In this document: piece after piece, positions 1-64,000 of the stretch
How the letters are laid out: every line of letters begins with the position of its first letter
Position numbering within the stretch: the stretch's first letter is position 1
IMG/VR virus record: IMGVR_UViG_3300017728_000002
Coordinates: 21,482 to 85,481 of that record
Strand: one strand, 5' to 3'
DNA: 64,000 bases
Source of the DNA: a virus
Position numbers and translations under genes: made by a program
Notes under the pieces: model-generated
Seen by the model: the letters and a program-made list of their open reading frames with translations, nothing else
Told to the model about the DNA's origin: nothing
Databases searched by the model: none

Positions 1-2
1 AC

Positions 3-1340
3 AGCCGAAACAACTCTACTTCCTTTTCCATCCCGTTTCTACAACGTGTGGAAAACGACTTTGGAGACAAGGGCCGCTTTGTAGAAGTCATGCATGTTTG
101 CTGGAAGAGCTTTCGCAAGGTGGGTGTGCTCAGTTACATCGATGAGTTTGGTGTAAAGCAAATGAGTTTGGTAAGCGATTCCTACAAAACAGATCGCGAA
201 AACGGAGAAGAGACTGAGTGGTATTGGATCAACGAGGTTTGGGAAGGGTATCAAATTGACAATGACATCTATGTCGGGATCAACCCTATGGAAGGCCAGC
301 GCACTTCTATCTCCAATATCTCTAAGTGCAAGCTTCCCTACAACGGTAGAGCTTACTCCAATAGGCATTCAGAAAACGTCAGTGTAGTGTCTTTAGGCAT
401 GCCCTATCAGATCCTGTACAACGTATTCCACTACCGGTTGGAACTGACCATTGCTAAAAACAAGGACAAGATTGCTTTGATTGAGATGAACACCATTCCC
501 AAGCGTCATGGTTGGGACGAAGAGAAGTTCATGTATTACGCAGACGCTATGGGCTTTGCGTTTATCGACTCTACAGCTGAGGGTAAAAACAACGAGCGTG
601 TATCCTTTAACCAGTACCAAGTATTGGACATGTCTTTAGGTCAGTATATGGCTCAGCAAATTGAGCTGTTGCGTGCTATCAAAGAAGAGTGGGAAGAGTT
701 GTTGGGAATCTCTAGGCAACGCAAAGGCCAAGTCATGGCTTCAGACGGTACTGGTTCTACTAAAAGTGCCATTGCTCAGAGTACTGCCATCACCGAAGAG
801 ATCTTCAGGAAGTTCGAGAAGTTTGAACAGAAAGAGATGCAAGGGCTGCTTGACATCTCTAAGCACGCATTTAGAGATGGCAAGAAGGTGCAGTACATCA
901 CAGATGACTACCGCAACGCTTGGCTAGACATTGAAGGCGTCTCTTACCAGGAGAGTGAGTTTGGAATTTTTGCTAAGAATTCTGCTCAAGAAAATCAGAA
1001 GATGGAGCAGATGCGAGGCCTGCTTCAAGCCATGGCTCAAAATGGCGTTGGACCTAAATCCATTGCAGAGATTCTTGATGCAGACAACTTCTCAAGGATC
1101 AAGCAGCTCGCTGACAAAGTAGAGCAAAAGCAAGCTGAGATGGGTCAAGCTGCTCAGAAGTCAGAGGAGAAGAAAGAGCATGGGAAGCTTCAATTGGAAT
1201 TGCAAAAGCTTCAAGCAGAACAATCTCATGAAGCTCAACAAAACGAAATGGACCGTCAGACCAAACTTGAAGTGGCTCATATCCAAGCTTCTAGTAAGGA
1301 TACGGACCACAATAACGATGGAAAAACGGATAACAAATAA
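3..1340 (+). CDS. Portal protein, C-terminal part (5' end outside window)
   Basis: The reading frame is open to the left edge of the window, so this is the C-terminal ~445 residues of a longer protein; crAss-like portals are usually 700-800 aa. The portal forms the dodecameric ring at the capsid vertex through which DNA is packaged and ejected. Visible family features are an early segment GDKGRFVEVMHVCWKS, the block PYQILYNVFHYRLEL, a segment around IALIEMNTIPKRHGWDEEK, and a long helical Lys/Gln/Glu-rich tail (about the last 100 residues). The position directly before a scaffold-like gene and the capsid gene supports the call. A GTG at 48 could be mistaken for a start but lies inside the conserved region. 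Confidence 0.85.
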   Translation, partial: SRNNSTSFSIPFLQRVENDFGDKGRFVEVMHVCWKSFRKVGVLSYIDEFGVKQMSLVSDSYKTDRENGEETEWYWINEVWEGYQIDNDIYVGINPMEGQRTSISNISKCKLPYNGRAYSNRHSENVSVVSLGMPYQILYNVFHYRLELTIAKNKDKIALIEMNTIPKRHGWDEEKFMYYADAMGFAFIDSTAEGKNNERVSFNQYQVLDMSLGQYMAQQIELLRAIKEEWEELLGISRQRKGQVMASDGTGSTKSAIAQSTAITEEIFRKFEKFEQKEMQGLLDISKHAFRDGKKVQYITDDYRNAWLDIEGVSYQESEFGIFAKNSAQENQKMEQMRGLLQAMAQNGVGPKSIAEILDADNFSRIKQLADKVEQKQAEMGQAAQKSEEKKEHGKLQLELQKLQAEQSHEAQQNEMDRQTKLEVAHIQASSKDTDHNNDGKTDNK

Positions 1341-1391
1341 CGAGTTCTGTTTTTCTTGGAATAATATTCCATATAACCTACATTCAATACG

Positions 1392-2498
1392 ATGGCCGAA
1401 AGTAAAGAGTTGGGCTTAGATAGCCTTAAAGGAGTAGACTGGCTGAACGATTCAGCGCCTGCACCTCCAGCACCTCCAGAATCTTCAGCGGAAGTTCCTG
1501 CTGAAAATTTAGAAGAATCTTCTGTTATGGAGCAACCTGAGGTGGCCCCCGATACGCAAGTTCAGGAGCCTGTAGCAGAAGTTGAAGAACCGGTAGATGC
1601 GCCGGAAGAACCTGTAGAACCTATTGCCGCAGCACCCCCAGCGGAAGCTGAGGAAGAGCCAGGGGTAATTCAAACCCTGACTCAGCGGTTGGGTTATGAA
1701 GTAGAAGGGGACTTTTCTGATGACTACGATGGTCTAGAAAAGTATACTGCTGCTGTAGCAAGCAAGATTGCTGAAGAGCAACTTGGTAATATTTTCAATC
1801 AGTACCCTGACGTACGAGAATACTTTCAGTACCGCAGTAACAATGGAGATCCATTAAAGTATTTCCAAGCACAACAAGCGGAGATGGACTACGGCGCTAT
1901 GGCTGTAGATGACAACGTTGCTACTCAAAGGCGCGTTGTACAAGATGGTATGCGGTCTCAAGGTTTTGGAGATGAAGACATCTCTAAAATGATGGACGCA
2001 TATGAAGATGCAGGCATTCTAAAAGACAATGCCGAAGTCTACCTAGGCCATCTCCAGCGCAATCAAACTGCTCAAAAGCAAACCCTTTTGCAGCAGCAAG
2101 AAGCGCAAGCGGCACAACAACGTGCCGAAGCCGAACAATACTGGCAACAAGTGTCTAAGACTGTTGATTCTGGCGAGCTCAAAGGCCTGCAGATTCCTCA
2201 AAGACAACGCAAACAGTTTTACGACTGGATGACATTACCGGTAGATCAAAAAGGAGCGACTCAACGCGACGTAGACCGAAGTCAACTTGATACCGAAACA
2301 GCACTAGCTCTAGAATATTTGATTTATCAAGGATTTGATTTAACGAAGCTTTCCCGCAACGTAGCCAAAACCAAAACAACTCAAAGCTTGAAAGCCAAGC
2401 TTCAAAGTTCTCCATCCGCTTCGACTAGGATGAAGTCACGTAGCAAGTCGACTGTAACCAAGGCATCACCCCTTCCTTCACTTCGGGACTTGCTATAA
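1392..2498 (+). CDS. Scaffold-like acidic virion assembly protein
   Basis: This 368-aa protein sits between portal and major capsid genes, the usual place of a scaffolding protein. Residues ~1-95 are Pro/Glu/Ala-rich and strongly acidic, the middle (~100-300) is helical and Gln/Glu-rich with coiled-coil character (many QQ, QAQ and EAEQ runs), and the last ~45 residues are basic and Ser/Thr-rich (KTKTTQSLKAKLQ then SKSTVTK). An acidic body with a basic C-terminal tail is typical of scaffolds that bind the capsid protein. I see no catalytic motif. The function is inferred from position and composition, not from a recognised domain. The ATG at 1392 has no purine-rich ribosome site upstream. Confidence 0.6.
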   Translation: MAESKELGLDSLKGVDWLNDSAPAPPAPPESSAEVPAENLEESSVMEQPEVAPDTQVQEPVAEVEEPVDAPEEPVEPIAAAPPAEAEEEPGVIQTLTQRLGYEVEGDFSDDYDGLEKYTAAVASKIAEEQLGNIFNQYPDVREYFQYRSNNGDPLKYFQAQQAEMDYGAMAVDDNVATQRRVVQDGMRSQGFGDEDISKMMDAYEDAGILKDNAEVYLGHLQRNQTAQKQTLLQQQEAQAAQQRAEAEQYWQQVSKTVDSGELKGLQIPQRQRKQFYDWMTLPVDQKGATQRDVDRSQLDTETALALEYLIYQGFDLTKLSRNVAKTKTTQSLKAKLQSSPSASTRMKSRSKSTVTKASPLPSLRDLL

Positions 2499-2517
2499 CC
2501 TTTAATCTGACTAATCT

Positions 2518-3945
2518 ATGTCTGACAATTTGAAAAAGTTGCGTCTTTACGAAGACGTATTTAATTCTGATGGGATGACCGACGAGAACTCGTTGGCCAA
2601 TGCTCTGATGACCCAACCGGATGTTCTTTCTCCGGTAATCACGCACCTTTCTGGGCGCGAAGACAAGCGTTTCCCACTCTCCTTCCTTACCGAGGGTATG
2701 GGCAACGTGAAGTACATCAATGATGTTGAGTATGACTACCCTGTTATGGGGCGCTTGAACAAAAGCGTTCCGTGCGTTGGGAATGGTACAATCTCTGTCA
2801 ATGGAGGTACTGTCTCTTTCACTGATCGTTGGTTTGTTAAGAACTACATCATTGAGTTCGGTGATACTAACAACACCCAGGTTCGTTTGACCGGGGACCC
2901 CGTGCAGACTGCCGGTGGTTGGAAGTACAACTGTGAGTTGGTAACCAGTGACAACACAATTACTGTAGGCTCCAGCAATTTGGCTGGTAAGCTGGCTGTT
3001 CAGCTCTTTGCTGCTAACGCGTTCTCCGGATCACGTGGTAACGAGAGCAACTGGGTCGCGCCATCCAAAATGCGCAACCAGATCAGCTTGATTCGTAAGT
3101 CATACCGCTACGAGGGTAACATGCCCGACCGTGTGGTGAACTTCGAATTCAACGTCGGTGGCCGTTCAACCAACTTGTGGTACGACTTTGAGGAGTACCA
3201 GCACATGTTGCGTTGGAAGGAGGAGACTGAGCTTGCTATGTGGTACTCACGTTACAACCGTGATTCTGACGGACTCATTCACCTTCGTGATGAGAACGGC
3301 AAGGTTATTCCTTTGGGCAGCGGTGTGATCGAGCAGATCCCGAACGTAGACACATACTCTGTGTTGACGGCAGCCAAGCTGAAGGGTGTGGTTCGTGATG
3401 CTCTGTATGGTGCGTCTGATGCTTCCGACATGAACATTGTTCTCTTCACCGGCCTCGGTGGAATGGAAGAGTTTGACAACGCCATGAAGGATGAGCTTTC
3501 TAGCCAGACTTACATCAAGAACACCGATCCCGGATCGTTCGTTGGTGGAAGTGGTCGGAACCTTTCCTTGGGTGGTTTCTTCACTCAGTACCAGCACATC
3601 GATGGTCACACCATCACTGTGCGTCACTTGCCCTTGTTTGATCACGGTGCACGTGCTCTTGCTAGTGAGCGTCACCCTGTTACGGGTCTCCCACTTGAGA
3701 GCTACCGCATGATCTTCTTGGACATGAGCACATACGACGGAGAGAACAACGTCAGCATGATTACCCGGAAGAACCGTGAGTTGGTTCGTTGGGCAGTCGC
3801 TGGTGCTTCTGTTCCTCCTGGGTTTGCAGGAAACGCCTTGCGCGCGACCGACGTAGACGGATCTGCAGTGCACTTCCTTAAGGAGTGTGGTATCAGCATC
3901 CGCCGTGCTACGAATTGCTTGCACCTGGAGTGCGTGCGTAGCTAA
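2518..3945 (+). CDS. Major capsid protein (HK97-fold, crAss-like)
   Basis: The 475-aa product matches the crAss-like major capsid protein in size, position after portal and scaffold, and sequence style: an N-terminal segment on test of ALMTQPDVLSPVITHL, a LTEGMGNVKYINDVEYDY segment, the GGRSTNLWYDFEEYQ block and a conserved NIVLFTGLGGMEEFDNAMK segment in the second half. It assembles the icosahedral shell. The gene stands as its own unit: an intergenic TAATCT-ATG start on the left and a GC-rich hairpin just after the stop on the right. Its codons look more biased (CGT, AAC, GAG, TTC) than those of its neighbours, as expected for the most abundant virion protein, though I did not count them. 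Confidence 0.85.
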   Translation: MSDNLKKLRLYEDVFNSDGMTDENSLANALMTQPDVLSPVITHLSGREDKRFPLSFLTEGMGNVKYINDVEYDYPVMGRLNKSVPCVGNGTISVNGGTVSFTDRWFVKNYIIEFGDTNNTQVRLTGDPVQTAGGWKYNCELVTSDNTITVGSSNLAGKLAVQLFAANAFSGSRGNESNWVAPSKMRNQISLIRKSYRYEGNMPDRVVNFEFNVGGRSTNLWYDFEEYQHMLRWKEETELAMWYSRYNRDSDGLIHLRDENGKVIPLGSGVIEQIPNVDTYSVLTAAKLKGVVRDALYGASDASDMNIVLFTGLGGMEEFDNAMKDELSSQTYIKNTDPGSFVGGSGRNLSLGGFFTQYQHIDGHTITVRHLPLFDHGARALASERHPVTGLPLESYRMIFLDMSTYDGENNVSMITRKNRELVRWAVAGASVPPGFAGNALRATDVDGSAVHFLKECGISIRRATNCLHLECVRS

Positions 3946-3955
3946 ACAATTTAAG

Positions 3956-3987
3956 ATAGGGGGAGGGTCAAACAGGCTCTCCCCTAT
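3956..3987 (+). terminator. GC-rich hairpin downstream of the capsid gene
   Basis: ATAGGGG(G)AGGG pairs with CTCTCCCCTAT, giving about 11 bp with one bulged G, one G-T wobble and a 9-base loop. It lies 10 bases after the capsid stop codon. No T-run follows, so it may be an mRNA-stabilising or processing hairpin instead of a classical intrinsic terminator. Confidence 0.55.
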
Positions 3988-4004
3988 ATCTAACAATCTA
4001 TTTC

Positions 4005-4169
4005 ATGGCTGTACGTAAAGGCTTGTGGGCGAACATTCACGCAAAAAGAAAGCGCATTGCTAGCGGTTCTGGAGAACGGATGCGCGCAGCGGGTAGTAAA
4101 GGCGCGCCTACAACAGCAGCTATGAAAGCATCTAAAAGCAAGAAAAAAAGCCGCAAAAAACGGAAGTGA
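4005..4169 (+). CDS. Small basic phage protein (54 aa)
   Basis: A 54-aa, Lys/Arg-rich protein starting MAVRKGLWANIHAKRKRI and ending in a polybasic KKKSRKKRK tail. The N-terminal GLWANIHAKRKRI...GSGERMR...GSKGAPT pattern recurs in small proteins of many unrelated tailed phages; no function is established to my knowledge. It opens the basic-protein cluster after the capsid gene and is coupled by TGATG to the next gene. A role in binding packaged DNA or RNA is inference from charge only. Confidence 0.75.
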   Translation: MAVRKGLWANIHAKRKRIASGSGERMRAAGSKGAPTTAAMKASKSKKKSRKKRK

Positions 4170-4474
4170 TGCCTGTCAAGAAAAAAAGACAAGCTTCCAT
4201 TCGGCGCACTACACGTGGTAAAGGGGCCAACTACCGCTCTACCAAGTCTGGTGCTGGTATGACTAAAAAGGGCGTTGCTGCCCATCGAAGAGCTAACCCA
4301 GGGTCCAAGCTAAAAACAGCTGTTACGGGTAAAGTAAAGAAGGGATCAAAATCGGCTAAACGCCGCAAGTCGTATTGCGCTCGCTCACTGGGACAGCTTA
4401 AAAGAAGCAGCGCTAAAACTCGTAATAATCCTAACTCACGTATTCGTCAAGCACGAAGACGTTGGAAATGCTAA
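4169..4474 (+). CDS. Small basic phage protein with RRKSYCAR and RRWKC motifs (101 aa)
   Basis: Start chosen at the ATG of the TGATG overlap with the upstream gene; an in-frame GTG one codon earlier is unlikely. The protein is extremely basic. It has the pattern MTKKGVAAHRRANPGSKLKTAVTGKVKKGS, then AKRRKSYCAR and a terminal ARRRWKC. This resembles a widespread family of ~80-100-aa phage proteins ending in an RKWKC-like sequence, of unknown function. The two conserved cysteines suggest metal binding or a disulfide, but that is inference. Its neighbours are other polybasic proteins. Confidence 0.75.
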   Translation: MPVKKKRQASIRRTTRGKGANYRSTKSGAGMTKKGVAAHRRANPGSKLKTAVTGKVKKGSKSAKRRKSYCARSLGQLKRSSAKTRNNPNSRIRQARRRWKC

Positions 4475-4477
4475 GTC

Positions 4478-5266
4478 ATGCCCTACAAAACATCTAAGAA
4501 ATCCAAGAAGCGCATTATGCGTGCTGGGGGTACTTCTCCAGTAAGTACTCGTCCTGCACCGAAAAACCGGTACGAACGGGATAAGCAGCAAGAGCTAAAA
4601 GGTAAAGCAGAAGCTGAGATCAAAAAGCAGAATGCAGCTTTGACTAAAAAACGCGCTGCCGCTAAAGCCAAAAAAGCAGCAGAAGCTAAAGTGGCTAAAG
4701 GGAAAGCTGCTGGCAAAACCATTGCAGCAACCAATATCAATGCTAAAGGAGTTAGAAAAGCTTTGGGTAAAGGCACTGTAGGAGCAGGGAAGGTTAATTT
4801 GTCTCGGCCTAAAACTCCTCCTAAGCCTAAAAGCGCATATGCATCAGCCAAGAAAAAAGTTAGCAATCTTGATTCGCTAGTTTCTCGTCGTAATAAATTG
4901 ACCAAAGGCACTCCTGAATACAATCGGGTTCAGAACAAGATTAACTCTGCATACGGTAAAGGCCCGCAGCGTGACGCTTCTATTAAAAAGGCAACTGCTA
5001 AGAAAGCAGGCCCTGTGTCTTCTGGAAAAAAGCCTACGTTGAAACTGGCAAAGGCTCCTGCTAAGCCAACTCAAACACCTGCACAAAAGCGTAAGGCCGC
5101 TGCTGCAAAAAGGAAGACCGGTCGTAAAGCTACTAGTGCTAGTCGTAAAACAGCAAGCAAGGCTAAACGCGGTTTGGCTAAGTCTAATCGCGAGATTAAG
5201 TCTATTGCTAACAAGGCCAGCAAAGCTCGTAAGAAGGCTGCTATCCGTCGTATTCGCAAAGGATGA
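4478..5266 (+). CDS. Lys/Ala-rich histone H1-like protein
   Basis: This 262-aa protein consists mostly of Lys, Ala, Arg, Pro, Ser and Thr, with many KKA, AKKA, TAKK and KAPAKP segments and no hydrophobic core. That composition resembles the eukaryotic H1 C-terminal tail or bacterial Hc1/AlgP-type proteins. It is therefore probably disordered and binds nucleic acid by charge. Just after the capsid gene it could be packaged with the genome or help condense it. I recognise no globular domain except perhaps a short helical stretch at ~125-170 (LDSLVSRRNKLTKGTPEYN). The stop overlaps the next start (ATGA). Confidence 0.65.
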   Translation: MPYKTSKKSKKRIMRAGGTSPVSTRPAPKNRYERDKQQELKGKAEAEIKKQNAALTKKRAAAKAKKAAEAKVAKGKAAGKTIAATNINAKGVRKALGKGTVGAGKVNLSRPKTPPKPKSAYASAKKKVSNLDSLVSRRNKLTKGTPEYNRVQNKINSAYGKGPQRDASIKKATAKKAGPVSSGKKPTLKLAKAPAKPTQTPAQKRKAAAAKRKTGRKATSASRKTASKAKRGLAKSNREIKSIANKASKARKKAAIRRIRKG

Positions 5267-5391
5267 ACGAGGAAGACGACATCAGCTTCTTGAATCCAAA
5301 ACGGGTTAAGAAGACTGAAGACAAGATGGAAAGCGGAGAGCTGACCTGCAACATTGACAATCCCGAAGAGTGCGAAAGCTGTAGTGGATGA
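5263..5391 (+). CDS. Small acidic Cys-containing protein (42 aa)
   Basis: ATG overlaps the stop of the basic protein (GGATGA) and its own stop overlaps the next start in the same way, so it is embedded in a coupled chain. The sequence begins MNEEDDISFLNPKRVKK and ends in NIDNPEECESCSG, acidic with three cysteines in the last 14 residues. I do not recognise it. A short metal-binding tail (C..C) is possible but unsupported. Confidence 0.5.
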   Translation: MNEEDDISFLNPKRVKKTEDKMESGELTCNIDNPEECESCSG

Positions 5392-5555
5392 AGAAGTTTA
5401 ACGGACATCGTTGCGAAAAGCGCAACCTGCCGGAAGCTGTTCTAGGCGTAAGATTCAATTCTCTAGGGCAGGGGACACGCGTGCAGTCAAACAAAACAAA
5501 GGTGGCTGCACGCCCCAAGAATTACGTAGAAACCCCCAACCATATAAATAAGTAA
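5388..5555 (+). CDS. Small hypothetical protein (55 aa)
   Basis: Reading starts at the ATG overlapping the preceding stop (ATGA) and ends in a TAATG overlap with the following 268-aa gene, so spacing supports a real gene. The product starts MKKFNGHRCEKRNLPEAVLG and is mildly basic with no recognisable domain or membrane segment. Function unknown. Confidence 0.5.
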   Translation: MKKFNGHRCEKRNLPEAVLGVRFNSLGQGTRVQSNKTKVAARPKNYVETPNHINK

Positions 5556-6361
5556 TGAGCGAAAAGATTGTTTACCTGTTGCGTCGTGACAACACCACAA
5601 ACTTGCCCGATGACGTATATGTAGACGCTAAGCGTCGTGTAGGTAGTGTCTTTGACAAGAACGGCAACCTTGTAAAAGGATTGAGCCTTCAAGAGCAAAA
5701 GTCTATCCTGCCTCACATCATTGGTATGGAGAACAACGATCCTGGATGGAACAACGCAGTGCGTAGGTTTTATGCAGAGATGAGCATTGAAGTTCCTCAG
5801 AAGGGAGTGGAGTTTGACATTTCAACTGAGGAAGATGGCCGTCCTAATAATCCTATGGATTACGTCAAGTTTCGTTTTGCGATTAACCACCCGCACGTAG
5901 CCGAAGAAGAAGACAAGGACATCAACGGTACTCGGTACTACTTCTTTGATCCAAAGCAAGACGAGCAAGAGCGTGTGGCTGAAACGCGTCAGCGTAAGGA
6001 TGCTTACAAGAACTTGATCTTAATCTGTGAGGATGAAGCCCGTATGGACGTTGTAATGAAAGCCAATGGGGAGTCTGTAACTGACTTGACCAAAGACCAA
6101 AAAGAACTGGCGTTAGAAGAAATGATGGAAGCAGATCCTGCTGAATTTATCCGTATCGCCAACGACAAAGACTTGGAGACAATCGCTTTGATTAAAGAGT
6201 GTTTGGACTGCAGTGTTTTGCGTAAAAGCGGCAACACCTATTTGTATGGTGATGAAGTTCTGGGAGAAGACATGGAACAAACCATTCGTGCTCTGAAGCT
6301 TAAGCGCAACAGTGGCATGCTACAAGACATCAAATCCAAACTTCAAGCCTTTCAATCATGA
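5555..6361 (+). CDS. Conserved virion-region protein (268 aa), function unknown
   Basis: A soluble mixed alpha/beta protein with an acidic middle (AEEEDKDINGTRYYFFDP) and a helical C-terminal half. The layout suggests a crAss-like structural or auxiliary protein that is always found in the capsid-to-tail interval, but I recognise no fold. The region ~210-268, with ALIKECLDCSVLRKSGNTY followed by LYGDEVLGEDMEQTIRALK, looks like a small helical binding domain. It is coupled to both neighbours (TAATG before, ATGA after). Confidence 0.6.
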   Translation: MSEKIVYLLRRDNTTNLPDDVYVDAKRRVGSVFDKNGNLVKGLSLQEQKSILPHIIGMENNDPGWNNAVRRFYAEMSIEVPQKGVEFDISTEEDGRPNNPMDYVKFRFAINHPHVAEEEDKDINGTRYYFFDPKQDEQERVAETRQRKDAYKNLILICEDEARMDVVMKANGESVTDLTKDQKELALEEMMEADPAEFIRIANDKDLETIALIKECLDCSVLRKSGNTYLYGDEVLGEDMEQTIRALKLKRNSGMLQDIKSKLQAFQS

Positions 6362-7470
6362 ATCGACGTAGACGCACTAAAGGCTCTTTTCAAACCGACT
6401 CTGGTCGGATTGAAGTAGAGTCACCGCAATTGGCAGACTTTCTAGCCAACCTTTCTGCAGGGGGTGGATCTGGGGTTTTAGAAGAAGACCTTACGGTAAC
6501 CTTTGATGGGGGCGTAGGGGCTGCAGGTGAAGGCCAGGTGTTTGAAGCAGGAACCAGCTTAGAAGAAGTTCTGCGCACCATTTGCACCGGCGCTACTGCA
6601 ACTCCTTCACTGCAAGGGTTAGAGCTTTTTAGCCCAACTAATGTTTTGCTTACTTCGGGTCTGGGTCAGACGTTCTTGTTTGAAGCCGGTACAGAAGTTA
6701 TTGCTGCTTCGTATGATGTAACCTTGGTAAGCCCAGAGAGCTTTGAGCCAGCTGTTAATTCACTTAGCGTAATCCAGGGAGGTACTACATATAACGTAGA
6801 CGAGAACGAAACAGTCAATACTACAACGTCTGAAATTTCAGGTGATTTTGATGTTACTACATCTCTAGTAGTTGTTGCCAATCAGGTTTCAATGGGGGCA
6901 AATGCATCAGGAGACTTTCCGTTCACCTTTGGAGGCGCCAATACATCTCAAACGGTAACCTTTACTGCTTCTGCTAATTTGCTGGGCGGAGGATCTGAAA
7001 CTGACACGGTAAAAATGGAACATGTGTTGCCCGCGTTTGTGTTGAATCTTAGTGACGCTGAGTGGACAGGCTTGGTGATATACCTTGAAAATGCGCCATC
7101 GGCTGTTTCAACTGTAATTCCAACTTTGGGAACTATTCAGTGTACCAAGCAGACTTTACAGAGCAAAGCTAATTACGACGGAGAGCCATTTAACAATGAA
7201 GGGTATGTGGATGCTGCATCCCAAGTTCATGTATTGTGCGTGCCGTCAAACACATATCACACAGGAACTCCGGAGGTTGTAAGTATTTCAGGTATAGGGA
7301 GTAATGTGGTGTCAGGTGGGATTAGTCAAGTGTATTCAAATGTTTCTTTGCCTATAGGACCTGCTGGTTTAAACATGATTAGCGTAGATGCCAATCAGGA
7401 TTACAATTTGTATCGTTTTGTTAATGTGTCTTCTTTCGTGGAAGACACCCTCACTTTGAACTTCTCGTAA
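6358..7470 (+). CDS. Beta-rich virion decoration or fibre-type protein (370 aa)
   Basis: The short basic N-terminus (MNRRRRTKGSFQTDSGRIEV) is followed by Gly/Ser/Thr/Val-rich sequence with the alternating pattern of Ig-like or jelly-roll domains: repeated stretches such as SYDVTLVSPESFEPAVNSL and FTFGGANTSQTVTFTASANL. No enzyme motif is visible. The start overlaps the upstream stop (ATGA) and only 3 bases separate it from the next gene. A head fibre or capsid decoration role is inferred from composition and from its position in the structural block. Confidence 0.5.
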   Translation: MNRRRRTKGSFQTDSGRIEVESPQLADFLANLSAGGGSGVLEEDLTVTFDGGVGAAGEGQVFEAGTSLEEVLRTICTGATATPSLQGLELFSPTNVLLTSGLGQTFLFEAGTEVIAASYDVTLVSPESFEPAVNSLSVIQGGTTYNVDENETVNTTTSEISGDFDVTTSLVVVANQVSMGANASGDFPFTFGGANTSQTVTFTASANLLGGGSETDTVKMEHVLPAFVLNLSDAEWTGLVIYLENAPSAVSTVIPTLGTIQCTKQTLQSKANYDGEPFNNEGYVDAASQVHVLCVPSNTYHTGTPEVVSISGIGSNVVSGGISQVYSNVSLPIGPAGLNMISVDANQDYNLYRFVNVSSFVEDTLTLNFS

Positions 7471-7473
7471 ATC

Positions 7474-8610
7474 ATGCCTATTAATCTCGTTGACACTCTT
7501 GCAACCAGTCAGTTTGCAGAGCATAACCTTCTAGACCTGTCAGCTAACAACGTCAAGGGAATTGGGTTTTATGACACCTTAAGTGATGTCTTTAATCAAA
7601 GATCCAATCAACGTTGCTTAGGGTTTTTGGCATGTGTATCTGGAACTGAGTCACAAGCTGTGTATCAATACACGGCTACAACACTAGACACTTGGACCAG
7701 TCCTGACAGTTGGACTCAGTTAGGAGGGGCTGTTTCAGAAAGTTCTGATACAGGGTTGTCGCCGTACACAATGGACTTAAAGACCACCACGTCTTTAGCC
7801 GGAAAATACGATATAGCTTTAGCTCCTTTCTATACAGATTTTTCTAAAGTTCCTACCACGTTTGAGCTGCGGTTTGACAGCAAAAATAGCTTTCCGTATG
7901 ACATCAATACGCGAGGCTTGCATTCAGAAGCGCCTCAGTACGCTGAGCGGTGGACGCACTCTACAGGACCTTTTGTAGGTAAATTATCTTCAGATGTGTT
8001 GCCTGGACAAGTGTTTGTTAAAATGCGTGCAAGCTGGGGCACTGAGTTCAATGATTTGACTCACTCAGGAACTGTCGGGTGGAACGGATTAAGTGGAGAC
8101 GCTTTGTCTCAAGCAGCTACAGGAACTTGGGTAGCATCTGGCGGTACAGCCGCAGAGATAGAGCTTAGAGCTTTTCTAGAAGGGCTACCTCCGGTAAAGG
8201 ATACTTTGCACTGGTTGTACATAGGAGACTATCTAAGTTCTCCCTTGTACCTCCTTCATGATCCAAGTGCAGGAGCTCAATCTGGAACTCAAGACATCAG
8301 TAGCATAGCAGCTAAGTGGACGCCTGTGAATGCGGCTTTGATGAGTTTGAATGTAACTCGAGCTGCTTCAGGGGGCGCTGTAACTCCTGATACAAGTAGC
8401 AATTTTCAAATCACTTACCCGGACACTAAGCGTGCAAGCTTGTTGACTGTTGGCACAAGTCGCGAAAATGGTTTTTCTACTGTTGATGACTTGTTAAACA
8501 TGCGTATGGTCATTACGCTGAATCCTATTTTCCAAACGTTTGCAGAAAACTACTTGGCAACTGCATTTCCGCAGATTGAGTTTGATGCACAGATCTACGT
8601 GGAACTGTGA
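7474..8610 (+). CDS. Putative structural protein (378 aa)
   Basis: This protein is rich in Ser, Thr, Trp and aromatic residues with alternating hydrophobic pattern, suggesting beta-structure. There is no signal peptide and no recognisable domain. Its stop overlaps the GTG start of the connector gene, so it is co-translated with it. A virion role is inferred from context only. Confidence 0.5.
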   Translation: MPINLVDTLATSQFAEHNLLDLSANNVKGIGFYDTLSDVFNQRSNQRCLGFLACVSGTESQAVYQYTATTLDTWTSPDSWTQLGGAVSESSDTGLSPYTMDLKTTTSLAGKYDIALAPFYTDFSKVPTTFELRFDSKNSFPYDINTRGLHSEAPQYAERWTHSTGPFVGKLSSDVLPGQVFVKMRASWGTEFNDLTHSGTVGWNGLSGDALSQAATGTWVASGGTAAEIELRAFLEGLPPVKDTLHWLYIGDYLSSPLYLLHDPSAGAQSGTQDISSIAAKWTPVNAALMSLNVTRAASGGAVTPDTSSNFQITYPDTKRASLLTVGTSRENGFSTVDDLLNMRMVITLNPIFQTFAENYLATAFPQIEFDAQIYVEL

Positions 8611-9296
8611 CTGTTCAAGAACTTCACTACGCCATAGATCAAGGTTTGCAAAAAGTAGGCAGCTATGCCTATGACAACTTTTTAGCAGACGAGATTGACT
8701 TTTGGTTGAACAGGGCTCAAGAGCGGTTTATTAAAGACCGGGCTTTTGCGCACTCAGACCTAAAGCAATTGGGGTTTGTAGCCAATCAAAAACGGTTAGA
8801 CGACTTGCGTCAAATCCTTGCAATTGATTATGTAGATACAGCGCCTGCTTCAGCTGGTGTAGAGTTTCAGGTATATGATTTGCCTGTAGACTACATGTAC
8901 ATGGTCAACATCAGGGCTCAGATCCGCAAGGATGCATGTGAACCTGCAACCCTAGCTAGTGCGGCAGATACTGTACCTGTTAGGGTTGTAGACAACAGTG
9001 AAGTTTATTTTCTACAACAAGATCCTTTTGCTCGAAGTCAGGTTAGTACACCCCTGGCTATCCTTAATCAGTTGGATATCAAGGTATTTCAAGACAACGA
9101 AAGTTTCATATTAGAAGGGATTTCACTCGATTACATTAGGGTGCCTCAGGAAATTGACTTACAATTAAATCAGACCAGCGAGTTGGCGGAGCATACTCAT
9201 CAAGAGATAGTAGACATTGCTACCAAAAACATTTTAGAAGCAATTGAGTCGCCACGCTATCAGAGCAACACCAACGAGCTAAACACTTCTGAATAA
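8607..9296 (+). CDS. Head-tail connector/ring protein (gp4-like)
   Basis: The 229-aa product is helical at its N-terminus (QELHYAIDQGLQKVGSYAYD, DEIDFWLNRAQERFIKDRAF) and ends with a helix around THQEIVDIATKNILEAIESPRYQ. This arrangement, a helical bundle plus a C-terminal helix ending near ESPRYQ, resembles the adaptor or ring proteins that sit under the portal in crAss-like and P22-like phages. The start is GTG in a GTGA overlap with the preceding stop; the next ATG is deep inside the protein, so GTG is favoured. Confidence 0.6.
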   Translation: MTVQELHYAIDQGLQKVGSYAYDNFLADEIDFWLNRAQERFIKDRAFAHSDLKQLGFVANQKRLDDLRQILAIDYVDTAPASAGVEFQVYDLPVDYMYMVNIRAQIRKDACEPATLASAADTVPVRVVDNSEVYFLQQDPFARSQVSTPLAILNQLDIKVFQDNESFILEGISLDYIRVPQEIDLQLNQTSELAEHTHQEIVDIATKNILEAIESPRYQSNTNELNTSE

Positions 9297-9301
9297 CCCC
9301 T

Positions 9302-9311
9302 AACTCTCTAC
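9302..9311 (+). promoter_or_regulatory. AACTCTCTAC start-proximal element
   Basis: A perfect copy of AACTCTCTAC, three bases before the ATG at 9315, in the 18-base gap after the connector gene. The same element precedes eight other genes on both strands. Confidence 0.6.
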
Positions 9312-9314
9312 ACC

Positions 9315-10109
9315 ATGGCTAACACCAAACGCACTGTGTTGATCTGTCCAACCGCAAAGCTGGATCAATGTGTCAACGTTAAAAACCAAGCAGCTCCCAT
9401 TACCCTCGAGGAAATGGGCGTACCTGCTGCAGAAATTACATCCGATGAAGTAAACACTACTTCATCGTATGCTTCAAATCAAGTTGATGATGAGTACAAT
9501 CTAGGTACTGCAGGCTACACAGATGTTGATTTTAGTGCTCTTGTAGCTAGTAATTTTACTGGCGACTTTGAGATCTTGATTATTGACATGACTGAAGGTC
9601 GTGAGGCATTTCCTCGCCGGACTTACACAGCTGCAACTTTGGCTGATCTTCAAACTGTTATCCAAAATTCTACCTTGGAAGCTGGAGATGGTAAGACGTA
9701 CACAGCAACGCTTGACAATTCAAACAACACGATTAGAGTAACATACCCCTTGGGTGTGATTGCTAAAGTCGCTGCAAGCGATGGTGCTGCTTTGACTGCA
9801 GCTGCAGCAACGCTGCCTGCAGGTTACACTACAGTGACTGCAATGGCATATTTGAAAGATGCCATTACCGATCAGTACGGACGTACTAACCGGATCAAGT
9901 TTCCTGTAATTGAGCCGGATGTAGCTGTAGCGTTGACTGAGGCAAACGCAGCTGCTTCAGGTGCTAGCACTTGGGATTTGCACGTTTTCACAAAAGTGAG
10001 TGAGGTCAAGTTTGACAAGAACACGGCTAACAGCTACCAAGACGTAGAGACGTTTGAAATCTTGGTTCCTGCTGGTCTTGCTCTTCCTTTCGGAAACGTG
10101 ACTGTATAA
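9315..10109 (+). CDS. Putative abundant virion protein (264 aa), isolated transcription unit
   Basis: The protein is Ala/Thr/Asp-rich without cysteine after its first 22 residues and looks like a beta-sandwich: TSSYASNQVDDEYNLGTAGY, NFTGDFEILIIDMTEGREAF, then FEILVPAGLALPFGNVTV at the C-terminus. No catalytic motif is visible. It is bracketed by an AACTCTCTAC element three bases before the ATG and a hairpin plus T-run after the stop, unlike most neighbours. This layout, shared with the capsid gene, suggests a separately and strongly expressed virion component such as a decoration or tail-tube protein; that is inference. Confidence 0.55.
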   Translation: MANTKRTVLICPTAKLDQCVNVKNQAAPITLEEMGVPAAEITSDEVNTTSSYASNQVDDEYNLGTAGYTDVDFSALVASNFTGDFEILIIDMTEGREAFPRRTYTAATLADLQTVIQNSTLEAGDGKTYTATLDNSNNTIRVTYPLGVIAKVAASDGAALTAAAATLPAGYTTVTAMAYLKDAITDQYGRTNRIKFPVIEPDVAVALTEANAAASGASTWDLHVFTKVSEVKFDKNTANSYQDVETFEILVPAGLALPFGNVTV

Positions 10110-10132
10110 ACCTTAAGGTTGTTTTCAATTGC

Positions 10133-10168
10133 AAAGGGGGTGGGGGAGACTCTGCCCCTTTTTATTTT
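10133..10168 (+). terminator. Rho-independent terminator
   Basis: AAAGGGG pairs with CCCCTTT around a G-rich 15-base loop and is followed directly by TTATTTT, a classical stem plus T-tract. It lies 24 bases after the stop of the 264-aa gene and just before the ATG at 10177. Confidence 0.7.
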
Positions 10169-10176
10169 AATCTACA

Positions 10177-10782
10177 ATGGGACAGACATACACTCGGTGG
10201 AGTAAAAACACCACTTCGATTACAGGGTCACTGCACATTCAGGCGCAAGACTCTTTTCAAGCACCCAACTTTGTATTCGTCTTTCCCAACGGGGATTACT
10301 TCTCACAAACCAGTGCGCAGGCTTCAAACGAAACATACATTTTAGCAGGCACTCAAGCGTTGTTTGTAGTGAATGCACCTCTGCTAGTACAGAATGATAC
10401 TTACCCTGCAGACAACGGAGAGTTCTTTAATGCTTTAGATGAAACCATTGCATTCACGCGTACAACCATTGAGCAGGGCGTGTACTACTTCTCAGCTACT
10501 CAAGGGTCTGACATAGAGCAGCAGTACGTAATCATGATGCCTGACATTGAAGAGGCTATGGTTACGCTTGCACAAAAGCTTTTGGATACCCAATGTGCAT
10601 GCCAAATGAACCGAAGTGTAATGGACAACTACATTAAGGCAAAAGCCATGCAGCAGTTGATCTATTCTAAAGTTGCCGATCAAGGGGTAACGTTGAGCAC
10701 TACGTTCTTAGCTGATGTGAATGCGGATGTAACTGTTTTGCATGACTTTATGCAAGGCACAAGCGAGATTTGCGGATGTTGA
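10177..10782 (+). CDS. Hypothetical protein in structural block (201 aa)
   Basis: The first half is beta-rich (TSITGSLHIQAQDSFQAPNF, QALFVVNAPLLVQNDTYPA), the second half helical, with Cys pairs at CACQMN and at the very end, CGC. I do not recognise a family. The start follows a terminator and a TAATCTACAATG context, which hints that transcription may restart here. The stop TGA overlaps the next ATG. Confidence 0.5.
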   Translation: MGQTYTRWSKNTTSITGSLHIQAQDSFQAPNFVFVFPNGDYFSQTSAQASNETYILAGTQALFVVNAPLLVQNDTYPADNGEFFNALDETIAFTRTTIEQGVYYFSATQGSDIEQQYVIMMPDIEEAMVTLAQKLLDTQCACQMNRSVMDNYIKAKAMQQLIYSKVADQGVTLSTTFLADVNADVTVLHDFMQGTSEICGC

Positions 10783-10964
10783 TGTATCCAGGCGCAGACC
10801 ATTACGCTGAAAGTCAAGTTGCTCAATCTGCACGAGCCGTAGTAAAACTTGATTTGCCGGAAAAGTCATTTATGATTGGCCTCTTGGCAGACATTGAACA
10901 GGCCCAGGGAAGCTTGTCGTTGAAGGTTAATGAGATCAATTCACAGGATATCTTAAACCCGTAA
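10782..10964 (+). CDS. Small hypothetical protein (60 aa)
   Basis: Start chosen at the ATG in the TGATG overlap with the preceding stop; an upstream in-frame ATG at 10776 is possible. The product starts MYPGADHYAESQVAQ and contains a probable amphipathic helix, LPEKSFMIGLLADIEQAQGS. No domain recognised. Confidence 0.45.
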   Translation: MYPGADHYAESQVAQSARAVVKLDLPEKSFMIGLLADIEQAQGSLSLKVNEINSQDILNP

Positions 10965-10985
10965 GGCTTTATACCTTATATTAAA

Positions 10986-11002
10986 GTGAGCTTAAAGCTC
11001 AC
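10986..11002 (+). promoter_or_regulatory. Inverted repeat abutting the phosphoesterase start codon
   Basis: GTGAGC-TTAAA-GCTCAC forms a 6-bp stem with a 5-base loop whose last base touches the ATG at 11003. Such a hairpin could modulate initiation or be an operator. It is short, so chance cannot be excluded. Confidence 0.35.
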
Positions 11003-12250
11003 ATGACACTAACAGATATCATTAAGCGATACGTCGCTGATTGGCCAAACGACAGCAATCGCAAGTTGGCCAGTATGATTTTAGAATTAGAAGATTCAGT
11101 AGAACTGAAGCACCGAACTCTACGGCGCAAGATCTCTGAGTACAAAGCAGCCAGTACCAACCCTCAGCATCGCATGCACCATCAGGTGTCACGCACTGAT
11201 TCAGGGGGTAAGCAAGAGTTGTCTTACCGAGGCTCTCGAAGCATAAGCAGCTTAGAAGAAGCAATTGAGTTCTTTGATGTAGATACCACTCAGTGGGAAG
11301 TTGCCAGTTGGACAGCCAATAGCTGGGATACAGGCGACTCGACAAACTACCAAGTCAAGCTCAAGCTGACTCCGCGACAAACCCTGCACAGCACTACTGC
11401 GGAGGTTCTTCTAGAATCTTATCGCAAGAGTATTCAAGAGTTTCAACCGCGCATAGTCAAAGGCAGCGGAACCGGCGTTTTAGTTCTGGCAGACTTTCAT
11501 ATAGGCAGCAAAGTCCAAGGACTTAAGCTGACTGATGATTTTGGGTACGATGTAATCATTGACCGGTTGGACCAGGCGGCGAGGCAAATGAATAGACTTC
11601 AATACGAAGCCGTCGAGATCGTAATGCTTGGGGATTTCATTGAAAGCTTTACCGGCTTGAACCATCCGAACAGCTGGCAAGAACTCGAGTACGGCGGCTA
11701 TGGCTCCAATATCGTAATTCTGGCTTACAAGATCCTCCGGGACTTTATGGATAAGGTCCACAACCTCTCTGCGGTTAGCATAGTAAGCGGAAATCATGAT
11801 CGAACAAGCATCAAGACCGACCTCGATGCGAAAGGCGGCGTTGCTCAGCTTTTGTCTTTTATGCTGAAAGAGAGTAATCCGATGTTGGCTGTAGAGTGGG
11901 ATCCGCTCATCCTCTCTAAACAGATTGATGGTATTCAATACATCATGTCGCACAACCATCAGGGTATTACGAAAAACGATATGACTAAAGTCTTTTGGGA
12001 GCATGGGGTTCAGGGTAATTACAATATGCTGCTAGGAGGGCATTGGCACAGTCGCCGGAGTAAAAAGCAATTCCGTACAGAAGACACCATCCACTGGGAT
12101 CAAGCTAACTATCGAGCTTTGAGTGTAGCACCTCTCTTTACAGGAAATTTTTACAGCGAGTCTAACGGATGGTCAAGTTCTAGTGGTATAACAATTATTG
12201 AAAACAACGGCGCTGGAAAGCCCAATGTTTACGACATAACACTTACGTAA
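11003..12250 (+). CDS. Calcineurin-like metallophosphoesterase
   Basis: All five metal-binding motifs of the calcineurin/Mre11 fold are visible: D164-F-H166, G210-D211, G263-N264-H265-D266, H317 (in MSHNH) and G-H347-W-H349. These bind a two-metal centre that hydrolyses phosphate esters, so an intact enzyme is expected (nuclease, phosphodiesterase or protein phosphatase). Residues 1-55 form a helical N-terminal extension (LTDIIKRYVADWPNDS) that may be a small helix-turn-helix or adaptor domain. The gene lies inside the structural block, away from replication genes, and its stop overlaps the next start (TAATG). The substrate cannot be told from sequence; a role in DNA processing during packaging or entry is speculative. 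Confidence 0.85.
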   Translation: MTLTDIIKRYVADWPNDSNRKLASMILELEDSVELKHRTLRRKISEYKAASTNPQHRMHHQVSRTDSGGKQELSYRGSRSISSLEEAIEFFDVDTTQWEVASWTANSWDTGDSTNYQVKLKLTPRQTLHSTTAEVLLESYRKSIQEFQPRIVKGSGTGVLVLADFHIGSKVQGLKLTDDFGYDVIIDRLDQAARQMNRLQYEAVEIVMLGDFIESFTGLNHPNSWQELEYGGYGSNIVILAYKILRDFMDKVHNLSAVSIVSGNHDRTSIKTDLDAKGGVAQLLSFMLKESNPMLAVEWDPLILSKQIDGIQYIMSHNHQGITKNDMTKVFWEHGVQGNYNMLLGGHWHSRRSKKQFRTEDTIHWDQANYRALSVAPLFTGNFYSESNGWSSSSGITIIENNGAGKPNVYDITLT

Positions 12251-12615
12251 TGGCTGCAGGCAAGTACAATATCCAAGCTGAAAAAAACGAAGCCCTGGTT
12301 ATCCTTATGACTTATAAGGATGATGCAGACCAGCCGTTAGACTTGACTGACACTGTTGTGTATTTGACTTTAAAAAGCAACACTGCAGATCCTCTAGGAG
12401 TGGTCACTACTGAAGCTTCTTTTAATCCTATGACGCTGTTGATTACAGACGCTCTAAACGGTGAGTTTAAGATTGACCTTAACAAGACTATTATAAACTC
12501 TATTCCTTTTAGTCAAGGAATCTACTACATTGATTTAGAGGGAAGTGCGCCAACAAGTTTAAACACTCGACTGGTTGAAGGTAAGTTTCAAATCGTAGCC
12601 AATAGCTCGTACTAA
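12250..12615 (+). CDS. BppU-like fibre adaptor domain protein (121 aa)
   Basis: The pattern YNIQAEKNEALVILMTYKDD followed by PLDLTDTVVYLTLKSN, then a short strand-rich body ending in GKFQIVAN, resembles the N-terminal domain of siphophage baseplate proteins of the BppU type. That domain is widely reused to attach fibres. It immediately precedes and overlaps (TAATG) a collagen-containing fibre gene, which fits an adaptor joining the fibre to the virion. The family match is by eye. Confidence 0.6.
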   Translation: MAAGKYNIQAEKNEALVILMTYKDDADQPLDLTDTVVYLTLKSNTADPLGVVTTEASFNPMTLLITDALNGEFKIDLNKTIINSIPFSQGIYYIDLEGSAPTSLNTRLVEGKFQIVANSSY

Positions 12616-14549
12616 TGTCTAGTCTAACCATTACTCAACTTAGTCCAGCACCTAACGCTGTTGTGGTGCAAGGAGTCATCACAAACAATACCGTGGTGAT
12701 CAACCCTTTGTCTGTCACCAATTACCTAGAGGCCATTCCTGGTCCTGTTGGTGCTGAAGGGCCACAAGGTGTTCAAGGTCCAATAGGCAATACAGGTCCT
12801 GCAGGTCCTACATACACGGTGTCTTGTGTAGATGGAGACAATTTAGATGAAGAGAAAATCCGTTTGACCGCAAGCACTGGTGATACTGATGACGTGGTTT
12901 TAGAGGCTGGGACAGGTTTGAGTATTGCTCGTAATTCAGACAAGATTACGTTGACTCTAGATACGTCATCAGGACTAAATGTGACAGGAGACATTGTGGT
13001 TTCAGGAACTGTTGACGGAGTTAATGTTGCTACAGATGTTGCTGCCAACACCGCTAAAGTGAGTGCGGACGGCTTGGTCACTACGCACAATGATGTCAGC
13101 GATGCAGGCAGTGGAGCCATTATTACAGACCTTGAGCGTACCAAGTTGAATGGCGTTGAGGCCGCAGCTACTGCAGACCAGACGGGAGCTGAGATTAAGA
13201 CTTCTTACGAGGCAGAGACAAAAGCTTTTACGGACGCTCAGTTCGACAAGCTTGCTGGGGTTGCAGACAACGCGACAGCGAACCAAACGGACGCCCACTT
13301 GCTGGCACGTGTTAACCACACCGGAACACAACTTGCTTCAACGATCAGTGACTTTGACTCTGCAGTTGCTGCCAACACAGATGTTGCGGCAAATACTGCA
13401 AAGACAGGCATAAGCTCAGGACAAGCAAGCGAGATTACAGCGAACACAGCTAAGGTTACTTTCCCAGGATTTGGAACAACGTCGGGTACGGCGTTAGAGG
13501 GAGATACATCACTGTTTAGTGGTGCATACGCAGACCTAACAGGAAAACCGTCGTTGTTTGACGGGTCGTATGCAAGCCTGACCTCAGTTCCTAGCACATT
13601 TAATCCTGCCGCTCATAGCCACGCAATATCTGAAATCACATCTCTGCAAACCACTCTTAATGGCCTTATACCTTATTCAGGGGCTTCTTCAAATGTTAAC
13701 TTAAATTCTAAGACGCTAACTGGGGTAAGCAGCATTACTTCAAGTTCGGCTCTTTTTGGAGCATCTCCTGCCAGCCTTAGGGCCTTTAATATTAAGGGAA
13801 CGGGTCTAGACGGAAGACTGTCACTACAAGGTGGTTCTGGTGATTTTCCAGGCCTAGAGATGACAACAAACGGCAATGCTTCCAGGGTGTTGCTTAGGAT
13901 GGCTGAAATTGGAACTGACGGCACGTCCTTACAAATCTTTACGGAGCCAGAGGGAGGGGGTATAGCAAAACACTTAGAGGTTGACGACGATGGTACGCTA
14001 TATGTTTTTCCATCAGGAACCGCAGCAGCCACGGCAGGTGATGCAGGTTTTAAGAATAACTCAGGAACTATGCAGTTCAAGAACTCTAGCGGGTCTTGGA
14101 CAGACATTCCTTCTAGTGGTGGGTCTACTAACGAACTAGACGGTCAGTCAATAGAAATTATCACTAGGAGCAGTGCTTATGCCAACAACACTTGGGAAGG
14201 CGAGGTCGTGAAATTTGGAAGTGACACTTTAGTTCAGAACAAATTTTACGTTCATACTTCTTCTGGCTGGGTCACTGCTGACGCAGATGTCGAAGCTAAC
14301 ACCAAAGGTTTGTTTGGCATTGCATTGGGGACTTCGTCAGCTACTGATGGCCTTCTTGTCAAAGGCATACACTCAAGCAACGCTCATGCATTTTCAGCTG
14401 GAGACACATTGTATGTAGGAACAACAGAAGGTACTGTAACGACTACCGTTCCTTCAACTCCTGGTGAATATGTAAGAGTTGTAGGTTACGTCTTGTCTAG
14501 CTCTTACATCTACATAAACCCGTCACCTGACTATATCGAGATTGCTTAA
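12615..14549 (+). CDS. Tail/head fibre with collagen-like segment (644 aa)
   Basis: Residues ~41-66 carry Gly-X-Y triplets (GPVGAEGPQGVQGPIGNT and GPAGPT), a collagen-like triple-helix segment. Then come repeats typical of trimeric fibres: VAANTAKVSADGLVTTHNDV, LERTKLNGVEAAATADQT, FDKLAGVADNATANQTD, and the common fibre motif NHTGTQLASTISDF. The C-terminal ~145 residues form a distinct domain (GLFGIALGTSSATDGLLVKG then YVRVVGYVLSSS...SPDYIEIA) seen at the ends of many marine phage fibres. The likely role is host recognition. It is coupled by TAATG to both neighbours. Confidence 0.8.
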   Translation: MSSLTITQLSPAPNAVVVQGVITNNTVVINPLSVTNYLEAIPGPVGAEGPQGVQGPIGNTGPAGPTYTVSCVDGDNLDEEKIRLTASTGDTDDVVLEAGTGLSIARNSDKITLTLDTSSGLNVTGDIVVSGTVDGVNVATDVAANTAKVSADGLVTTHNDVSDAGSGAIITDLERTKLNGVEAAATADQTGAEIKTSYEAETKAFTDAQFDKLAGVADNATANQTDAHLLARVNHTGTQLASTISDFDSAVAANTDVAANTAKTGISSGQASEITANTAKVTFPGFGTTSGTALEGDTSLFSGAYADLTGKPSLFDGSYASLTSVPSTFNPAAHSHAISEITSLQTTLNGLIPYSGASSNVNLNSKTLTGVSSITSSSALFGASPASLRAFNIKGTGLDGRLSLQGGSGDFPGLEMTTNGNASRVLLRMAEIGTDGTSLQIFTEPEGGGIAKHLEVDDDGTLYVFPSGTAAATAGDAGFKNNSGTMQFKNSSGSWTDIPSSGGSTNELDGQSIEIITRSSAYANNTWEGEVVKFGSDTLVQNKFYVHTSSGWVTADADVEANTKGLFGIALGTSSATDGLLVKGIHSSNAHAFSAGDTLYVGTTEGTVTTTVPSTPGEYVRVVGYVLSSSYIYINPSPDYIEIA

Positions 14550-17080
14550 TGGCTGATATAAGCAAAGTAAACGGGGTTGCTTTTTCTTCGATAGGGGGTA
14601 TGAATGGCGTTGCTAAAGCAAGCATAGCAAGCCTTAATGGTCTTTCCGCTCCTTCAAGTACGGTTGCGCCTGTTGTTTTCTATGACGCAAAAAATGCTTC
14701 AAGCTACGGGGGATCAGGAACGACATGGTCTGATTTGAAGTCGGGAGGTTATGATATGACTCTGACCAACGGACCCGTTTTCACTTCGGGCACTCCAGAT
14801 CACTTTGATTTTGATGGTGTCAATGACATAGCTGTAAACAACAGCAACGGGCCGCAGATATTTGGGGCATCCAGTGCATACAGCTTCGAGGCTTGGGTAA
14901 GGTTGGATGGGTTGTTAAGCGCGTCAAGTACCACACCGATCTATTCTATCGCAAGTAAGTCGTCTAATAGCAACGCGCTTCCAGGTTGGAAGTGGACGCT
15001 TAGAAGCGGTTATTTTAATGGCATGATGTTGCGGCTCGGAGAATCGGGTGCTACTGTTGACATAACACCAAGCAGTTCAGACTTTCTAACCGCTATAAAC
15101 GACACAACGGACTTTCACCAAGTGGTCATTACAGTTGATGAGTCTACTGCTACTGCTTTTGTCTATGCTGACGGTACTCAATACTCTACGACTGTCATTA
15201 GTTATAGCGGCGGGACTTTAGGTCAGAACCGAAACAACACGAACAAATTGTGTTTAGCGCGTTATGCCGACGCAAGCTCGTCGTTTGAGTTTAATGGAGA
15301 CATCAGCGAAGTTGCCATCTATGACAAGGTGCTTAGTCAAGCTGAAGTGACCGCGCTGTACAACGCAAAAGCAGCGAGCTTCGGAATATCTGTTTCCTCT
15401 TTTTCAGGTATTCTAGACACTTACACGGGTTCGGCGGCGGCTTACTCTACGCGGCGCCTTGCAATCGCTACCACAATACTCATGCGTGTTCGCAGGGACA
15501 GCGACGATGCAGAATTAGACATTGGCTTTGACTCAAACGGAGACCTAGATTCTTCAGCTATCGCCACCTTCGCAGGCAGTGCAAACGCTTTTGTGGTCAC
15601 TTGGACGGACCAATCTGGAAACAGCAACAACGCTACGCAAAGCACGTCAGGCAGTCAGCCCAAGATTTATGACGGGTCGGCTGTGATTACAGAGAACGGC
15701 AAGCCAGCTTTAGACTTTGATGGTACTATGGGTTTCGCAGTAAATCTGACTGCAACCTTTACCAACATAGGTATTTGGTCAGTGCATGCGGGAACAGACG
15801 GGGGAATGTTCGGAAGCTATCCAGGTTCCTTTCCACGTCATTTTGTATCTCATGCCATGCAAAGTGGTTTTTACCGCAGCCGAATAAGAAATACAGCAAA
15901 GGCTATGCGAACCGTAGACGTAGGCACAACAATTGACACGCAAGTATTACAGCATCTACACTATGACCGAACAAATTTAGGCGTAAGTATTGACGGTGGA
16001 ACCTTGCAAACTATTACCGCAACAGTTGGGGATATTGCGACTTCAAGCAATGGTTTTAGGGTAGGTGGAAGTCCTAATGCATTTAGTCTAAATGGAAGCC
16101 TGCAAGAGCTTTTAGTTTGGAACGCTGACCAATCCAGCAACCGCAGCGCGATAGAAGGTAACATCAACGCTCACTATCAAATCGGAAACTTCGGTACGCC
16201 TACGTCTGGATTGCTTGCTACCTACACAGGGGCTGCCGTAGCATACTCCGTGAGACAGTTAGCAAACACTGCTACTAAATCTATGCGTATTGTAGTAGAT
16301 AGCGCATCCTCAGTAGGTACTGTAAATTCTAGTGATCCACAATACGACATTGGGTTTGACGCTAACGGAGACTTAGACACGGCTGCCATTGTAACTGCGT
16401 GTAACAACCCGTCAGGAACTAACTATGATGCTTACGTAGTAAAATGGTATGATCAAGCTAGCGTAGGCGGGACAAACGATGCGGCAAACTCAGGTTACAC
16501 TACCCTGCCTAAAATAGCAGAGGCGGGAGTAGTAATTACTGAAAATGGAGAGCCCGCTATTGAATTTGGGGAAGGAGGTAACGCTAAGATTCTAGAGTTT
16601 GATGCTAACATGGCCGTTAGCCTTTATTACTCTGTTTTTGCCGTGAGGAAAGGCACGACTGCAAATGGTCAAATGTTTTTAGCCACTCAGGATGATAACA
16701 GATACTGGGCCGACCTTGGATTAAGCGGGAACGACAAGCACCTTATGGATGGCTTTAATGGAGACAACGGAGACTACACTAACGAGTGGGCTCGGTATCG
16801 AAAAAATGGCTCTGCTGCTTTTTCAGGAATTACCACTCGATCAACGTATAAAAGCACATTCTATAACAACAATCAGTTGTTGATGTCATTTCTTACGGAG
16901 GGGACTGCTTTAAATAGGTCGGCAGTAACCGAGTTTTGTATTGGTGCATACCAAGGATTAATCCTTCCATTCCAAGGTACTTGTCAAGAGTTTATAATGT
17001 GGCAAGATTCTAGTAGCAATCAGAGTAGTAACGCTTCGTCTATTGAAAGCAATATGACGACCCACTTTTCAATTTCATAA
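14549..17080 (+). CDS. LamG/concanavalin-type receptor-binding protein with duplicated module (843 aa)
   Basis: Residues ~44-275 resemble a LamG-type jelly roll: FDFDGVNDIAV, YSFEAWVRLDG, then FNGDISEVAIYDKVLSQAEV. Two related modules follow, at ~283-545 and ~553-843. Each starts L-TYTG-AAYS-R-LA and continues with DIGFDANGDLDTAAI or DIGFDSNGDLDSSAI. Both then have WTDQSGNSNNATQ or WYDQASVGGTNDA and VITENGKPALDFDG or VITENGEPAIEFGE, and both end in a second jelly-roll half. The short N-terminus resembles a virion-anchoring segment. Together these indicate a carbohydrate-binding adhesin next to the fibre gene. Enzymatic activity is not indicated. Confidence 0.75.
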   Translation: MADISKVNGVAFSSIGGMNGVAKASIASLNGLSAPSSTVAPVVFYDAKNASSYGGSGTTWSDLKSGGYDMTLTNGPVFTSGTPDHFDFDGVNDIAVNNSNGPQIFGASSAYSFEAWVRLDGLLSASSTTPIYSIASKSSNSNALPGWKWTLRSGYFNGMMLRLGESGATVDITPSSSDFLTAINDTTDFHQVVITVDESTATAFVYADGTQYSTTVISYSGGTLGQNRNNTNKLCLARYADASSSFEFNGDISEVAIYDKVLSQAEVTALYNAKAASFGISVSSFSGILDTYTGSAAAYSTRRLAIATTILMRVRRDSDDAELDIGFDSNGDLDSSAIATFAGSANAFVVTWTDQSGNSNNATQSTSGSQPKIYDGSAVITENGKPALDFDGTMGFAVNLTATFTNIGIWSVHAGTDGGMFGSYPGSFPRHFVSHAMQSGFYRSRIRNTAKAMRTVDVGTTIDTQVLQHLHYDRTNLGVSIDGGTLQTITATVGDIATSSNGFRVGGSPNAFSLNGSLQELLVWNADQSSNRSAIEGNINAHYQIGNFGTPTSGLLATYTGAAVAYSVRQLANTATKSMRIVVDSASSVGTVNSSDPQYDIGFDANGDLDTAAIVTACNNPSGTNYDAYVVKWYDQASVGGTNDAANSGYTTLPKIAEAGVVITENGEPAIEFGEGGNAKILEFDANMAVSLYYSVFAVRKGTTANGQMFLATQDDNRYWADLGLSGNDKHLMDGFNGDNGDYTNEWARYRKNGSAAFSGITTRSTYKSTFYNNNQLLMSFLTEGTALNRSAVTEFCIGAYQGLILPFQGTCQEFIMWQDSSSNQSSNASSIESNMTTHFSIS

Positions 17081-17505
17081 TGGCAAAAATTTATCTGCCT
17101 GTACAAGCTACAGAAGACATGACCTCTGAAGAAAGGGCTATTGCAATCAACACTGAAGTGTATAGCCTTCGCAGACCTGATTCAATGAAGAATCCCGATG
17201 ACGTTACGTTGATGTATTACGGAACCATTACACACCCTGTAACAAATCAAGTGGCGCTGATTACCGATTCTGCAGATATGATTCGAATTCATCCTGAAGT
17301 AGACCTTACGGTTATGCTGTCACTAATGCCTGAGATTCCTCAAAATGAAAAGGACCAACTGTCGGCATACATTAACGCCAATCGTGGTGGGTCGGTTCCG
17401 TTTGGAACGTTTATCCCTACAACTTCAGTGCAGTTGACAGAAGAAGAAGCTGATGCTGCGGGATGGATTCCTAGTCCAGACATGCTAAATCCTGAAAATT
17501 TTTAA
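17080..17505 (+). CDS. Hypothetical protein following the adhesin (141 aa)
   Basis: Starts in a TAATG overlap with the adhesin stop. Soluble alpha/beta protein with the pattern YLPVQATEDMTSEERAIAIN and a C-terminal EEEADAAGWIPSPDML. No domain recognised; perhaps a small fibre chaperone or accessory because such genes often follow adhesins, but this rests on position only. Confidence 0.5.
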   Translation: MAKIYLPVQATEDMTSEERAIAINTEVYSLRRPDSMKNPDDVTLMYYGTITHPVTNQVALITDSADMIRIHPEVDLTVMLSLMPEIPQNEKDQLSAYINANRGGSVPFGTFIPTTSVQLTEEEADAAGWIPSPDMLNPENF

Positions 17506-17508
17506 GAT

Positions 17509-17766
17509 ATGCGGGGTCAAGACAATAGGAACTATGTCATTGTAGGGTCTGTAGACATTGGGCTCATAGACTTCAGTGAAGTCATGGAAGACCCTAACTA
17601 CTTGAAGTACTCTCTTGACGGCACTCGGTTTATCGTAAAGTACGATGGGTCAATGCCGTTCAGCATTTCCTACTTGCCCAGCGCTTCTTATGAGTTTACT
17701 CATAGTGAGATTTTATCTGAAATAGCGACTGACTTTTGGCAACCTGACATTGACCCTGTTGAGTAA
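17509..17766 (+). CDS. Hypothetical protein (85 aa)
   Basis: Three bases after the previous stop. Acidic, strand-rich sequence (NYVIVGSVDIGLIDFSEV, RFIVKYDGSMPFSISYL). No recognisable family. Stop overlaps the next ATG (TAATG), so it belongs to the coupled chain. Confidence 0.5.
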   Translation: MRGQDNRNYVIVGSVDIGLIDFSEVMEDPNYLKYSLDGTRFIVKYDGSMPFSISYLPSASYEFTHSEILSEIATDFWQPDIDPVE

Positions 17767-18002
17767 TGAATAAAGTAACATCTACTGTTCATTACACTTG
17801 GTTAGGAACTGATCCTAAAAAGACTTACATTATTCTAAGTCTTTATGACTCTAGTAAAGTAGAAGCTCCAAAGCGTAAAACTGAAGAGCTAGTTAAGAAG
17901 TACAGCGCCCGGATAGCCGGATTTATTGCAGCCATGTATTTCACAAACAATGAGGCAGCCCAAGAATGGTTGCGCGCATTGGCATATCTACTTCAACCAT
18001 GA
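17766..18002 (+). CDS. Hypothetical protein (78 aa)
   Basis: TAATG start and ATGA end place it in the same translational chain as its neighbours. Basic middle (KVEAPKRKTEELVKKYSARI) and a short hydrophobic helix (AGFIAAMYFTNNEAAQEWL). Function unknown. Confidence 0.5.
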   Translation: MNKVTSTVHYTWLGTDPKKTYIILSLYDSSKVEAPKRKTEELVKKYSARIAGFIAAMYFTNNEAAQEWLRALAYLLQP

Positions 18003-18157
18003 ACATCATTAACGGGTGGAAAAACGCGAACAAGCAATCTGACAAGTTTCAAGTCAAGTTGCGTTTAGGCCGTGTCACGGTATATGACTTTTTCTATGAC
18101 ACCTCTGATCGCAAAGGGGGATTGACCTTTATGAACTTTTCAATGAAGTTGGGATGA
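17999..18157 (+). CDS. Small hypothetical protein (52 aa)
   Basis: The ATG at 17999 overlaps the preceding stop (ATGA). A longer in-frame reading from an upstream TTG at 17966 would overlap the preceding gene and is less likely. Product starts MNIINGWKNANKQSDKFQVK, with alternating strand-like sequence RLGRVTVYDFFYDTS. Unknown function. Confidence 0.45.
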   Translation: MNIINGWKNANKQSDKFQVKLRLGRVTVYDFFYDTSDRKGGLTFMNFSMKLG

Positions 18158-18282
18158 AGCGTGTAGGACAAGAATTGCTCTACAATTTTATTCTGGGGTT
18201 TTGTGTCTGCAGTGCTGTAATCAATGTAATGCCTACAGGCAACGCTGCTTTGTCTAACCCTGTTTCAACCCTTCAGTTATGA
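18154..18282 (+). CDS. Small putative membrane protein (42 aa)
   Basis: ATGA overlaps at both ends tie it to its neighbours. After a short charged N-terminus (MKRVGQELLY) comes a hydrophobic stretch NFILGFCVCSAVINVM, enough for one membrane segment. Next to the probable holin it could be a lysis accessory protein such as a small spanin-like or holin-modulating peptide; only position and hydrophobicity support this. Confidence 0.45.
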   Translation: MKRVGQELLYNFILGFCVCSAVINVMPTGNAALSNPVSTLQL

Positions 18283-18755
18283 CCGATAAAAAAGAGTGGT
18301 CAGAACGTCGCTTGGTAAAGTGGTTTTCTGACAACAAAGATGTTTTAGGCAAGTTTGCTACTGCTGCTTTGTCTGCTATTCCAGGAGGCGGTGCTGTTGC
18401 TAGCATTGCTTCAGAAGTGCTTGAAGCTAAAATTCTTTCTGACCAGAAGCATTATGAGTTAGAGAGTATGATGCTTAAGTACAAGACAGATGTAGAACGA
18501 AACACTACTCTGCGGTGGCAAAGCGACAACATGACTTCAGAGCGCTTGACCAAATTGGTTCGTCCGCTTAGTCTGCTTACGCTGTTAGGTACAATTGTGT
18601 TATTCACCTTTCTTGATGGATGGACCTCGTGGGGATTTGATGTACCACAGTCATATACGGATATGATTCAATCTCTTGCACTGCTGGCCTTTGGTGCATA
18701 CTTCGGGGGTCGGACAGTAGAAAAAATTCAAGACTTGCGCAATGCCAACTCTTAA
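18279..18755 (+). CDS. Probable holin (3-TM, gene-transfer-agent type)
   Basis: The 158-aa product has a charged N-terminus, a Gly/Ala-rich hydrophobic segment at ~24-48 (KFATAALSAIPGGGAVASIA), a charged linker, then two membrane segments at ~95-112 (RPLSLLTLLGTIVLFTFL) and ~126-143, ending GAYFGGRTVEKIQDL. The pair RPL...LDGW...FGGR-EK is the pattern of the GTA/3TM holin family, which perforates the inner membrane at lysis. No endolysin is identifiable in this window. It overlaps the next gene by 14 bases. Confidence 0.65.
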   Translation: MTDKKEWSERRLVKWFSDNKDVLGKFATAALSAIPGGGAVASIASEVLEAKILSDQKHYELESMMLKYKTDVERNTTLRWQSDNMTSERLTKLVRPLSLLTLLGTIVLFTFLDGWTSWGFDVPQSYTDMIQSLALLAFGAYFGGRTVEKIQDLRNANS

Positions 18756-19374
18756 CCAGATCGCATACAACATCGCAGGCGCTGCAGACAAGAACACAGA
18801 CACTGTGTTTATCAATCGCTTGAAGTTTCAAATTGAATACTTCCGGGCGTTGTTCTTGCGTCGGGATGCTCAGTCTAACATGAGCATTCCAGATGCTGTC
18901 ATTCAAACGCGCATCATCGATATGGAATGGGTTCCTGCAGTAGAAGCTTGTGGAGTAAGCCTCCCGTGTAAGATTCTTAAAAGCAAGGAAAAGCTGTGTG
19001 CTCCGATCAATCTAAAAGGGCAGACTGGGTTTGTCTATGTCGGAGCTGTAGGAGGCAGTTTAAGCTATCAATACGTTACTCCCGAACAGGTTGTGTATGC
19101 ATTGAGCTCTAAGTGGACTGCAGGTCAGCCTAAGTACTTCTTTAAGGACAGGTACCTCTACGTAACGGAAGGAGCTCCCATGTGCCTTGAAGTACGCATG
19201 GCGTGTGAATCTCCTGCCACCGGCGGCGAAGAAGGTGTCGATGGGTTAGGCTGTTTAGATCACGACGCTGAGTACCCAATCTCTATGGACATGGTTCAGC
19301 GGATTACAGAAGCCATCCTAGGACAACTTCAAGCAGACTCTCTACAAGACAATGGGCAAATTGAAATTGAATGA
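18742..19374 (+). CDS. Putative tail ring protein (210 aa)
   Basis: N-terminal helices (LNQIAYNIAGAADKNTD, NRLKFQIEYFRALFLRRDAQ) are followed by a Cys-containing strand-rich core (CGVSLPCKILKSKEKLCAPI) and a C-terminal helix AEYPISMDMVQRITEAILGQ. The layout resembles the stacked ring proteins below the portal in crAss-like phages. It sits just before another ring candidate and the 1,145-aa tail protein. Assignment is by layout and position; not certain. Confidence 0.5.
   Translation: MPTLNQIAYNIAGAADKNTDTVFINRLKFQIEYFRALFLRRDAQSNMSIPDAVIQTRIIDMEWVPAVEACGVSLPCKILKSKEKLCAPINLKGQTGFVYVGAVGGSLSYQYVTPEQVVYALSSKWTAGQPKYFFKDRYLYVTEGAPMCLEVRMACESPATGGEEGVDGLGCLDHDAEYPISMDMVQRITEAILGQLQADSLQDNGQIEIE
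19336..19345 (+). promoter_or_regulatory. ACTCTCTAC element inside the end of the ring gene
   Basis: GACTCTCTAC lies six bases before the ATG at 19352 but within the coding end of the 210-aa gene (coding for DSLQ). Its presence in coding sequence at exactly the start-proximal position argues that it is functional. Confidence 0.5.
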
Positions 19375-19813
19375 ACAACGTTATGGTGCAAAGGACATGT
19401 ACCAGGCGTTTGTAAAGAAGAACCCAGACACAGACATTACTTACCCTTTGTATCGAACGATACTAGAGAAGTTCAATGTCAAAGTAGCCGACCGCATCTT
19501 AGATGGAGAGGTGTTTAACCTCGGTCATAGGCTTGGCATCATCTTCATTAAGAAGATTCGTAGAGCGCCTAAAAGCAAGGTGATCAATTGGAACGAGACT
19601 CACTTGATGTGGGAAGAGCAAGGAGAGAAGAAAGGCTTTGTCTACTATACAGATGATTTCTACTTCCGGTGGAATTGGGAGAAGCGTAAGGCTCAAGTCA
19701 AGAACAAGTCAGTGTACAAGTTTCAGCCTACAGGAGGGAAGATTGGATTGAAGAAAAAATTGGTGGAACGCTTAAGAAGCAACCCGTTTGCCGCAACCAA
19801 CTACGCGTCATGA
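19352..19813 (+). CDS. Conserved hypothetical phage protein (153 aa)
   Basis: Starts inside the last 23 bases of the ring gene. Basic protein with RLGIIFIKKIRRAPKSKVIN and a C-terminal aromatic/basic segment DDFYFRWNWEKRKAQVKNKS followed by YKFQPTGGKIGLKKKL. I have the impression that this C-terminal pattern recurs in crAss-like phages at the same place, but no function is known to me. It may bind nucleic acid because of its charge. Confidence 0.55.
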   Translation: MGKLKLNEQRYGAKDMYQAFVKKNPDTDITYPLYRTILEKFNVKVADRILDGEVFNLGHRLGIIFIKKIRRAPKSKVINWNETHLMWEEQGEKKGFVYYTDDFYFRWNWEKRKAQVKNKSVYKFQPTGGKIGLKKKLVERLRSNPFAATNYAS

Positions 19814-20592
19814 ACTACCTACACATCTCTTCTAAAGCTGTCATTGCTAAGGTCTTCCGTGATCTTAAACCAGGAGACTCTTCCTGGACAATGGATGCAA
19901 TAGAATGGCTGGGAGAGGCTTTAGATTTTATTGGGTTCCACGGAGTCTTTGATCATAAGGCTGCAGCACTTACAGTTAAGGATCACAAGACCGCTTTGCC
20001 CTGTGACCTATATCAACTCATTCAAGTGGCGCATAATGGATGCGCTTTGGTATACGGCACTGATACCACTGGTTATACTGCAGATCATCGCGTTGCGTCT
20101 CCCGGAAATTCTGGTGGTCCTGTATATACTTCAGCAGTAGGCACTACAGTACCTACGGACGATCACAGCTCACCGGCTTTTACTTTAAAGTTTACCAAAG
20201 ACCGAGGTACGTCAAACGATTATTACCTCCTAAACGGAGGCAACCTGGTAACCAGCTTTGAGGAAGGTGAGGTTACTCTGTATTACACTGCATACCTCAC
20301 CGATACCGATGGGTTCCCTTTGGTCCCTGACAACATTTACGTAAAGCAAGCACTAGAATGGTACATCATTCGACAGATGATGATGGGAGGCTTTGTCCAT
20401 CCTGTATTCAATTGGGAAGTAGCCGATACCAAGTGGGGTCACTACTGTGTAGCTGCTCAAAACGACCTGAGTTTCCCGAGCATAGACAAGATGGAGACGA
20501 TGAAGAACATGTTTGTTCGGATGGTGCCAAACATCAATCGTCACTCAGATTTCTTTATTGGGAATGAATCACAGGAGCGCCTGAAGAGATGA
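19810..20592 (+). CDS. Putative tail ring protein (260 aa)
   Basis: N-terminal helical region (ISSKAVIAKVFRDLKPGDSS, MDAIEWLGEALDFIG) followed by a strand-rich core starting DHKTALPCDLYQLIQVAHNG and a C-terminal helical region (NIYVKQALEWYIIRQMMMGG). This is the common plan of crAss-like ring proteins, with the conserved LPCDLY motif. It overlaps the tail protein gene (ATGA), consistent with the two meeting in the tail. Confidence 0.6.
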   Translation: MNYLHISSKAVIAKVFRDLKPGDSSWTMDAIEWLGEALDFIGFHGVFDHKAAALTVKDHKTALPCDLYQLIQVAHNGCALVYGTDTTGYTADHRVASPGNSGGPVYTSAVGTTVPTDDHSSPAFTLKFTKDRGTSNDYYLLNGGNLVTSFEEGEVTLYYTAYLTDTDGFPLVPDNIYVKQALEWYIIRQMMMGGFVHPVFNWEVADTKWGHYCVAAQNDLSFPSIDKMETMKNMFVRMVPNINRHSDFFIGNESQERLKR

Positions 20593-23500
20593 AGTTTTAC
20601 AAGGGCCTCCGTACTGATACTGCTCATGTAGATCAGCCGCAAGACAGTTACCGACGCGCACGTAACATCTTGCTAGACCACACTACGATGAGTGTGCGCA
20701 CTGAAGGTGCTTTAAGTAATGTGCCAGCTTTAGACCAGGCATACAACTTAGGACAAGACACCAACACCAACACGCTGTGTGGTCTAATCAGTTTGCCTCA
20801 AGATCGTCAGCTTGCCATTATTCATGATGAGACATCAGGCAATCATGACCTGGTGATGGTAACCACTGACGACTACGCCTTGATTCAAACCGTGTCAGGT
20901 TATAGCTGGAGCGGTGCCAACCCCATTAAAGGCGTTGCATATGAAGATGCTCGTGGTGATGTCATTGCTGTTTGGACAGATGGAGTTAACCGTCCGGTAT
21001 ACTCAAACCTAAACGCATCTGCCGTACAGGTTTATGACTTGTTTCCAACTGCCAACTTTCCCAACGCTATATCCCTCCCAACGGCTGGAGATCTGACAGG
21101 TACAATACCTAACGGAACGTATAGCTTCTTCATCGCTTATGAGGTAGACCTAGACAACATCACTACGTTTTCTCCTAGCTATGGCGTCTACAAGATTGGC
21201 CATGGCAGAGACAACAAAGACATTAACACCACCATAGGACTTCGCTTTCAAGGGCTCGATACCAGCTATTCTAACTATCGCATCTATGCCATTCATGAAC
21301 GCAATGGCGTGCGCAATGGTTACTACTTAGCAAAGCAGTCTACAAATGAGTCGGAGTTTAAATGGCATGGCGAAATCTTGTCTACAGATGTCAGCATTGA
21401 TCAGCTTACGATCCCGCCTGGGTGGTATACTAAAGCTGAAACTTTAGCTGCACTAGATGACCGCCTGTACTTAGCGGGTTTAGAACGTACCGACACATTT
21501 GACGGTCAGTCTATTGCCGATGCTATTACCATGCATTGGACCATTGACGGACAGCATCGCTATGATGGTGCCCCTCAATATGACCATGCGTGGAACAAGC
21601 AGTGGGGGTTGGCATTTCCTAACTTCCTAGTATCTGAAATTGACAAGCAGCGCAGTGTGTCCAGTCCCGAACATTACGGCACGGCAATGGGGTTTATGCC
21701 TGGTTGTGCCTATGCTTTTTACATTGCTTTTCTCCTCAAAGACGGCACGTGGAGCGAAGGGTATCCTATTTCTGCGGGTGCAAGTAATGCAGATCCTACC
21801 CTAGACTTGAGTCAAAATCCAGATACCATTTCTGACTCTAGCGTCTATTTAAATGGAGCTTTAGGTAGCCAGAGTAATGGGGCAGGCAGTTACTTGCATG
21901 TTATGCCTTCAGTGGAACAAGTGCATGATGCTTGGGACCATTACGCAGGAGATTCAAACGCGTGGGCTGCAGCTAACATTGGTATTGCAGGACGAAACGT
22001 AAGCATTCCGAGTGATGTCCAAGATTTAATTCAAGGGTACAGCTTCTTTTATGCTAAGCCCAATGCCAATACTCGCAATGTATTGGCTTATACCATGCTT
22101 GGTGATGTAGTGGATTCTGCAGTTTCTTACGATGTATATCTAGAAGCCAATAAGCCTACGTTCAATAGCGGAAAGCTTACGTGTGTGTACAGGGGTAACA
22201 ATGGGTACTATAGTCCTACAGTTAATCAGACCACCTATGACATTGATCAAGTAGAATACCTTCCGGGTAATGCTGCAGGAGTGGAAAATGACAATGACAA
22301 TCGAGAAAACCGGCATTTCTTTTCTACAGACCCTGTGTTTAATGACAATACAGGTTTTAGTTCGTCTGTATTTGGGAGTGGTCAAGAAGGAAGCGAATTG
22401 AAATTTGGAACTACTCCGAATGAAAAATGGACAGGGTATCCTTCTATGGCTTCTGCTGGTACCTCGTTTGAGAATGGGTATTGGAAAGTTTCTCAAACAC
22501 CCGCCAATTGGTATGATAACCTAGAGCAGCAGGAGCTTGTTGCATGCAGTCATATAGAGCGGTCTTTTACCTCGAGTCAAGGTCGTATTAGCTGGGGAGG
22601 GGATTGCGTAATTACTCCAAACAGGTATCGTGTATTGTCTATAACTGGAACGGCTGCTAACTCTCTTTCACCTGCTACCGGCGTTATTAAAAAAGCTTAC
22701 TTCACATATAGCTACGCGCTTCAAGAGTTTGAGGATTTAACAGATCCCAATATTTTGTTAGAGCAACAGCAGTTGCTGTATGAAACAGAATCGACTTTAA
22801 ACTATGCAGGATCTCCAGAGATCATGAACCCTGCACAAATACCAGGGCATATCTACAAGAAGAACGTAGATAAAAGTGCTTTTGCTACCACTAACGATAC
22901 TCCAGTTAGTCAGTTTCCAAACCGCGTCACACGCAGTGCTAAGCAGAACTACGAATCCAACGCAATACAATGGCGCACGTTTGCTGTAGCAGACTACTAT
23001 GACAACGCGCTGAATAAAGGGCCGATTAAAAACATCGAGTCTTATGCCGGAGAGCTTATCATCCACCACACTGACGGTCTATTTAAAACCACAGGTAAAG
23101 AGACCTTGGATACCTCTGCTGCTTCAGTCTTTGTAGGAAGTGGAGACATCTTTCGCACAGCACCGACAGATATACTTCCTACCGAAGAAGGTTATGCTGG
23201 ACTGGCTAAACACTCTGACGCTATGCTCACCAAGGGTGGCTATGTCTTTGTAGATGCAGTAGCCGGTAAGGTCTTTAAGCTTGACAGTCAGCTAAGCGAC
23301 TTAAGCGCTAAAGGCATGCGCAAGTACTTTAGAGAGTCGTTCTCAATTGACCTTAACTCTACACATAGCCCTTTTACTCTAAACGGCTATGCCATCGGCT
23401 ATGATCCAGTGTTTGATCGCGTGATCCTTACATGCTTACAGGGTAGTACAGACTTTCAAACCATTAGCTACAGCATCTTGCATGATTGCTGGGCTTCTCA

Positions 23501-24026
23501 CCACACTTATAACATGCAAGCGTACGCCACCAACCGAACGAGCGTAATCGGATGGACAGGGGCTAGGTTCTCTACTATCAACGTAGGAGACAATCAAGCA
23601 GGCGCTTACATCGAGCCTATTTTCAATCAAGGCGGGACTACATCTAAGATCTTTCAATCCTTTCAATGGACTACGCGTAGTACCGAAGGCGAAGGCGATT
23701 GGAATGCGAGTACGTTTGATCAAGCTATTGTATACAATGATCGTGGCTTTAGTGGGGTCAAAGAGCTCAACGACAACATAAGGTGGGTAGAGGAGGGCTG
23801 GAACTTTAATGATTTTAGAAATCTTGTTCCTGATGCAAACCAAGGAGATCCCTTCTTTGATCAAGCTGGAAATGTTATAGCAACAATAGATATAAACAAG
23901 CCTTGGTACTCGCAACAGCGCATTCGTGGTGGGTATGCGGGTATACGTTTAATCGTTTTGCCAAGTGCAGGAACTACCTTATATTTAATTGAGGCACTAG
24001 CAAAGGTTAGAACTTCATACAGGTAA
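20589..24026 (+). CDS. Large tail hub/muzzle protein (P22 gp10-like)
   Basis: The 1,145-aa protein opens with KFYKGLRTDTAHVDQPQDSY and RRARNILLDHTTMSVRTEG, the signature start of crAss-like tail stabilisation/muzzle proteins related to P22 gp10. The body has many Asp/Asn/Gly-rich strand repeats as in beta-propellers, including LCGLISLPQDRQLAIIHDET and DVIAVWTDGVNRPVYS early on, and LIIHHTDGLFKTTGKETLD then GYVFVDAVAGKVFKLDSQLS near 830-900. It probably forms the tail tube end and DNA conduit. It is the last of the tail genes, before the cargo proteins. Confidence 0.75.
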   Translation: MKFYKGLRTDTAHVDQPQDSYRRARNILLDHTTMSVRTEGALSNVPALDQAYNLGQDTNTNTLCGLISLPQDRQLAIIHDETSGNHDLVMVTTDDYALIQTVSGYSWSGANPIKGVAYEDARGDVIAVWTDGVNRPVYSNLNASAVQVYDLFPTANFPNAISLPTAGDLTGTIPNGTYSFFIAYEVDLDNITTFSPSYGVYKIGHGRDNKDINTTIGLRFQGLDTSYSNYRIYAIHERNGVRNGYYLAKQSTNESEFKWHGEILSTDVSIDQLTIPPGWYTKAETLAALDDRLYLAGLERTDTFDGQSIADAITMHWTIDGQHRYDGAPQYDHAWNKQWGLAFPNFLVSEIDKQRSVSSPEHYGTAMGFMPGCAYAFYIAFLLKDGTWSEGYPISAGASNADPTLDLSQNPDTISDSSVYLNGALGSQSNGAGSYLHVMPSVEQVHDAWDHYAGDSNAWAAANIGIAGRNVSIPSDVQDLIQGYSFFYAKPNANTRNVLAYTMLGDVVDSAVSYDVYLEANKPTFNSGKLTCVYRGNNGYYSPTVNQTTYDIDQVEYLPGNAAGVENDNDNRENRHFFSTDPVFNDNTGFSSSVFGSGQEGSELKFGTTPNEKWTGYPSMASAGTSFENGYWKVSQTPANWYDNLEQQELVACSHIERSFTSSQGRISWGGDCVITPNRYRVLSITGTAANSLSPATGVIKKAYFTYSYALQEFEDLTDPNILLEQQQLLYETESTLNYAGSPEIMNPAQIPGHIYKKNVDKSAFATTNDTPVSQFPNRVTRSAKQNYESNAIQWRTFAVADYYDNALNKGPIKNIESYAGELIIHHTDGLFKTTGKETLDTSAASVFVGSGDIFRTAPTDILPTEEGYAGLAKHSDAMLTKGGYVFVDAVAGKVFKLDSQLSDLSAKGMRKYFRESFSIDLNSTHSPFTLNGYAIGYDPVFDRVILTCLQGSTDFQTISYSILHDCWASHHTYNMQAYATNRTSVIGWTGARFSTINVGDNQAGAYIEPIFNQGGTTSKIFQSFQWTTRSTEGEGDWNASTFDQAIVYNDRGFSGVKELNDNIRWVEEGWNFNDFRNLVPDANQGDPFFDQAGNVIATIDINKPWYSQQRIRGGYAGIRLIVLPSAGTTLYLIEALAKVRTSYR

Positions 24027-24040
24027 TATAAATTACAAGT

Positions 24041-24187
24041 ATGGGTCGACCCAATCCTCGGCACGGTAGGGGACGTGGTAGGTTAAAAGCTAAGCCACAA
24101 AAGTCCAAGCGTGTCAAACAGCAAATCAACAGCAGTACAGAACTCACTGTAACTCCATGGTTTCCTGAAGATGAGGAAGAAGATTAA
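24041..24187 (+). CDS. Small Arg/Lys-rich protein with acidic tail (48 aa)
   Basis: Begins MGRPNPRHGRGRGRLKAKPQ, an RG/RGR-rich basic half, and ends WFPEDEEED, an acidic half. It overlaps the following 582-aa gene by 17 bases and starts 14 bases after the tail-protein stop, in good intergenic position. RGR-rich peptides usually bind nucleic acid; function unknown. Confidence 0.5.
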   Translation: MGRPNPRHGRGRGRLKAKPQKSKRVKQQINSSTELTVTPWFPEDEEED

Positions 24188-25919
24188 AAAGATGAACGCT
24201 GGGGGCATTCCTCCAGGGTTTAATCCCGACGCATTGTTTTCATATCTGCAAGGTCAAATGGGGACTGGAGGGTCTGGTATGGGTCAGCTAATGCCAGAGC
24301 TGCAACAGCAGAATGAGTTTGATCAAGCTGCAACTCGCCTAAACCAGCTAGAAAAAGCTAAGCAAGGCATTATGACTGGTAAGCAGTTGGTACAAACTGC
24401 GCGTGGAATTAAGAAAGGAGCAGACCTAGCTTCTGCGAGTAAAACTTCTGCAGACCTATTAGGCAAGCTTGGGCAAGGAACCACTACAGCTGCTTTGCCT
24501 ACGGCAGCTACTGAAGTTGCCAAGCAAGGGATTCAGAATGGAGGGCTGGCATCTTTTCTAAAAACAGGTGCAGGAGGTTTTGCTTCTGCAGGTCTTGGTA
24601 TTGGCGGTAAGCTTATTCAAGAGATTGACAAGAAAGATGGCAACTATAGTACAGCTGGAGCTATGGGTGGTGGCGCTATGCAAGGTGCTGCTATGGGGGC
24701 AGCTCTTGGACCATTAGGTATGATTGCCGGTGGTGCTATTGGTGCAGGTGTAGGGTACATGCAAAAGGGTAAGTTTGAAGCCAATGCGCGTGCGGAAGAG
24801 TTGACTAAGAAAACAGATTTAGCGCGTGAGTCTGCACAAAAACAACTGGCAGGTCGTGCTATCCTTAAGACTTTTCCTGTAGAAGGAATCAAGAATCAGA
24901 TCTACGCTAAGGGAGGAGAGACTGACCCTAAAAACCCCAGTACACGGGGCATCATAAATGCTCAAAACTTCTTAAGACAGCAAGGCGTTGAAATGCCGGC
25001 AGATGGCAAATGGAGTGATGAGTGGGAACAAGCATACACTGACTACCTAGATGCGTCAGACAGTTCAATGTTTGAACCAATGGATGATCAAAATGCTACA
25101 AACACCAAGGAATTTGGTCGTGTTCTTCCATTGAATGCATCTATGCTGGTCCAAGATGTATTTGACAATCAGCTTGAAAAGCTTACTGGATACGACCGAC
25201 GAAAAGCTCCTGGTGCTCCAGCTTACACTAAAGCGGAAAAAGAGGCAATGGATGCTATTGTCCAACGCAATCTAGAAAAAGGCAAGTACCACATTGAATA
25301 TGGTGATTACAACACTGGAACTACTTACGGAGATGTAGGTGGCGGTAGCTCTACCATAGATGTTGCAAAAAAATCTTACAGCGATGCCTACAACCTAAAA
25401 ACTACGTTTGGGCAAGCTATGATTGGAGAGATTCCAGCATGGAATGATCGTCCGGCTGATACCATGGTGTACGATACTTACGACTTTAACAATGCCCAAG
25501 ACAAGCCATTAACAGACTTTTCTGGATGGAAAAGCGTAGGTGGTGCGTTGCTTACCGGAAACTTGTATGGAGCTGCTAGAGCTTTGGGTACTGAGTTTGG
25601 TAGTAAGGATGGAAAAGGTCGCACCAACACTATGATTACCAATCGTGCGCATGGAGGACCAACGCATCCAACAGTTCAGACTTCGCCTGACTATATCGCA
25701 GAGGGTGGGGAGATGATTCAGCATGCTCCTGGAGACCTTCCAGCAACAGACAGAAACGGCAGCGTTAAGCCTATTACAGAAACCATCGCTCGTATTGAAG
25801 GCGACAAGCACATTGCCAAAAGCGGTGGCGTGGGTATGTCAGGAGACAAACCTGCACGAATCTATTCTGATCAGTTGCACGTGCCAGCTGATGTTTTGAA
25901 ACAACTAATGAAACTCTAA
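24171..25919 (+). CDS. Cargo-type virion protein with glycine-zipper segment (582 aa)
   Basis: Residues ~162-198 form a Gly/Ala-rich hydrophobic stretch (GGGAMQGAAMGAALGPLG, IAGGAIGAGVGYM), a glycine-zipper likely to insert in membranes. Around 265-290 the pattern NAQNFLRQQGVEMPADGKWS-EWEQAY resembles a small peptidoglycan-binding fold. The C-terminal region carries YIAEGGEMIQHAPGD and IEGDKHIAKSGGVG, then SDQLHVPADVL, a module I associate with phage internal/structural proteins. Together this fits an ejected protein that helps DNA cross the envelope, as expected for genes placed before the polymerase giant in crAss-like phages. Stop overlaps the next start. Confidence 0.5.
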   Translation: MRKKIKKMNAGGIPPGFNPDALFSYLQGQMGTGGSGMGQLMPELQQQNEFDQAATRLNQLEKAKQGIMTGKQLVQTARGIKKGADLASASKTSADLLGKLGQGTTTAALPTAATEVAKQGIQNGGLASFLKTGAGGFASAGLGIGGKLIQEIDKKDGNYSTAGAMGGGAMQGAAMGAALGPLGMIAGGAIGAGVGYMQKGKFEANARAEELTKKTDLARESAQKQLAGRAILKTFPVEGIKNQIYAKGGETDPKNPSTRGIINAQNFLRQQGVEMPADGKWSDEWEQAYTDYLDASDSSMFEPMDDQNATNTKEFGRVLPLNASMLVQDVFDNQLEKLTGYDRRKAPGAPAYTKAEKEAMDAIVQRNLEKGKYHIEYGDYNTGTTYGDVGGGSSTIDVAKKSYSDAYNLKTTFGQAMIGEIPAWNDRPADTMVYDTYDFNNAQDKPLTDFSGWKSVGGALLTGNLYGAARALGTEFGSKDGKGRTNTMITNRAHGGPTHPTVQTSPDYIAEGGEMIQHAPGDLPATDRNGSVKPITETIARIEGDKHIAKSGGVGMSGDKPARIYSDQLHVPADVLKQLMKL

Positions 25920-27520
25920 TGGGTAAGAAGACTTACGCAGCTGTAATGGACGACATGTCCAAAAAGCTCAATTCTTATGAGAAGCGATTGGCTGATGCTA
26001 AACGGCGCGGAGATATGGTGGGTATCCAAGACTTTGGTCGTCGGGTAGAACGGATGAATGCAGGTATTAATACTCTGTTCCAAACTCAAGAATCCAATAA
26101 GCCTGCAATGGGTCATGGTGGTAAAACCCATTATGCTGAGGGTGGTGTGGTTGGAGTTGATGGGATGGTCCATATCGGAGGAGTTGATGGTCCTGTTGCG
26201 TATGACAATACAGGACAACCTGTTATGGCTGGTAACAATGCTCCAGGCACAGCTTGGGACAGTCCTATGTTGTTGTTTGACGAAGCGGGTACACCTATGG
26301 CTGATGTTGTTGTAGGTCCAGAAAACACGAGCTCTACTATTGGTCAAGCTGCAACAACTCGAGAAGAGTATGATGCGCTTATGGCCAATGCTCAAGCTAG
26401 AGAAGCTGCTGCTGCTCAATCTCAATCACAGCTAAGTGCGCCTACCAGTCCTATAGGTCCGCCAAACTTGACAGTCACTCCAGACCCTAGAAGAGTTCCG
26501 GTAGGGCAACAGCTTCCGCGTGAACGTCCTATGGTAGGGTCAAGCTTGCAAGAGTTTAACAATGCAATGAATTCTCAGGTTATGTCTGGAGGTGTGGATG
26601 AAACCGCAGCACCAAATGTGCAAAGGTTTGGTCCGTTAGATGGGACGCAGTACCCACCGCATAACCCAGTCAACACTCCAGCTGCATCAAGTACATCAAG
26701 TACAGCTGGAGCGGCTGTTGCCTCTGCGCCACAACCTGCACAACCTGCACAACCTGCACAGTCAATGCAGCCATTGCAGGCAAGACAAGCGGTTCAACCA
26801 AGTAGTGGTGTGATGAACCCTGGAGCTAATCCTAACGCTACCATTAAAACAGCGTCAGATCCAGCGGCTGTAGGTGCTACAAGTCCACCTACTCAAGGAC
26901 AACCGCAAGGAGGTATGCAGGACTTCTTGAATATGCTTGCTCCAGAGCCTAATAAGCTTGCTCAATACGGACAGTACTTGCCTGATCTGTATTCAATGTA
27001 TCAGATGAATCAAACGCAAGGTCCAATTAATATGCCCTCTCAAACGATGGCTCGGCAGAACACAGACTTGAATTACAATTCAGTCTATGCTGGGGCTCGT
27101 CAAAACGTAGCTGCTCAAGAAGCATCGTTGGATAGAAACATTTCCAACCCTGTAGTTCGAGCAGCTATGAAGCGTTCTGCACGGAATCAACAGCAACAGC
27201 AGATGGGTCAAACCATGACCAATGAAATAAACCAAGAGCGTCAACTACAAAATCAGTACGCTCAGTCTATTGCAAACAACCAGAATGTCAATCGGCAGAT
27301 TGCTACTCAGAACCAACAGCGTCAACTTGATTTTGCCAATGAGCGTAAGGCAGCCAATGCCAGCTTAGCGCAAGGGCTTGGTACTAAAATGTCCCAGCAA
27401 TACGGAGAAAATCAAAACAGAAATTTAGATCTGCAAAAAATGGGCATATCTGCTTTACAGTACGACGGTGACTTGATGCAACGCATGCAACAGAACCTAA
27501 CCAACATCTTCAACTTATGA
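25919..27520 (+). CDS. Cargo-type virion protein, Gln/Pro/Ala-rich (533 aa)
   Basis: N-terminal helix (MDDMSKKLNSYEKRLADAKR) and a Gly/His module HYAEGGVVGVDGMVHIGG related to the C-terminal module of the upstream protein. Residues ~260-330 are low-complexity with QPAQPAQPAQ repeats, and the last ~150 residues form Asn/Gln-rich helices (RNQQQQQMGQTMTNEINQER). No catalytic motif. The position between two other large cargo-type genes suggests an internal virion protein. Confidence 0.5.
   Translation: MGKKTYAAVMDDMSKKLNSYEKRLADAKRRGDMVGIQDFGRRVERMNAGINTLFQTQESNKPAMGHGGKTHYAEGGVVGVDGMVHIGGVDGPVAYDNTGQPVMAGNNAPGTAWDSPMLLFDEAGTPMADVVVGPENTSSTIGQAATTREEYDALMANAQAREAAAAQSQSQLSAPTSPIGPPNLTVTPDPRRVPVGQQLPRERPMVGSSLQEFNNAMNSQVMSGGVDETAAPNVQRFGPLDGTQYPPHNPVNTPAASSTSSTAGAAVASAPQPAQPAQPAQSMQPLQARQAVQPSSGVMNPGANPNATIKTASDPAAVGATSPPTQGQPQGGMQDFLNMLAPEPNKLAQYGQYLPDLYSMYQMNQTQGPINMPSQTMARQNTDLNYNSVYAGARQNVAAQEASLDRNISNPVVRAAMKRSARNQQQQQMGQTMTNEINQERQLQNQYAQSIANNQNVNRQIATQNQQRQLDFANERKAANASLAQGLGTKMSQQYGENQNRNLDLQKMGISALQYDGDLMQRMQQNLTNIFNL
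26732..26758 (+). repeat. Three tandem 9-bp units CAACCTGCA
   Basis: Perfect triplication of CAACCTGCA encodes QPAQPAQPAQ in the 533-aa protein. It looks like local replication slippage in a linker. Confidence 0.85.
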
Positions 27521-29706
27521 GCATTTTTGACAAGTTCAAGGTCAACCCTTACATCAGTACGTATGCAGGGGCTCCTATTGGTGAGTTTAATCAGACGGCT
27601 GGCACGTTGCAACAACGTATGCTGTCTAACATCTCTAAAAGCAATGAGATTGAGCTGGCTATGGATCGATTACAGGCCAGTGGAGTAGATGAAGAGTTTA
27701 AGCGTCAGAAGATAGCGGAGTATGAAAAGCAGATTGATGAGATATCTGAAGCTCCAGAGTATGCTACTCAAAAAGTAATGGCTCTGGCACAGCGGTCTCA
27801 GATGGATGAGGACTTTAAGTTGATGGAAGCCAACGCAAAGCAAAAAGCAGCCATTGAAGCTGAAATGGCAGAAATGGATGTAACCGATCCACAGCGCTAC
27901 AAGTACCAACAACTGCTTGACAGCTACGAACAAGTTGATGAAGACGGAAAAGCAGGTGCTGCTGCAGGTCGCAAGTTTGGCTCAATCAATTTCTATGAAG
28001 AGCAAGTTCTGGGAGACTTGGTCGATGAGCGCGTAGATGGAATTCAAGCCATGAAAAGTGGATTTGCTACGATTCAAGATGATGGTACAATCCGTACAGA
28101 CAAGGGTGAGATTATTACTCAAGAACGCGTTATGCAAAGTGCCATGGGAGTACTCTCAGACGAGGCTGTAAAACGGCAAGTATCTGATGAAGTGGCTTTC
28201 CGTATGCGCGATCAGCTAGAAGGGCTTAGTCCGCAGGCCAAGCAACAAGCAATTGCTGCAGCTATGCCTCAATACTTCTTTGATCAATACGTCCAAGGAG
28301 CCATATCTAAGTATGCTCGAAAAGACCACATGTTTGATCTTAAAGGAGGGCGTAAAGAATTGGCAAAAGGATACAGCACTTCTGCAACAGGTGCTCCTAT
28401 GTACAGCTACGATTCTCAAGCTGTGGTGCAGAATCGATTAACGGATAAGGTCACAGATGCCAGGTCTTTTCTTGAAGAAGCTCTTGCTGTAGAAGAGCGT
28501 ATGAATACACCGTCTATAGAGTACGCTTCTCATACAGATGTAGTAGCCGATGAAAACTATAAAGCGCAGCTCAACACTATTTATGATGAAATGATAGAAA
28601 CGACTAAGGGGCTTTCTGGTCAATCTAAAAATGTCATGAGAAAGTTGTTTAGTGGGCCTGAGGGTTATCAAAAGTTGTATGATATGCAACGACAAGCCGG
28701 AAACGGTGCTCTTAGACAATTAACTCCAGAGGAAGCAGAAAGTGTTGATGCATTTAATCCTTTAGGCGCGATGAAGATGGCAACTGTAGAATTAGAGGGC
28801 GGTCCTCAAGGATACGGTTTAGATGCTATATACAAGGATATTAAGGCAGCGTATGCCGACGAATTCACTGAAAAACAAATGGCAAATGCTACAAAAGAAA
28901 TATACCGATGGAGTAGGGGTACTTGGTTGGGAGAAGACATGTCTAACCTAATTAAAAAAGGAGCAGGAGATGTCGCAATTGACTCTAAATATGTTACCCT
29001 GCCAGCCGAGCTTAATAAAGAATTGAATTTAGACGAATCTGCGCAAACCATATTTAATCAGTTTATAGCGGGCGACTTGGAAGGTGCTGTTTTACAGCAA
29101 GATATGGATTCAGGGCGTATGGTTCCAGTGACTAAAGACGACATGAGCACATATGACATGGGTTCTATGAAAGTGACAGGTTTAAACAAAACAGGAGCCC
29201 CAGGAACAATTCAAATCAGCATTAATGAACACGCTGATACAGGTACAGGTCCTCAAAAAACAATGCTTGTGAATTTGAATCAGTTCAATACTGACTTGTC
29301 TGCAAAAATGGCCAATCAGTTTAAGAAGGAGTCAATGAACAAGGGAGAAAACCAACAGCTCTTTAGCACCTTGGCATTTAATTTTGGGGAGCAAGAGCTG
29401 TTTACTAGCGCTCAAAAAGCTGTTAATGATGTTGGATCTAGTAAAGAGCCAATTCCAATTGCAGGCAAAGAAGTTCAAGCTCAGTACGCAACGGCATTAG
29501 GAACTAGTGCTTTGTACTTGATGTACGACCAGCCAAAGGGTGAATATTATGTAAGAAAAGAAAACGGAGAAATAATTGGCACTGTGGGCAACCGAAAGTT
29601 TAATCATAAAGATCATGCCATTTCTCATATGATTACAAAGGCTGGTGAAGCTTTGAATCCTAAGCCTAAAGGCAGGCAGAACAAAACCATAGTACCTAAA
29701 ACCTGA
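27517..29706 (+). CDS. Cargo-type virion protein (729 aa), helical
   Basis: Starts in an ATGA overlap with the previous gene. The N-terminal ~160 residues are strongly helical with coiled-coil character (QKIAEYEKQIDEISEAPEYA, NAKQKAAIEAEMAEM), the remainder is mixed and soluble. No recognised domain. It is the third of three large proteins immediately before the polymerase giant, the place where crAss-like phages encode ejected virion cargo proteins. Confidence 0.5.
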   Translation: MSIFDKFKVNPYISTYAGAPIGEFNQTAGTLQQRMLSNISKSNEIELAMDRLQASGVDEEFKRQKIAEYEKQIDEISEAPEYATQKVMALAQRSQMDEDFKLMEANAKQKAAIEAEMAEMDVTDPQRYKYQQLLDSYEQVDEDGKAGAAAGRKFGSINFYEEQVLGDLVDERVDGIQAMKSGFATIQDDGTIRTDKGEIITQERVMQSAMGVLSDEAVKRQVSDEVAFRMRDQLEGLSPQAKQQAIAAAMPQYFFDQYVQGAISKYARKDHMFDLKGGRKELAKGYSTSATGAPMYSYDSQAVVQNRLTDKVTDARSFLEEALAVEERMNTPSIEYASHTDVVADENYKAQLNTIYDEMIETTKGLSGQSKNVMRKLFSGPEGYQKLYDMQRQAGNGALRQLTPEEAESVDAFNPLGAMKMATVELEGGPQGYGLDAIYKDIKAAYADEFTEKQMANATKEIYRWSRGTWLGEDMSNLIKKGAGDVAIDSKYVTLPAELNKELNLDESAQTIFNQFIAGDLEGAVLQQDMDSGRMVPVTKDDMSTYDMGSMKVTGLNKTGAPGTIQISINEHADTGTGPQKTMLVNLNQFNTDLSAKMANQFKKESMNKGENQQLFSTLAFNFGEQELFTSAQKAVNDVGSSKEPIPIAGKEVQAQYATALGTSALYLMYDQPKGEYYVRKENGEIIGTVGNRKFNHKDHAISHMITKAGEALNPKPKGRQNKTIVPKT

Positions 29707-29707
29707 C

Positions 29708-29717
29708 CACTCTCTAC
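29708..29717 (+). promoter_or_regulatory. CACTCTCTAC element, distal copy
   Basis: First of two copies in the 39-base gap before the giant gene, 28 bases from its ATG. Two bases after the stop of the 729-aa gene. Confidence 0.45.
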
Positions 29718-29726
29718 CACCGGTCA

Positions 29727-29745
29727 ATTCAGAAAAACTCTCTAC
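29727..29745 (+). promoter_or_regulatory. ATTCAGAAAAACTCTCTAC element abutting the giant gene start
   Basis: AACTCTCTAC directly touches the ATG at 29746. The preceding ATTCAGAAAA is identical to the sequence before the DUF3310 gene on the other strand (18 identical bases ATTCAGAAAAACTCTCTA), so the conserved block is longer than the core. Confidence 0.6.
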
Positions 29746-32700
29746 ATGTCTGAAAACAACACTACTCCTGATTCTTCTTTTGAATCTCGTCAGGAAGACG
29801 CAGGGCTTACGCCTAAATCCAACATCCGTTTTGGCTTAAAACAAGACCCGCTCTATCAAGAGCAAGGGATGTTTCAAAGCCGTATGACCGAAAATCCGCA
29901 GGTCAAAGGAATAGACGTACAGAAGTATGCCCCTTACACAGGGTACATTACCCACCTTGGCACGCGTGATGCTATGCGGGCACGTGGTCAAAGCGTTGCA
30001 GAAAAGTGGGGCAATGGAATTTATCAAGCTGTAGTAGGCGAAGTAGTTGGGGGCAGTCTTCAAGGCTTAGGAGCCTTAGGTATGCTGGTTGACAGTGAGA
30101 AGAACTTTCTTTATGAGCTAGGTGAAGCCATCAATGAAGGAGCAAGAGACGCTACTCCTATTTATAAGCATAGCGACAAAGCGTTTGCGTTCAATGATGC
30201 TGGTTGGTGGGCCAGTAATCTGGGCAATATTCTTAGCACTGTAAGTATGTTGGTGCCAGGTATGGCAGTGTCCAAAGGTGCAAGTCTAGCTGCTCGAGGT
30301 CTTGTTGCAGCAGGTAAAGCTGGCAAGGCTGTTAAAGCAGGAAAAACCATTGGCAAAGCTGGAAAGGTTGCAGGTAAGGCTGCAGGTGAAGCTGCTGACG
30401 TTACTGCAGATGCTATGAAAGCTTCTGTGCGCGCACAGCGGCTAGAAAAAACCATGCAAACAGTTGCAGGTGGTTATGGCATGCGTCACGCTGAAAACAT
30501 TCGTGAAGGCGTAGATGTCGCTGTCCAAGCTGAGGAAGAGTTTATGCAAGATGGGCGGGCTTTAGAAGATTTTAAAGGGACTGTTGCGTACGATCAATAC
30601 CTCAAGGATCACGATCAGAAAGCGCCTATGAACAAGCAAGAGCTTGCTTCGTATGTCGGAGGTCAAGCAGCAGTGCGTTCGTATCAATTTAACATGTTGA
30701 ATCTGGTATTTGATGTGTTTCAAATGGGTACAATTTTTAAGCCCTTTAAAGCTGTAACGCGCGGTCAAGGTGTAGGTAAAGTAGGAGCTGCAGCCGCTGG
30801 TAAAGCAGCCGCTGGATTGGATAAAGGAACGCGTGCTACTCGAGCTTTAGAGAAAAGCAAAGGATTCTTAACTGAAGTGGGCAAAGCTGCTACAGAGGGC
30901 ATAGAAGAGTCAATCAACTTTATGGGAAGTGGCGAGGGCATGGCCCGTGCAGAATATTTAAGAGGGGTAGAGACTGGAAGCTTTGGAGAACGTCTTGACG
31001 ATTACTTCCACGACTCGCACTTGTATGAAAGTGCTTTCTGGGGTTTCCTTGGAGGAGGAGTGTTTCAAGGTCTTGGGTCCATTATGGGCAAGAAGCAAGA
31101 TGCTGCTATGACTTCTTTGCTTCGCCAGCAAGAAACCTTGGTTCGCGAAAGCGCAGAACTAGCCAAGGCTGAGAAAAGTGGCGATACAGAAAAAGCCAAT
31201 CAAATTCGAGCCAGGGTAATGGCTGATTTGGGCATCCGTGCTAGCCAATCTGGACGTGTAGATCAATTGCTAGATCAGCTCAATAGCGATGACTTCATGA
31301 AGCAGCTCCAAGAGCAAGGTCTGTTGGGCGAAAAGAGCATTGAAGAAGCTCGTAATGAACTGATTGAAGGCGTATTAAAGCAAGAAAAAGACTACAAGAA
31401 GATTGCTGAAGTTGCGGAAGAATACGGGTTGAGTAGTCAGGAAATGTTTGTCTTGCTTAAACAGCAGAACTCGTATGATGCTGGGTTAAAAAGCATTGCT
31501 GAGAAGCTTGAAGCAATTGACGATGCAAGCATTACTGAAGATCAAAAGCTTGCAGCTAAGTTTCAGCTGCGCGATTCGTTGGTTGAGCTTCAGAAGAAGG
31601 TAAAAAAGGAAAAGGGCAAAGACTCAAAGACTCCGTTTGGAGCAGAGTTAAAAGCGTTGCAGGAAGAGCTTAAAGACAAGGAGAAGCCTGCTGAGTTTGA
31701 GAAACTGCTGACCTACGAGGCTTTCAATCAAGCAAGGTTGTTGGCCGAACAAACCAGGTTAAAGCGAAAGCGTGCTGAGCTTACTACTGAACAGTCTCTT
31801 GCATATACTCGAACTACAGTAAATGCGTACAACAAGAATCAAGAAAAAGTCATTGCTGCTAGTTTCAAAAAGAGAGTTGCTGAAGAAGAAAATCTAGATA
31901 TTCTCAATAAACTTCTTGAACAGGCCAAACGAAATAAAGCTAAAGACCAGGAAATACTAATATCTGAGCGCATTGCTGAATTGAAAAAAACCAATGCTGA
32001 CAAAACAGATGCAGACAAAGCTCAAGAGGAAAATGAAGAAGGAGGTACTCCTGTACCTAAAGATGACTCTACTGAAGAAAATGAGCCTCCTACAGAAAAT
32101 GAACCTTCTAAAGAGAATGAGCCTCCTGAAGAGAATGATCCTGATGTAAGTGATGTTCTACCTGAAGGAGTAGTTCTCGAAGATGATGACGAGGTAGACT
32201 ACACCCTTGCTTATAGAGAGCCTTACGCTGATGGTTCTCCTTTTGATTTTGGTTCATTAACCAATCAGGAACGAAGGTTTTTAGATGCTTTAGATAACTT
32301 AGATACCGCTGAAACAGTGGAGAAAGCTCAAGCCCTTGTTTCTTTTGTACGCAACTACATTTTAAAGCAGCAAGAAGAAGGGAAGCCAATTAAACGCAAG
32401 TTTGATGGTAAAGTGGTTGACCAGGCTATTGCATATTTAGCAGAGGCTGAAAAAACTCCACCAGCTGCACCACAAGATTCTGCACCACAAGATTCTGCAC
32501 CACAAGATCCTACTTCGGACCCACCTACAGACCTACCTACAGATGACTTAGAGAATAGTACAGTCAAGGCTTTGAAAGCCATTGCTCGTCAAGAAGGGTT
32601 GACAGGTTATTCTAAGTTGAACAAGGCAGAGCTAGTTGCTGCTATTCGTGCACATCGTGAGCAAGCTACTTTGTTTCCTGAAAATAAAGTAACTCCACCT

Positions 32701-35700
32701 ACAGATGAATCGCCTGCTGAAAAGAAACGGAGAGAATCGCAGCAAAACCGTGTTGAGAAGCACAGCAAAGAACTTTATGAAGCGTTAGAAAGCTATGCAG
32801 AAGCTGTAGCTAATAGAGATGCACTTCAAGATTCTAAGAATGCAGATAGTAAGGAAGCTGTTGCTGCTGAACTAGCCGCAGACAAAGCGGCAATGAAAGT
32901 GTTAAATGCCTTAAATAATCTTACTAGTCACAGTCTGTTGTCTCAACAGAACAAAGTAGAAAGCTACATCTCTTCAGACTTACGTGAGTATATGGAGCTA
33001 GCTACAGAGACTTTAGAACAAGATGGTTACACTTCAGATCATGTAAAACCTGGTCAAGTATATGACGAAACGTTGTCGGTAGATGTGGAGATTGTTAACG
33101 ACGAAACTTTAGAGCCAGGAGTAGAACTTATTCAAAAAATTAATCAACCCGAAATACGTAAAAAAGGAAAGGTGATACAGCGTGGCCAAGTTGTTGTTGT
33201 ACAAGGGCCTTTGCTGAGTAAGCCAGTTATTGAACCAGAAACAGTTGAAGCTCCAGAAGGTCAGATCAAGATGATCATGAATGACTTGATGGAAGCGTTT
33301 TTGCAGCAGATGCAAATTCGCACAAGCGTAACCATGCCTACTACGCGTGTTAGGGAACACGCTCTTATTGAAGGGACTCGCTTGACTTTAGAAGGGCCGG
33401 TGGCAGAGCAGTATGAAGCGCTCATGTTTGCCTTGACTAACCCGTCAGCATCGGTTACAATTCGCATTTCAGACAATCAAGTAGAGGTCAAAAACCCCAT
33501 TTACAAAACATCGGTAAACAACAAGCTTGGGGTCAAATCTTTGACGCGAAAGACTGTTGGGTCAAAGACGTATACCTACGAAAACGAAGAAGACAACTCT
33601 CCTGACTACGAGGTTGTCGTTGAGTATCAGGGTAAAACTGTAGTCATTGGAAATGTACCTAGGGTGGGTACGTTGTTGAAGCAAGCTTCGCGTCTTCAAA
33701 ATCAATACCGCAATCAGCCAACAGGCGATGACGCAGACGCAAACCCATACTGGAGAAACGCATATGCAGATGCCAACCTCAATGCATTGCAAGCCATTAG
33801 ACATGCAGATGCGATAGCTCTATTTAGAAAATATCTGGATTCTCAAGACAGCGGATCTATCTCGTTTACTGGGTTGTCTGAGCAAATTGCCCTAGACGGC
33901 AGCTTTAAGCGCGGTAGTCTGCTTCGTCCTAGCGATCAAATGGATACGCTAAATATGCATCCAGAAGTCACAGATGCCATAGACGAACACGGGCTGTGCG
34001 TCATGATGACTGATCCTTCTAGTGGAGAGCCTTATCTGTTGAATCTAAAAACGGGTTTAAAGACTGCAGTACCATACCAAGATGGTGTGATGGCTATGAA
34101 TGCTCAAGCAGGGACTTATGCGTTTAAAAACCAGTCTAACAAGATCTCTAGTACCGGAGCAGTTTTCATTCCTATCCGAGATCCCAACTCACCTTTAAAG
34201 CCAATGTGGGTTCGCATGCCCGACATGACTTTGAAAGAGGCCAATCGTACCGACTTTGTAAGCAACATCTTGTACGGACCAGGCACTTCAGAACAAAAGT
34301 TTGAATTGCTTCGAAGTGTAATGTCTACACCGCCTCCAAGTGTGACATCTGAAAGTCAGATCATGGAAGGGTTCACAGGCGCAGCTTTTATAAGCGGACC
34401 GTCTAATGGACAACCTCGATTGGTTATTCTCAAAGACAGGAAGATTGTCATGGACTTTAATCCAGATGGCACGCCTCGCACTGAGATTCAAAAAGCTGTT
34501 CTTGAGCAGCTGAAGTTTAGGCTAGATGCAAAATCGCCCGAGCTTGCCAGCTACGAAAAAGAAGGAAAACGAGACGAGGAAACTAGGCAAACTTTAAAGT
34601 CGTTAGCTCAAAGCATTAAGCAAAACGGTAGAATGCCTATTGCTCCCGTTGTTAAAAAAGACAGTGCGGGTAATGATGTAATCATAGGCTACCACCATCC
34701 TGTTCCTGCTGCACGATTTGAACGAGACAGAGAAGCGCAATCTCAAAACCAACTGTTCAACCCAGAGGCTCAGAGTACCATGCTGCCTATTGCCATTGAT
34801 ATGGCACGTCTTCAAGCTCAAAACCCAGAAGCTCCTGCATCACCAGATACAAAACCTACAGACACTTCTGATCCGAAGAAGTCCAACGAAAAAGGGGGGG
34901 AGTCGACTGATTTTTGGAATGAATCAGATGACGGTGCAATGTTTATGACTGTAGAAAAGGCTTTAGCAAGCGACTTTTACGCCATGTCTACCTCTAAAGA
35001 TCAGTTAGAAGCGGAGTTGTGGCTTGCTAAAAACCTGCCTCACGTTCCGTTTCGAAGAGTCAAGGGCCTTATTGAACGTGGCGGTGTTACCGCATACGGT
35101 ATATGGGAACAGGGTATGATCAGGGTCAGTGATATATCTGTAGTAGGTACAGAGTATCACGAAGCCTTGCACGCTGTAATGGACACATACCTTTCTCCTA
35201 AGCGAAGAGCAAAGATTATGGCTGAAGCCCGTGCTAAGTATGGAGACTTAGGGCCTATCAAGCTAGAAGAAAAGATTGCTGAGGCTTTTCGAGAGTACAT
35301 GCTAACGGAAGGAAAAAGCATGACAGAGAAAAGTGCACTGCGCCGGTTTTTCTCTGAGATACTGGCATTGGTTCAAGCCATGTTCCAAGGACAATACCGT
35401 ACTCGGCAGTTGATGCAAAACATCAACAGAGGGAGGTATGCGTATAAGCCTAGCCAGCGCTCTAAAAACTTTCTGACTAAGTTCAGTAAGGTTCCTGCCT
35501 TTGATGCTGCTGAAATGAGCGAGCTAGAGCAGGTCATGCCTTTTTTGGTAAACTACATCCTTAAAGACATTCGTGAAGCATTTGTAGGGAACAATCCAAA
35601 AGACGTGCTTATGCGACGTTATGGAAGGGAAGAAGACGCCCAAGTACTTGAAGGATTGCTCCAAACGATAGCAGAGATTAAAGACTTGTCTGTAGAATCA

Positions 35701-38700
35701 GATGAAGACGGAAATACAATAGAAATTCAGCGAGAGAAAAAGAAGCTCATAGCTGAAGGTATTATTCGCGTAATTTTTGATAGTCGTGGGTTGTTCCAAT
35801 ACATGATTAAGTCTTCAAGTAGAGCGTCTGAAGAAAGAAAACTAGAGATCTATGATCGGTTAGGTCATAACGAAGAAGTACTGGTTGAACACTTCAGTAC
35901 AAACCCAAGAGTGCAGCGCATGATTATGCAAGCAATTGCAATTGATGCCAGCACAGGTACCACGGACATAGAGCAGAACTTCTCTGCTAGCATAGCAGAA
36001 ATCAATCCTATGGATAAGGTTCCTGCCAGTATCAAGAACTTGATTTCAAGAACCATTTACATCCCTGGAGACAGAAGTGGTCGCTTGATTGAAACAATCT
36101 TAGGTAATCAAGGTACCGAAGCAGCTCTTGAAGCCATTGCAGAAGTGTCAGGCACTGACGTAGATAAATCTGATGCCTTCAGTCGATTTGGCTTGCCTCG
36201 GTTTTTACAGTTTGAAACGGTGTATCCTTTCCTGTTAAACCAGTTGAGTTCGCTGCCTTCATACGAAGCTATGGAAACCCGGATGCTAGAGTTGAGCGTG
36301 TACAACCCAAGCTTGGCATCTATTGTTTTGGCATTGCGTAAAGACGCTGAGCCAGGCACACTTACAGAACTGCAAAAACAATTCTATGTGGGCATGAAAC
36401 GCGCAAGCTCAGAAGAGCTGAACGTTTCTTTGGAAACCCAGTATGATGAAAGAGTTGAACGGAAATTTCAAGTACCTGTAGTAAAAGATGAGTTCATTTA
36501 TGAACCGGCCTGGCATTTGGTCCAACGTAACAAGGAGGCTGTTTACAACGCCATCCTTCAGTTTACTCCAGCGGAAAAGGAAAAGGTCCTAAATGCTTTA
36601 AGTGCGTTGGCAAAACAGCGTAACGAAACTCCTGAAGTAAGAGTTAAAACCATTAAAATTTTGGTTAGGACTTTTCAAAAACTTGAGTTTTCTACTATGG
36701 ACCCTTCTGCATTGGCTAACGCTATGCATGTTATGTCTAATAATGAATTAGGCGGGTTAGCTGATATGCTTGAACGTCTCATTCTTGCTGGAAATGAAGC
36801 GCAGACTTCAGCAATACTTAGGGAGGTGGTACGAATTATGAAGCTTGCTGACGCAGACATGGGCGCAGTTCAAAGCTCGTATATGTCTAATCTGAAAACC
36901 AAGTATGCTCACGTCAATCCTTCTTATTTAACCGAAGAATTAGACCGCTTAAAAAGCGCCTTTAAAGAAGAATACCTTAAAGAAAGGTTTGCCCACAATG
37001 CTCATTTAGAAGAGAGTATGTGGCATATTATGTTGGATGAAGAGTCTTTAACCTATCGCAGGTTTGGACAACTGGGCCCGCATGCATACACCGATATGGA
37101 TGTAGCGCAAAGGCTTGAGTATGACCTTCTAGCATTGTTTAGAATGGGTAAAAATGCTCAAGGACGTCAGATCAGAGTTACGGGGTACTCTGCAATCCCT
37201 ACACCTAGCGATGCAACTGGATCGTTTATGGTCAGTAACGACTTTGTACATTATCCTGAAAACGTTAAAAACAGGATTTTAGCCAGTATCTACGACGCAG
37301 AGACACGTAAAGACGTAACCCATATGTCTTTGCCTATTGATCGTAGTAAAGTAGACATCAATAGCATAGAGTCTAAAGCCGAGTATATGCGTGCTTTGCT
37401 AGAGCAAGAAGCCGCGGCATTGCTGTCTATTCCAGAGTTCAAAGAAGTCATAGACAAGCTACAAGTTCCTTTAGGGTATGGACCAGTCGAGGGACGCAGT
37501 CGAGATGAGGGCCGCGTTACGATGGTCAACTCATATGTAGCCGCTACATATGTATCCAATTGGAACGTGTCTAATTGGATGGGTGGAACCATTGATCACT
37601 TTGGAGGAGACGTTACCAAGTATCAAAAGCGTTTTAAGCAGATTATGAGCCCTGGGCAAACCAGCGCAGATAAAGGCACGTTTAGAAACGTAACCATTGA
37701 AGATCCCGTAGTTTTTGAAGACTGGGCAACAGAAGTAGAGTACTCTGACAATGGCAAACCGGTTAAGAACGCGGACGGAACTTACCGTCGTATTCCATCT
37801 GCCATTGATCGTGCTGATGCACAGAGCTATGTAACGCTAGACTTTTGGGAGCGGATGCTTTCTTCTCATGGAGAGCTTACAGACTATAAGAAAGCGGTCA
37901 TAGAAAAAGCCCGTAAAGGAGAGGCTCTAAGTGTGTCTGAGCGTTCAGTATTTGCTCCATACAAGCCCTTCTACTTTGGATGGGTTCAAGGCCAGCCGCA
38001 CCAACTTAAAAACTCTGTCATCCCACTTTTACCACCGGTCAAAGGTCAAGCTCCCATTAGCGTAGAACTAGAGGCTATGCGTAAGTGGATGGTACACCCA
38101 GATAATAAAGTAGATCAAATCACTTTGAAGTCTGCGCACAAGGTGGGTGTGACCAGCAAGGCTACTTCTATGTTTCAGGATGGCAAGTTCAAAGCACCAG
38201 AGCCTGGGTACACTCAGTACGACTTGCCCATGGAGTTCCACCGCAATCAAGTGTCTATTACAGAACACAACAACCACAATGGAACAGTAGGCTTGGGTAC
38301 TCAAACAGGTCCAATCATTATGTCTAACCTCAGGAATTATGAGGGGTTAGGGGAAGTACACATCCAAAAGTTGCTTAAGACAGAGCAACGCATGATGAAC
38401 ATGAAACTCAAGGAGCTTAAAGGCAAGCTCTTTGTACAAGGCACAGAATTAGGCAAGAACGGCGAGGAAGATGTAAGCAAGCGCACAGTTCCAGACGTAG
38501 CTCGTGTACGGCAGTATGTGCTAGACAACGTGCGTGATGATGTGCATCCAGCAGTTCTGGAAATTCTAAGCTCTCCCTTGGCTTCAGCAGGACGCATTAG
38601 TCCTTTGGTTGCTTTTGCGGTAAACCAAACTTTAGCAGCTGCCGTTCAAAAGGACTTTAAGAAGCAGAAAGTAACAGGCGGTATGCAGGTACAAATCTCT

Positions 38701-41700
38701 GATCTAGGCCATACCAATCCTACCACAGATGCGGACTTAAAAGGCATGCGTGTAGTAGGAAGTCAGCAAGAAGTTGAAGGTCCTTACACTTGGGACGACT
38801 CTATGGCTACAGATTTAATTGTGGGGATGAATAACCGAGAGTTTGTAGTTGTAAAACTTGGAGAATCCCCAAAAACAGGTCGAGAACTAAATGCTGATGA
38901 TTTTTTAAATGGACTTAAAGAAGGTTTTGAAGTCATAGACATGCATGGTAAAAAGCCTATGACCGTAGGCTTAGATTCAGCCATGGCTTCGTTAATGAAG
39001 CGAGATTTTGAAAAATGGTTAACTACTAAGAAAAATCTTAAAACACGTCCACAATCATTAGTTACTCCAGAATATATCAGTGACTATTCAGACCCAAAGC
39101 GAGAGCTGGCTCGCTACGTAAAAGAGCGTCAAACGAATAGAAAAGACTTTGAAGTTGATCCTGAACTAGAGTTGGCTTATGAATACTATCGATCTAAAGA
39201 GATTGATTCAGATAGGAATAACGAGGCTTTTACGTCTTCTTCTTCTTCTCTGCCTACAGGACCAGAAAAAGTTGTAATGGCCGAGGTCAAGATGAACAGA
39301 AAGTTCTTGCCTAAGCAATACAGGGAAATGAGCATTGAAGAGATTCGTGCCATTGACCCTACACTGCTTGAAGTCATGGTCTATCGTGTTCCTGCAGAAG
39401 GAAAGAATTCTATGGCCATGTGTAAGGTGGTGCAGTTCTTGCCTTCAGGTCAAGACGGCATGGTCATCCCCGCAGCTTTTGTAGCTCAAATGGGATCAGA
39501 CTTTGACATTGACAAGCTCTTTGTGAATTGGAAGAAGGTGCCTAGGGAAGGCAGAGAGCTCAATGCTTACGACCGAGCAGCCAATAAGTTTTTTGATTTA
39601 CAGAAGGATGTGCTGATGAATCCTGAAGTGGTAAAGACAGAAGTGCTTGTACCACAGGGCTTTGAAACCATTAAGGCGTTTCGTACGGAGATGGCTACTG
39701 CCCGCAGGAAAGGAGGGGTTTCAGACATTGATGTCTTTGCTCAAAGACGTCCGTATAGTGCTTTGACTCACTTGCAATTGTGGTCAGACAATGTAGCAGG
39801 CATTGGATTGAAAGGCATTGCTGCCAACAACAATACGTTTTGGATGAAAGTCCAACGTCACAACATGCAAGTGGAAGGAATTCCTATGAAGGATATGCCG
39901 CTTGAGTTGATGCAATGGAATGCAGAAGCAGTAGCTGCTTCTATGGACGGCGCAAAAGACCCTGTCTGGGGTACTATGGGCATTGACCGCAAGAACTTCT
40001 CGTTCTTCATGTACGAGTGTACCATGGGGTACATGCGGGCAATGAAAGAGAACCCAAGTGCAGACAAGGTTAAAACCTTGAATAAAGCTCGAAATGAAGC
40101 ATTAGCGGCAGCAACTGATTCAGATGTTATGCAAGCCATGACCACACGGGTTAATGACTTTAATGCAGAAACAGAAAAGACAGACAACGTAAAACGGTAT
40201 CAGGCTTATTTAAAGCAAGAGGCATACCGGGCGTTGAAAGACTTGACCCGTGTCAGTGAGATGAAAATCAATAAGGAGTTGATTGATCTTCTTGCAGCTA
40301 AAGAGCCCGTTCTAGATAATTATAACCTTACTCTAGACGCTGAAGGCAATATTATTTTAGACAGCGATGGTAACCCAGAGTTGCAAGCGGTAAAAGACGC
40401 CAAAGGAAACACTCTTCCAACCATGGGAAAGGCTTATGTCAATGCTCCTGTCATTAAAGGCGCTTTGGATATTGCCACTGCTTCAGAGTTGCTGATGAGT
40501 GGCGGTATGGGGATTCACTATTACCGCACTGTAGGTCGTTATAACGGCATCAGTTTCCCGCAATACTGCGCGGTTCAAACCTTTAAAGCAGCTGATGAAT
40601 TTGTAGAAGGCAAGCGCGCAGAGGTCATGGGTGAGAGAAGCGTCAGTGAGCGTTTTAGAGAAGTGGACCTAGAGGATGTTCAGTCTTGGAACATGCGTCA
40701 TTGGATCGTTTGGTTGAATACATCTGACGAAGGCCGAGCAATTCGAGACGACAAAGACAACGCGTTCTTGCGTAAGATGCTCTTGCATATCACGGTAGGC
40801 CGAGCCTACGAAGTAAACTACAATCGTTACGATCGGATAACGCCAATCCAGCTTAACGACCCTATCAAAGCAGAAGAGTTTCAAAAGGCTTGGGAAAACA
40901 CATTGACTCCGCCTTTATCCTATGAAGGGTCTGTTCACTACCCTTCTGAGTTTGCCAAAGCCTTAGTTCGCTACGAAGCTGCACGCAGTGGGTGGAGACG
41001 AGGGTCTTCAACCTTCACGCAGTTCTTGCCTACGGAGATTGTAAAAAATGTAAGCGGAGAGGACGCTACATCCTTGCAGATTGCAGCTCATGCTGTGTTG
41101 GATTCTAGGGTAGAGTCCGGTACAGAAAAAATGGCTTTGCTCAGCAACAGGCCTATGCGCTATGGTAAGCACACTTACGTGACTTTGCCTGGCGAAAACA
41201 GGCGGACAAAAGTGACCACTCCTGTTTTGATGCTTGGGTTCAGAGGCATGTCATCTATAGATGCTATTGCAGGTGAGTTGCAGGTCAACCAATCCACTGT
41301 AGAGGAAGAGATAGCTGAGTACAAAGCCAAGCAAAAGAAGAGTCAAAGCCTTGAAGCATTTGGAGATATTGCTTCATCTACTACTACTTCTGAGCGCATT
41401 GCTATGCTTCAGAGTCGGTTTGCTTCTTATGGTATTAAGGTAAGAGTGGAGTTTGATTCCACTTTAGAAGGTGCCGGTGATGTGCAGTACGATAAGGAGT
41501 CTGGGGTCATTCGACTCCACCCTGATCGCATGAAAAGCGATACGGTCTTGCACGAGTTTGGTCACATCTACATTGAGATGTTGGGGTTTGAAAACCCTGC
41601 TGTTCAGCAAGCCATTGAAGAGTTGCGCAACACTGAGCTGTATCGAGAGGTAGCAGAGATGTATCCACACTTAAGTCAAAGAGACTTAGATATGGAGGTT

Positions 41701-44700
41701 TTGGCTACAGCTATAGGTCTTGAAGGAGACGCCATCTATGACAAGGCTAAGAACCCCAACAAGCTTCGTACCCTGATCAATAAACTCTTTAGGGCTTTAG
41801 GTAAGTTGTTTGGTATCCAGCCTAACACCGCTCGGGAGTTGGCACGTAAGATGATTGAAGGGTCTGATGTTAGGACCAACAACTTAAAGTCATTCCGTGC
41901 AGAGCAACGATTGAAGAAAGGTTTGGATGCTCAGACCCTAATGATTGAGGTAGCTGATGAGATTATGAACCGCATCGATCATATGCGGCGATTGGGTGCC
42001 ACTACCGAGGAGCAGCAAGTGCTTCTAGACAGCTTGCAAGAGGACTCTAGTATGTTTAGAGAAGTAGCAGAAAGTGGAGCTACAGCTGTATTGGATTCTC
42101 TGGTGGTTGCAATGTCAGACTACTTGCAAAAAACTACTGAGTTTATCTCTCATGCGGAAACATATGTAGACACTTCTTCAGCAGCCGGGCTTAAAAAGCA
42201 AGACACTGAATTGTTGAACCAGGCGTATCAGCTGAGTCAAGTGCTGAATACGTTTTCTCAAACGTTTGCCAGCTTTGATAAAGACACTGTAGATGTAGAT
42301 TTTGATCAGCAAGAGCGGTTTGCAACAACCAACAAAGCTTTTGTGGAAATGGCAGGTCCTGTTCAGGTTATGCAAACCCGCTTGACCAGCTTGGTACGTA
42401 AGATGCTGAACAAAAAGCTGGTGGCTAATTCTAGTAACCCTAGGATCAAAGAAGCCATGGAAGCAGGGTTGGACATTTTCTCTTTGGCTCAAACTGAATT
42501 TGGCGACATCACTACCGATACTTCTAAAGGAGAAGTGCAGTTTATGGGATTGCTCGATCAAGACTCTAATGCTGTGCTTACTCTGTTTGGTAAGACTTTG
42601 CGTGATGTAGTCAACACCGAAGAGCTGCAGAGTAAGCAAGACATTCAAAAGCTTTACTCTATCCTAGATGACTTTGAAAGTCAGGGAGGATCTATCGAAT
42701 CTCTTTTAGATGAAGATGGTCAAAGCTTTGTGAGTCCTTATCGAGATGCATTTTATTCAGCTCAATCCAAAGCAACCAACCGTCGCAAGTGGAGAGCAAT
42801 GAACATGGAGCAGAAGTATGTAGAGTCTTACTACCTCGAGCATGTTTACTCTAAAGACCACAAAGACATCAAAGTACTCAAAGAAGAGATTGCTAGGTAT
42901 GAAGAGGGAGCCAGGGCAGGCACCCTTACAGAAGCAGATAAGCTTCATTTAGACCAGCTTCAAGAAGACCTGGCAACCAGAGAGCAATCTCTAGAGAGTT
43001 TTAAAAAATACCATGAACCTGTCTGGGACTTAGAGAAGTTTGAAAAGGACAAAGCAGATGCTGAATCGCAAGGGCCAGATGTAGCAGCAGCTTGGAAAGC
43101 AGCGTATGTGCACTCCAGCGGCAAGCCTAAGTTCAACAGTCCTTACTACAAGACTTCTAAGGTGAAAGACAAGTTCTTGAATCCTAAATGGACAGGGACA
43201 GACATGCCTAAAGCCAAATGGTTAAACCCGAAAGCAAAGGAGTTATCTCCTCTGCAGCAAGAGACCATTGAAGCTTTGAAAAATCTGATGAAAAATGCTG
43301 TAGGGTTTGAAGATCACCGGATGTTCAACGAGAGTTTGATTCCTCAGATTGAAAACCCAGAATCTAAAAGCCTAACAGAAGTATTGCGTGACATGCCACG
43401 TGAAGCCCTAGAGACAAACAAAGACACGGCTCGCATGGGCACAGATAGTGAAGGGCGGAAGATCTTCTTGCGTGGAGGGTTGAAGCACAGCAGGCGAAGT
43501 GATGGGTTAGTTTCTACAGACTTAAGAAAAACCATCGCTCAGTTTGTTGTAGAGGCTAGGGCTGCTAAAGCTGCCAATAACATTGAGACGTTCTCTTTGA
43601 TGACTCGCGATGAGCTTGGTCGTATGGAGCTAACTGCTCGAAAAGGTTGGAGTATGGGTAGGGTAGATGGTAAGCGCTTGAACTTAAACGACAACAAACG
43701 CGCTGGAACCATCAAAGGAGACCGGAGTAACTCTATGGATGTAATAGAGCATGTCTTAGAAGGTTACTTAGGGCAAGGGTGGCAAACTACAGGTAAGTAT
43801 GACTCTCAAGCCGCTCTTCTGCAGAGCTATATTTCGTTCCAAGGTATTGGCTTTAACCCTTCGGCATGGGTCAACAACATCATGTATGGTGAGCTTATGC
43901 AAATCTTGGATGCCGTTGGAGGAGATATGTATACAAGTGAGAGCTTGAACTTGGCTAAGAAACAGGTATACGCAGGCATTAGAGACCTGGCGTTAGCTCG
44001 CGACAAAGGCACCAAGCCAAAAACAAGGTTGGCTGCGGTCATGCACTTCTTTGATGCAACCATGGATCAAAGGGAATTGCCTGAGACCAGCGAGTTGCTA
44101 GACAAGTTCTATAACCTGGCATACATCGGTCAAAGCTTTGGTGAGCTGTTGATGCAAAGTCAAGTTGTCCTTGCTATGATGTATGATACAAAAGTGAAGC
44201 TGGACACTGGAGAGACTGTTAACCTCTATGAAGCCTTGACTTGGGACGGAGAAGCCCGAGGTATTGGGTTTAAGGCAGGTAAAGTCATTCGCAAAGACGG
44301 CACTCTGGTTGATTTAGACATAAACTACCTCGGCTCCTTTAAGACCAAAGCTGTAAATGTGCTGCAACGCATTCATGGATCTTATAACGCAGAAGATATG
44401 GGTCGGTTCCATCGCATTGCTGTAGGTAGGCTCGTGCTTCAATTCCGTAAATGGATGCCTCAAGCTTTGAAAAAGCGTTTTGGAGCTGATCGGTTTAGTG
44501 AAGTACGTGAAACTGAGGAGATAGGATATTACCGTGCGCTTTGGGACAAGATTATTGTTCCTGGGGTGATGGGCAACGTAGACGACGCAAAGCGGTTTAG
44601 GTTCTATGCTACCTATCAAAGCCAACCACCGCATGTCCAGAAGGCCATCAAACGAGCTGCCATTGAGATGGGGCTGGGAGTGTCAAGTGCAATCCTTAGT

Positions 44701-45093
44701 TACGTTCTTGCGTCATTGATTGAAGTAGATTCAGATGAAGAAGACGAGTTCTTCCTGTTGAATGACGCGTACTACAAAGCCAAGCTCTTGTACCACACAG
44801 AACGCTTAAACCAAGAGCTTGTGGCATATACTCCTTGGGGTATGTACGATACGGCTTTGAGGATTGGTCAAGACCCTGCAGCTGCTTCTAGACAGCTTAA
44901 GACGATGTTCAAGTTTATGCAACAAGCCGTCTATGGATTGGCTCCTGGCGTAGAGTTGGAGCGCTTTAAAGGCGGACGCAATTATGGTGATCTGAAGATC
45001 AGTACGTATGCTTTACAGCTATTGCCGCTTCTTAAGCAAGCTCTTCGTGAGATGAATACCATCTCAAGCCATACGATCTATAAGTTGAGTTAA
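29746..45093 (+). CDS. Giant virion RNA polymerase polyprotein with two zincin motifs (5,115 aa)
   Basis: One uninterrupted 15.3-kb frame. Around 3150-3350 is a double-psi beta-barrel polymerase region: AEVKMNRKFLPKQY, then YRVPAEGKNSMAMCKVVQFL, and the metal-binding loop GSD3252-F-D3254-I-D3256-KLF. That DxDxD loop is the hallmark of the QDE-1/crAss-like single-chain RNA polymerases that are packaged, ejected and transcribe early genes. Two zinc metallopeptidase motifs flank it: H1805-EAL-H1809 with E1841/E1842 downstream, and H3936-EFG-H3940 with E3984 downstream. A SAP/HeH-like helix-extension-helix lies at ~937-972, preceded by acidic low-complexity linkers (~760-800, ~905-935). The N-terminal 450 residues contain Gly/Ala/Lys-rich hydrophobic segments; the C-terminus has a membrane-like segment (AAIEMGLGVSSAILSYVLA). 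Known crAss-like polymerases are often ~2,000 aa, so this looks like a fusion of several cargo proteins. It may be cleaved; unproven. Confidence 0.85.
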   Translation: MSENNTTPDSSFESRQEDAGLTPKSNIRFGLKQDPLYQEQGMFQSRMTENPQVKGIDVQKYAPYTGYITHLGTRDAMRARGQSVAEKWGNGIYQAVVGEVVGGSLQGLGALGMLVDSEKNFLYELGEAINEGARDATPIYKHSDKAFAFNDAGWWASNLGNILSTVSMLVPGMAVSKGASLAARGLVAAGKAGKAVKAGKTIGKAGKVAGKAAGEAADVTADAMKASVRAQRLEKTMQTVAGGYGMRHAENIREGVDVAVQAEEEFMQDGRALEDFKGTVAYDQYLKDHDQKAPMNKQELASYVGGQAAVRSYQFNMLNLVFDVFQMGTIFKPFKAVTRGQGVGKVGAAAAGKAAAGLDKGTRATRALEKSKGFLTEVGKAATEGIEESINFMGSGEGMARAEYLRGVETGSFGERLDDYFHDSHLYESAFWGFLGGGVFQGLGSIMGKKQDAAMTSLLRQQETLVRESAELAKAEKSGDTEKANQIRARVMADLGIRASQSGRVDQLLDQLNSDDFMKQLQEQGLLGEKSIEEARNELIEGVLKQEKDYKKIAEVAEEYGLSSQEMFVLLKQQNSYDAGLKSIAEKLEAIDDASITEDQKLAAKFQLRDSLVELQKKVKKEKGKDSKTPFGAELKALQEELKDKEKPAEFEKLLTYEAFNQARLLAEQTRLKRKRAELTTEQSLAYTRTTVNAYNKNQEKVIAASFKKRVAEEENLDILNKLLEQAKRNKAKDQEILISERIAELKKTNADKTDADKAQEENEEGGTPVPKDDSTEENEPPTENEPSKENEPPEENDPDVSDVLPEGVVLEDDDEVDYTLAYREPYADGSPFDFGSLTNQERRFLDALDNLDTAETVEKAQALVSFVRNYILKQQEEGKPIKRKFDGKVVDQAIAYLAEAEKTPPAAPQDSAPQDSAPQDPTSDPPTDLPTDDLENSTVKALKAIARQEGLTGYSKLNKAELVAAIRAHREQATLFPENKVTPPTDESPAEKKRRESQQNRVEKHSKELYEALESYAEAVANRDALQDSKNADSKEAVAAELAADKAAMKVLNALNNLTSHSLLSQQNKVESYISSDLREYMELATETLEQDGYTSDHVKPGQVYDETLSVDVEIVNDETLEPGVELIQKINQPEIRKKGKVIQRGQVVVVQGPLLSKPVIEPETVEAPEGQIKMIMNDLMEAFLQQMQIRTSVTMPTTRVREHALIEGTRLTLEGPVAEQYEALMFALTNPSASVTIRISDNQVEVKNPIYKTSVNNKLGVKSLTRKTVGSKTYTYENEEDNSPDYEVVVEYQGKTVVIGNVPRVGTLLKQASRLQNQYRNQPTGDDADANPYWRNAYADANLNALQAIRHADAIALFRKYLDSQDSGSISFTGLSEQIALDGSFKRGSLLRPSDQMDTLNMHPEVTDAIDEHGLCVMMTDPSSGEPYLLNLKTGLKTAVPYQDGVMAMNAQAGTYAFKNQSNKISSTGAVFIPIRDPNSPLKPMWVRMPDMTLKEANRTDFVSNILYGPGTSEQKFELLRSVMSTPPPSVTSESQIMEGFTGAAFISGPSNGQPRLVILKDRKIVMDFNPDGTPRTEIQKAVLEQLKFRLDAKSPELASYEKEGKRDEETRQTLKSLAQSIKQNGRMPIAPVVKKDSAGNDVIIGYHHPVPAARFERDREAQSQNQLFNPEAQSTMLPIAIDMARLQAQNPEAPASPDTKPTDTSDPKKSNEKGGESTDFWNESDDGAMFMTVEKALASDFYAMSTSKDQLEAELWLAKNLPHVPFRRVKGLIERGGVTAYGIWEQGMIRVSDISVVGTEYHEALHAVMDTYLSPKRRAKIMAEARAKYGDLGPIKLEEKIAEAFREYMLTEGKSMTEKSALRRFFSEILALVQAMFQGQYRTRQLMQNINRGRYAYKPSQRSKNFLTKFSKVPAFDAAEMSELEQVMPFLVNYILKDIREAFVGNNPKDVLMRRYGREEDAQVLEGLLQTIAEIKDLSVESDEDGNTIEIQREKKKLIAEGIIRVIFDSRGLFQYMIKSSSRASEERKLEIYDRLGHNEEVLVEHFSTNPRVQRMIMQAIAIDASTGTTDIEQNFSASIAEINPMDKVPASIKNLISRTIYIPGDRSGRLIETILGNQGTEAALEAIAEVSGTDVDKSDAFSRFGLPRFLQFETVYPFLLNQLSSLPSYEAMETRMLELSVYNPSLASIVLALRKDAEPGTLTELQKQFYVGMKRASSEELNVSLETQYDERVERKFQVPVVKDEFIYEPAWHLVQRNKEAVYNAILQFTPAEKEKVLNALSALAKQRNETPEVRVKTIKILVRTFQKLEFSTMDPSALANAMHVMSNNELGGLADMLERLILAGNEAQTSAILREVVRIMKLADADMGAVQSSYMSNLKTKYAHVNPSYLTEELDRLKSAFKEEYLKERFAHNAHLEESMWHIMLDEESLTYRRFGQLGPHAYTDMDVAQRLEYDLLALFRMGKNAQGRQIRVTGYSAIPTPSDATGSFMVSNDFVHYPENVKNRILASIYDAETRKDVTHMSLPIDRSKVDINSIESKAEYMRALLEQEAAALLSIPEFKEVIDKLQVPLGYGPVEGRSRDEGRVTMVNSYVAATYVSNWNVSNWMGGTIDHFGGDVTKYQKRFKQIMSPGQTSADKGTFRNVTIEDPVVFEDWATEVEYSDNGKPVKNADGTYRRIPSAIDRADAQSYVTLDFWERMLSSHGELTDYKKAVIEKARKGEALSVSERSVFAPYKPFYFGWVQGQPHQLKNSVIPLLPPVKGQAPISVELEAMRKWMVHPDNKVDQITLKSAHKVGVTSKATSMFQDGKFKAPEPGYTQYDLPMEFHRNQVSITEHNNHNGTVGLGTQTGPIIMSNLRNYEGLGEVHIQKLLKTEQRMMNMKLKELKGKLFVQGTELGKNGEEDVSKRTVPDVARVRQYVLDNVRDDVHPAVLEILSSPLASAGRISPLVAFAVNQTLAAAVQKDFKKQKVTGGMQVQISDLGHTNPTTDADLKGMRVVGSQQEVEGPYTWDDSMATDLIVGMNNREFVVVKLGESPKTGRELNADDFLNGLKEGFEVIDMHGKKPMTVGLDSAMASLMKRDFEKWLTTKKNLKTRPQSLVTPEYISDYSDPKRELARYVKERQTNRKDFEVDPELELAYEYYRSKEIDSDRNNEAFTSSSSSLPTGPEKVVMAEVKMNRKFLPKQYREMSIEEIRAIDPTLLEVMVYRVPAEGKNSMAMCKVVQFLPSGQDGMVIPAAFVAQMGSDFDIDKLFVNWKKVPREGRELNAYDRAANKFFDLQKDVLMNPEVVKTEVLVPQGFETIKAFRTEMATARRKGGVSDIDVFAQRRPYSALTHLQLWSDNVAGIGLKGIAANNNTFWMKVQRHNMQVEGIPMKDMPLELMQWNAEAVAASMDGAKDPVWGTMGIDRKNFSFFMYECTMGYMRAMKENPSADKVKTLNKARNEALAAATDSDVMQAMTTRVNDFNAETEKTDNVKRYQAYLKQEAYRALKDLTRVSEMKINKELIDLLAAKEPVLDNYNLTLDAEGNIILDSDGNPELQAVKDAKGNTLPTMGKAYVNAPVIKGALDIATASELLMSGGMGIHYYRTVGRYNGISFPQYCAVQTFKAADEFVEGKRAEVMGERSVSERFREVDLEDVQSWNMRHWIVWLNTSDEGRAIRDDKDNAFLRKMLLHITVGRAYEVNYNRYDRITPIQLNDPIKAEEFQKAWENTLTPPLSYEGSVHYPSEFAKALVRYEAARSGWRRGSSTFTQFLPTEIVKNVSGEDATSLQIAAHAVLDSRVESGTEKMALLSNRPMRYGKHTYVTLPGENRRTKVTTPVLMLGFRGMSSIDAIAGELQVNQSTVEEEIAEYKAKQKKSQSLEAFGDIASSTTTSERIAMLQSRFASYGIKVRVEFDSTLEGAGDVQYDKESGVIRLHPDRMKSDTVLHEFGHIYIEMLGFENPAVQQAIEELRNTELYREVAEMYPHLSQRDLDMEVLATAIGLEGDAIYDKAKNPNKLRTLINKLFRALGKLFGIQPNTARELARKMIEGSDVRTNNLKSFRAEQRLKKGLDAQTLMIEVADEIMNRIDHMRRLGATTEEQQVLLDSLQEDSSMFREVAESGATAVLDSLVVAMSDYLQKTTEFISHAETYVDTSSAAGLKKQDTELLNQAYQLSQVLNTFSQTFASFDKDTVDVDFDQQERFATTNKAFVEMAGPVQVMQTRLTSLVRKMLNKKLVANSSNPRIKEAMEAGLDIFSLAQTEFGDITTDTSKGEVQFMGLLDQDSNAVLTLFGKTLRDVVNTEELQSKQDIQKLYSILDDFESQGGSIESLLDEDGQSFVSPYRDAFYSAQSKATNRRKWRAMNMEQKYVESYYLEHVYSKDHKDIKVLKEEIARYEEGARAGTLTEADKLHLDQLQEDLATREQSLESFKKYHEPVWDLEKFEKDKADAESQGPDVAAAWKAAYVHSSGKPKFNSPYYKTSKVKDKFLNPKWTGTDMPKAKWLNPKAKELSPLQQETIEALKNLMKNAVGFEDHRMFNESLIPQIENPESKSLTEVLRDMPREALETNKDTARMGTDSEGRKIFLRGGLKHSRRSDGLVSTDLRKTIAQFVVEARAAKAANNIETFSLMTRDELGRMELTARKGWSMGRVDGKRLNLNDNKRAGTIKGDRSNSMDVIEHVLEGYLGQGWQTTGKYDSQAALLQSYISFQGIGFNPSAWVNNIMYGELMQILDAVGGDMYTSESLNLAKKQVYAGIRDLALARDKGTKPKTRLAAVMHFFDATMDQRELPETSELLDKFYNLAYIGQSFGELLMQSQVVLAMMYDTKVKLDTGETVNLYEALTWDGEARGIGFKAGKVIRKDGTLVDLDINYLGSFKTKAVNVLQRIHGSYNAEDMGRFHRIAVGRLVLQFRKWMPQALKKRFGADRFSEVRETEEIGYYRALWDKIIVPGVMGNVDDAKRFRFYATYQSQPPHVQKAIKRAAIEMGLGVSSAILSYVLASLIEVDSDEEDEFFLLNDAYYKAKLLYHTERLNQELVAYTPWGMYDTALRIGQDPAAASRQLKTMFKFMQQAVYGLAPGVELERFKGGRNYGDLKISTYALQLLPLLKQALREMNTISSHTIYKLS
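32074..32138 (+). repeat. ENEPP-type acidic repeats in the giant protein
   Basis: The coding sequence repeats a 15-18-base unit encoding E-ENEPP-TENEP-SKENEPP-EEN. It forms a disordered acidic linker between helical and downstream domains. Confidence 0.7.
32467..32511 (+). repeat. Three tandem 15-bp units GCACCACAAGATTCT
   Basis: Three 15-base units (last with one C for T change) encode APQDS-APQDS-APQDP immediately before the SAP/HeH-like segment of the giant protein. Likely slippage in a flexible linker. Confidence 0.85.
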
Positions 45094-45590
45094 CCTATAG
45101 AGCGTGTGTCTAGAATGACAGGAGCTGATTGTTTAAGGACTTTCTCAATGTCGTAGACTTTAAAGTCCATCTTAAACGGGGTGTCTAAAAGAAAGTCGCT
45201 CATGTATGATATGAATTCCTTTCTGCTGGGAGCAATGTAAGTGCAGGTAAAGTTGACAGACGTACTGAGCTCTGGCGTCTGTCGCTTAAGTTTCATGATC
45301 TCAATGCACCAGTTTTGTCCTATAAGCTTGTCTTGTAGGGTGCTGGCTTCAACATCGTTTACGATGATTTCTACTTTACAACTAAACTCGAAACCAAAAA
45401 ATTTGTGGTTGATGTGACATTGGGGAGTACTGATGGCTCCTTTTTCAAACAGTGCGCGGACCCTCATTAAAGTAGGACCTGGACTAAGACCTACAGATTT
45501 AGCAAGGTCTTGGTTTGAAATGCTGGCGTCTTTCTGTAACACGTTGATTAGTTCAATGTCAGTGGAATCGATGTTTTTCTTCCTAGGCAT
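45090..45590 (-). CDS. Lrp/AsnC-type transcriptional regulator (166 aa)
   Basis: The N-terminal segment NIDSTDIELINVLQKDASIS-NQDLAKSVGLSPGPTLMRVRAL-FEKGAI is the winged helix-turn-helix of the Lrp/AsnC family (residues ~4-55), including the typical 'D-ILL-QDA-S--LA--VGLS---v--Rv--L---G-I' spacing. The C-terminal part (~60-166) lacks an obvious ligand-binding RAM motif and may differ from it. Start taken at the ATG at 45590; an upstream TTG is less likely. The stop codon shares TTAA with the giant gene on the opposite strand. It may switch between the two blocks, which is inference from its location. Confidence 0.7.
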   Translation of the reverse strand: MPRKKNIDSTDIELINVLQKDASISNQDLAKSVGLSPGPTLMRVRALFEKGAISTPQCHINHKFFGFEFSCKVEIIVNDVEASTLQDKLIGQNWCIEIMKLKRQTPELSTSVNFTCTYIAPSRKEFISYMSDFLLDTPFKMDFKVYDIEKVLKQSAPVILDTRSIG

Positions 45591-45692
45591 GAACCAAATA
45601 TGCAAAATAAACTTGCGTTTTGCTCGGGGATGTCCACAGACCTTAAGAAAAAATACCTTAAAACGGGTATTTATTTGCCTGTAAGCGAAATA

Positions 45693-45917
45693 TTATTTTG
45701 TTTCCACGTATTTGATAAGCAAATTCAGGTAATGTTGGGCCTTGTGTAAGTCTTCTACACCTCCTTTGGCTTTGTACCTCGACACGTACTTAATGATGTT
45801 CCCTTCTATGAATCCCATGCCATTGGCGAGGATGTACTCTATCGGAGGAATCTTAAGGTCGTAATGGTTCCCTCCAACTTGAGTGGTTTGCTCTAACTTT
45901 GGGACGTGCTTAGGCAT
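45693..45917 (-). CDS. DUF3310-type small protein (74 aa)
   Basis: The pattern VGGNHYDLKIPPIEYILANG, then GNIIKYVSRYKAKGGVEDLH-KAQHYLNLLI, is the DUF3310 family (annotated 'nucleotide kinase' in T7-like and other phages on weak grounds). No kinase P-loop is visible, so I treat the function as unknown. It is preceded by a hairpin and the CTCTCTA element, indicating its own expression signal. Confidence 0.8.
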   Translation of the reverse strand: MPKHVPKLEQTTQVGGNHYDLKIPPIEYILANGMGFIEGNIIKYVSRYKAKGGVEDLHKAQHYLNLLIKYVETK

Positions 45918-45938
45918 GTAGAGAAATTTTAGAGAGTT
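45918..45938 (-). promoter_or_regulatory. AACTCTCTA element before DUF3310 gene
   Basis: On the minus strand the order is ATTCAGAAAAACTCTCTA, AAATTT, CTCTAC, ATG. A full core sits 11 bases from the start and a partial second copy (CTCTAC) touches the start codon at 45917. The block before the core is shared with the giant gene's upstream region. Confidence 0.6.
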
Positions 45939-45947
45939 TTTCTGAAT

Positions 45948-45973
45948 AGGGGAGGAAGTAGAGAGCCTCCCCT
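45948..45973 (-). terminator. 8-bp GC-rich hairpin between two minus-strand genes
   Basis: AGGGGAGG pairs with CCTCCCCT with a 10-base loop, three bases after the stop of the 169-aa gene. No T-run follows on the minus strand, so termination may be weak; it may also be a processing hairpin. Confidence 0.55.
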
Positions 45974-45976
45974 TAC

Positions 45977-46486
45977 TTACCTTTTTTCTGGATCTTCTTC
46001 ATCACCGTACCAGACTTGAATCTGCTGCAGGTGACTGTAGTCTAAGTTCATCATGTTGTTGATCCCTTTCGTACAGTTCTTGTAGGTTCTCATGTTCTTC
46101 TCGTAGGCCCTTTGAGCTTTGGCCTGAGAGCTGGCCGCAAATGCAGTCTTATTGTTGGGCATGTAGATCTCTTGGCTCCGCTGTGCTTCTACTTCTTTAG
46201 CGTAGTCTAGAGCGGCCAATGAGTTGGCCCGGGAAAGATCCAGATGGCCATACTTGGTTTCTGCTATGTGTCCTATTCGAATCTTGCGAATTCGTGCACG
46301 TTCATCACGTGCCAGGTTCCATAGTTTCCAGTACAAGCGTTCGCCATCTGAATCTTGCCCTACACTTAATTCATCGGGAGGGATACAGAGTGCATCACAT
46401 ATCTCTGCTTCAATGCGATGCAGCTCAGTATTGTAGTTCCCTTTCCAATCAATGGTGCTGATCAGTTGATCAAGCCAATTTGTCAT
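45977..46486 (-). CDS. Hypothetical protein (169 aa)
   Basis: Start placed at 46486 (MTNWLDQLISTIDW), just after the exonuclease stop (TAAGATG). A longer frame to 46588 would overlap the exonuclease by 100 bases and begins with atypical Cys-rich sequence. The protein is helical and charged (LYWKLWNLARDERARIRKIR), ending YGDEEDPEKR. No domain recognised; it lies between recombination-type genes. Confidence 0.55.
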   Translation of the reverse strand: MTNWLDQLISTIDWKGNYNTELHRIEAEICDALCIPPDELSVGQDSDGERLYWKLWNLARDERARIRKIRIGHIAETKYGHLDLSRANSLAALDYAKEVEAQRSQEIYMPNNKTAFAASSQAKAQRAYEKNMRTYKNCTKGINNMMNLDYSHLQQIQVWYGDEEDPEKR

Positions 46487-46487
46487 C

Positions 46488-47504
46488 TTATAAGAAAATC
46501 TTGGTCTTTGTCTCGGCTTCCATCTCTTGAACCCACGAACCGTGAGTAAAATGGTAGTTGAGACGCTGCAGCAACGACTGCAGCTCATCCTTTCCTTCTT
46601 TAAGTGTTTCGTCTGCTATGTAAAACGTACCAGCTCGGTGCGCTCCACGGGATTCTACTGCACATATGCAGTGGTCTTCTGGGGTGTACTCTTCTCCGTA
46701 GTTCTTAAGAATCCACCGATAGGCAGCTTCTTCGTAAGCAGCAATCTGACGACTGTAGTGATAGGTTTTAAAAGACGCTGGAAACATGCCCAAGGTCTTG
46801 CCTGTCGTTTTTAAGTCGATGATGCTAAACTGCTTTTTTCGATGGTTTAAATGGAGCCTATCAATTTTAGCTTTTAATGGGAAATTGTACCTGGGGTCTT
46901 CCCAATACACTTCCAGCTCATTGAAGTAGCTCATGTTTCCATTGTCCACTTTTCGAAACAAAAGCTCAGTCAACTCAGGAGAGGTATTCTCTAACGAGTT
47001 CATGCAGCTATTCAAAGAGTCTAGCTGCTTCTGAGTGATAATGAACTTGTCACTGCTACGCAACAAATCCCAGTAAGCGGAGCCTGCACTCATTACTTTA
47101 TTTATCCTTGTTTCTGGTTTCCACGTTCTCCCATAGGCTTGTCTATCACAAGCTTCAATAATCACATAGATGTGCTCATCTAAAGCTTTGATGGTAGTGT
47201 CTTCACCTGTAATGGCAGCCTTCAACTCAAGAGAGTCTTTCAAAGAAGCAAAAGCGTCTTTAAGAATGTCTCGAATCTTGTCAGGAGTATTGGTCTCATC
47301 TACTATGTAGTTGCACAAGTGCGGCTCTAAAGCTGCCAAGTGCACCAAGTTTCCAAACTCTAGACTGCTGGTCTTCAATGAAGGTGCTTTGCCATCCCAG
47401 TGCTCTTTGAAAAGCACAGGAGAACCTTCTTGGTCGGGGTTGATATAACGCAATGAGCTGTTGCTGACTGCCTTTACATCGTAGTAAGGATCATGCAGTA
47501 ACAT
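46488..47504 (-). CDS. PD-(D/E)XK exonuclease (RecE/Cas4-like)
   Basis: The 338-aa product shows the nuclease core in order: GNLVHLA (51-57, motif I with His), ELEVYW (196-201), the metal-binding aspartate in KAKIDRLHL (D215), IID230-LK232-TTGK, and the YSRQIAAYEEAAYR helix with Q253-x3-Y257. This is the RecB/Cas4/RecE-type phage exonuclease family that degrades one strand from double-stranded ends. With the SSB-like and Sak4-like genes it could form a recombination system. It overlaps the upstream gene by 14 bases. Confidence 0.8.
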   Translation of the reverse strand: MLLHDPYYDVKAVSNSSLRYINPDQEGSPVLFKEHWDGKAPSLKTSSLEFGNLVHLAALEPHLCNYIVDETNTPDKIRDILKDAFASLKDSLELKAAITGEDTTIKALDEHIYVIIEACDRQAYGRTWKPETRINKVMSAGSAYWDLLRSSDKFIITQKQLDSLNSCMNSLENTSPELTELLFRKVDNGNMSYFNELEVYWEDPRYNFPLKAKIDRLHLNHRKKQFSIIDLKTTGKTLGMFPASFKTYHYSRQIAAYEEAAYRWILKNYGEEYTPEDHCICAVESRGAHRAGTFYIADETLKEGKDELQSLLQRLNYHFTHGSWVQEMEAETKTKIFL

Positions 47505-48150
47505 TGACTCTCTTTGATGTATCAGGTGAACGCATGTAAAGCCCGTTGAGGGGCTCTTGCTTAATCAGAGTTGCAAAGCTTTGCTCATCTTCAAGGCCAG
47601 TAGGCTCATTCTTTAACTTGGCACGTATGCTTTTGGTCTTGATTTTGCTACTCAAGAGTTCATAGTAAGCCAAGTTCAAATGCATAAACTCACTGTACCT
47701 CCGACTTGAAAAGAGTTCATGCATGTAACGAGTACCTGCGTGAGTGTTGAGCATGAGCATAGGCAAGTGTCCCAGTTCAAACAAGAGCTGAATAAATCCA
47801 GCGCGTTCTGGGGCATGCTTAGCATCTAAGACATGCATCATCTTCTTTACGTTGTGGATGACAGAAGCGTGATTGCGATGAAGGATTTGACCTATGCGTG
47901 CATAAGAGTAATCCATCAAACGCAAGTACAGAGAGAGCATTGCGCGTGCTTCCACAAACACCATGCGGCGATCGGGAGGATTCACAACATCTTTGATGTC
48001 AACGCCATAAATCTGAGCAACGATGTAACGAGCCGCATCTACTCGTGCAGCATCATTTGGAGGGGTCCAGTTGGGTATGGTCTTGCAAGCAACAAAGGCT
48101 TGTACTGAAGTATCCAACCCAGCATAGAACTGAGGGTGTATAGTGTCCAT
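47491..48150 (-). CDS. DnaA C-terminal-domain-like protein (219 aa)
   Basis: Residues ~33-110 match DnaA domain IV: ARYIVAQIYGVDIKDVV, an Arg/Val-rich helix RRMVFVEARAMLSLYLRL, then the signature helix YARIGQILHRNHASVIHNVK (signature R-N-H-A-S-V-I-H; bacterial DnaA usually has R-D-H-S-T-V-x-H). No AAA+ ATPase domain is present, so it may bind origin-like DNA without ATP hydrolysis. The remaining C-terminal half is helical and unrecognised. Start placed at 48150 because a CTCTCTAC element ends four bases upstream; a longer frame to 48195 would read through a hairpin. Confidence 0.75.
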   Translation of the reverse strand: MDTIHPQFYAGLDTSVQAFVACKTIPNWTPPNDAARVDAARYIVAQIYGVDIKDVVNPPDRRMVFVEARAMLSLYLRLMDYSYARIGQILHRNHASVIHNVKKMMHVLDAKHAPERAGFIQLLFELGHLPMLMLNTHAGTRYMHELFSSRRYSEFMHLNLAYYELLSSKIKTKSIRAKLKNEPTGLEDEQSFATLIKQEPLNGLYMRSPDTSKRVNVTA

Positions 48151-48154
48151 TGAT

Positions 48155-48164
48155 GTAGAGAGTG
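48155..48164 (-). promoter_or_regulatory. CACTCTCTAC element before the DnaA-like gene
   Basis: Minus-strand CACTCTCTAC, four bases before the ATG at 48150. It lies between the hairpin at 48169 and the start, the same order as at 45917 and 53410, and settles the start choice. Confidence 0.6.
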
Positions 48165-48168
48165 AAAT

Positions 48169-48192
48169 GGGAGCAGGATTTCTCCTGCCCCC
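48169..48192 (-). terminator. 10-bp hairpin with GAAA tetraloop after rIIB
   Basis: On the minus strand GGGGGCAGGA-GAAA-TCCTGCTCCC pairs over 10 bp with one G-U wobble and a GNRA tetraloop. It starts 15 bases after the rIIB stop. The wobble pairs only in the minus-strand RNA, so it is a minus-strand structure. Confidence 0.65.
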
Positions 48193-48206
48193 CATTCATG
48201 TTTCAA

Positions 48207-49352
48207 TTAGACAGCTACGTGTAAACGTTCTGCCAGAATCTGACGAAAGCCTTGGGCTTTGCAGTCCTCTGGTTGAGCCGCTTCTACAAGCTCCTCAAGT
48301 TGTTTCTCCAACTCGCGCTCTTCCCACGTCTTGTAGTCAATCTCAAAGTATGGAGTACGAATCTCCACACCTTTGGTCAAGTCTACCATGCCGTAAGCGT
48401 AGTACTCACACACACGCATTTTCATGTAGCTGTAGTCTGAAGGGACTGCAACTACATTCATAGGATTGACAAGGCATGCAATGAATGCACTTCCACTTCC
48501 GCCAAACTTCTTAACATACTCAGGGGTGCCAATGTGCAAACCTGAGCTGCATGCATTCTTTGGGTTGTTGTCACAATCAGCACGAGGCATGCTGACGCTT
48601 CCACCCAACCGAACAGAAGTAGTTCCACTCCAGTGATCGGTAAACTCAGGCGCTTCGACAAGGCCGTTGTTTTGATCTTGGAACATAGACTCCAAGTTGC
48701 CCAAGACATTTTCCGGAGCAATGAAGTTCCCTTTGTCGTCTTGCAACACTTCGGTAAGTACCGCTTTCAAGTCTCCACCTTCAGGATCCTTGACTGCTGT
48801 GTAATCTGCTGGGTTCAACCCTTCTGCTTTGAGCATCAGGTATTCCTTAGGCACAAAGTTTGTCACAGCACTGTACTTCTTGTTGGTCTGCTTGCACGCA
48901 CGATAACCAATGAAGTACCCATTGTCGGTAATGGGGAAATCATAGGTGTCCATGAACTTAAACAGGTCTTCCCGGACGTGAGTGTCTGGGTTTAGAATCA
49001 ACAACTTCCAGAAGTTGATCATGGAAGTAATGGATTTGCCTTCTTGAAGCAAATTGGTCATCCGAACCAAAAGAGTTTCGGGTATTGCAGCAGCTTCATA
49101 CCCTGTGAGGTAGAACTTTCCGTTCCGCTCTGTCAAGATATCATTCATCTTGAGGGTGTGCCCTGGGTCCAGGTCGGACACCAGGGTTGAAACATTGACT
49201 TGCGTAGGATGCAAAGCAGTAGATTTTGCAGTTTCGTAAAATCCAGCCGCGTCTGCGTTGTTGCTGAATTGACGAGCATACATTTTGTCATCCACGATGA
49301 CGTGCACTAAGGCGTCGTGACGCAGTGCTGTAATTGAGGCAGTGTAGGCCAT
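48207..49352 (-). CDS. rIIB: RIIB-like protein (381 aa)
   Basis: The Cys-containing core NNPKNACSSGLHIGTPEYVK, then GSAFIACLVNPMNVVAVPSD-YSYMKMRVCEYYAYG, matches the T4 RIIB family. The upstream region (FLKFMDTYDFPITDNGYFIG YRAC...) is the same family's 'plain' N-terminal half. RIIB acts with RIIA at the membrane in T4, affecting lysis and superinfection exclusion; its biochemical role here is unknown. It follows rIIA directly with a CTCTCTA element in the end of rIIA. Confidence 0.8.
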   Translation of the reverse strand: MAYTASITALRHDALVHVIVDDKMYARQFSNNADAAGFYETAKSTALHPTQVNVSTLVSDLDPGHTLKMNDILTERNGKFYLTGYEAAAIPETLLVRMTNLLQEGKSITSMINFWKLLILNPDTHVREDLFKFMDTYDFPITDNGYFIGYRACKQTNKKYSAVTNFVPKEYLMLKAEGLNPADYTAVKDPEGGDLKAVLTEVLQDDKGNFIAPENVLGNLESMFQDQNNGLVEAPEFTDHWSGTTSVRLGGSVSMPRADCDNNPKNACSSGLHIGTPEYVKKFGGSGSAFIACLVNPMNVVAVPSDYSYMKMRVCEYYAYGMVDLTKGVEIRTPYFEIDYKTWEERELEKQLEELVEAAQPEDCKAQGFRQILAERLHVAV

Positions 49353-49355
49353 TTG

Positions 49356-51539
49356 TTATAGAGAGTTTATAGCTTGACGGTAGAGATCGTCACTAGTATG
49401 TTGATGTAGGATACTATTCAGTATCACGGTTCCTGCTGGCGTCTTCTGAAGTTGTTTCTGGATGTTTCTAAATTGAGCAGCTACCTTGTTAGGCGTGTAT
49501 ACTGCTCCGTTGTGCTGTAATATACTGAATGATTCTACAGATGGGGCTTCTATGTCAAATATTTCGCTGTTTATGACACTGTAAATCCAACCATTAGACT
49601 TTTTAGGTCTAGGAGGTAGTGTAAGGTGTTCTTTCAAGCACCCAAGTCGCATCAAAGTAAATCCTTGTAAGCAGTAGCTATGAATATGTTCTTTAAACCA
49701 CTGCCACTGGCTGTGTTCTAGGTTTTTAGCTTGCTGTCGTAAGATGATTTGCTTCAACTTGGCTAGATCCCAGCACTCTACACCGGACTTTTGAAGTCGC
49801 TTAAAGTTGCCGTCACTAGCGCAGTACAAGTCTTTAGGCAACACAACATTCCACTCAATAGCCTTGGCATACTTGTATTGAATGACAATTGCTTTGGTGT
49901 CTTTAAGCTCCTTGTAAGTCTTTGTTGTGCGGGTGTATGCATTATTCTGTACCACCTTTACAGGCAGTTCCGTTTTCAGCATCTCCGCAGTCCAATTAGA
50001 GCCAGTCTTACGACGAAGCTTAAGGTTTTCCTTACGGTCTACAAGCCATTTCTCTGTAGGTGTGTAATCTGCATATTTCTCTGTGTGTTTTTGAAAGAAC
50101 TCGTTGAGTATCACAGTAATGATCTGTTCAATCTTATTGTGTATCTCTTCTTTACGGTTTTCATCTACATTGTTTAAACCATACCTGCATACCTCTTGAA
50201 TAATGGGCATGAAGTTTTGGTTTACGTTAAAAATCAAAGCATAGGTGGTGGTTAGGTTGTTGTTCTCTTGAAAGAATTCTTTCCAAACCGTACCCAGTCT
50301 TTGATCTCCACGCTTTCTAATCATCGTGTAAGTAGCGGACGTGTTCGGTACTCCCTTGACAATGTCACGACCACTTAGTGTAGATACAGATCGCCACTTA
50401 CCTATTTGCAAGTCTAGTTTAGCACTAGGCTCTAAAAGTTGACCAACGATGCTCGTAAACCGGTCTTCTTGAACTTCTTTAGGCCAACCTTCAACGCTTG
50501 AGGTAAGGTGAAAATGGCGAGTACTTGCAATAATTTGATGAGTATCCGGATACACCAACTCGTTTTTACGAGAGCCATACCCATAAAGCAATTTGAGGTC
50601 TGTAGAATATCCTGATTGGGCTTGTTGCCATGTTTCAAACACAGAATTTACTTGACTCAACTTTTGATCAAGCAGTTCTTTGGCGTTGTCGTTTAACTCC
50701 AAACCTTCTCTAGACAAGGTTGGGTTGATCTCGCCAATGTTCAGCTTAATCACAAAGTTGGTCAGATAACTGTCTCCATCCAGGTGCGGAATTTTGTACA
50801 AAACATTGCCTAACGAAACCATTAGCCCGTTATGGCAAAGGGTTCTGTCGTTCTGCTCAATCCTTAAGAAAGACCCGTAATCAAAGACTTTGCTTTCATT
50901 GAATATGAATTCGCCAGGAAGAGAGATGCTCAGCATATGACCAAGAAGCACCAACTGGTTCTCTATGGCCATTACAAATTGAGTTGTATCAGCACGAGAA
51001 TACACGGGGATCGTGATTAACGTACCGTTGCTTTCATCGGTTTCAATCTCATTGATCATAGTGCATGTGCGCTCTGCACTGCTCTTTTCCATGAGATAAC
51101 TCCGCTTGACTCCGTCTATATAAGTTGTGACTTGAAAGACAGGAGTGTAAGCAAAGGGACTCTTTGCACCGATACCGAATCCACCAATCTGTTCGTTAGA
51201 ATCACGTTTGGTAGAGGCAAAGTATTGCGTGAAGATGTTCTCAATGCGGTTAGGAGTAATGCCAGGACCGAAGTCTCGCACACTAAACTCGCCTACAGCG
51301 TTACTCAAGCTTGGCACATTGGTCAGCTTTACTTGAACTTTCTGAGTGGAACGGGCTTCTTGGTTAGCGTCGACAGCATTGGACACGACCTCTCGGACGA
51401 TAGACCCATACTTGTCTTGGTATACTGAGTTAGACATTAACTCAGCGAGGTGTGTTGCGGCATCTGCTGCAAACCCCATTTTAATCTTTTGCCCCGACAC
51501 AGTAGACTCGTACTGTCGTTGGGCTGTATTCATTTTCAT
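49356..51539 (-). CDS. rIIA: RIIA-like GHKL ATPase (727 aa)
   Basis: The GHKL (HSP90/histidine kinase/MutL-type) ATP-binding motifs are intact: N-box E50-VVS-N54-AV-D57-A, G1 box D89-F-G91-P-G93-I and the lid GGFGIGAKSPFAY (119-131). The protein begins MGFAADAATHLAELMSNSVY before the N-box, as in T4 RIIA and similar phage proteins. The rest (~200-727) is charged, with no clear domain. It neighbours the RIIB-like gene as in T4. Role: inferred membrane-linked protection or lysis timing, unproven here. Confidence 0.8.
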   Translation of the reverse strand: MKMNTAQRQYESTVSGQKIKMGFAADAATHLAELMSNSVYQDKYGSIVREVVSNAVDANQEARSTQKVQVKLTNVPSLSNAVGEFSVRDFGPGITPNRIENIFTQYFASTKRDSNEQIGGFGIGAKSPFAYTPVFQVTTYIDGVKRSYLMEKSSAERTCTMINEIETDESNGTLITIPVYSRADTTQFVMAIENQLVLLGHMLSISLPGEFIFNESKVFDYGSFLRIEQNDRTLCHNGLMVSLGNVLYKIPHLDGDSYLTNFVIKLNIGEINPTLSREGLELNDNAKELLDQKLSQVNSVFETWQQAQSGYSTDLKLLYGYGSRKNELVYPDTHQIIASTRHFHLTSSVEGWPKEVQEDRFTSIVGQLLEPSAKLDLQIGKWRSVSTLSGRDIVKGVPNTSATYTMIRKRGDQRLGTVWKEFFQENNNLTTTYALIFNVNQNFMPIIQEVCRYGLNNVDENRKEEIHNKIEQIITVILNEFFQKHTEKYADYTPTEKWLVDRKENLKLRRKTGSNWTAEMLKTELPVKVVQNNAYTRTTKTYKELKDTKAIVIQYKYAKAIEWNVVLPKDLYCASDGNFKRLQKSGVECWDLAKLKQIILRQQAKNLEHSQWQWFKEHIHSYCLQGFTLMRLGCLKEHLTLPPRPKKSNGWIYSVINSEIFDIEAPSVESFSILQHNGAVYTPNKVAAQFRNIQKQLQKTPAGTVILNSILHQHTSDDLYRQAINSL
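49358..49367 (-). promoter_or_regulatory. AACTCTCTAT element in the end of rIIA before rIIB
   Basis: AACTCTCTAT overlaps the last codons of rIIA (NSL-stop) and lies five bases before the rIIB ATG. The core is in coding sequence at the start-proximal position. Confidence 0.55.
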
Positions 51540-51904
51540 AGAGAGTAATTCAATTGTGGATCTGGTATATCCGTATTCATGTATTCAGCAGCCCATTGTC
51601 GGATGCTGTCGATATAGGTTTTAAAACGATTCTTGGTCATTTCAGTCGTGCTCATGATTCTCATGCCAAGCACAATTCCGTCATCTTGTATTAGGTCGCC
51701 TAAAGCAAAATTTGCTTTGAGCCAGTTGTGTGTGTCAGTGTATGTAAGAGGTGCAGGAACAGCACCTTCAATAATTGTAGAGCGATCCCACCCGTGGTCA
51801 GTTAACGTTGAGCAAACGATCGGGACTACGATTTTCCAGTAGTACCGGTTCTGTGCTGAAGTGCGCTTTGTATCCGGGGTGGTCTCTAAGGAGTTGTCGG
51901 TCAT
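51536..51904 (-). CDS. NinB-like recombination protein (122 aa)
   Basis: The segment KRTSAQNRYYWKIVVPIVCS resembles the start of the phage NinB/recombination-accessory family, whose members have R--QN--YW. Start chosen at 51904 (MTDNSLETTPDTKRTS); a longer frame to 52000 is possible but would overlap the RusA gene even more. Even so, 107 bases overlap the end of the RusA-like gene in another frame. The stop overlaps the rIIA start. NinB-type proteins bind single-stranded DNA and aid recombination; the match is moderate. Confidence 0.55.
   Translation of the reverse strand: MTDNSLETTPDTKRTSAQNRYYWKIVVPIVCSTLTDHGWDRSTIIEGAVPAPLTYTDTHNWLKANFALGDLIQDDGIVLGMRIMSTTEMTKNRFKTYIDSIRQWAAEYMNTDIPDPQLNYSL
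51539..51548 (-). promoter_or_regulatory. TTACTCTCTA element overlapping the rIIA start
   Basis: Minus-strand TTACTCTCT runs into the A of the rIIA ATG and coincides with the end of the NinB-like gene (NYSL-stop). The core is shorter at its 3' side than other copies because it touches the start codon. Confidence 0.5.
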
Positions 51905-52445
51905 CTTGAATAAGTCGATAAACGAGTTTGCGGTCTTCCAACCTTTCCACCGGGCAATAGGAAAAGGATGGAGCTTTAGTGATGTAGTAGATGTTGTCAT
52001 CAGGTATTATGCCTTGAGCACTCAAGGCGTCTTGAAAGCATTTGTGGTAAATCCATTGATTGTCTAGATCCCACATCATTGTACCTGGAACTGTGTGTAG
52101 CTCGGCTTCAATGGCTAAAGGGAAAAAGTCAACTTCAGGAACCTTTCGGAGATGCTCTTGAAAGCTCTCTTTAATGCATGCTACCACTTTACTTCTGAGG
52201 TGTGGAGGCATATTGCCACTGTACAATTCTTGGCCGTTAATCTTCTTGATTCTTGGCTTGTTGACTGAAGCAGGATTGGCAATCAATGGTTTGCCATCTG
52301 CACCAAGCAAGCGGCTCTTGCTGTCGTACTGCTTAAACTTCTGATACTTCTTAGGGATACTGGTTCCTTTGGTGTAGTACTTAGCCCTACGTCCTTTGGT
52401 CAGTTGCACATGAGTTAGATAGCTAGGGATAACGATTTCAATCAT
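51798..52445 (-). CDS. RusA-like Holliday-junction resolvase
   Basis: The motif W-D126-L-D128-N129-QWIYH-K135-CFQ-D139-ALSAQGIIP-D149-D150 reproduces the catalytic pattern of RusA endonucleases (D-x-D-N, then Lys, Asp and a distal DD), which cut Holliday junctions using divalent metal. The N-terminal 70 residues are basic and look like a DNA-binding extension, longer than typical RusA (~120 aa). Start taken at the ATG at 52445, overlapping the primase stop (ATGA); an upstream in-frame ATG at 52466 lies inside the primase gene. Confidence 0.7.
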   Translation of the reverse strand: MIEIVIPSYLTHVQLTKGRRAKYYTKGTSIPKKYQKFKQYDSKSRLLGADGKPLIANPASVNKPRIKKINGQELYSGNMPPHLRSKVVACIKESFQEHLRKVPEVDFFPLAIEAELHTVPGTMMWDLDNQWIYHKCFQDALSAQGIIPDDNIYYITKAPSFSYCPVERLEDRKLVYRLIQDDRQLLRDHPGYKAHFSTEPVLLENRSPDRLLNVN

Positions 52446-53410
52446 TTCCTGAGGGTATCTATCCATTGAGTGGCTGCATACGGAGATGCTTTGTACAAGT
52501 CAGAGATGTCTTTAGCTCCTTCTACAAAAGCATATCTCCAGTTGAACTTTTTGCGCCACTTATTGGCAAACTTTACTCCGGTGTAGTCTCGGTCATACAC
52601 GATGACGATGTCATCAAACCGTTGTTTCCAGTCTTCTACTTCTTCATCTGTAAAGCTGTAGCTCTCGCTTTGAGGGGCTACGGCTGCAATGCCAAATTCA
52701 TAGAAGACCATAACGTCTTTCATGCTTTTGGTTACAACAAGCAGCTTTCCTTTCTGAGGTAATTGGTCTACTCCTTGCAGGCACTGCGTGTTCTGAATGA
52801 ACCTAGTGCCAGTGGAGAATGGCATATAGAGTTTAAAGAAATCATCCCCGAAGTAGTAGGCAAAGCCTGGTTGAGCGGTTCGGTGTGTAAACACTCGTTT
52901 GCCATTACAAGCAGCCAAGTAGAGCTGGAAAATTCTGTATGTCTTAAGGGTTTCGACAGTAATGCCGAACTGACCCCAAAACGATACTCCATCAGGATCT
53001 ATGTGCCATGCCCCGTTATGGGTCAAAGGCTGGATTCCAATTTCAGAAGCTTCGTTAGCGTTGGTCTTGGCGTATTCCAGGTGATCGTAGTTTTTGGCTA
53101 CAAAAGCATCTGGTATGTGCAGGTTCAAATCACTAACGATTTGTTTCAGGGCCTCTTTAAAGTTGATTCCCAATACCATACAGGCTACATCGAAACAATC
53201 CAAGCTTTCGCTTTTAGAGAAGTCTCGGAAGTAGAGTTTGCCTGCTTTGGAGTAAAAGAAACAGCACGAAGGGTTCTTGTCTTCGCGGATAGGGGAATGA
53301 AACTTTTGTTTTACCTGGATAGGAACATGGAGATAAAACTCCATGATCTGTTCTTGAGGTACTCGTTCCAATACCCAATCCCTGTTGAATACAGGTTGGA
53401 TAGCGTACAT
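52442..53410 (-). CDS. DNA primase (zinc-finger plus TOPRIM)
   Basis: The N-terminal ~95 residues resemble the CHC2-type primase zinc domain in layout: KFHSPIREDKNPSCCFFYSK, then LYFRDFSKSESLDCFDVACM and EALKQIVSDL. The TOPRIM motifs follow: GKLLVVTKSMKDVMVFYEFG (Lys replaces the usual catalytic Glu-Gly) and DDIVIVYDRDYTGVKFANKW (D-x-D). It makes RNA primers for DNA synthesis. The glutamate-to-serine/lysine change near KSMKD deserves checking. It overlaps the RusA-like gene and is preceded by a hairpin and three tandem CTCTCTAC repeats. Confidence 0.75.
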   Translation of the reverse strand: MYAIQPVFNRDWVLERVPQEQIMEFYLHVPIQVKQKFHSPIREDKNPSCCFFYSKAGKLYFRDFSKSESLDCFDVACMVLGINFKEALKQIVSDLNLHIPDAFVAKNYDHLEYAKTNANEASEIGIQPLTHNGAWHIDPDGVSFWGQFGITVETLKTYRIFQLYLAACNGKRVFTHRTAQPGFAYYFGDDFFKLYMPFSTGTRFIQNTQCLQGVDQLPQKGKLLVVTKSMKDVMVFYEFGIAAVAPQSESYSFTDEEVEDWKQRFDDIVIVYDRDYTGVKFANKWRKKFNWRYAFVEGAKDISDLYKASPYAATQWIDTLRK

Positions 53411-53440
53411 GTAGAGAGTTGTAGAGAGTTGTAGAGAGAG
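53411..53440 (-). promoter_or_regulatory. Tandem AACTCTCTAC repeats before the primase gene
   Basis: Two perfect 10-base AACTCTCTAC units plus a third CTCTCTCTAC unit run directly into the primase ATG. Triple presence makes this the densest site of the element. Confidence 0.7.
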
Positions 53441-53449
53441 AGTAGGTAA

Positions 53450-53474
53450 GAGGGGGGCCTTTGCCGCCCCCCTC
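53450..53474 (-). terminator. 9-bp GC-rich hairpin after the SSB-like gene
   Basis: GAGGGGGGC pairs with GCCCCCCTC around a 7-base loop. It is perfectly paired on either strand and separates the SSB-like gene from the primase gene. No T-run on the minus side. Confidence 0.65.
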
Positions 53475-53529
53475 CGTCCTAAGGTTTCACGTAATGCGAA
53501 ACTCCCATCACACTATTCGGTGTAACGAG

Positions 53530-54186
53530 TCAAAATTCCAATCCTGAATCTTCTGCAGCTACTGGTGGTGTCAACACTGGTGCTGGGTCTGCATCAAAAG
53601 GAGCAGGTTCACCTCCCAACATGGCGTTTAGATCATCACTGTTGGCCGAAGCTTTAGGAGTAATCCGTTCATACTTTTGGTGGTATACAAACGTATCGTT
53701 GTCACTCATAAGCAGAATGAAATCATTCAACGCGCGTCGAGGGAATACAGTAAAGTCCTTCTGGTTCAAGATTAGCTTGAGCCTAACTGGAACATCTACC
53801 CATCGATCGTTCAAGTTGTCAATGACTGCTTGAGAGAATTCTTGATAGTTGGCTCCTTTAACAGTGATGTCACTCAAAGGCATGTAGCAACTCATGATGT
53901 GCTTAATCCTTTCGGTTGTGTCACGCATCATCTCCTCTAGAAGGTCCTTGTAGTCTTTGCCCCATGCGTGAGCATTGGATTTGACTTTTTCAGGAATGAT
54001 CTCCCATTCATTATGAGTAAAGATTTGACCTTTATCATTGGTGAACTCAAACTTCAGCACTTTGTCTCCTGTGCCGTTTGCTTTAAAGGGTTCATATGCA
54101 ATGCGCTTTAAGACGCAGTTGTTGTTTGTGCCAGCAGGCATTGGATTGAAGCCACGCTTCAAAGGGGTACTGTCAATTGTAAACAT
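53530..54186 (-). CDS. SSB-like single-stranded DNA-binding protein candidate (218 aa)
   Basis: N-terminal residues 1-60 (LKRIAYEPFKANGTGDKVLK, FEFTNDKGQIFTHNEWEIIP) form strand-like sequence compatible with an OB-type fold. The C-terminus (~180-218) is flexible, acidic and Pro-rich and ends EDSGLEF, like the acidic hydrophobic tip that SSB proteins use to recruit partners. It is next to the Sak4-like, DnaB-like and primase genes, as phage SSB genes often are. Assignment rests on the tip and context; it might instead be another recombination mediator. Confidence 0.6.
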   Translation of the reverse strand: MFTIDSTPLKRGFNPMPAGTNNNCVLKRIAYEPFKANGTGDKVLKFEFTNDKGQIFTHNEWEIIPEKVKSNAHAWGKDYKDLLEEMMRDTTERIKHIMSCYMPLSDITVKGANYQEFSQAVIDNLNDRWVDVPVRLKLILNQKDFTVFPRRALNDFILLMSDNDTFVYHQKYERITPKASANSDDLNAMLGGEPAPFDADPAPVLTPPVAAEDSGLEF

Positions 54187-54188
54187 GT

Positions 54189-54860
54189 TTAGTCGATGTA
54201 GATATTAGACCATTGGAATGAAAGGGCTTGGTCAGCCAGATGAGGGCAACGACTGCCCGCTTGGGTATTGTCACTACCCGTTTTGAACGTGATCATGAGT
54301 TCATCAGATTCGCGGTAAACGAATCCAATGGCATCTGCAGCACTCATAAGCTCATTCTTAAGCTTACCGGTAAGGTTTAGCTCGTTGATGTCGATCACTT
54401 TGTTGTGATCTTCGTCCACTACAGTACTTCGCTTGGTGTGTCCAACGATGATGATACCCTTAGTGGCAAGGGCTGCCAGCTTTTGCACGGCGTTAACTAC
54501 TGCTTCACGAACTAAGGCAAAACCTTTGCCAAATTCCATGTCGCCAATAGTGGCTACTTCATGCTGCTTGCAGACGTATCGTTCTATCCAGGCAGCCAAA
54601 TTGTCTACCGTGTCTAAAGCGATGTAATCATACTTGGTGTCGGACTGACTTAAACTTTGATTTAGGAGTTTGTACTCGTTAAGATTGTCGACATACACTT
54701 TCATGGCGTCAACATATTCAGTACCTCGTTCTGTGTCAATGATTAAGCAGTTGTCCAGCTTAGCGATCGTCGATGTTTTACCGGCTTTTGGGGAGCCATA
54801 GAGAAGTAAAAATCGAGGGTCTTTTCTTGTAGCAGTTGTTTTGCTAGTGGGTAAATCCAT
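54189..54860 (-). CDS. Sak4-like RecA-fold ATPase (223 aa)
   Basis: P-loop G22-SPKAGKT29 preceded by RFLLLYG and a Walker-B-like aspartate in KYDYIALDTVD (~residues 75-84) define a RecA-type AAA core. The short length (223 aa), the aspartate-rich CLIIDTERGTEYVDAM and the lack of extra domains resemble the Sak4 phage recombinases, which anneal or pair single-stranded DNA with SSB. It lies beside the SSB-like gene and follows a CTCTCTA element. It could alternatively be a helicase-loading ATPase. Confidence 0.7.
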   Translation of the reverse strand: MDLPTSKTTATRKDPRFLLLYGSPKAGKTSTIAKLDNCLIIDTERGTEYVDAMKVYVDNLNEYKLLNQSLSQSDTKYDYIALDTVDNLAAWIERYVCKQHEVATIGDMEFGKGFALVREAVVNAVQKLAALATKGIIIVGHTKRSTVVDEDHNKVIDINELNLTGKLKNELMSAADAIGFVYRESDELMITFKTGSDNTQAGSRCPHLADQALSFQWSNIYID

Positions 54861-54868
54861 TTTAAATT

Positions 54869-54878
54869 TTAGAGAGTT
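54869..54878 (-). promoter_or_regulatory. AACTCTCTAA element before the Sak4-like gene
   Basis: Minus-strand AACTCTCTAA, overlapping the stop of the DnaB-like gene, eight bases before the ATG at 54860. Confidence 0.55.
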
Positions 54879-55860
54879 ATGATAGTATTCGGGAGTCTGT
54901 CCATTCTGTGATACGCCCTTGATCCAAATCAGAAATCAGACGAACGTACCCTTGGGTTCCATGTCTGTTCTTGAGGATGTGAAGGGCAATCAAGTTCTTG
55001 CCTTGTTCTGTTATTGTAGGGACGTGATTCTTACCATAGACTTCTAGTCCCAACAATGCCGGCTGGTGTACCACAAGGCACACATCGCAAGCATGGTAGA
55101 GTTGTTTGGAACCATGGATGTCTGTTTTGGTAGGGAAATGCAATGAAGCAGCCCCTGGGTCACGTCGTATAGCTGATTCTATTTTGTCATTGAGTTGGCA
55201 TAGCAGGATGTTCATGGTATTGAACTCCTTGCGGATCTTGATGAACATTTTACCAAGCTCAGCTAACGTCTGTATCTCGTTTTCACCTGGCATAGGCTGA
55301 ACCAGCAAAGCGTGGTCTAGCGTAACAACCAAGTTGTCGTCTGGAAACTTCTCACGCATCTTACAGATGGTGTTCAGTATGTCTTGCCTTGTACCTGGAG
55401 TTTCGCAGAAGTAGATAGGCTCTTCTCGAACTTTGTCTAGTTGCTGCTTGACTTTTTGGTATTGGTCAGCGTCTAAAGGACGATCTGCAGAAAGCAAATC
55501 CCGATATGACAGCTGTATGGCTGTAGACAATCTGCGCAAAATCTCTGTAGAAGCACTCATCTCAAAACAGAAGTGTAGAATTTTACACTTGTGGTTTTGA
55601 ATTCGCTCATTGATGAAATTCTGTATCAAAATATTCAGCATGTAGCTCTTACCATGACCTGAAGCACCACACAGCATATAGGTCTGCCCAAACTCAAAAC
55701 CTCCCAAGAGGTATCGGTTGAGCAGATCCCATTCTGTGCGCACCATAACGCGGTCTCCAGTCATAGACGCGTAAATCTGTTGATTGGCGTCTTTGATGGA
55801 AACTGCCATCTTCCGAATGGGAAGACTATTGGAGCTCTCGGTCTGCAGGTAAGATGACAT
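54877..55860 (-). CDS. DnaB-like replicative helicase (327 aa)
   Basis: The RecA-like core has Walker A GASGHGKS (about residues 65-72), a Walker B stretch NLVVTLDHALLV and the conserved C-terminal segment KNRHGTQGYVRLISD. This is the helicase domain of the DnaB family; the usual N-terminal primase-interaction domain is missing, the first ~40 residues being a short linker (MSSYLQTESSN). It would unwind DNA at the phage fork, with the primase nearby. Start at the ATG at 55860 inside the upstream gene's end; a GTG at 55875 or the ATG at 55809 are alternatives. Confidence 0.75.
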   Translation of the reverse strand: MSSYLQTESSNSLPIRKMAVSIKDANQQIYASMTGDRVMVRTEWDLLNRYLLGGFEFGQTYMLCGASGHGKSYMLNILIQNFINERIQNHKCKILHFCFEMSASTEILRRLSTAIQLSYRDLLSADRPLDADQYQKVKQQLDKVREEPIYFCETPGTRQDILNTICKMREKFPDDNLVVTLDHALLVQPMPGENEIQTLAELGKMFIKIRKEFNTMNILLCQLNDKIESAIRRDPGAASLHFPTKTDIHGSKQLYHACDVCLVVHQPALLGLEVYGKNHVPTITEQGKNLIALHILKNRHGTQGYVRLISDLDQGRITEWTDSRILS

Positions 55861-56389
55861 TGCCTGTTGTATCACGCATTTCTTCTAGGGCTTCCCATTG
55901 ACGGGATGCAAACCACTTTTCGATTCCCATAGAAATCTTGTGGTTCTTGATTGCCCAATGAAGCTGGTCCATGACACGTCGGTGCTGACCTCGCTTGACT
56001 ACTTTTTGATAGTACTGTCTCTCTAATTCATCTAAATCACAACTTCTTGCCGCTACTTGCTTGCCGTGTATGAACAACCACTTGGGGTATGCGCTAATAA
56101 ATTCTTCAGCACTTGCCCAATCGCAGTTCTTCTCAAACATCTCTGTTCCTTGCTCTGTCAACTCAAATTGGTCTAGAGCAAATACCCCAGACTCATTCCA
56201 GTTGTAGATGTAGTTGCGGTCTATCAAATCATGGACTTCTTCTTTGGTCAAGACTTTACCGTTTACGTCAATCAACGAGTAGATAAGCTTGAACTTCTTT
56301 TCATACATAATTGCCAGGAACGCATACTGGCTGGGGGTCATCTTTGTTTTTTGTAAGAACTTGACCCAACGTTCTAAATCAATGATCAT
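55826..56389 (-). CDS. Hypothetical protein between helicases (187 aa)
   Basis: Overlaps the SF2 helicase stop (ATGA) and the DnaB start by about 35 bases, so it is translationally coupled. It is helical with charged segments and Trp residues (LERWVKFLQKTKMTPSQYAF, EEVHDLIDRNYIYNWNESGV), the latter with a winged-helix look. A helicase-loader or regulator role is conceivable because it sits between two helicases, but no motif proves it. Confidence 0.5.
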   Translation of the reverse strand: MIIDLERWVKFLQKTKMTPSQYAFLAIMYEKKFKLIYSLIDVNGKVLTKEEVHDLIDRNYIYNWNESGVFALDQFELTEQGTEMFEKNCDWASAEEFISAYPKWLFIHGKQVAARSCDLDELERQYYQKVVKRGQHRRVMDQLHWAIKNHKISMGIEKWFASRQWEALEEMRDTTGNVILPADRELQ

Positions 56390-57630
56390 CTGAATAGATC
56401 GATTGTAGCCTTGTCTGTGCCAGTACCTGTTATTTGATAAAGCAAGTCACTGACATCTTGAAGGCCGATGATGTTAACACTTGACTTCTGTCGATCTCTA
56501 AGCCACTTTTCGTCTTGAGTGTTCTTGACATACAGATTGATGATGTAGCCTGTCTTGCCTTCTTGAAAGCGTATGGCACGTCCTGTACGTTGTATGTTCT
56601 GTCGTTGACTAGCAGTTCCACTGCAGATCAATGCTACTTCTACTCCGGGAACATCAAAGCCTTCGTCTAACGCTTTGGCTGTGTTGATTACCCGTATATC
56701 TGATTTGTCGTCTTGAAAGTCTTGTAAAGCTTGTGCTCGTTTGTATTTGGCCATCTTACTGTTGTAGCTAGTAGACCAAGGAGCGGTCACTTTAGTTAAG
56801 TTTTCTGCAAAGTCAATACTCTCACTAAAAGTAATTGTCTTCATGTCTAAGGATTGAATAATCCGTGAGGCTGACTCAATCTTAGAGGGGTAAGTATACA
56901 GAAACTTCTTTCGCATAGCAAGGTTCTTATTGAAGTTTAGAGCCCAAATGTGAACTTGTTTCTCTGTTACATGAAATCGAGAAGCAACGCTTCTACGCGC
57001 AGCGTCACTCTTTAAACAATGCATAGCGTGCTTAAAATCATGTCCAAACTTGGCGAAGTAGTGATTGAAATCATCACTGAATTGTTTGTACTGCGCTCTC
57101 TCTTGATCAGACATGTATAACGGCACGTTGTAGGTTTTGAAATCAGACACATATCCGTCTTTCAAGGCTTCAGTAAGAGAAACCTTGTCAATGACGGGAG
57201 CATGTTGCCGAATCAAATAGTCTTGACCATCCTTGCGGTCAAGGGTAGCGGTGAGTCCTAAGACCCACTGATAAGTAATCACTGAAAACACCTTGCTAAA
57301 CACAGCACTTGCGTAGTTGTGGATCTCATCTAAAATGAGAAGGTCACACGTATGCTTGCGTTTGACACCAGAATTAACCACCATCACTTTGACTCCTGAG
57401 AGCATGTGTTGGGTGACTTGTTCTTCCCACTGGGTCTTAAGGTGTTTGGTAGGAACTACGACAAGCGTAGTCTTTTCAGGATACTGTTCGTTTGTTTTTT
57501 GAATAGCAATGACTGCAGTGTACGTTTTACCAAAACCTGTACAGGCTTCTAGCGTACCTCTGCAGCCATTGCTTACCCACTTGCGCAAGATGCTTTTCTG
57601 TCTTGCAAGTTTTTTGCTGTTTACGTCCAT
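56386..57630 (-). CDS. SF2 DEAD/DEAH-type helicase (414 aa)
   Basis: Motif I T31-GFGKT36, motif II D101-EIH104, motif III TAT (127-129) and motif VI QRTGRAIRFQEGK (near residue 360) are all present, the set of a DNA/RNA helicase related to the UvsW/RecG/type-III-restriction branch. It may unwind branched DNA or help initiate replication. The sequence between the lobes (~170-260) includes a charged insertion. It starts after a 68-base gap from the secreted-protein gene, with no CTCTCTA element visible there. Confidence 0.85.
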   Translation of the reverse strand: MDVNSKKLARQKSILRKWVSNGCRGTLEACTGFGKTYTAVIAIQKTNEQYPEKTTLVVVPTKHLKTQWEEQVTQHMLSGVKVMVVNSGVKRKHTCDLLILDEIHNYASAVFSKVFSVITYQWVLGLTATLDRKDGQDYLIRQHAPVIDKVSLTEALKDGYVSDFKTYNVPLYMSDQERAQYKQFSDDFNHYFAKFGHDFKHAMHCLKSDAARRSVASRFHVTEKQVHIWALNFNKNLAMRKKFLYTYPSKIESASRIIQSLDMKTITFSESIDFAENLTKVTAPWSTSYNSKMAKYKRAQALQDFQDDKSDIRVINTAKALDEGFDVPGVEVALICSGTASQRQNIQRTGRAIRFQEGKTGYIINLYVKNTQDEKWLRDRQKSSVNIIGLQDVSDLLYQITGTGTDKATIDLFR

Positions 57631-57698
57631 TACTGTTTTATCACATCATAGTCTTCTTTTGACGATAAAGTCCGGCGTATGCCAGATCGGGTGTTTAA

Positions 57699-60600
57699 TT
57701 ATTGCGACACAAATGTTGTCGGGAAAAAGGATGGAGCGGGTACAACCTTAAACGCATCGGGAATGCTGCTTTGTCCGGGGTTGTATCGTCCTGTACTATT
57801 GGCGGGTGCAGTTGCTGTATTAAGCCACTGCGTATCAATCTTCTGATTGCTGTCCATAAAGGGCAACGTGATGTTCTTAAAGTCTCCAGTACTGAACCTG
57901 GTATCTGTACGCATAGCACCGGGAGTGCGGAAGCTGATAAACTCTTGGTGATTCAAGCAGTTTGCCCAGTTTGCAATGGCTTCATCAAAGTAGGGAGCAT
58001 CACCATCAATGTCGAAGTACTCGTGGAACAAGCGACTGGGTTGGTACTCTTCCTTCTGCGCATCGTACTTGGGCAAAACGTTGGTTACTGTATGCAAAGC
58101 ATCTGTTCCAGCTCTATAGTATGCTGCAGGGTTGGCTACAGGTTTTGCCTGATCGTCTCCCAAAGAAGTCCAATGCAAGAAGCACCCTTCTAGAATTTCA
58201 AGGTCAGTGGATGTCCAATATCCATCCATGTCCATGTCATAGACCAGAGGTCCGTAGGATTGCTCAGGCAGGCTGAACAGATTAGACTGGGTAAAGAAGG
58301 TGTTTGCAGCAAACGTAATGGCATCTTGAGTGCTTGTGAAAGCAGCATCACTGCTGTTGATCATAGCAATAGCACGTTGTCCTGTATGAGCAGCAAAAAA
58401 TGGAGTGATGATGTGCGTCATCCAGTCTGCATACGTTCCTATTTGACACGGCATAAACTCTCGACCTACTGTGAGTGTGTTTGACACATTCGCATCTAGG
58501 TTGTACTGAGGTCCAAAAGAGTTGTCAAAGTGGTGACGGCTGTCAGCAGAAGCAGCCAAACCAAACTTGGGAGAAACGCTGTGAAGCTTAAACCTGAAGT
58601 ACTCACGCAAAGTCATCTGGTCTACACCTGTAATGACACCTTGATGCAGTTGTGAATCAAAAGTTCCATTAAAATAGCCCCAATCACTTCGGGCTACATC
58701 TGCAGGGGTAGAAGTCTCTGAGTAGATGTCAAAATAGTCCCGGATGCCTCCGATGTACTTCCTTCGAATGCTTTGTTGAGTTGTAGCCGATCCTCGACTT
58801 GTGTACCCAGACGAACTCTTTTGGCTTGTGATGTATGCCAAAGAGATGTTTTTGCGAGGAAATACAGTGCTGGGGTTGGCTACACCGGATAGATACCTTG
58901 TTGTGGCTTGATCCCATAGGGGGTCAGCGTAAACGCCATCTTTAAAGTGATGCAGGTTATGAATAGCTGGACCGGCACCAAATGCATCAATTAGACCTAC
59001 GGTTACATTGGCGTTGTCTGTAGCATGCAAACTCAATACTGGAGCATTGATGTTGCTGTAAGCGCCGTAATAACACTGGCCTAGGGTAGGAGATGTGTTT
59101 TCGCTTGGTCCGTTGTAGATCTCGTCTAGGTCCGTGTAGAATTGAATCCAAGGCACTTTAGGAGTAAAAGTGTTCGTGTGTTCGTAGATAACGTAAGCCA
59201 GTTCAGACCCTTCATCTAGATCCAACCGTGTTCCATTTGGAGCAACGTATCCATCTCCTGCCAAATAGGAAGCAGAGGTAACAGGTCCATAGTTACTCAA
59301 GTCTGCAATGTCAATGTAGCTCAATCCTTTAGTAGTTATGAGCATTACAGCATCGTGCGCCAAAGCTGTACGAGGCAATTGAAGCTTGTTCCTGCCTTTG
59401 GCTAGAGTGGTCATTGTAGGGTCAATGATGGTCATCTCTTGACCATAAGCAGTCAAAGTGTATTCATTAGGATCCCACTGAATACCGGCGTTGGTAAACA
59501 AGGTGAGCTTGTCTTGAAAAGCTTGTTCAATCGCGCTGACTTCATTGGGATCAATGACCATACCACCTCCGTCAATAAAGTTGCCTGGAGCAGACCAATC
59601 GCCAGAGTTTTCTCCGACGTTGTATCCGTAAGTCTGAAGGAAAATGATGAAGTCAATTACGTTGACGCATCCATCATTGTTGATGTCCCCAATTGCAAAA
59701 TTGGAACAACCATCACCTTCACAACATCCTTGGGCTTGAAGCATGTTGATTAAGTCAACAGCTCCTACAACTCCGTCACCGTTAAAGTCTCCTTGCAGGT
59801 TGGTCATGTACACCAATCCTTCCAGTGGAAAGTTAAACTCACTGTCACGCATCCAAAGGGTGTCTCCAACACCTAAGTACTTAATGGTGTTTAGGGTTCC
59901 GCTGGTGTCATAAAGCTCAATGGCAATCCTAGGAAACGGTTGATACCCTAAGTCGTCATAAAATGTGCTGCCTGTAGCTTGAATCTTTAAAGGTTCAATT
60001 ACCCAGGCTCCATTGATTGGAGGAGGAGGGAAAAAGGCATGAATGGGCTTGTGGTTGTGAGGCGCATATTCTTTGATGACATGTGCAGCTCTGAATTGAG
60101 CGCTATCAGTGTACAAAAAGGGTACTCCTGGGAATACGGACGCAGCTTCTTCTCCAACCGTGTGAGTGCCATCTAGCGCGTTGTCGTCAAACTTGTGCTC
60201 AAAGAAGACAAACGGCATCATGGTACTGTCGTTCTCATAAGCATAGGTTACTACAGAGGTAGACGTTGCGTCGTCTGTAAACAAAGTCTTTGATGCAGAT
60301 GTGCGACCACCTGTATCGATACCGTACGACTCAATGTCATTGAGCAGTAGTCCGTAGGGGCCATAGTCTCCAACAAATATTTGCCCTAGGTTTTCCATAG
60401 GAAAGTCATGGTCATAAACTCCGTGAGAGGGTAGAATCTCGACAAAGTCGCTGGAGTTGGTTGCGTTTCGAATCCAAAAAGCTCCCCCAGGCTGCACATA
60501 GCGACCTAAAGGCATGTACTTGTTGGGGTTGATGCTTCCGCTATTCAAGTAATTGTAGACAGGTCCGTCATTGGCATCAATGAATCCGTCTGCGTAGTCT

Positions 60601-63242
60601 TCAGCTATTTCTAGAGCCAAGTTGCTCAAGTTTGAAGCTTCGCTGGAATTGTACATGTCATAGAGCAGGTTCAAGACGTAGTCCATTTCTGAACTGATGA
60701 TTTCGTCTCCAAACCGGAAGTACTTGCGCCTCCAAAACTCTTTGGTGCTGGGGATGTAATCGGGGTAATTGCCGTACCACTCTGGGTATGTTGTAGTGGT
60801 GAAGTTTGCAGCAAGATCGTAGTCATATCCAGAAACGTTGTACCACGCAAATTCTAGCAGTTCTGCTTCTGGGTGGTCTTCAAAATAATTAGCTGCGACT
60901 GCATTCAAGTCTAGGTACCCCATTAAAGGGTTAGAAATCATTTCCCAGCAGCTGATTTGAGCTGAATAAACAATGTCCTCGTAATTGTCTAGGTAAGCAT
61001 CTCCAAACAAGATGTCAGCATCAGATGAAGAGCCGTATCCAACCAGTTCAGGAATCGTTGTTCCATCTACGTAGTTGTAGCATAGTGCTGTTTCGCTTTC
61101 AAAGCCTAAGTCAATGTAGTATTGAGAAGCTGTGTCTAAACACTCTCCCCAAGCATTGCCTTCAAACAAAGAGCCGTCAGGAGCATAATGGTATACAAAA
61201 GACTCACTTGTAGGTACTTTGACTAAGAGCTGTCCAGGCTCACTTTGTCCTGGGGGCAGGTTGGGGATCAAGGGTTGATCTATGAAAGGCCTGTGGTAGG
61301 GTTGTTCGTTGTACGCTTGTTCAGAGTTAATCCAAGGAGTTCCTACGTATTCAACAACGCGTTCAGTGAGGTCACCACCAGTCATAGTTTCCCAGTGCCC
61401 AAATGGGAAAGGTTGAGGAGTATCATAATCTGGTACCGACCACCTTGCTAAAGGAGCGCTCACGTTGGTTCCACCTCTAGGTTTGTCGGGATATGTCGGA
61501 GGGTAATCGTCTATGAAGGGGATGTATAGAGGATTTGTGGTTTCACTCAACAAAGGGTACGGTGTCAAAGGTGCTACGTTTACTGTATCGTAGTCAAACA
61601 ATGTGATCCAGTCTTGACTGCCTGAAGTATCGGCCAAAGACAAGTGTTGAGGGTGTTCCCAAGACCGATTTCCGCTGGCTCCACGTGTGTTAAGGTTGTC
61701 CCAGCTTAAATACGTGGAAAACGAATTAGGCCACATCCCAAAATGAGCCCAACCATTGATGATGTTTTCGCCTTGGTGATACCACCTACCATAGCTTGTA
61801 GAGTCGGTAGGATCAGCATTTGTAGTAAGATAGCTGCCCCCACCATTTAGTTCAGGCAAGAAGTAGTTAATAGAAGCTACAATCTGCAAGTCGTGTACTG
61901 GCACAACGCCGTTAAAGAAGGTTGTGTCTTGAGAATTCTGATTTACTACAAATACATCGAAATACGCTTGAAGGCTGTTGCCTACATAGTAAGCAGTATC
62001 TAAAGTCATAGAAGATGATCCTCCCCAAATTGAGTCTGTAGTAATGTCAAGTCCGCTCGCAGTAATGCCCAGTGTAGAATCTAAATAATTGTACATAGCC
62101 ATAGAAGGATATACTGAAACGATTGCACCCTGTGAAACACCCAACTCAGCTAAGCTTTCTTGCGTTTGACCTGCTAAAGCATCTTCTGAGTTATCCCCAC
62201 CCGCCATGTCATACCAAACATCAATTTTTTTTGATCCGCCTTCTACTAACATTTTATCTAACGGTTGCCAAACAGATTTAAGATGAACATCGCCTGTCAT
62301 TTTACCGCGTCGAACGCCTTTAACGGGGATTCCAGTTAAATGGTAACCTGAGATTCTGTACCGTACGGGTACTTGTACGTTGTCGTTGGCCAGGCTAGCC
62401 ATAACTACGTTTGCCATGTTCAACGTATCATCGTTGAGTTGATACTGAGTAAATGCAGTTTGCACGCTATCAGGCAAGTATGGGACTGTGAAGGCGACGA
62501 TCCAAGGCAAATAGTATTCTGACAGTTCAGATCCCCATTGGGCTCCTTCAAAATCTTCTAAAAGATCAGTCCAGTAACCTGTAAGAACCAGTCCGTTGTG
62601 AGAGTCTACAGCTCTGTTTCGGATGGTCTGATATCGCACTCTACCTACAGCAGTTCCTGTGTTTTCAAACGTGGATGGGAGGTGTGTGACATAGTCTAGC
62701 TCAAAGATGACGTTGTCGTTGTCTGTCCTAAAGTATCCGTTGTTGTGCAACTCCTCTTCAATAACCAGCGGTGCAGGCCCTTCGTGGATAAGCTCACATC
62801 CAAAAGGAACGTAAAGCCTCTTGATCCGGATGGTATCGGTATTGGAAATGGTCAAAGAATTGTAGGAATTTCCGCTTAGGTGCTTGCCTACATAAACTTC
62901 TTCGATACTTCGTGTGCCTGTTCCGGTGTGTAACAGTCTTTGAGGCGCGTTAGGTGTGCCTCCAAGACAAATCCTCAAGTTTGGATGACTCCATCCTGTA
63001 ATGTTCAGATCTGCAGGCCCTAAAGAACTTTCGTAATGCCGTGTTCCTGGAACAACAAACTCTTGCTGGCCTGTTTCATAATTCAATTGCTGAGTAGCGA
63101 ACGTAAATGAAGCAGGTGTACTAAGTACAAAAGATTCAGTAAGCGATTGAGGCAAAAAGGGAAAAGGCGGAGTAAAAGAGGTTTGACTCTGCGCAAAAAA
63201 CGAAGCAGCCATTAAAACTGCAGTGATGAAATATCGTAGCAT
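57699..63242 (-). CDS. Secreted multi-domain protein with dockerin repeats (1,847 aa)
   Basis: A Sec-type signal peptide is clear at the N-terminus: MLRYFITAVLMAASFFAQSQ then TSF, cleavage near residue 20. Residues ~1151-1205 carry two dockerin-like calcium-binding repeats (GDFNGDGVVGAVDLINMLQ and GDINNDGCVNVIDFIIFLQT), and a third related loop, DMDMDGYWTSTDLE, lies at ~1669-1683. The long first ~1,140 residues are Tyr/Asp/Asn-rich and beta-like, without a recognised enzyme motif. No type IX secretion C-terminal domain was seen. Such proteins occur as cell-surface proteins in Flavobacteriales; it was likely acquired from the host and is exported after infection. It is the first long gene on this strand downstream of a related partial gene. 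Confidence 0.7.
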   Translation of the reverse strand: MLRYFITAVLMAASFFAQSQTSFTPPFPFLPQSLTESFVLSTPASFTFATQQLNYETGQQEFVVPGTRHYESSLGPADLNITGWSHPNLRICLGGTPNAPQRLLHTGTGTRSIEEVYVGKHLSGNSYNSLTISNTDTIRIKRLYVPFGCELIHEGPAPLVIEEELHNNGYFRTDNDNVIFELDYVTHLPSTFENTGTAVGRVRYQTIRNRAVDSHNGLVLTGYWTDLLEDFEGAQWGSELSEYYLPWIVAFTVPYLPDSVQTAFTQYQLNDDTLNMANVVMASLANDNVQVPVRYRISGYHLTGIPVKGVRRGKMTGDVHLKSVWQPLDKMLVEGGSKKIDVWYDMAGGDNSEDALAGQTQESLAELGVSQGAIVSVYPSMAMYNYLDSTLGITASGLDITTDSIWGGSSSMTLDTAYYVGNSLQAYFDVFVVNQNSQDTTFFNGVVPVHDLQIVASINYFLPELNGGGSYLTTNADPTDSTSYGRWYHQGENIINGWAHFGMWPNSFSTYLSWDNLNTRGASGNRSWEHPQHLSLADTSGSQDWITLFDYDTVNVAPLTPYPLLSETTNPLYIPFIDDYPPTYPDKPRGGTNVSAPLARWSVPDYDTPQPFPFGHWETMTGGDLTERVVEYVGTPWINSEQAYNEQPYHRPFIDQPLIPNLPPGQSEPGQLLVKVPTSESFVYHYAPDGSLFEGNAWGECLDTASQYYIDLGFESETALCYNYVDGTTIPELVGYGSSSDADILFGDAYLDNYEDIVYSAQISCWEMISNPLMGYLDLNAVAANYFEDHPEAELLEFAWYNVSGYDYDLAANFTTTTYPEWYGNYPDYIPSTKEFWRRKYFRFGDEIISSEMDYVLNLLYDMYNSSEASNLSNLALEIAEDYADGFIDANDGPVYNYLNSGSINPNKYMPLGRYVQPGGAFWIRNATNSSDFVEILPSHGVYDHDFPMENLGQIFVGDYGPYGLLLNDIESYGIDTGGRTSASKTLFTDDATSTSVVTYAYENDSTMMPFVFFEHKFDDNALDGTHTVGEEAASVFPGVPFLYTDSAQFRAAHVIKEYAPHNHKPIHAFFPPPPINGAWVIEPLKIQATGSTFYDDLGYQPFPRIAIELYDTSGTLNTIKYLGVGDTLWMRDSEFNFPLEGLVYMTNLQGDFNGDGVVGAVDLINMLQAQGCCEGDGCSNFAIGDINNDGCVNVIDFIIFLQTYGYNVGENSGDWSAPGNFIDGGGMVIDPNEVSAIEQAFQDKLTLFTNAGIQWDPNEYTLTAYGQEMTIIDPTMTTLAKGRNKLQLPRTALAHDAVMLITTKGLSYIDIADLSNYGPVTSASYLAGDGYVAPNGTRLDLDEGSELAYVIYEHTNTFTPKVPWIQFYTDLDEIYNGPSENTSPTLGQCYYGAYSNINAPVLSLHATDNANVTVGLIDAFGAGPAIHNLHHFKDGVYADPLWDQATTRYLSGVANPSTVFPRKNISLAYITSQKSSSGYTSRGSATTQQSIRRKYIGGIRDYFDIYSETSTPADVARSDWGYFNGTFDSQLHQGVITGVDQMTLREYFRFKLHSVSPKFGLAASADSRHHFDNSFGPQYNLDANVSNTLTVGREFMPCQIGTYADWMTHIITPFFAAHTGQRAIAMINSSDAAFTSTQDAITFAANTFFTQSNLFSLPEQSYGPLVYDMDMDGYWTSTDLEILEGCFLHWTSLGDDQAKPVANPAAYYRAGTDALHTVTNVLPKYDAQKEEYQPSRLFHEYFDIDGDAPYFDEAIANWANCLNHQEFISFRTPGAMRTDTRFSTGDFKNITLPFMDSNQKIDTQWLNTATAPANSTGRYNPGQSSIPDAFKVVPAPSFFPTTFVSQ

Positions 63243-63247
63243 GGTGA

Positions 63248-64000
63248 TTACTCAAAAACTGGAAGAGCCGTTGTAGGGTTATTAGGGATTTCAGTAGTGC
63301 TGCATCCCAAGCAGAAAAAGTTTGTTGGAGCGCTGTATCCGGGGGGCTGAGTAGCCAGTCCTGTTTTCATGTAGATCCGCAGTCCTGTAGGTATACTAAT
63401 GGGGTCAGTCATAGCTTCAAGCTCGGCGTTGGTAGGCACCCTTGAAGGCAAGTTGATTATGCCGTTATTCAAGGGCTGTCCCCAGTGAATCCATCCAAAC
63501 TCATCAGCTACGAAGACAAACATCTTGTCTCCGTTTACTTGGTCTTGTACAAAGGCTTTCATCTGCTGGTCTGGCCATGCATAGTCAGTCCAAATGTTGT
63601 ACGGGCTATAAGTGCGGGAGACGCCGCTGAGCCTAGCCATGGTTTCTAGCCGTTGCTTTTTAGCTCCAAGCAGTTCAGTGCCTTCAATCAGAATAGGGTC
63701 TGTTCCATTCCAGCAGTCATTGAAATAACTCAGCAACTGTTGTAGATCAGAGATGCCAATGTATCCATCTGCATTAAAGTCATTTACAATAGAGTACCCA
63801 GGGTCATTTTCGCTTAACCCGTAAGAACCTAGAAACAATAGAATGTCAGCGGTTGTGACACACCCGTCTATGTTTAAGTCAGCGGCTAAAAAGCCAGAAT
63901 ACACCGTGAGAACGGCAATCTCTTCTTGGTAACCGCCTGCTTCAAACGCGTATGTAGTAGAAGTTCCACCTGCGTCAATAGAAGTAAGCGCAACGTCATA
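63248..64000 (-). CDS. Secreted-type protein with dockerin repeats, C-terminal part (5' end outside window)
   Basis: The frame is open to the right window edge; the GTG at 63904 is internal. At least 250 residues of the C-terminal end are visible. Two dockerin-like calcium loops, LNIDGCVTTADILLFLGSYG and FNADGYIGISDLQQLLSYF, occur in tandem, as in the neighbouring 1,847-aa protein. The following ~150 residues (MFVFVADEFGWIHWGQPLNN) are strand-like and unrecognised, ending CLGCSTTEIPNN. Five bases separate it from the next gene, so both are co-transcribed. It is probably a paralogous module of the same system. Confidence 0.6.
   Translation of the reverse strand, partial: YDVALTSIDAGGTSTTYAFEAGGYQEEIAVLTVYSGFLAADLNIDGCVTTADILLFLGSYGLSENDPGYSIVNDFNADGYIGISDLQQLLSYFNDCWNGTDPILIEGTELLGAKKQRLETMARLSGVSRTYSPYNIWTDYAWPDQQMKAFVQDQVNGDKMFVFVADEFGWIHWGQPLNNGIINLPSRVPTNAELEAMTDPISIPTGLRIYMKTGLATQPPGYSAPTNFFCLGCSTTEIPNNPTTALPVFE

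Follow-up and report, generated by a model that had tools for sequence, protein, structure and literature searches.

The virus record G000 is the complete genome of a crAss-like phage (85,481 bases, with a 123-base terminal repeat), and the window analysed here is the 64,000-nt stretch at record positions 21482-85481. crAss-like phages are among the most abundant viruses of the Bacteroidota, hosts that initiate translation without Shine-Dalgarno pairing, and to our knowledge little is known of crAss-like gene expression after the virion RNA polymerase stage. An initial annotation had described a short element just ahead of nine start codons on both strands; we found near copies at all nine, each containing the conserved core ACTCTCTA. 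The copies and the relevant neighbouring genes are listed below in window coordinates.

9302..9311, + strand: AACTCTCTAC, 3 nt ahead of ATG 9315 (264 aa, structural-gene block)
19336..19345, + strand: GACTCTCTAC, within the end of the upstream ORF, ahead of ATG 19352 (153 aa)
29708..29717, + strand: CACTCTCTAC, first of two copies ahead of ATG 29746
29736..29745, + strand: AACTCTCTAC, abutting ATG 29746
29746..45093, + strand: 5115-aa ORF, SDFDIDK at about residue 3252, two element copies at its head
45090..45590, - strand: AsnC-type helix-turn-helix (HTH) gene, a speculative DNA-binding partner candidate
45918..45927, - strand: ATTTCTCTAC, degenerate, abutting ATG 45917
45929..45938, - strand: AACTCTCTAA, ahead of ATG 45917 (DUF3310)
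45958..45967, - strand: GGCTCTCTAC, third, outlying copy for ATG 45917, within a gap stem-loop
47491-48150, - strand: DnaA-type HTH protein gene, candidate regulator should the element be an operator
48155..48164, - strand: CACTCTCTAC, ahead of ATG 48150 (DnaA C-terminal HTH protein), just past a G+C-rich hairpin
49358..49367, - strand: AACTCTCTAT, ahead of ATG 49352 (rIIB-like), within the 3'-terminal codons of the rIIA-like gene
51538..51547, - strand: TACTCTCTAT, overlapping ATG 51539 (rIIA-like)
53411..53440, - strand: array of three 10-base units in head-to-tail order (two of them exact), directly adjoining ATG 53410 (primase), past a G+C-rich hairpin
54869..54878, - strand: AACTCTCTAA, ahead of ATG 54860 (AAA_24, Sak4-like)

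The 5115-aa ORF was classified as a putative RNA polymerase from its synteny and the SDFDIDK catalytic pattern of the crAss-like virion RNA polymerase; it gave no profile match to RNA polymerase. The tagged genes are functionally mixed, comprising replication, rIIA/rIIB, kinase and structural genes as well as the RNA polymerase ORF.

Enrichment and placement at start codons

The whole record contains 24 copies of ACTCTCTA, against about three expected. In the window the exact core occurred 14 times, well above shuffled sequence (2.4 ± 1.5 in 100 shuffles, maximum 7), while the full 10-mer AACTCTCTAC was exact at only four places, ahead of three starts. When two mismatches were allowed the window showed no excess (63 versus 64.6 in shuffles), so that the enrichment requires the exact core. 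Genome-wide, 11 called starts carried ACTCTCTA between -30 and -1; when the same letters were permuted in 560 ways, the average was 0.11 starts. Two start corrections raised this to 13 starts (log10 p -21.7, null minimum -7.4), and the inclusion of copies reaching into the ATG brought the total to 14 genes, approximately 18% of all genes. Overall, the element marks the start of some 14 to 16 phage genes, far above chance.

Nineteen of the 24 copies, belonging to these 14 genes, are sense-oriented and fall between positions -62 and +18 relative to a start codon, mostly no more than 30 nt upstream; 18 are centred between -33 and +18, and one at -62. A circular-shift null placed 0.58 copies between -32 and +20, where 17 were observed, and no antisense copy among the 24 lay close to a start, the nearest being 62 nt away. 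The five remaining copies are roughly the number expected by chance. Stray antisense copies at 18460, 23330 and 42992 occur at near-chance frequency; the scattered copy reported earlier near 56010 proved to be a one-mismatch form at 56018. Two copies are located just within a coding start; both may be chance, and one of them depends on the predicted start of an amidase gene.

For the copy nearest each start, the core ended -1 to 19 nt from the ATG, a small correction to the 0-18 bases first given. At 51539 the final A of the core doubles as the A of the ATG. This variable spacing and the overlap with an ATG exclude a Shine-Dalgarno-like site of set geometry, in agreement with the earlier reading of the pyrimidine-rich CTCTCTA as something other than a Shine-Dalgarno sequence. 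Tagging is all-or-none, in that beyond some 14 sharp and two or three weaker sites, the remaining starts resembled the element and its reverse to the same degree at most. AATCTA, put forward as a weaker form, occurred three times in the -30 to -1 regions against 0.34 expected, which is a hint only.

Conservation in relatives and counterparts in other crAss-like phages

The initial annotation proposed a search in related phages, and the outcome depended on distance. Relatives at 83-86% protein identity keep the element at five orthologous starts, one of them degenerate, with varying copy number. The core at 9315 is retained in L169 (83% identity); in L132 the copy at 51539 is identical, the primase start likewise has three copies, the ortholog of 54860 has two in tandem, and the place of the 49352 copy is occupied by the degenerate TTCTCTA. 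Relatives at 77% identity or below lack ACTCTCTA, exact-pattern counts in the MCP relatives being at or near chance, and in the sisters at 77% identity no similarly strong motif has taken its place. When viral contigs were screened for tandem copies ahead of an ATG, 17 loci emerged, among which L132 alone was real and the others were chance matches; searches with rIIA and a 729-aa protein found no further related loci.

Other crAss-like phages tag a subset of their starts with different letters. Cellulophaga phage phi14:2 uses AAAACTAA, a Zeaxanthinibacter prophage uses ATCACCAC, and one marine clade has a weak, borderline tag, CCCTTAAT; about 25 other relatives showed no start tag. The prophage counterpart lies 1-3 nt from the ATG, mostly within gaps of 16-17 bases. 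The occurrence of other letters at the same place suggests either that the phage encodes the reader or that the element is specific to the lineage, and ACTCTCTA looks like a phage-specific gene-expression signal. We also considered a family-wide consensus of AAC, pyrimidines and TAA drawn from orthologous starts, and rejected it, since many relatives had no k-mer above a composition-aware null; it is claimed for the CCCTTAAT clade at most.

Comparison with host signals

The element is neither a host -7 promoter nor a host-wide ribosome signal. The Bacteroidota sigma promoter TAHHTTTG was found within 100 nt upstream of just one of 79 starts, and it is depleted in the window (5 versus 27.8 ± 4.7 expected). 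TA..TTTG with the exact spacing is itself avoided: it occurs 18 times, whereas the versions with spacings of 1, 3 and 4 number 43, 65 and 98.

Flavobacterium ribosomes prefer A at -3, -6, -12 and -13 (PMC6847099). This Kozak-like context acts in the same region as ACTCTCTA, and an A-rich pattern is present in the phage's relatives and in the prophage, whose counterpart provides A at -3 and the -14 to -9 run favoured by these ribosomes (PMC6847099). In contrast to that context, ACTCTCTA is one invariant string, set at differing distances from the ATG, whose letters supply neither A-3 nor A-6. Tagged genes equalled other genes at both positions (A-3 0.29, A-6 0.29), while A-12/-13 was raised (0.57 versus about 0.30). 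Among 213 genes of the flavobacterial host carrying the related prophage, the motif was absent from starts. Given this absence from host starts and from relatives at 77% identity or below, the lack of A-3 and A-6 and the different letters of other phages, the earlier suggestion that the signal might suit Bacteroidota ribosomes is unsupported; its two broader alternatives, a promoter start region and a translation signal, stay the main candidates.

Interpretation of the element

We favour, at a probability of roughly 0.4, a start-region element that acts mostly on mRNA, with a reader supplied by the phage. ACTCTCTA would then be a lineage-specific translation-initiation-region element at or around the AUG of the tagged genes, and its reader, possibly a phage protein that regulates by binding RNA or associates with the ribosome, would favour or gate initiation on these messages during infection. 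In its favour are the placement centred on the AUG, the variable spacing, the all-or-none tagging across mixed gene classes and the confinement of information to about 8-10 bases, no further conserved block being seen at a set distance; the prophage counterpart, moreover, provides the A at -3 and the favoured run described above. Several observations count against this reading. The letters withhold A-3 and A-6, pyrimidines in -14 to -11 reduce translation in F. johnsoniae (PMC6847099), and predicted accessibility did not differ from that of permuted letters at the same place (unpaired 0.72 versus 0.71). Nor did profile searches for RegA or bS21 find an RNA-binding reader: RegA (PF01818) had no match in the record, a result bearing on RegA and not on other RNA-binding proteins, and bS21 (PF01165) was absent from G000 and from 11 related records, while the host chromosome matched. 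The variable spacing would also be unusual for a signal read by the ribosome.

The sequence alone does not separate an mRNA element from a close rival, which we consider quite possible: a compact promoter used by an RNA polymerase under phage control, with transcription starting in or just upstream of ACTCTCTA so that messages would be leaderless or have leaders no longer than about 20-30 nt. In keeping with this, an ORF for a crAss-type RNA polymerase is present in the genome, and the avoided host -7 element almost never precedes starts. Short motifs that vary from phage to phage, as the letters do here between lineages, are expected of a polymerase and its promoters; those of phiKZ, AR9 and P23-45 are likewise very short and phage-specific (PMC7598289, PMC5312081, PMC10770324), and the phiKZ late promoter, merely T-3 A T G+1, overlaps the transcription start (PMC7598289). 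These motifs were defined by mapped start sites, whereas ACTCTCTA is known from sequence only, and AR9 leaders measure 26-491 nt (PMC5312081) against the 0-20 that a promoter here would give. None of the papers we consulted maps transcription starts in a crAss-like phage. Within the block at 45-54 kb, copies lie a few tens of bases past each of three G+C-rich hairpins, as a promoter might, but hairpin gaps across the record showed no significant enrichment. Tagged genes showed no significant preference for the heads of transcription units (gap of at least 15 in 9/14 versus 30/66; p 0.28), the genes leading each block lack the element, and the missing replacement motif in the 77% sisters also tells against a promoter. 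With copies at -1, at 0 and within coding starts, transcription would have to begin upstream of the element. The record has no tRNA genes, a tagged one of which would have pointed to a promoter. A T7-type promoter is GACTCACTATAG, and ACTCTCTA agrees with ACTCACTA at 7/8 bases; copies 0-1 nt from the ATG, however, leave no room for a T7-type start site 4-5 nt downstream. The T7-like polymerase profile (PF00940) had no match in the record, nor did its positive control, and no sigma70 region 2 was found in the record.

The tandem 10-base units, which match one turn of DNA, would suit a promoter and also an operator, at which a phage transcription regulator of, for example, the AsnC or DnaA HTH type blocks or aids transcription near starts. 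The phage encodes such HTH genes with diverged orthologs, the AsnC-type one having a syntenic counterpart of 28% identity in the Zeaxanthinibacter prophage, although its pairing with the element is speculative. We regard an operator as unlikely, because operators cluster at promoters and not at AUGs within operons and upstream coding ends, and strict sense orientation would be unusual. Less probable still is a homogenised intergenic spacer that recombination has carried from one gene junction to another in this lineage and that itself does little. Its lineage-specific letters, the differing copy number in G000 and L132, the fixed 16-17-base spacers of the prophage and the restriction of strong motifs to a minority of relatives would fit, but just 8-10 bases are common to the copies, whose flanks are otherwise unrelated, several copies lie within the coding ends of upstream genes, and the core persists at orthologous starts in the 83-86% relatives, at one of which the flanks diverge.

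T4 RegA-type translational operators, which overlap the AUG region of an unlinked gene set and have no Shine-Dalgarno geometry, offer a close parallel to an element acting on mRNA. The sites are likewise at the AUG, but structural genes and the RNA polymerase ORF are among the genes tagged here, and no RegA homolog was found. A bolder extension, which we think rather doubtful, is that each Crassvirales lineage has its own start-codon tag (ACTCTCTA, AAAACTAA, ATCACCAC, CCCTTAAT) and a fast-evolving phage reader that would choose which phage messages are initiated, amounting to a private initiation code superimposed on hosts that dispense with Shine-Dalgarno signals. For the study of crAss-like gene expression, a sharp tag that is specific to a lineage and sits at replication, rII-like and polymerase gene starts offers a tangible entry point, and the counterparts in cultured phage phi14:2 and in the prophage of a cultured host make it experimentally accessible.

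A last observation in favour of an element on the mRNA is that a nearby early module has a candidate promoter of its own, TAAAAAGA, approximately 50-65 nt upstream of starts (10 copies versus two of the reversed form), and two genes of this module also have near-matches to the element at their ATG (9205 and 13318).

Enrichment and placement of the start tag

The recurrent element that the initial annotation reported before nine start codons was present at all nine. Its full 10-mer was exact at four sites in the window, and the core common to the copies was ACTCTCTA. The exact core occurred 14 times in the window (2.4 ± 1.5 expected) and 24 times in the whole record, where words made by permuting its letters averaged 3.2. 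The proposed enrichment at starts was borne out across the whole record, where the core lay ≤30 nt from 11 called starts compared with 0.11 for permutations (rank 1/560). With two starts corrected, 13 starts carried the core (log10 p −21.7; best null −7.4), and 14 genes were tagged once copies reaching into the ATG were counted. The excess over shuffled sequence held for the exact core but not for forms with two mismatches, which numbered 63 in the window versus 64.6 in shuffles.

Genes carrying the tag include
Primase, Sak4-like ATPase, rIIA-like and rIIB-like genes
DnaA-type HTH protein, DUF3310 and kinase genes
A structural-block gene and a 5115-aa ORF with an SDFDIDK polymerase motif

The signal is not continuous beyond the tagged genes: at untagged starts, the element and its reversed form matched equally poorly or the reverse did better. 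The nearest copies placed the core −1 to 19 nt from the ATG. Core centres of 15 copies fell at −30 to −1 relative to the start, with two just within coding starts (+12 and +18) and two farther upstream (−33 and −62). No antisense copy of the core in the record lay within 60 nt of any start; the leftover copies, four antisense and one intergenic, were near chance level. The repeats described before some starts were likewise recovered, as tandem copies heading several genes and three 10-base units heading primase. Information was limited to 8–10 bases of the element, and no second conserved box was found near it. A G+C-rich hairpin precedes the primase gene (window 53441-53480, minus strand) and recurs in orthologous gaps; distant relatives have a counterpart with different letters.

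Distribution among phages and the host

Conservation in related phages extended to close relatives only. In L132 (86% identity in the Sak4-like gene), the core stood twice before the Sak4 ortholog, three times before the primase ortholog and also before the rIIA ortholog, with a degenerate form before the rIIB ortholog; in L169 (83%), the ortholog of the window 9315 gene is still preceded by it. Relatives at ≤77% had other sequence at those starts, such as AATACCTATA or AACTTTAACTC.

A survey of long relatives against a composition-aware null revealed clear start-proximal words in Cellulophaga phage phi14:2 (TAAAACTA at 10 starts, including a tandem duplicate) and, within Zeaxanthinibacter sp. 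PT1, in a crAss-like prophage (ATCACCAC, log10 p −12.5). CCCTTAAT was borderline in a marine clade (G033, G034 and G030), the short contigs G027 and G057 gave single weak flags at three starts each, for which we claim no tag, and approximately 25 other surveyed relatives had no such word. The apparently integrated prophage of approximately 91 kb (G045:C1:907589-998656; NZ_JAQPCN010000001.1; L242-L248) is syntenic with the phage under study. On both sides it is bordered by a perfect 50-base repeat that corresponds to the 3' end of a tRNA-Met gene.

The suggestion of a translation signal of host ribosomes in general was not upheld, as none of the phage words was enriched at 213 starts of the Zeaxanthinibacter host. 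TAHHTTTG, the −7 promoter element of Bacteroidota hosts, lay ≤100 nt from 35 starts of the same host, versus 4 for its reverse; the tag therefore belongs to phage lineages and not to the host.

Level of action

We call the tag a phage-specific initiation element, a kind already known, and infer the level at which it acts. Tentatively (probability roughly 0.4), we assign its action to the message, because it is AUG-centred, overlaps the AUG, lies on both its sides and is all-or-none by gene, being sharp wherever it is present. The tag would work on the mRNA around the AUG of the marked genes. The prophage word also counts towards the message level, as it lies 1–3 nt before the ATG, mostly in gaps of 16–17 bases, and supplies A−3. 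No reader could be named, and the element fits the start context of Flavobacterium poorly (PMC6847099); both points weaken this model.

Almost as likely is a compact promoter giving near-leaderless mRNA. The motifs of phage polymerases are short and phage-specific, and the phiKZ late promoter is a very short motif, just TATG, located at the start site (PMC7598289). Copies at distances −1, 0 and past the ATG argue against a promoter. Also against it, tagged genes showed no significant tendency to head transcription units (p 0.28), and sister phages have no word in place of the tag. A literature search found no start-site map of a crAss-like phage that would decide between the two.

Transcription signals

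The host −7 element is avoided in the phage under study at its exact spacing: TA..TTTG occurred 18 times in the whole record, whereas spacings of 1, 3 and 4 gave 43, 65 and 98 copies, and TAHHTTTG occurred 5 times in the window versus 27.8 ± 4.7. TA..TTTC was also low (24), so part of the avoidance may be a wider bias. Avoidance of TA..TTTG was absent from phi14:2 and crAss002, and depletion was mild in genome G042.

A second repeated word (10 copies of its form TAAAAAGA versus 2 reversed), mostly 50–65 nt upstream of early minus-strand genes, is a better early-promoter candidate than the start tag.

L006 (phage record) 9200-13400 and window 57661, minus strand: second word, (G)TCTAAAAAGAAGACT or TAAAAAGA

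Features of the phage

The whole virus record is 85,481 bases, of which the window spans 21482-85481, and looks complete given its terminal repeat of 123 bases. The major capsid protein has matches in the head family of crAss-like phages and in 105 crAss-like records at 31–34% identity. A tyrosine integrase gene (PF00589, E 6e-14; L006:15717-16790, plus strand, outside the window) suggests that the phage may be temperate. Two minus-strand genes (window 57699-63212 and 63248-63904) are unusual for a phage: the first encodes 1837 aa and contains a dockerin-like repeat (E 1e-6), and its neighbour matches dockerin weakly. An AsnC-type HTH gene lies at a convergent junction (window 45090-45590, minus strand) and has a syntenic ortholog in the Zeaxanthinibacter prophage.

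Follow-up and report, generated by a model that had tools for sequence, protein, structure and literature searches.

A phage protein resembling DnaA domain IV without the ATPase part, encoded among replication and recombination genes of a putatively crAss-related virus

The DNA-binding module of the bacterial initiator DnaA, domain IV, is structurally represented by the Escherichia coli (PDB ID: 1J1V) and Mycobacterium tuberculosis (PDB ID: 3PVP) proteins. In DnaA, Arg399 inserts into the minor groove, the helix spanning residues 434-451 recognises TnCACA in the major groove, and the T435M and R399A substitutions impair DnaA box binding (PMC5742627). Stand-alone versions of this domain are already annotated in many phages, and our Foldseek search against predicted viral proteins returned short phage proteins in large numbers, many of them named 'Chromosomal replication initiator, DnaA C-terminal'. 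Foremost as predicted-structure matches were proteins from uncultured Caudovirales (e.g., A0A6J5QEQ0 and A0A6J5KJ76), which likewise are small and contain domain IV only, though their identity to the protein described here is low (mostly 10-25%) and any sharing of its tail with them would be putative. Similarly, the 'DnaA protein' of Olleya phage Harreka_1 (QQV90431.1) and gp40 of Cellulophaga phage phi46:1, both phages of Bacteroidota, have an ATPase-free DnaA-type helix-turn-helix encoded near replication or recombination genes, but differ in size (145 and 170 aa, respectively) and in their neighbours, with about 24% identity for Harreka_1. A Rhizobium phage is a further named phage with such a gene. 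CrAss-like phages reportedly encode, within the replication block, a replisome organizer or phage O-type protein (PMC7886860), which could be a functional counterpart, though by that paper's naming these are set apart as different families. In the literature, we found no study of a DnaA helix-turn-helix protein in crAss-like phages or of what phage DnaA domain IV does, nor any experimental role for the stand-alone proteins.

The stretch of DNA analysed here (the window, 64,000 nucleotides) covers positions 21482-85481 of a virus record of 85481 bases. An earlier note had placed a DnaA domain IV-like protein at 47491-48150 and named no strand; the gene is on the minus strand (219 aa), and we uphold these coordinates, even though the longest open frame (48195..47491) would give 234 aa. 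Specifically, the second ATG at 48150 aligns with the N-termini of both relatives described below, and a strong hairpin occupies the DNA between the two ATGs, so the shorter frame is the better gene call. Lying just beyond the rIIB stop codon (Table 1), this hairpin is present in 3/3 phages with differing stem sequences and RNA z-scores of -3.1 to -5.9, and is probably a terminator-like or processing element outside the function of the DnaA-like protein. Elsewhere across the three genomes, G-rich/C-rich hairpins that resemble it recur.

Table 1. Positions of the DnaA domain IV-like gene, its parts and its neighbours in the window.
Feature	Position	Strand	Remarks
Exonuclease VIII-like PDDEXK gene	46488..47504	-	Directly downstream of the DnaA-like gene in 3/3 phages
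DnaA domain IV-like protein, 219 aa	47491..48150	-	Preferred start; longest open frame begins at 48195
C-terminal tail, including stop codon	47491..47766	-	Residues 144-234 (234-aa numbering); least conserved part
DnaA domain IV-like fold, residues 50-143 (234-aa numbering)	47767..48048	-	VIA-align to 1j1v; PF08299
RNHASV signature, start of recognition helix	47860..47877	-	RDHTTV in E. coli DnaA
Hairpin just 3' of rIIB stop codon	48163..48198	-	Counterparts at L002:7150-7179 and L003:7117-7164
rIIB-like gene	48207..49352	-	Directly upstream of the DnaA-like gene
rIIA-like gene	49356..51539	-
Replication/recombination cassette: NinB, RusA, primase, Sak4-like, DnaB-like and SF2 helicase genes	51536..57630	-

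Residues 58-118 (234-aa numbering) match the Pfam family PF08299 (Bac_DnaA_C) with an E-value of 4.7e-8 and 33.4 bits, which exceeds the curated cut-off of 31.5 bits, while the copies in the two relatives score 47.7 bits and, just below the cut-off, 30.2 bits. The signature peptide ILHRNHASVIHNVKKM reported earlier is indeed found within this minus-strand ORF, and a search for the pattern R[DN]H[SATC][STC][VI] across the three genomes, translated in six frames, hit this gene only. Models of full-length DnaA align over domain IV only and at less than one tenth of their cut-offs; for TIGR00362, which takes in the AAA+ domain III, the match is confined to model positions 345-420 of 437 (28.8 bits versus a cut-off of 343.9). 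As judged from these alignments, the AAA+ ATPase part is therefore absent, which separates the protein from full-length DnaA and places it with the phage stand-alone DnaA-C proteins, being phage-encoded with domain IV and no AAA+ part. The proposal of a DnaA domain IV-like protein without the ATPase is thus borne out, but this combination, real as it is, is not unusual, since DnaA C-terminal domains that stand alone are encoded by many phages.

The predicted structure points the same way. Our AlphaFold2 model, built on a three-row alignment, has a low overall confidence (mean pLDDT of 50.5), with values of 53-82 in ten-residue blocks across the domain region. With Foldseek, the top ranks were the DnaA chains 3pvp, 1j1v, and 1l8q, with TM-scores of about 0.8 as normalised to the isolated DNA-binding domains. 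Structural superposition with VIA-align onto residues 374-467 of 1j1v gave a Z-score of 12.8 and a rmsd of 1.9 for 92 residues, as compared with a Z-score of 6.3 for the best non-DnaA chain. The fold match that the earlier note had proposed as a check was thus obtained, and it spans the whole of domain IV, including the last helix; a second model, made from the L002 relative, gave the same top family. Because the model is of low confidence, we regard the support for a DnaA domain IV fold as moderate. Taken as modelled, the protein would comprise a short N-terminal part, a complete domain IV (helix-turn-helix and minor-groove loop), and a tail of about 90 residues, for which model confidence is too low to name a fold.

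With E. coli positions assigned by counting along 1j1v (residues 374-467), the likeness to DnaA takes in the fold over the whole domain, the signature region, and the equivalents of R407 and H434, which in our alignment are invariant in 3/3 phage proteins. In contrast, the phage protein is without domains I-III, has the extra tail, and varies at several positions, such that in the three phage proteins the D433 equivalent is N, D, and N, that of T435 is A, S, and C, that of T436 is S, and that of Q408 is A, A, and S. Moreover, the loop NPPDRRM retains two arginines, either of which might be the R399 counterpart, a one-residue change in loop length making the assignment ambiguous. From this pattern of residues, DNA binding by the protein appears likely, whereas binding to the canonical DnaA box appears uncertain.

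These residues bear on the possibility that the protein occupies host DnaA boxes and so blocks or reprograms initiation on the host chromosome without acting on phage DNA. Retention of the R407 and H434 equivalents would suit such a role, as would the single exact DnaA box (TTATNCACA) in each of the 3/3 genomes, as if boxes were avoided. Here, a first-order Markov model predicts about 4 boxes and permuted words give 3.0-4.7, though the shortfall is insignificant in each single genome, and depletion is suggestive only. However, affinity for the canonical box is doubtful given that T435, which is needed for E. coli DnaA box binding (T435M is defective; PMC5742627), is replaced by A, S, or C, and that D433 is N in 2/3 phages. 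Since the gene also does not lie within a host-takeover gene block, we consider this role unlikely.

Enrichment of DnaA boxes on the phage side was likewise rejected, as the boxes show neither an excess nor clustering in any of the three genomes, and the search for TTATCCACA-like repeats near a phage origin, suggested in the earlier note, thereby came out negative. The window's genome has no 8-mer with four occurrences inside 400 bases and no exact-repeat array that would mark an origin, while each relative's genome has two clustered words; no over-represented 8-mer is common to all three genomes, and GC skew was uninformative for an origin. Even so, a diverged or degenerate binding site in the phage DNA is compatible with these searches.

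The minus-strand block of the window reads SF2 helicase, DnaB, Sak4-like, primase, RusA, NinB, rIIA, rIIB, the DnaA-like gene, the exonuclease VIII-like gene, ORF203, and DUF3310. Two IMG/VR contigs (75.6 and 74.1 kb) share the order rIIA, rIIB, DnaA-like gene, and exonuclease, and these were the only contigs with relatives in our scans of viral_contigs with the DnaA-like protein family; genome_contigs gave none, and a tblastn search with the window protein found no close relatives in named phages. In one of the two, rIIB and the DnaA-like gene are separated by an inserted spore photoproduct lyase-like gene (PF20903, E-value of 3.3e-27; L003:7167-8021, plus strand). Pairwise identities among the three phages are 65-73% for rIIB, 60-67% for ORF203, 53-58% for the exonuclease, 43-46% for the DnaA-like protein, and 36-42% for rIIA. 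Within the DnaA-like protein itself, the last helix of domain IV is the best conserved part (73-87%) and the tail the least (28-44%).

Two further roles are to be weighed against this neighbourhood. As a transcription regulator, the DnaA-type helix-turn-helix would act at phage promoters, either switching gene blocks or autoregulating, and an ATPase-free DNA-binding domain is just what a simple regulator needs. The block also contains the non-replication genes rIIA and rIIB, an origin-like array was not found, and DnaA can itself work as a transcription factor in bacteria, as PMC8203912 states. On the other hand, in 3/3 phages the gene lies within a replication/recombination cassette, with rIIB on one side and the exonuclease on the other, and our searches gave no operator-like word or repeat common to them; we rank this role a close second, as a possible one with less than an even chance. 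Alternatively, the domain could be a general DNA-binding module and the protein a partner of the adjoining exonuclease in recombination or DNA processing, as the exonuclease gene comes directly next in 3/3 phages with the recombination genes NinB, RusA, and Sak4 close by. Drawn from gene adjacency, this putative partnership is the least probable of the four roles.

As for the phage, its terminase is closest to those of Flavobacterium Fpv phages (39%) and Suoliviridae crAss-like phages (34-36%), and the best rIIB match is cr116_1. In addition, a 5115-aa ORF (window 29746-45093, plus strand), probably a giant transcription-block protein, contains by eye an SDFDID resembling the DxDxD of crAss-like phage RNA polymerase, along with HEFGH, a motif seen in zinc metalloproteases. 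By likeness in terminase, rIIB, and SDFDID, the phage may be crAss-related. Searches with PF08299 and the A1 profile gave zero matches in the genomes of 17 named phages that are crAss-like or allied to these, of which 15 are Crassvirales according to their taxonomy line and the other two Fipvunavirus and Lightbulbvirus, with positive controls matched in 10/14 well-known genomes for PF08299 and no positive control for the A1 profile. Presence in this part of phage diversity thus looks sporadic.

Other features of the record were also noticed. An Lrp/AsnC-type helix-turn-helix protein (window 45090-45605, minus strand) overlaps the end of the giant plus-strand ORF by a few bases, and a search with a defence-system library gave zero matches. 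At the record's end, 1847-aa and 218-aa ORFs (window 57699-63904, minus strand) have weak dockerin type I matches, and a 927-aa ORF on the same strand runs off the record's start; on a circular genome, these may belong to a single gene region. The 927-aa ORF is closely preceded, on its upstream side, by a 25-mer, TATGCGTTACATTAAAGAGCGCATA, identical in two phages (L006:2795-2831, minus strand, in record G000; L013:7534-7570, minus strand, G001 64534-64570) whose proteins are only 40-75% alike. It forms a hairpin in which the outer pairs vary yet mostly stay paired, and can be read as a mini-ORF of 10 codons (MRYIKERIPS or MRYIKERILP, then a stop), which makes it a candidate leader peptide or RNA element. 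It is missing from G002, and beyond its own record it occurs in viral_contigs in G001 only, with zero matches in the phages collection. Elsewhere on the record are PolA and a tyrosine integrase (L007:3717-4790), the latter just downstream of about 45 bases like the 5' half of a tRNA-Gly(GCC) gene (L007:3588-3633), where ARAGORN finds no whole tRNA. As a candidate att site, this stretch would point to a temperate lifestyle in a relative of crAss-like phages. With its 39-base core exact in more than 100 bacterial stretches, the sequence is too widely conserved for naming a host, and this was rejected.

On the sequence and the model, the DnaA-like protein most likely binds dsDNA in a sequence-specific manner, as part of the replication/recombination block. 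As to its role, we tentatively prefer an accessory initiator or origin marker, ahead of regulator and then host-box capture, as a matter of judgement and not of calculation, and even this leading role falls somewhat short of an even chance. Domain IV would bind a phage-DNA site that has diverged in sequence from the canonical DnaA box, and the tail would assist in bringing in DnaB helicase, primase, or recombination proteins encoded by the phage itself; given both, the protein would serve as an accessory initiator or marker and not as a DNA-melting initiator. In its favour, we count the PF08299 score over the cut-off with DnaA domain IV as the top fold, well clear of the rest, the R407 and H434 equivalents invariant in three phages, and the kept gene order beside DnaB, primase, Sak4, RusA, and NinB. 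We also count that the replisome organizer or O-type gene reported in the crAss-like block was not recognised in the scanned parts of the window's replication block. Against it stand the lack of DnaA-box enrichment or cluster and of an iteron-like array, a purely putative tail contact with DnaB or primase, and the low-confidence model. Moreover, as the scan covered part of the record's genes, another initiator may exist in the record. A bolder form, in which a crAss-related lineage has an ATPase-free DnaA-derived initiator with a phage-specific box and a helicase recruited via a new tail domain, replacing the replisome organizer, strikes us as improbable.

The find is confirmed yet fairly ordinary. 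With stand-alone DnaA domain IV proteins common in phages, and this cassette kept in three divergent ones, it is a reasonable test case for whether phages have borrowed DnaA's DNA reader as an initiator, as a regulator, or to disturb host initiation.

Follow-up and report, generated by a model that had tools for sequence, protein, structure and literature searches.

The window, that is, the whole 64,000-nucleotide stretch of DNA analyzed here, comprises the last 64 kb (positions 21482-85481) of an 85,481-bp IMG/VR record and carries on its minus strand two large genes, P1 and P2, with 5 bases between the P1 stop codon and the P2 start (Table 1). The first-pass annotation described P2 as a secreted protein with three dockerin repeats beside a phage helicase. 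The intact 1,847-aa open reading frame (ORF), its signal-peptide-like start (by heuristic scan), and the helicase (by its match to phrog_16) all stand, and the same scan reveals no lipobox or further transmembrane-like stretch in this acidic protein (D+E 217 vs K+R 89). The repeats must be counted differently. Three complete calcium loops are indeed found, at residues 1152, 1186, and 1669 (0.05 expected from shuffles), and the first two make up one type I dockerin: Pfam Dockerin_1 (PF00404) covers residues 1151-1199 at 29.0 bits (curated cut-off 22.9), and the closest solved match is the cellulosomal 2y3n_B (E 4e-6 with the single sequence, 5e-9 with a profile). The third loop stands alone in the C-terminal domain, and the "three dockerin repeats" are therefore one dockerin plus an extra loop. 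A loose FP(V/T/L)(T/S)-type ending is nearly confined to P1 and P2 among 668 ORFs from 11 phage records, a post hoc and weak observation.

Table 1. Features of the P1-P2 locus and of the surrounding phage genome (plain coordinates are window positions; others carry the prefix L003)
Feature	Coordinates	Strand	Basis or remark
Flanking DNA helicase, 3' boundary of the P1-P2 module	56386..57630	-	phrog_16, E 1e-43; synteny
P2, predicted exported protein, 1,847 aa	57699..63242	-	Intact ORF, ATG start, no internal stop
P2 conserved C-terminal end, VVPAPSFFPTTFVSQ, family VPSxxYFPVTxxW	57702..57761	-	Alignment
P2 third, lone calcium-type loop, C-terminal domain, residues 1669-1680, DMDMDGYWTSTD	58203..58238	-	Kept in 5/5 P2 sequences
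P2 dockerin, residues 1151-1206, loops DFNGDGVVGAVD and DINNDGCVNVID	59625..59792	-	PF00404, E 1.3e-6
P2 signal-peptide-like start, residues 1-20, MLRYFITAVLMAASFFAQSQ	63183..63242	-	Heuristic scan
P1, C-terminal 250 aa in window	63248..64000	-	Full gene crosses the joined record ends to record position 2781 (L003:1-2781, -)
P1 dockerin, loops DLNIDGCVTTAD and DFNADGYIGISD	63713..63883	-	Both calcium loops complete; orthologues over Pfam cut-off
Conserved hairpin in P1 leader	L003:2786-2842	-	Compensatory changes across three phages
Probable lysis cassette, Amidase_2 endolysin between two lipoprotein-like small ORFs	L003:5395-6501	-	Upstream of polymerase
Tyrosine integrase of the window phage	L003:15717-16787	+	PF00589, E 6e-14

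An exact 123-bp repeat is common to both ends of the 85,481-bp record and lies inside the P1 frame, which runs through it as an open 1,136-aa ORF with a signal-peptide-like start of its own. Because of this repeat, and because the P1 frame stays open across the joined ends, the record appears to close into a circle of 85,358 bp. The dockerin of the window P1 falls under the Pfam cut-off (E 0.005, 17.3 bits; cut-off 22.9), and those of its orthologues score above it (E 8.6e-8 and 4.1e-6). In a profile comparison, the alignment of P1 with P2 is restricted to the dockerin module, and we thus reject the view that the two are paralogues.

The P1-P2 module in crAss-like phages

The window phage is crAss-like (Crassvirales), with a capsid (PF23898, E 1.6e-80) and a muzzle (PF25731, E 5e-18) found by profile search and the two strand-wise opposed gene blocks of that order. 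Its capsid is 31-34% identical to crAss-like capsids over 96-99% of the sequence (tblastn), and 80 IMG/VR relatives of this capsid, among the matches listed, are 74-95% identical. To judge from the relatives and from protein style, the host is probably an aquatic member of the Bacteroidota. The gene order around the module is DNA_pol_A (family A), two small ORFs, P1, P2, and helicase, which places P1 and P2 on the replication-gene strand, far from the structural genes. Their GC content and codon usage are like those of other genes of this phage, and a recent acquisition is rejected on these grounds. The late strand carries a single 5,115-aa ORF (window 29746-45093, +), the counterparts of which in related phages span 3,800-5,300 aa, several of them cut by contig ends.

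The same module occupies the same place in contigs from three other metagenomes, arranged as P1-P2 in G001, as P1-P2a-P2b in G022, where two divergent P2 copies lie in tandem, and as a fragment with the end of P2 followed by the helicase in L087. P2 orthologues in the first two of these records are 1,755, 1,834, and ~1,974 aa long, with a C-terminal fragment in the third; P1 orthologues are found in G001 and G022. A signal-peptide-like start is present in every full-length P1 and P2 member (heuristic scan), with sequences that differ among the P2 relatives. The dockerin exceeds the Pfam cut-off in the window P2, both G001 proteins, and P1 and P2b of G022 (24.7-33.4 bits in the relatives), and that of G022 P2a does not. 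The helicases of the carriers and of the window form one clade (support 99/100), in agreement with the polymerase tree (97/100, for the three carriers with a polymerase). In six more distant records with polymerase and helicase both assembled (G007, G009, G010, G011, L088, and G017/G018, which hardly differ in these genes), nothing but small genes separates the two. The simplest history for P1-P2 would be one gain on the branch to the carrier clade.

These findings bear on the first-pass concern that the region is host DNA misassembled onto a phage contig, a possibility to which the P1 gene running off the window end lent some color. The concern is now scarcely credible: the terminal repeat falls in a continuous P1 frame, the order polymerase-P1-P2-helicase is kept in independent metagenome contigs, and codon usage and GC are phage-like. 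Two scans of bacterial genomes, which were low in sensitivity and relied on few exact peptide patterns, found no relatives of P1 or P2, and the only match in plasmid collections is a dockerin region in Monoglobus. As far as the sequences go, neither of the refuting outcomes named in the first-pass annotation was observed, be it misassembled host DNA or closest relatives all in bacterial chromosomes with a contig break at the junction. Because the terminal repeat is in frame, the gene order recurs elsewhere, and the carriers form one clade, the sequence evidence supports P1 and P2 as genuine phage genes.

Predicted export, control, and divergence

Since signal-peptide-like starts are kept in every full-length member, P1 and P2 are likely located in the envelope or outside the cell. 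A search by eye and with Pfam/NCBIfam models at relaxed thresholds (E up to 10) revealed none of the type IX secretion system (T9SS) sorting domains PF18962, TIGR04183, PF13585, and TIGR04131 in whole P1 and P2 or in their CTD-like pieces, and we reject the two proteins as recognizable T9SS cargo. With no known sorting domain to direct them across the outer membrane, the two proteins could stay periplasmic.

Further exported proteins in Bacteroidota style are encoded by related phages. G018 harbors a 712-aa T9SS cargo protein (L118 7960-10095, +), the type A sorting domain of which scores above both curated thresholds (PF18962, 27.7 bits; cut-off 27), and G017/G018 a 422-aa protein (L129 (G017) 15752-17017, +) with a CHU_C type B domain (60.7 bits; cut-off 27). 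In G011 (L112/L113), the gene at 18973-20157 (-), which adjoins the giant late ORF, codes for a 395-aa M43 zinc metalloprotease predicted to be exported; after the protease comes a dockerin-like pair of calcium loops that scores below the Pfam cut-off. In G003 (L105), an 85-aa ORF just before the packaging genes (10373-10627, +) consists of a signal-peptide-like start and one dockerin only. Taken together, the T9SS cargo, the metalloprotease, and the stand-alone secreted dockerin suggest a pattern in which this phage group has repeatedly used host secretion. Half dockerins, each with a single calcium loop, occur in structural-region genes on the late strand of G009 (30712-32274), G013 (30288-31793), and G011 (63073-64494 and 54240-55958); such loops are absent from the structural genes of the window phage.

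Directly upstream of the P1 start, all three complete copies of the module harbor a stem of ~15-20 pairs (z -6.6 to -8.9), in which 6 of 18 aligned pairs have changed on both sides and still pair, vs 2.2 in shuffles, a count that comes from three sequences only. Across ~745 kb of sequence from this phage group, a covariance model of the hairpin yields no other convincing match, and nothing in Rfam corresponds to it. This leader hairpin suggests that P1-P2 has a control element of its own.

P1 and P2 vary strongly against a conserved core, as the cargo of Cryophage does. Identity to relatives is 28-34% for the window P2 and ~25% for the window P1, together 25-34%, vs 65-72% for the helicases; the G001 capsid is 89% identical to that of the window. 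L087 and L089 are the most closely related pair, and between them the C-terminal part of P2 shows 63% identity, vs 91-95% for the next four genes. For this part of P2, dN/dS is 0.17 vs 0.03-0.07 for neighboring genes, a rough ratio with dS near saturation. On these values, the two proteins diverge fast under purifying selection, and positive selection on P2 is unsupported.

Proposed function and its alternatives

Export of proteins as large as 1,100-2,000 aa from the infected cell is not commonly attributed to phages. Our preferred reading, to which we give roughly even credence on the basis of sequence features and analogy, is that P1 and P2 are exported proteins, each with its dockerin on a host partner, and alter the surface of the Bacteroidota cell while it is infected or carries the phage. 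We infer export, a surface location, the dockerin partner, and a role in exclusion along the following lines. P1 and P2 would be expressed from the replication-gene strand as a unit of two genes and taken out of the host cytoplasm by Sec-type signal peptides, to act at the cell envelope or surface. There, the calcium-stabilized type I dockerin would most likely attach each protein to an envelope partner encoded by the host, cohesin-like or otherwise, and the fast-diverging regions flanking it may face a changing target. If the variable T9SS cargo of Cryophage is a guide, the likeliest benefit would lie in a changed surface on cells that are infected or carry the phage for long, by way of competition with other phages (superinfection exclusion or receptor masking) or of adhesion/aggregation.

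The first-pass annotation also raised a complex between the two dockerin proteins, but dockerins normally bind a cohesin, not one another. It had proposed looking for a cohesin in phage genomes, and this came back empty, with no PF00963 in the 11 phage records searched. Profile searches recognize no catalytic, carbohydrate-binding, or adhesin domain in P1 or P2; with neither a catalytic or carbohydrate-binding module nor a phage cohesin, the pair does not resemble cellulosome components. AlphaFold2 models of two pieces reached pLDDT 29 and 30, too low to confirm the long beta-like regions of the first-pass annotation, and Foldseek returned nothing at E<0.001; only P1 residues ~110-220 resemble a beta-solenoid (pLDDT about 45-70).

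Great size and fast divergence are typical features of phage fibers, and P1 and P2 might accordingly be virion parts, such as long fibers or head appendages, in which the N-terminal hydrophobic stretch is no signal peptide and the dockerin aids fiber assembly or host binding. The half-dockerin loops in structural-region genes of related phages fit such a role. We nonetheless consider it unlikely, as P1 and P2 lie between polymerase and helicase on the replication strand, remote from structural genes, keep a signal-peptide-like start in every full-length member, and, for P2 and the window part of P1, match no PHROG tail or head family. A role in host benefit, in which P1 and P2 would be moron proteins that aid scavenging or attachment during long carriage and have no anti-phage function, is fairly unlikely. 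Its appeal lies in the tyrosine integrase, the presence of which makes long-term carriage possible for the window phage at least, and in the enzyme-like M43 metalloprotease with a dockerin-like pair in a related phage. Against this, no catalytic domain is found in P1 or P2, the ten related records compared have no match to the integrase, and strong divergence points to conflict rather than to a fixed metabolic role.

It is quite improbable that P1 and P2 are periplasmic and never reach the surface, with a role in lysis or an effect on the envelope from within, such as keeping the DNA of rivals out, even though a Sec-type start with no T9SS domain and the lysis-type cassette, an amidase with lipoprotein-like neighbors just upstream of the polymerase, would suit proteins of this kind. 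P1 and P2 together amount to about 2,980 aa, and dockerin-bearing proteins so large typically belong outside the cell, not in the periplasm. A bolder extension of the surface-altering reading, a long shot in our judgment, is a calcium-dependent dockerin assembly on the infected cell, in which P1, P2, and the P2 duplicates would use matching dockerins to bind a scaffold on the host surface and give the cell a new coat, and the half-dockerin loops on predicted virion appendages of related phages would represent the same chemistry on both sides of the phage-host contest. If P1 and P2 do re-coat the host surface, this would help explain both the coexistence of crAss-like phages with their hosts and the exclusion of competitors, and the two genes offer a clear genetic test.

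Relation to known phage cargo and dockerins

P1 and P2 have no match among deposited phages. In 50,697 deposited phage records, a dockerin query picked out a single weak match, which is unannotated, and our literature search found no paper joining Crassvirales and dockerin. Gene 40 of Vibrio phage VvAW1 is described as dockerin type I-like, from BLAST only, in the portion of that report consulted (PMC3558961); it shares a phage-borne dockerin likeness with P1 and P2, and VvAW1 is an unrelated phage. P1 and P2 resemble the type I dockerins of cellulosomal and non-cellulosomal proteins (PF00404; PDB 2y3n) in having two calcium F-hand loops with matching spacing, whereas their dockerin is internal and phage-borne, with no cohesin, scaffoldin, or catalytic domain found. 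In crAss-like phages, the crAss-BACON ORFs and the neighboring T9SS sorting-domain proteins (cluster 2) likewise are exported Bacteroidota-type domains, as far as the consulted part of that account goes; they lie beside head genes and contain BACON repeats, with no dockerin reported there, in contrast to the dockerins of P1 and P2 (PMC6949934). Closest in kind is Cryophage, also a phage of Bacteroidota, which encodes several highly variable secreted T9SS cargo proteins with the same proposed role (PMC7468147). In Cryophage, enzymes and a PA14 protein bear T9SS sorting domains of type A (PMC7468147), whereas P1 and P2 lack a recognized T9SS domain, harbor dockerins, and are part of a replication module. 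Secreted cargo encoded by phages is already known.
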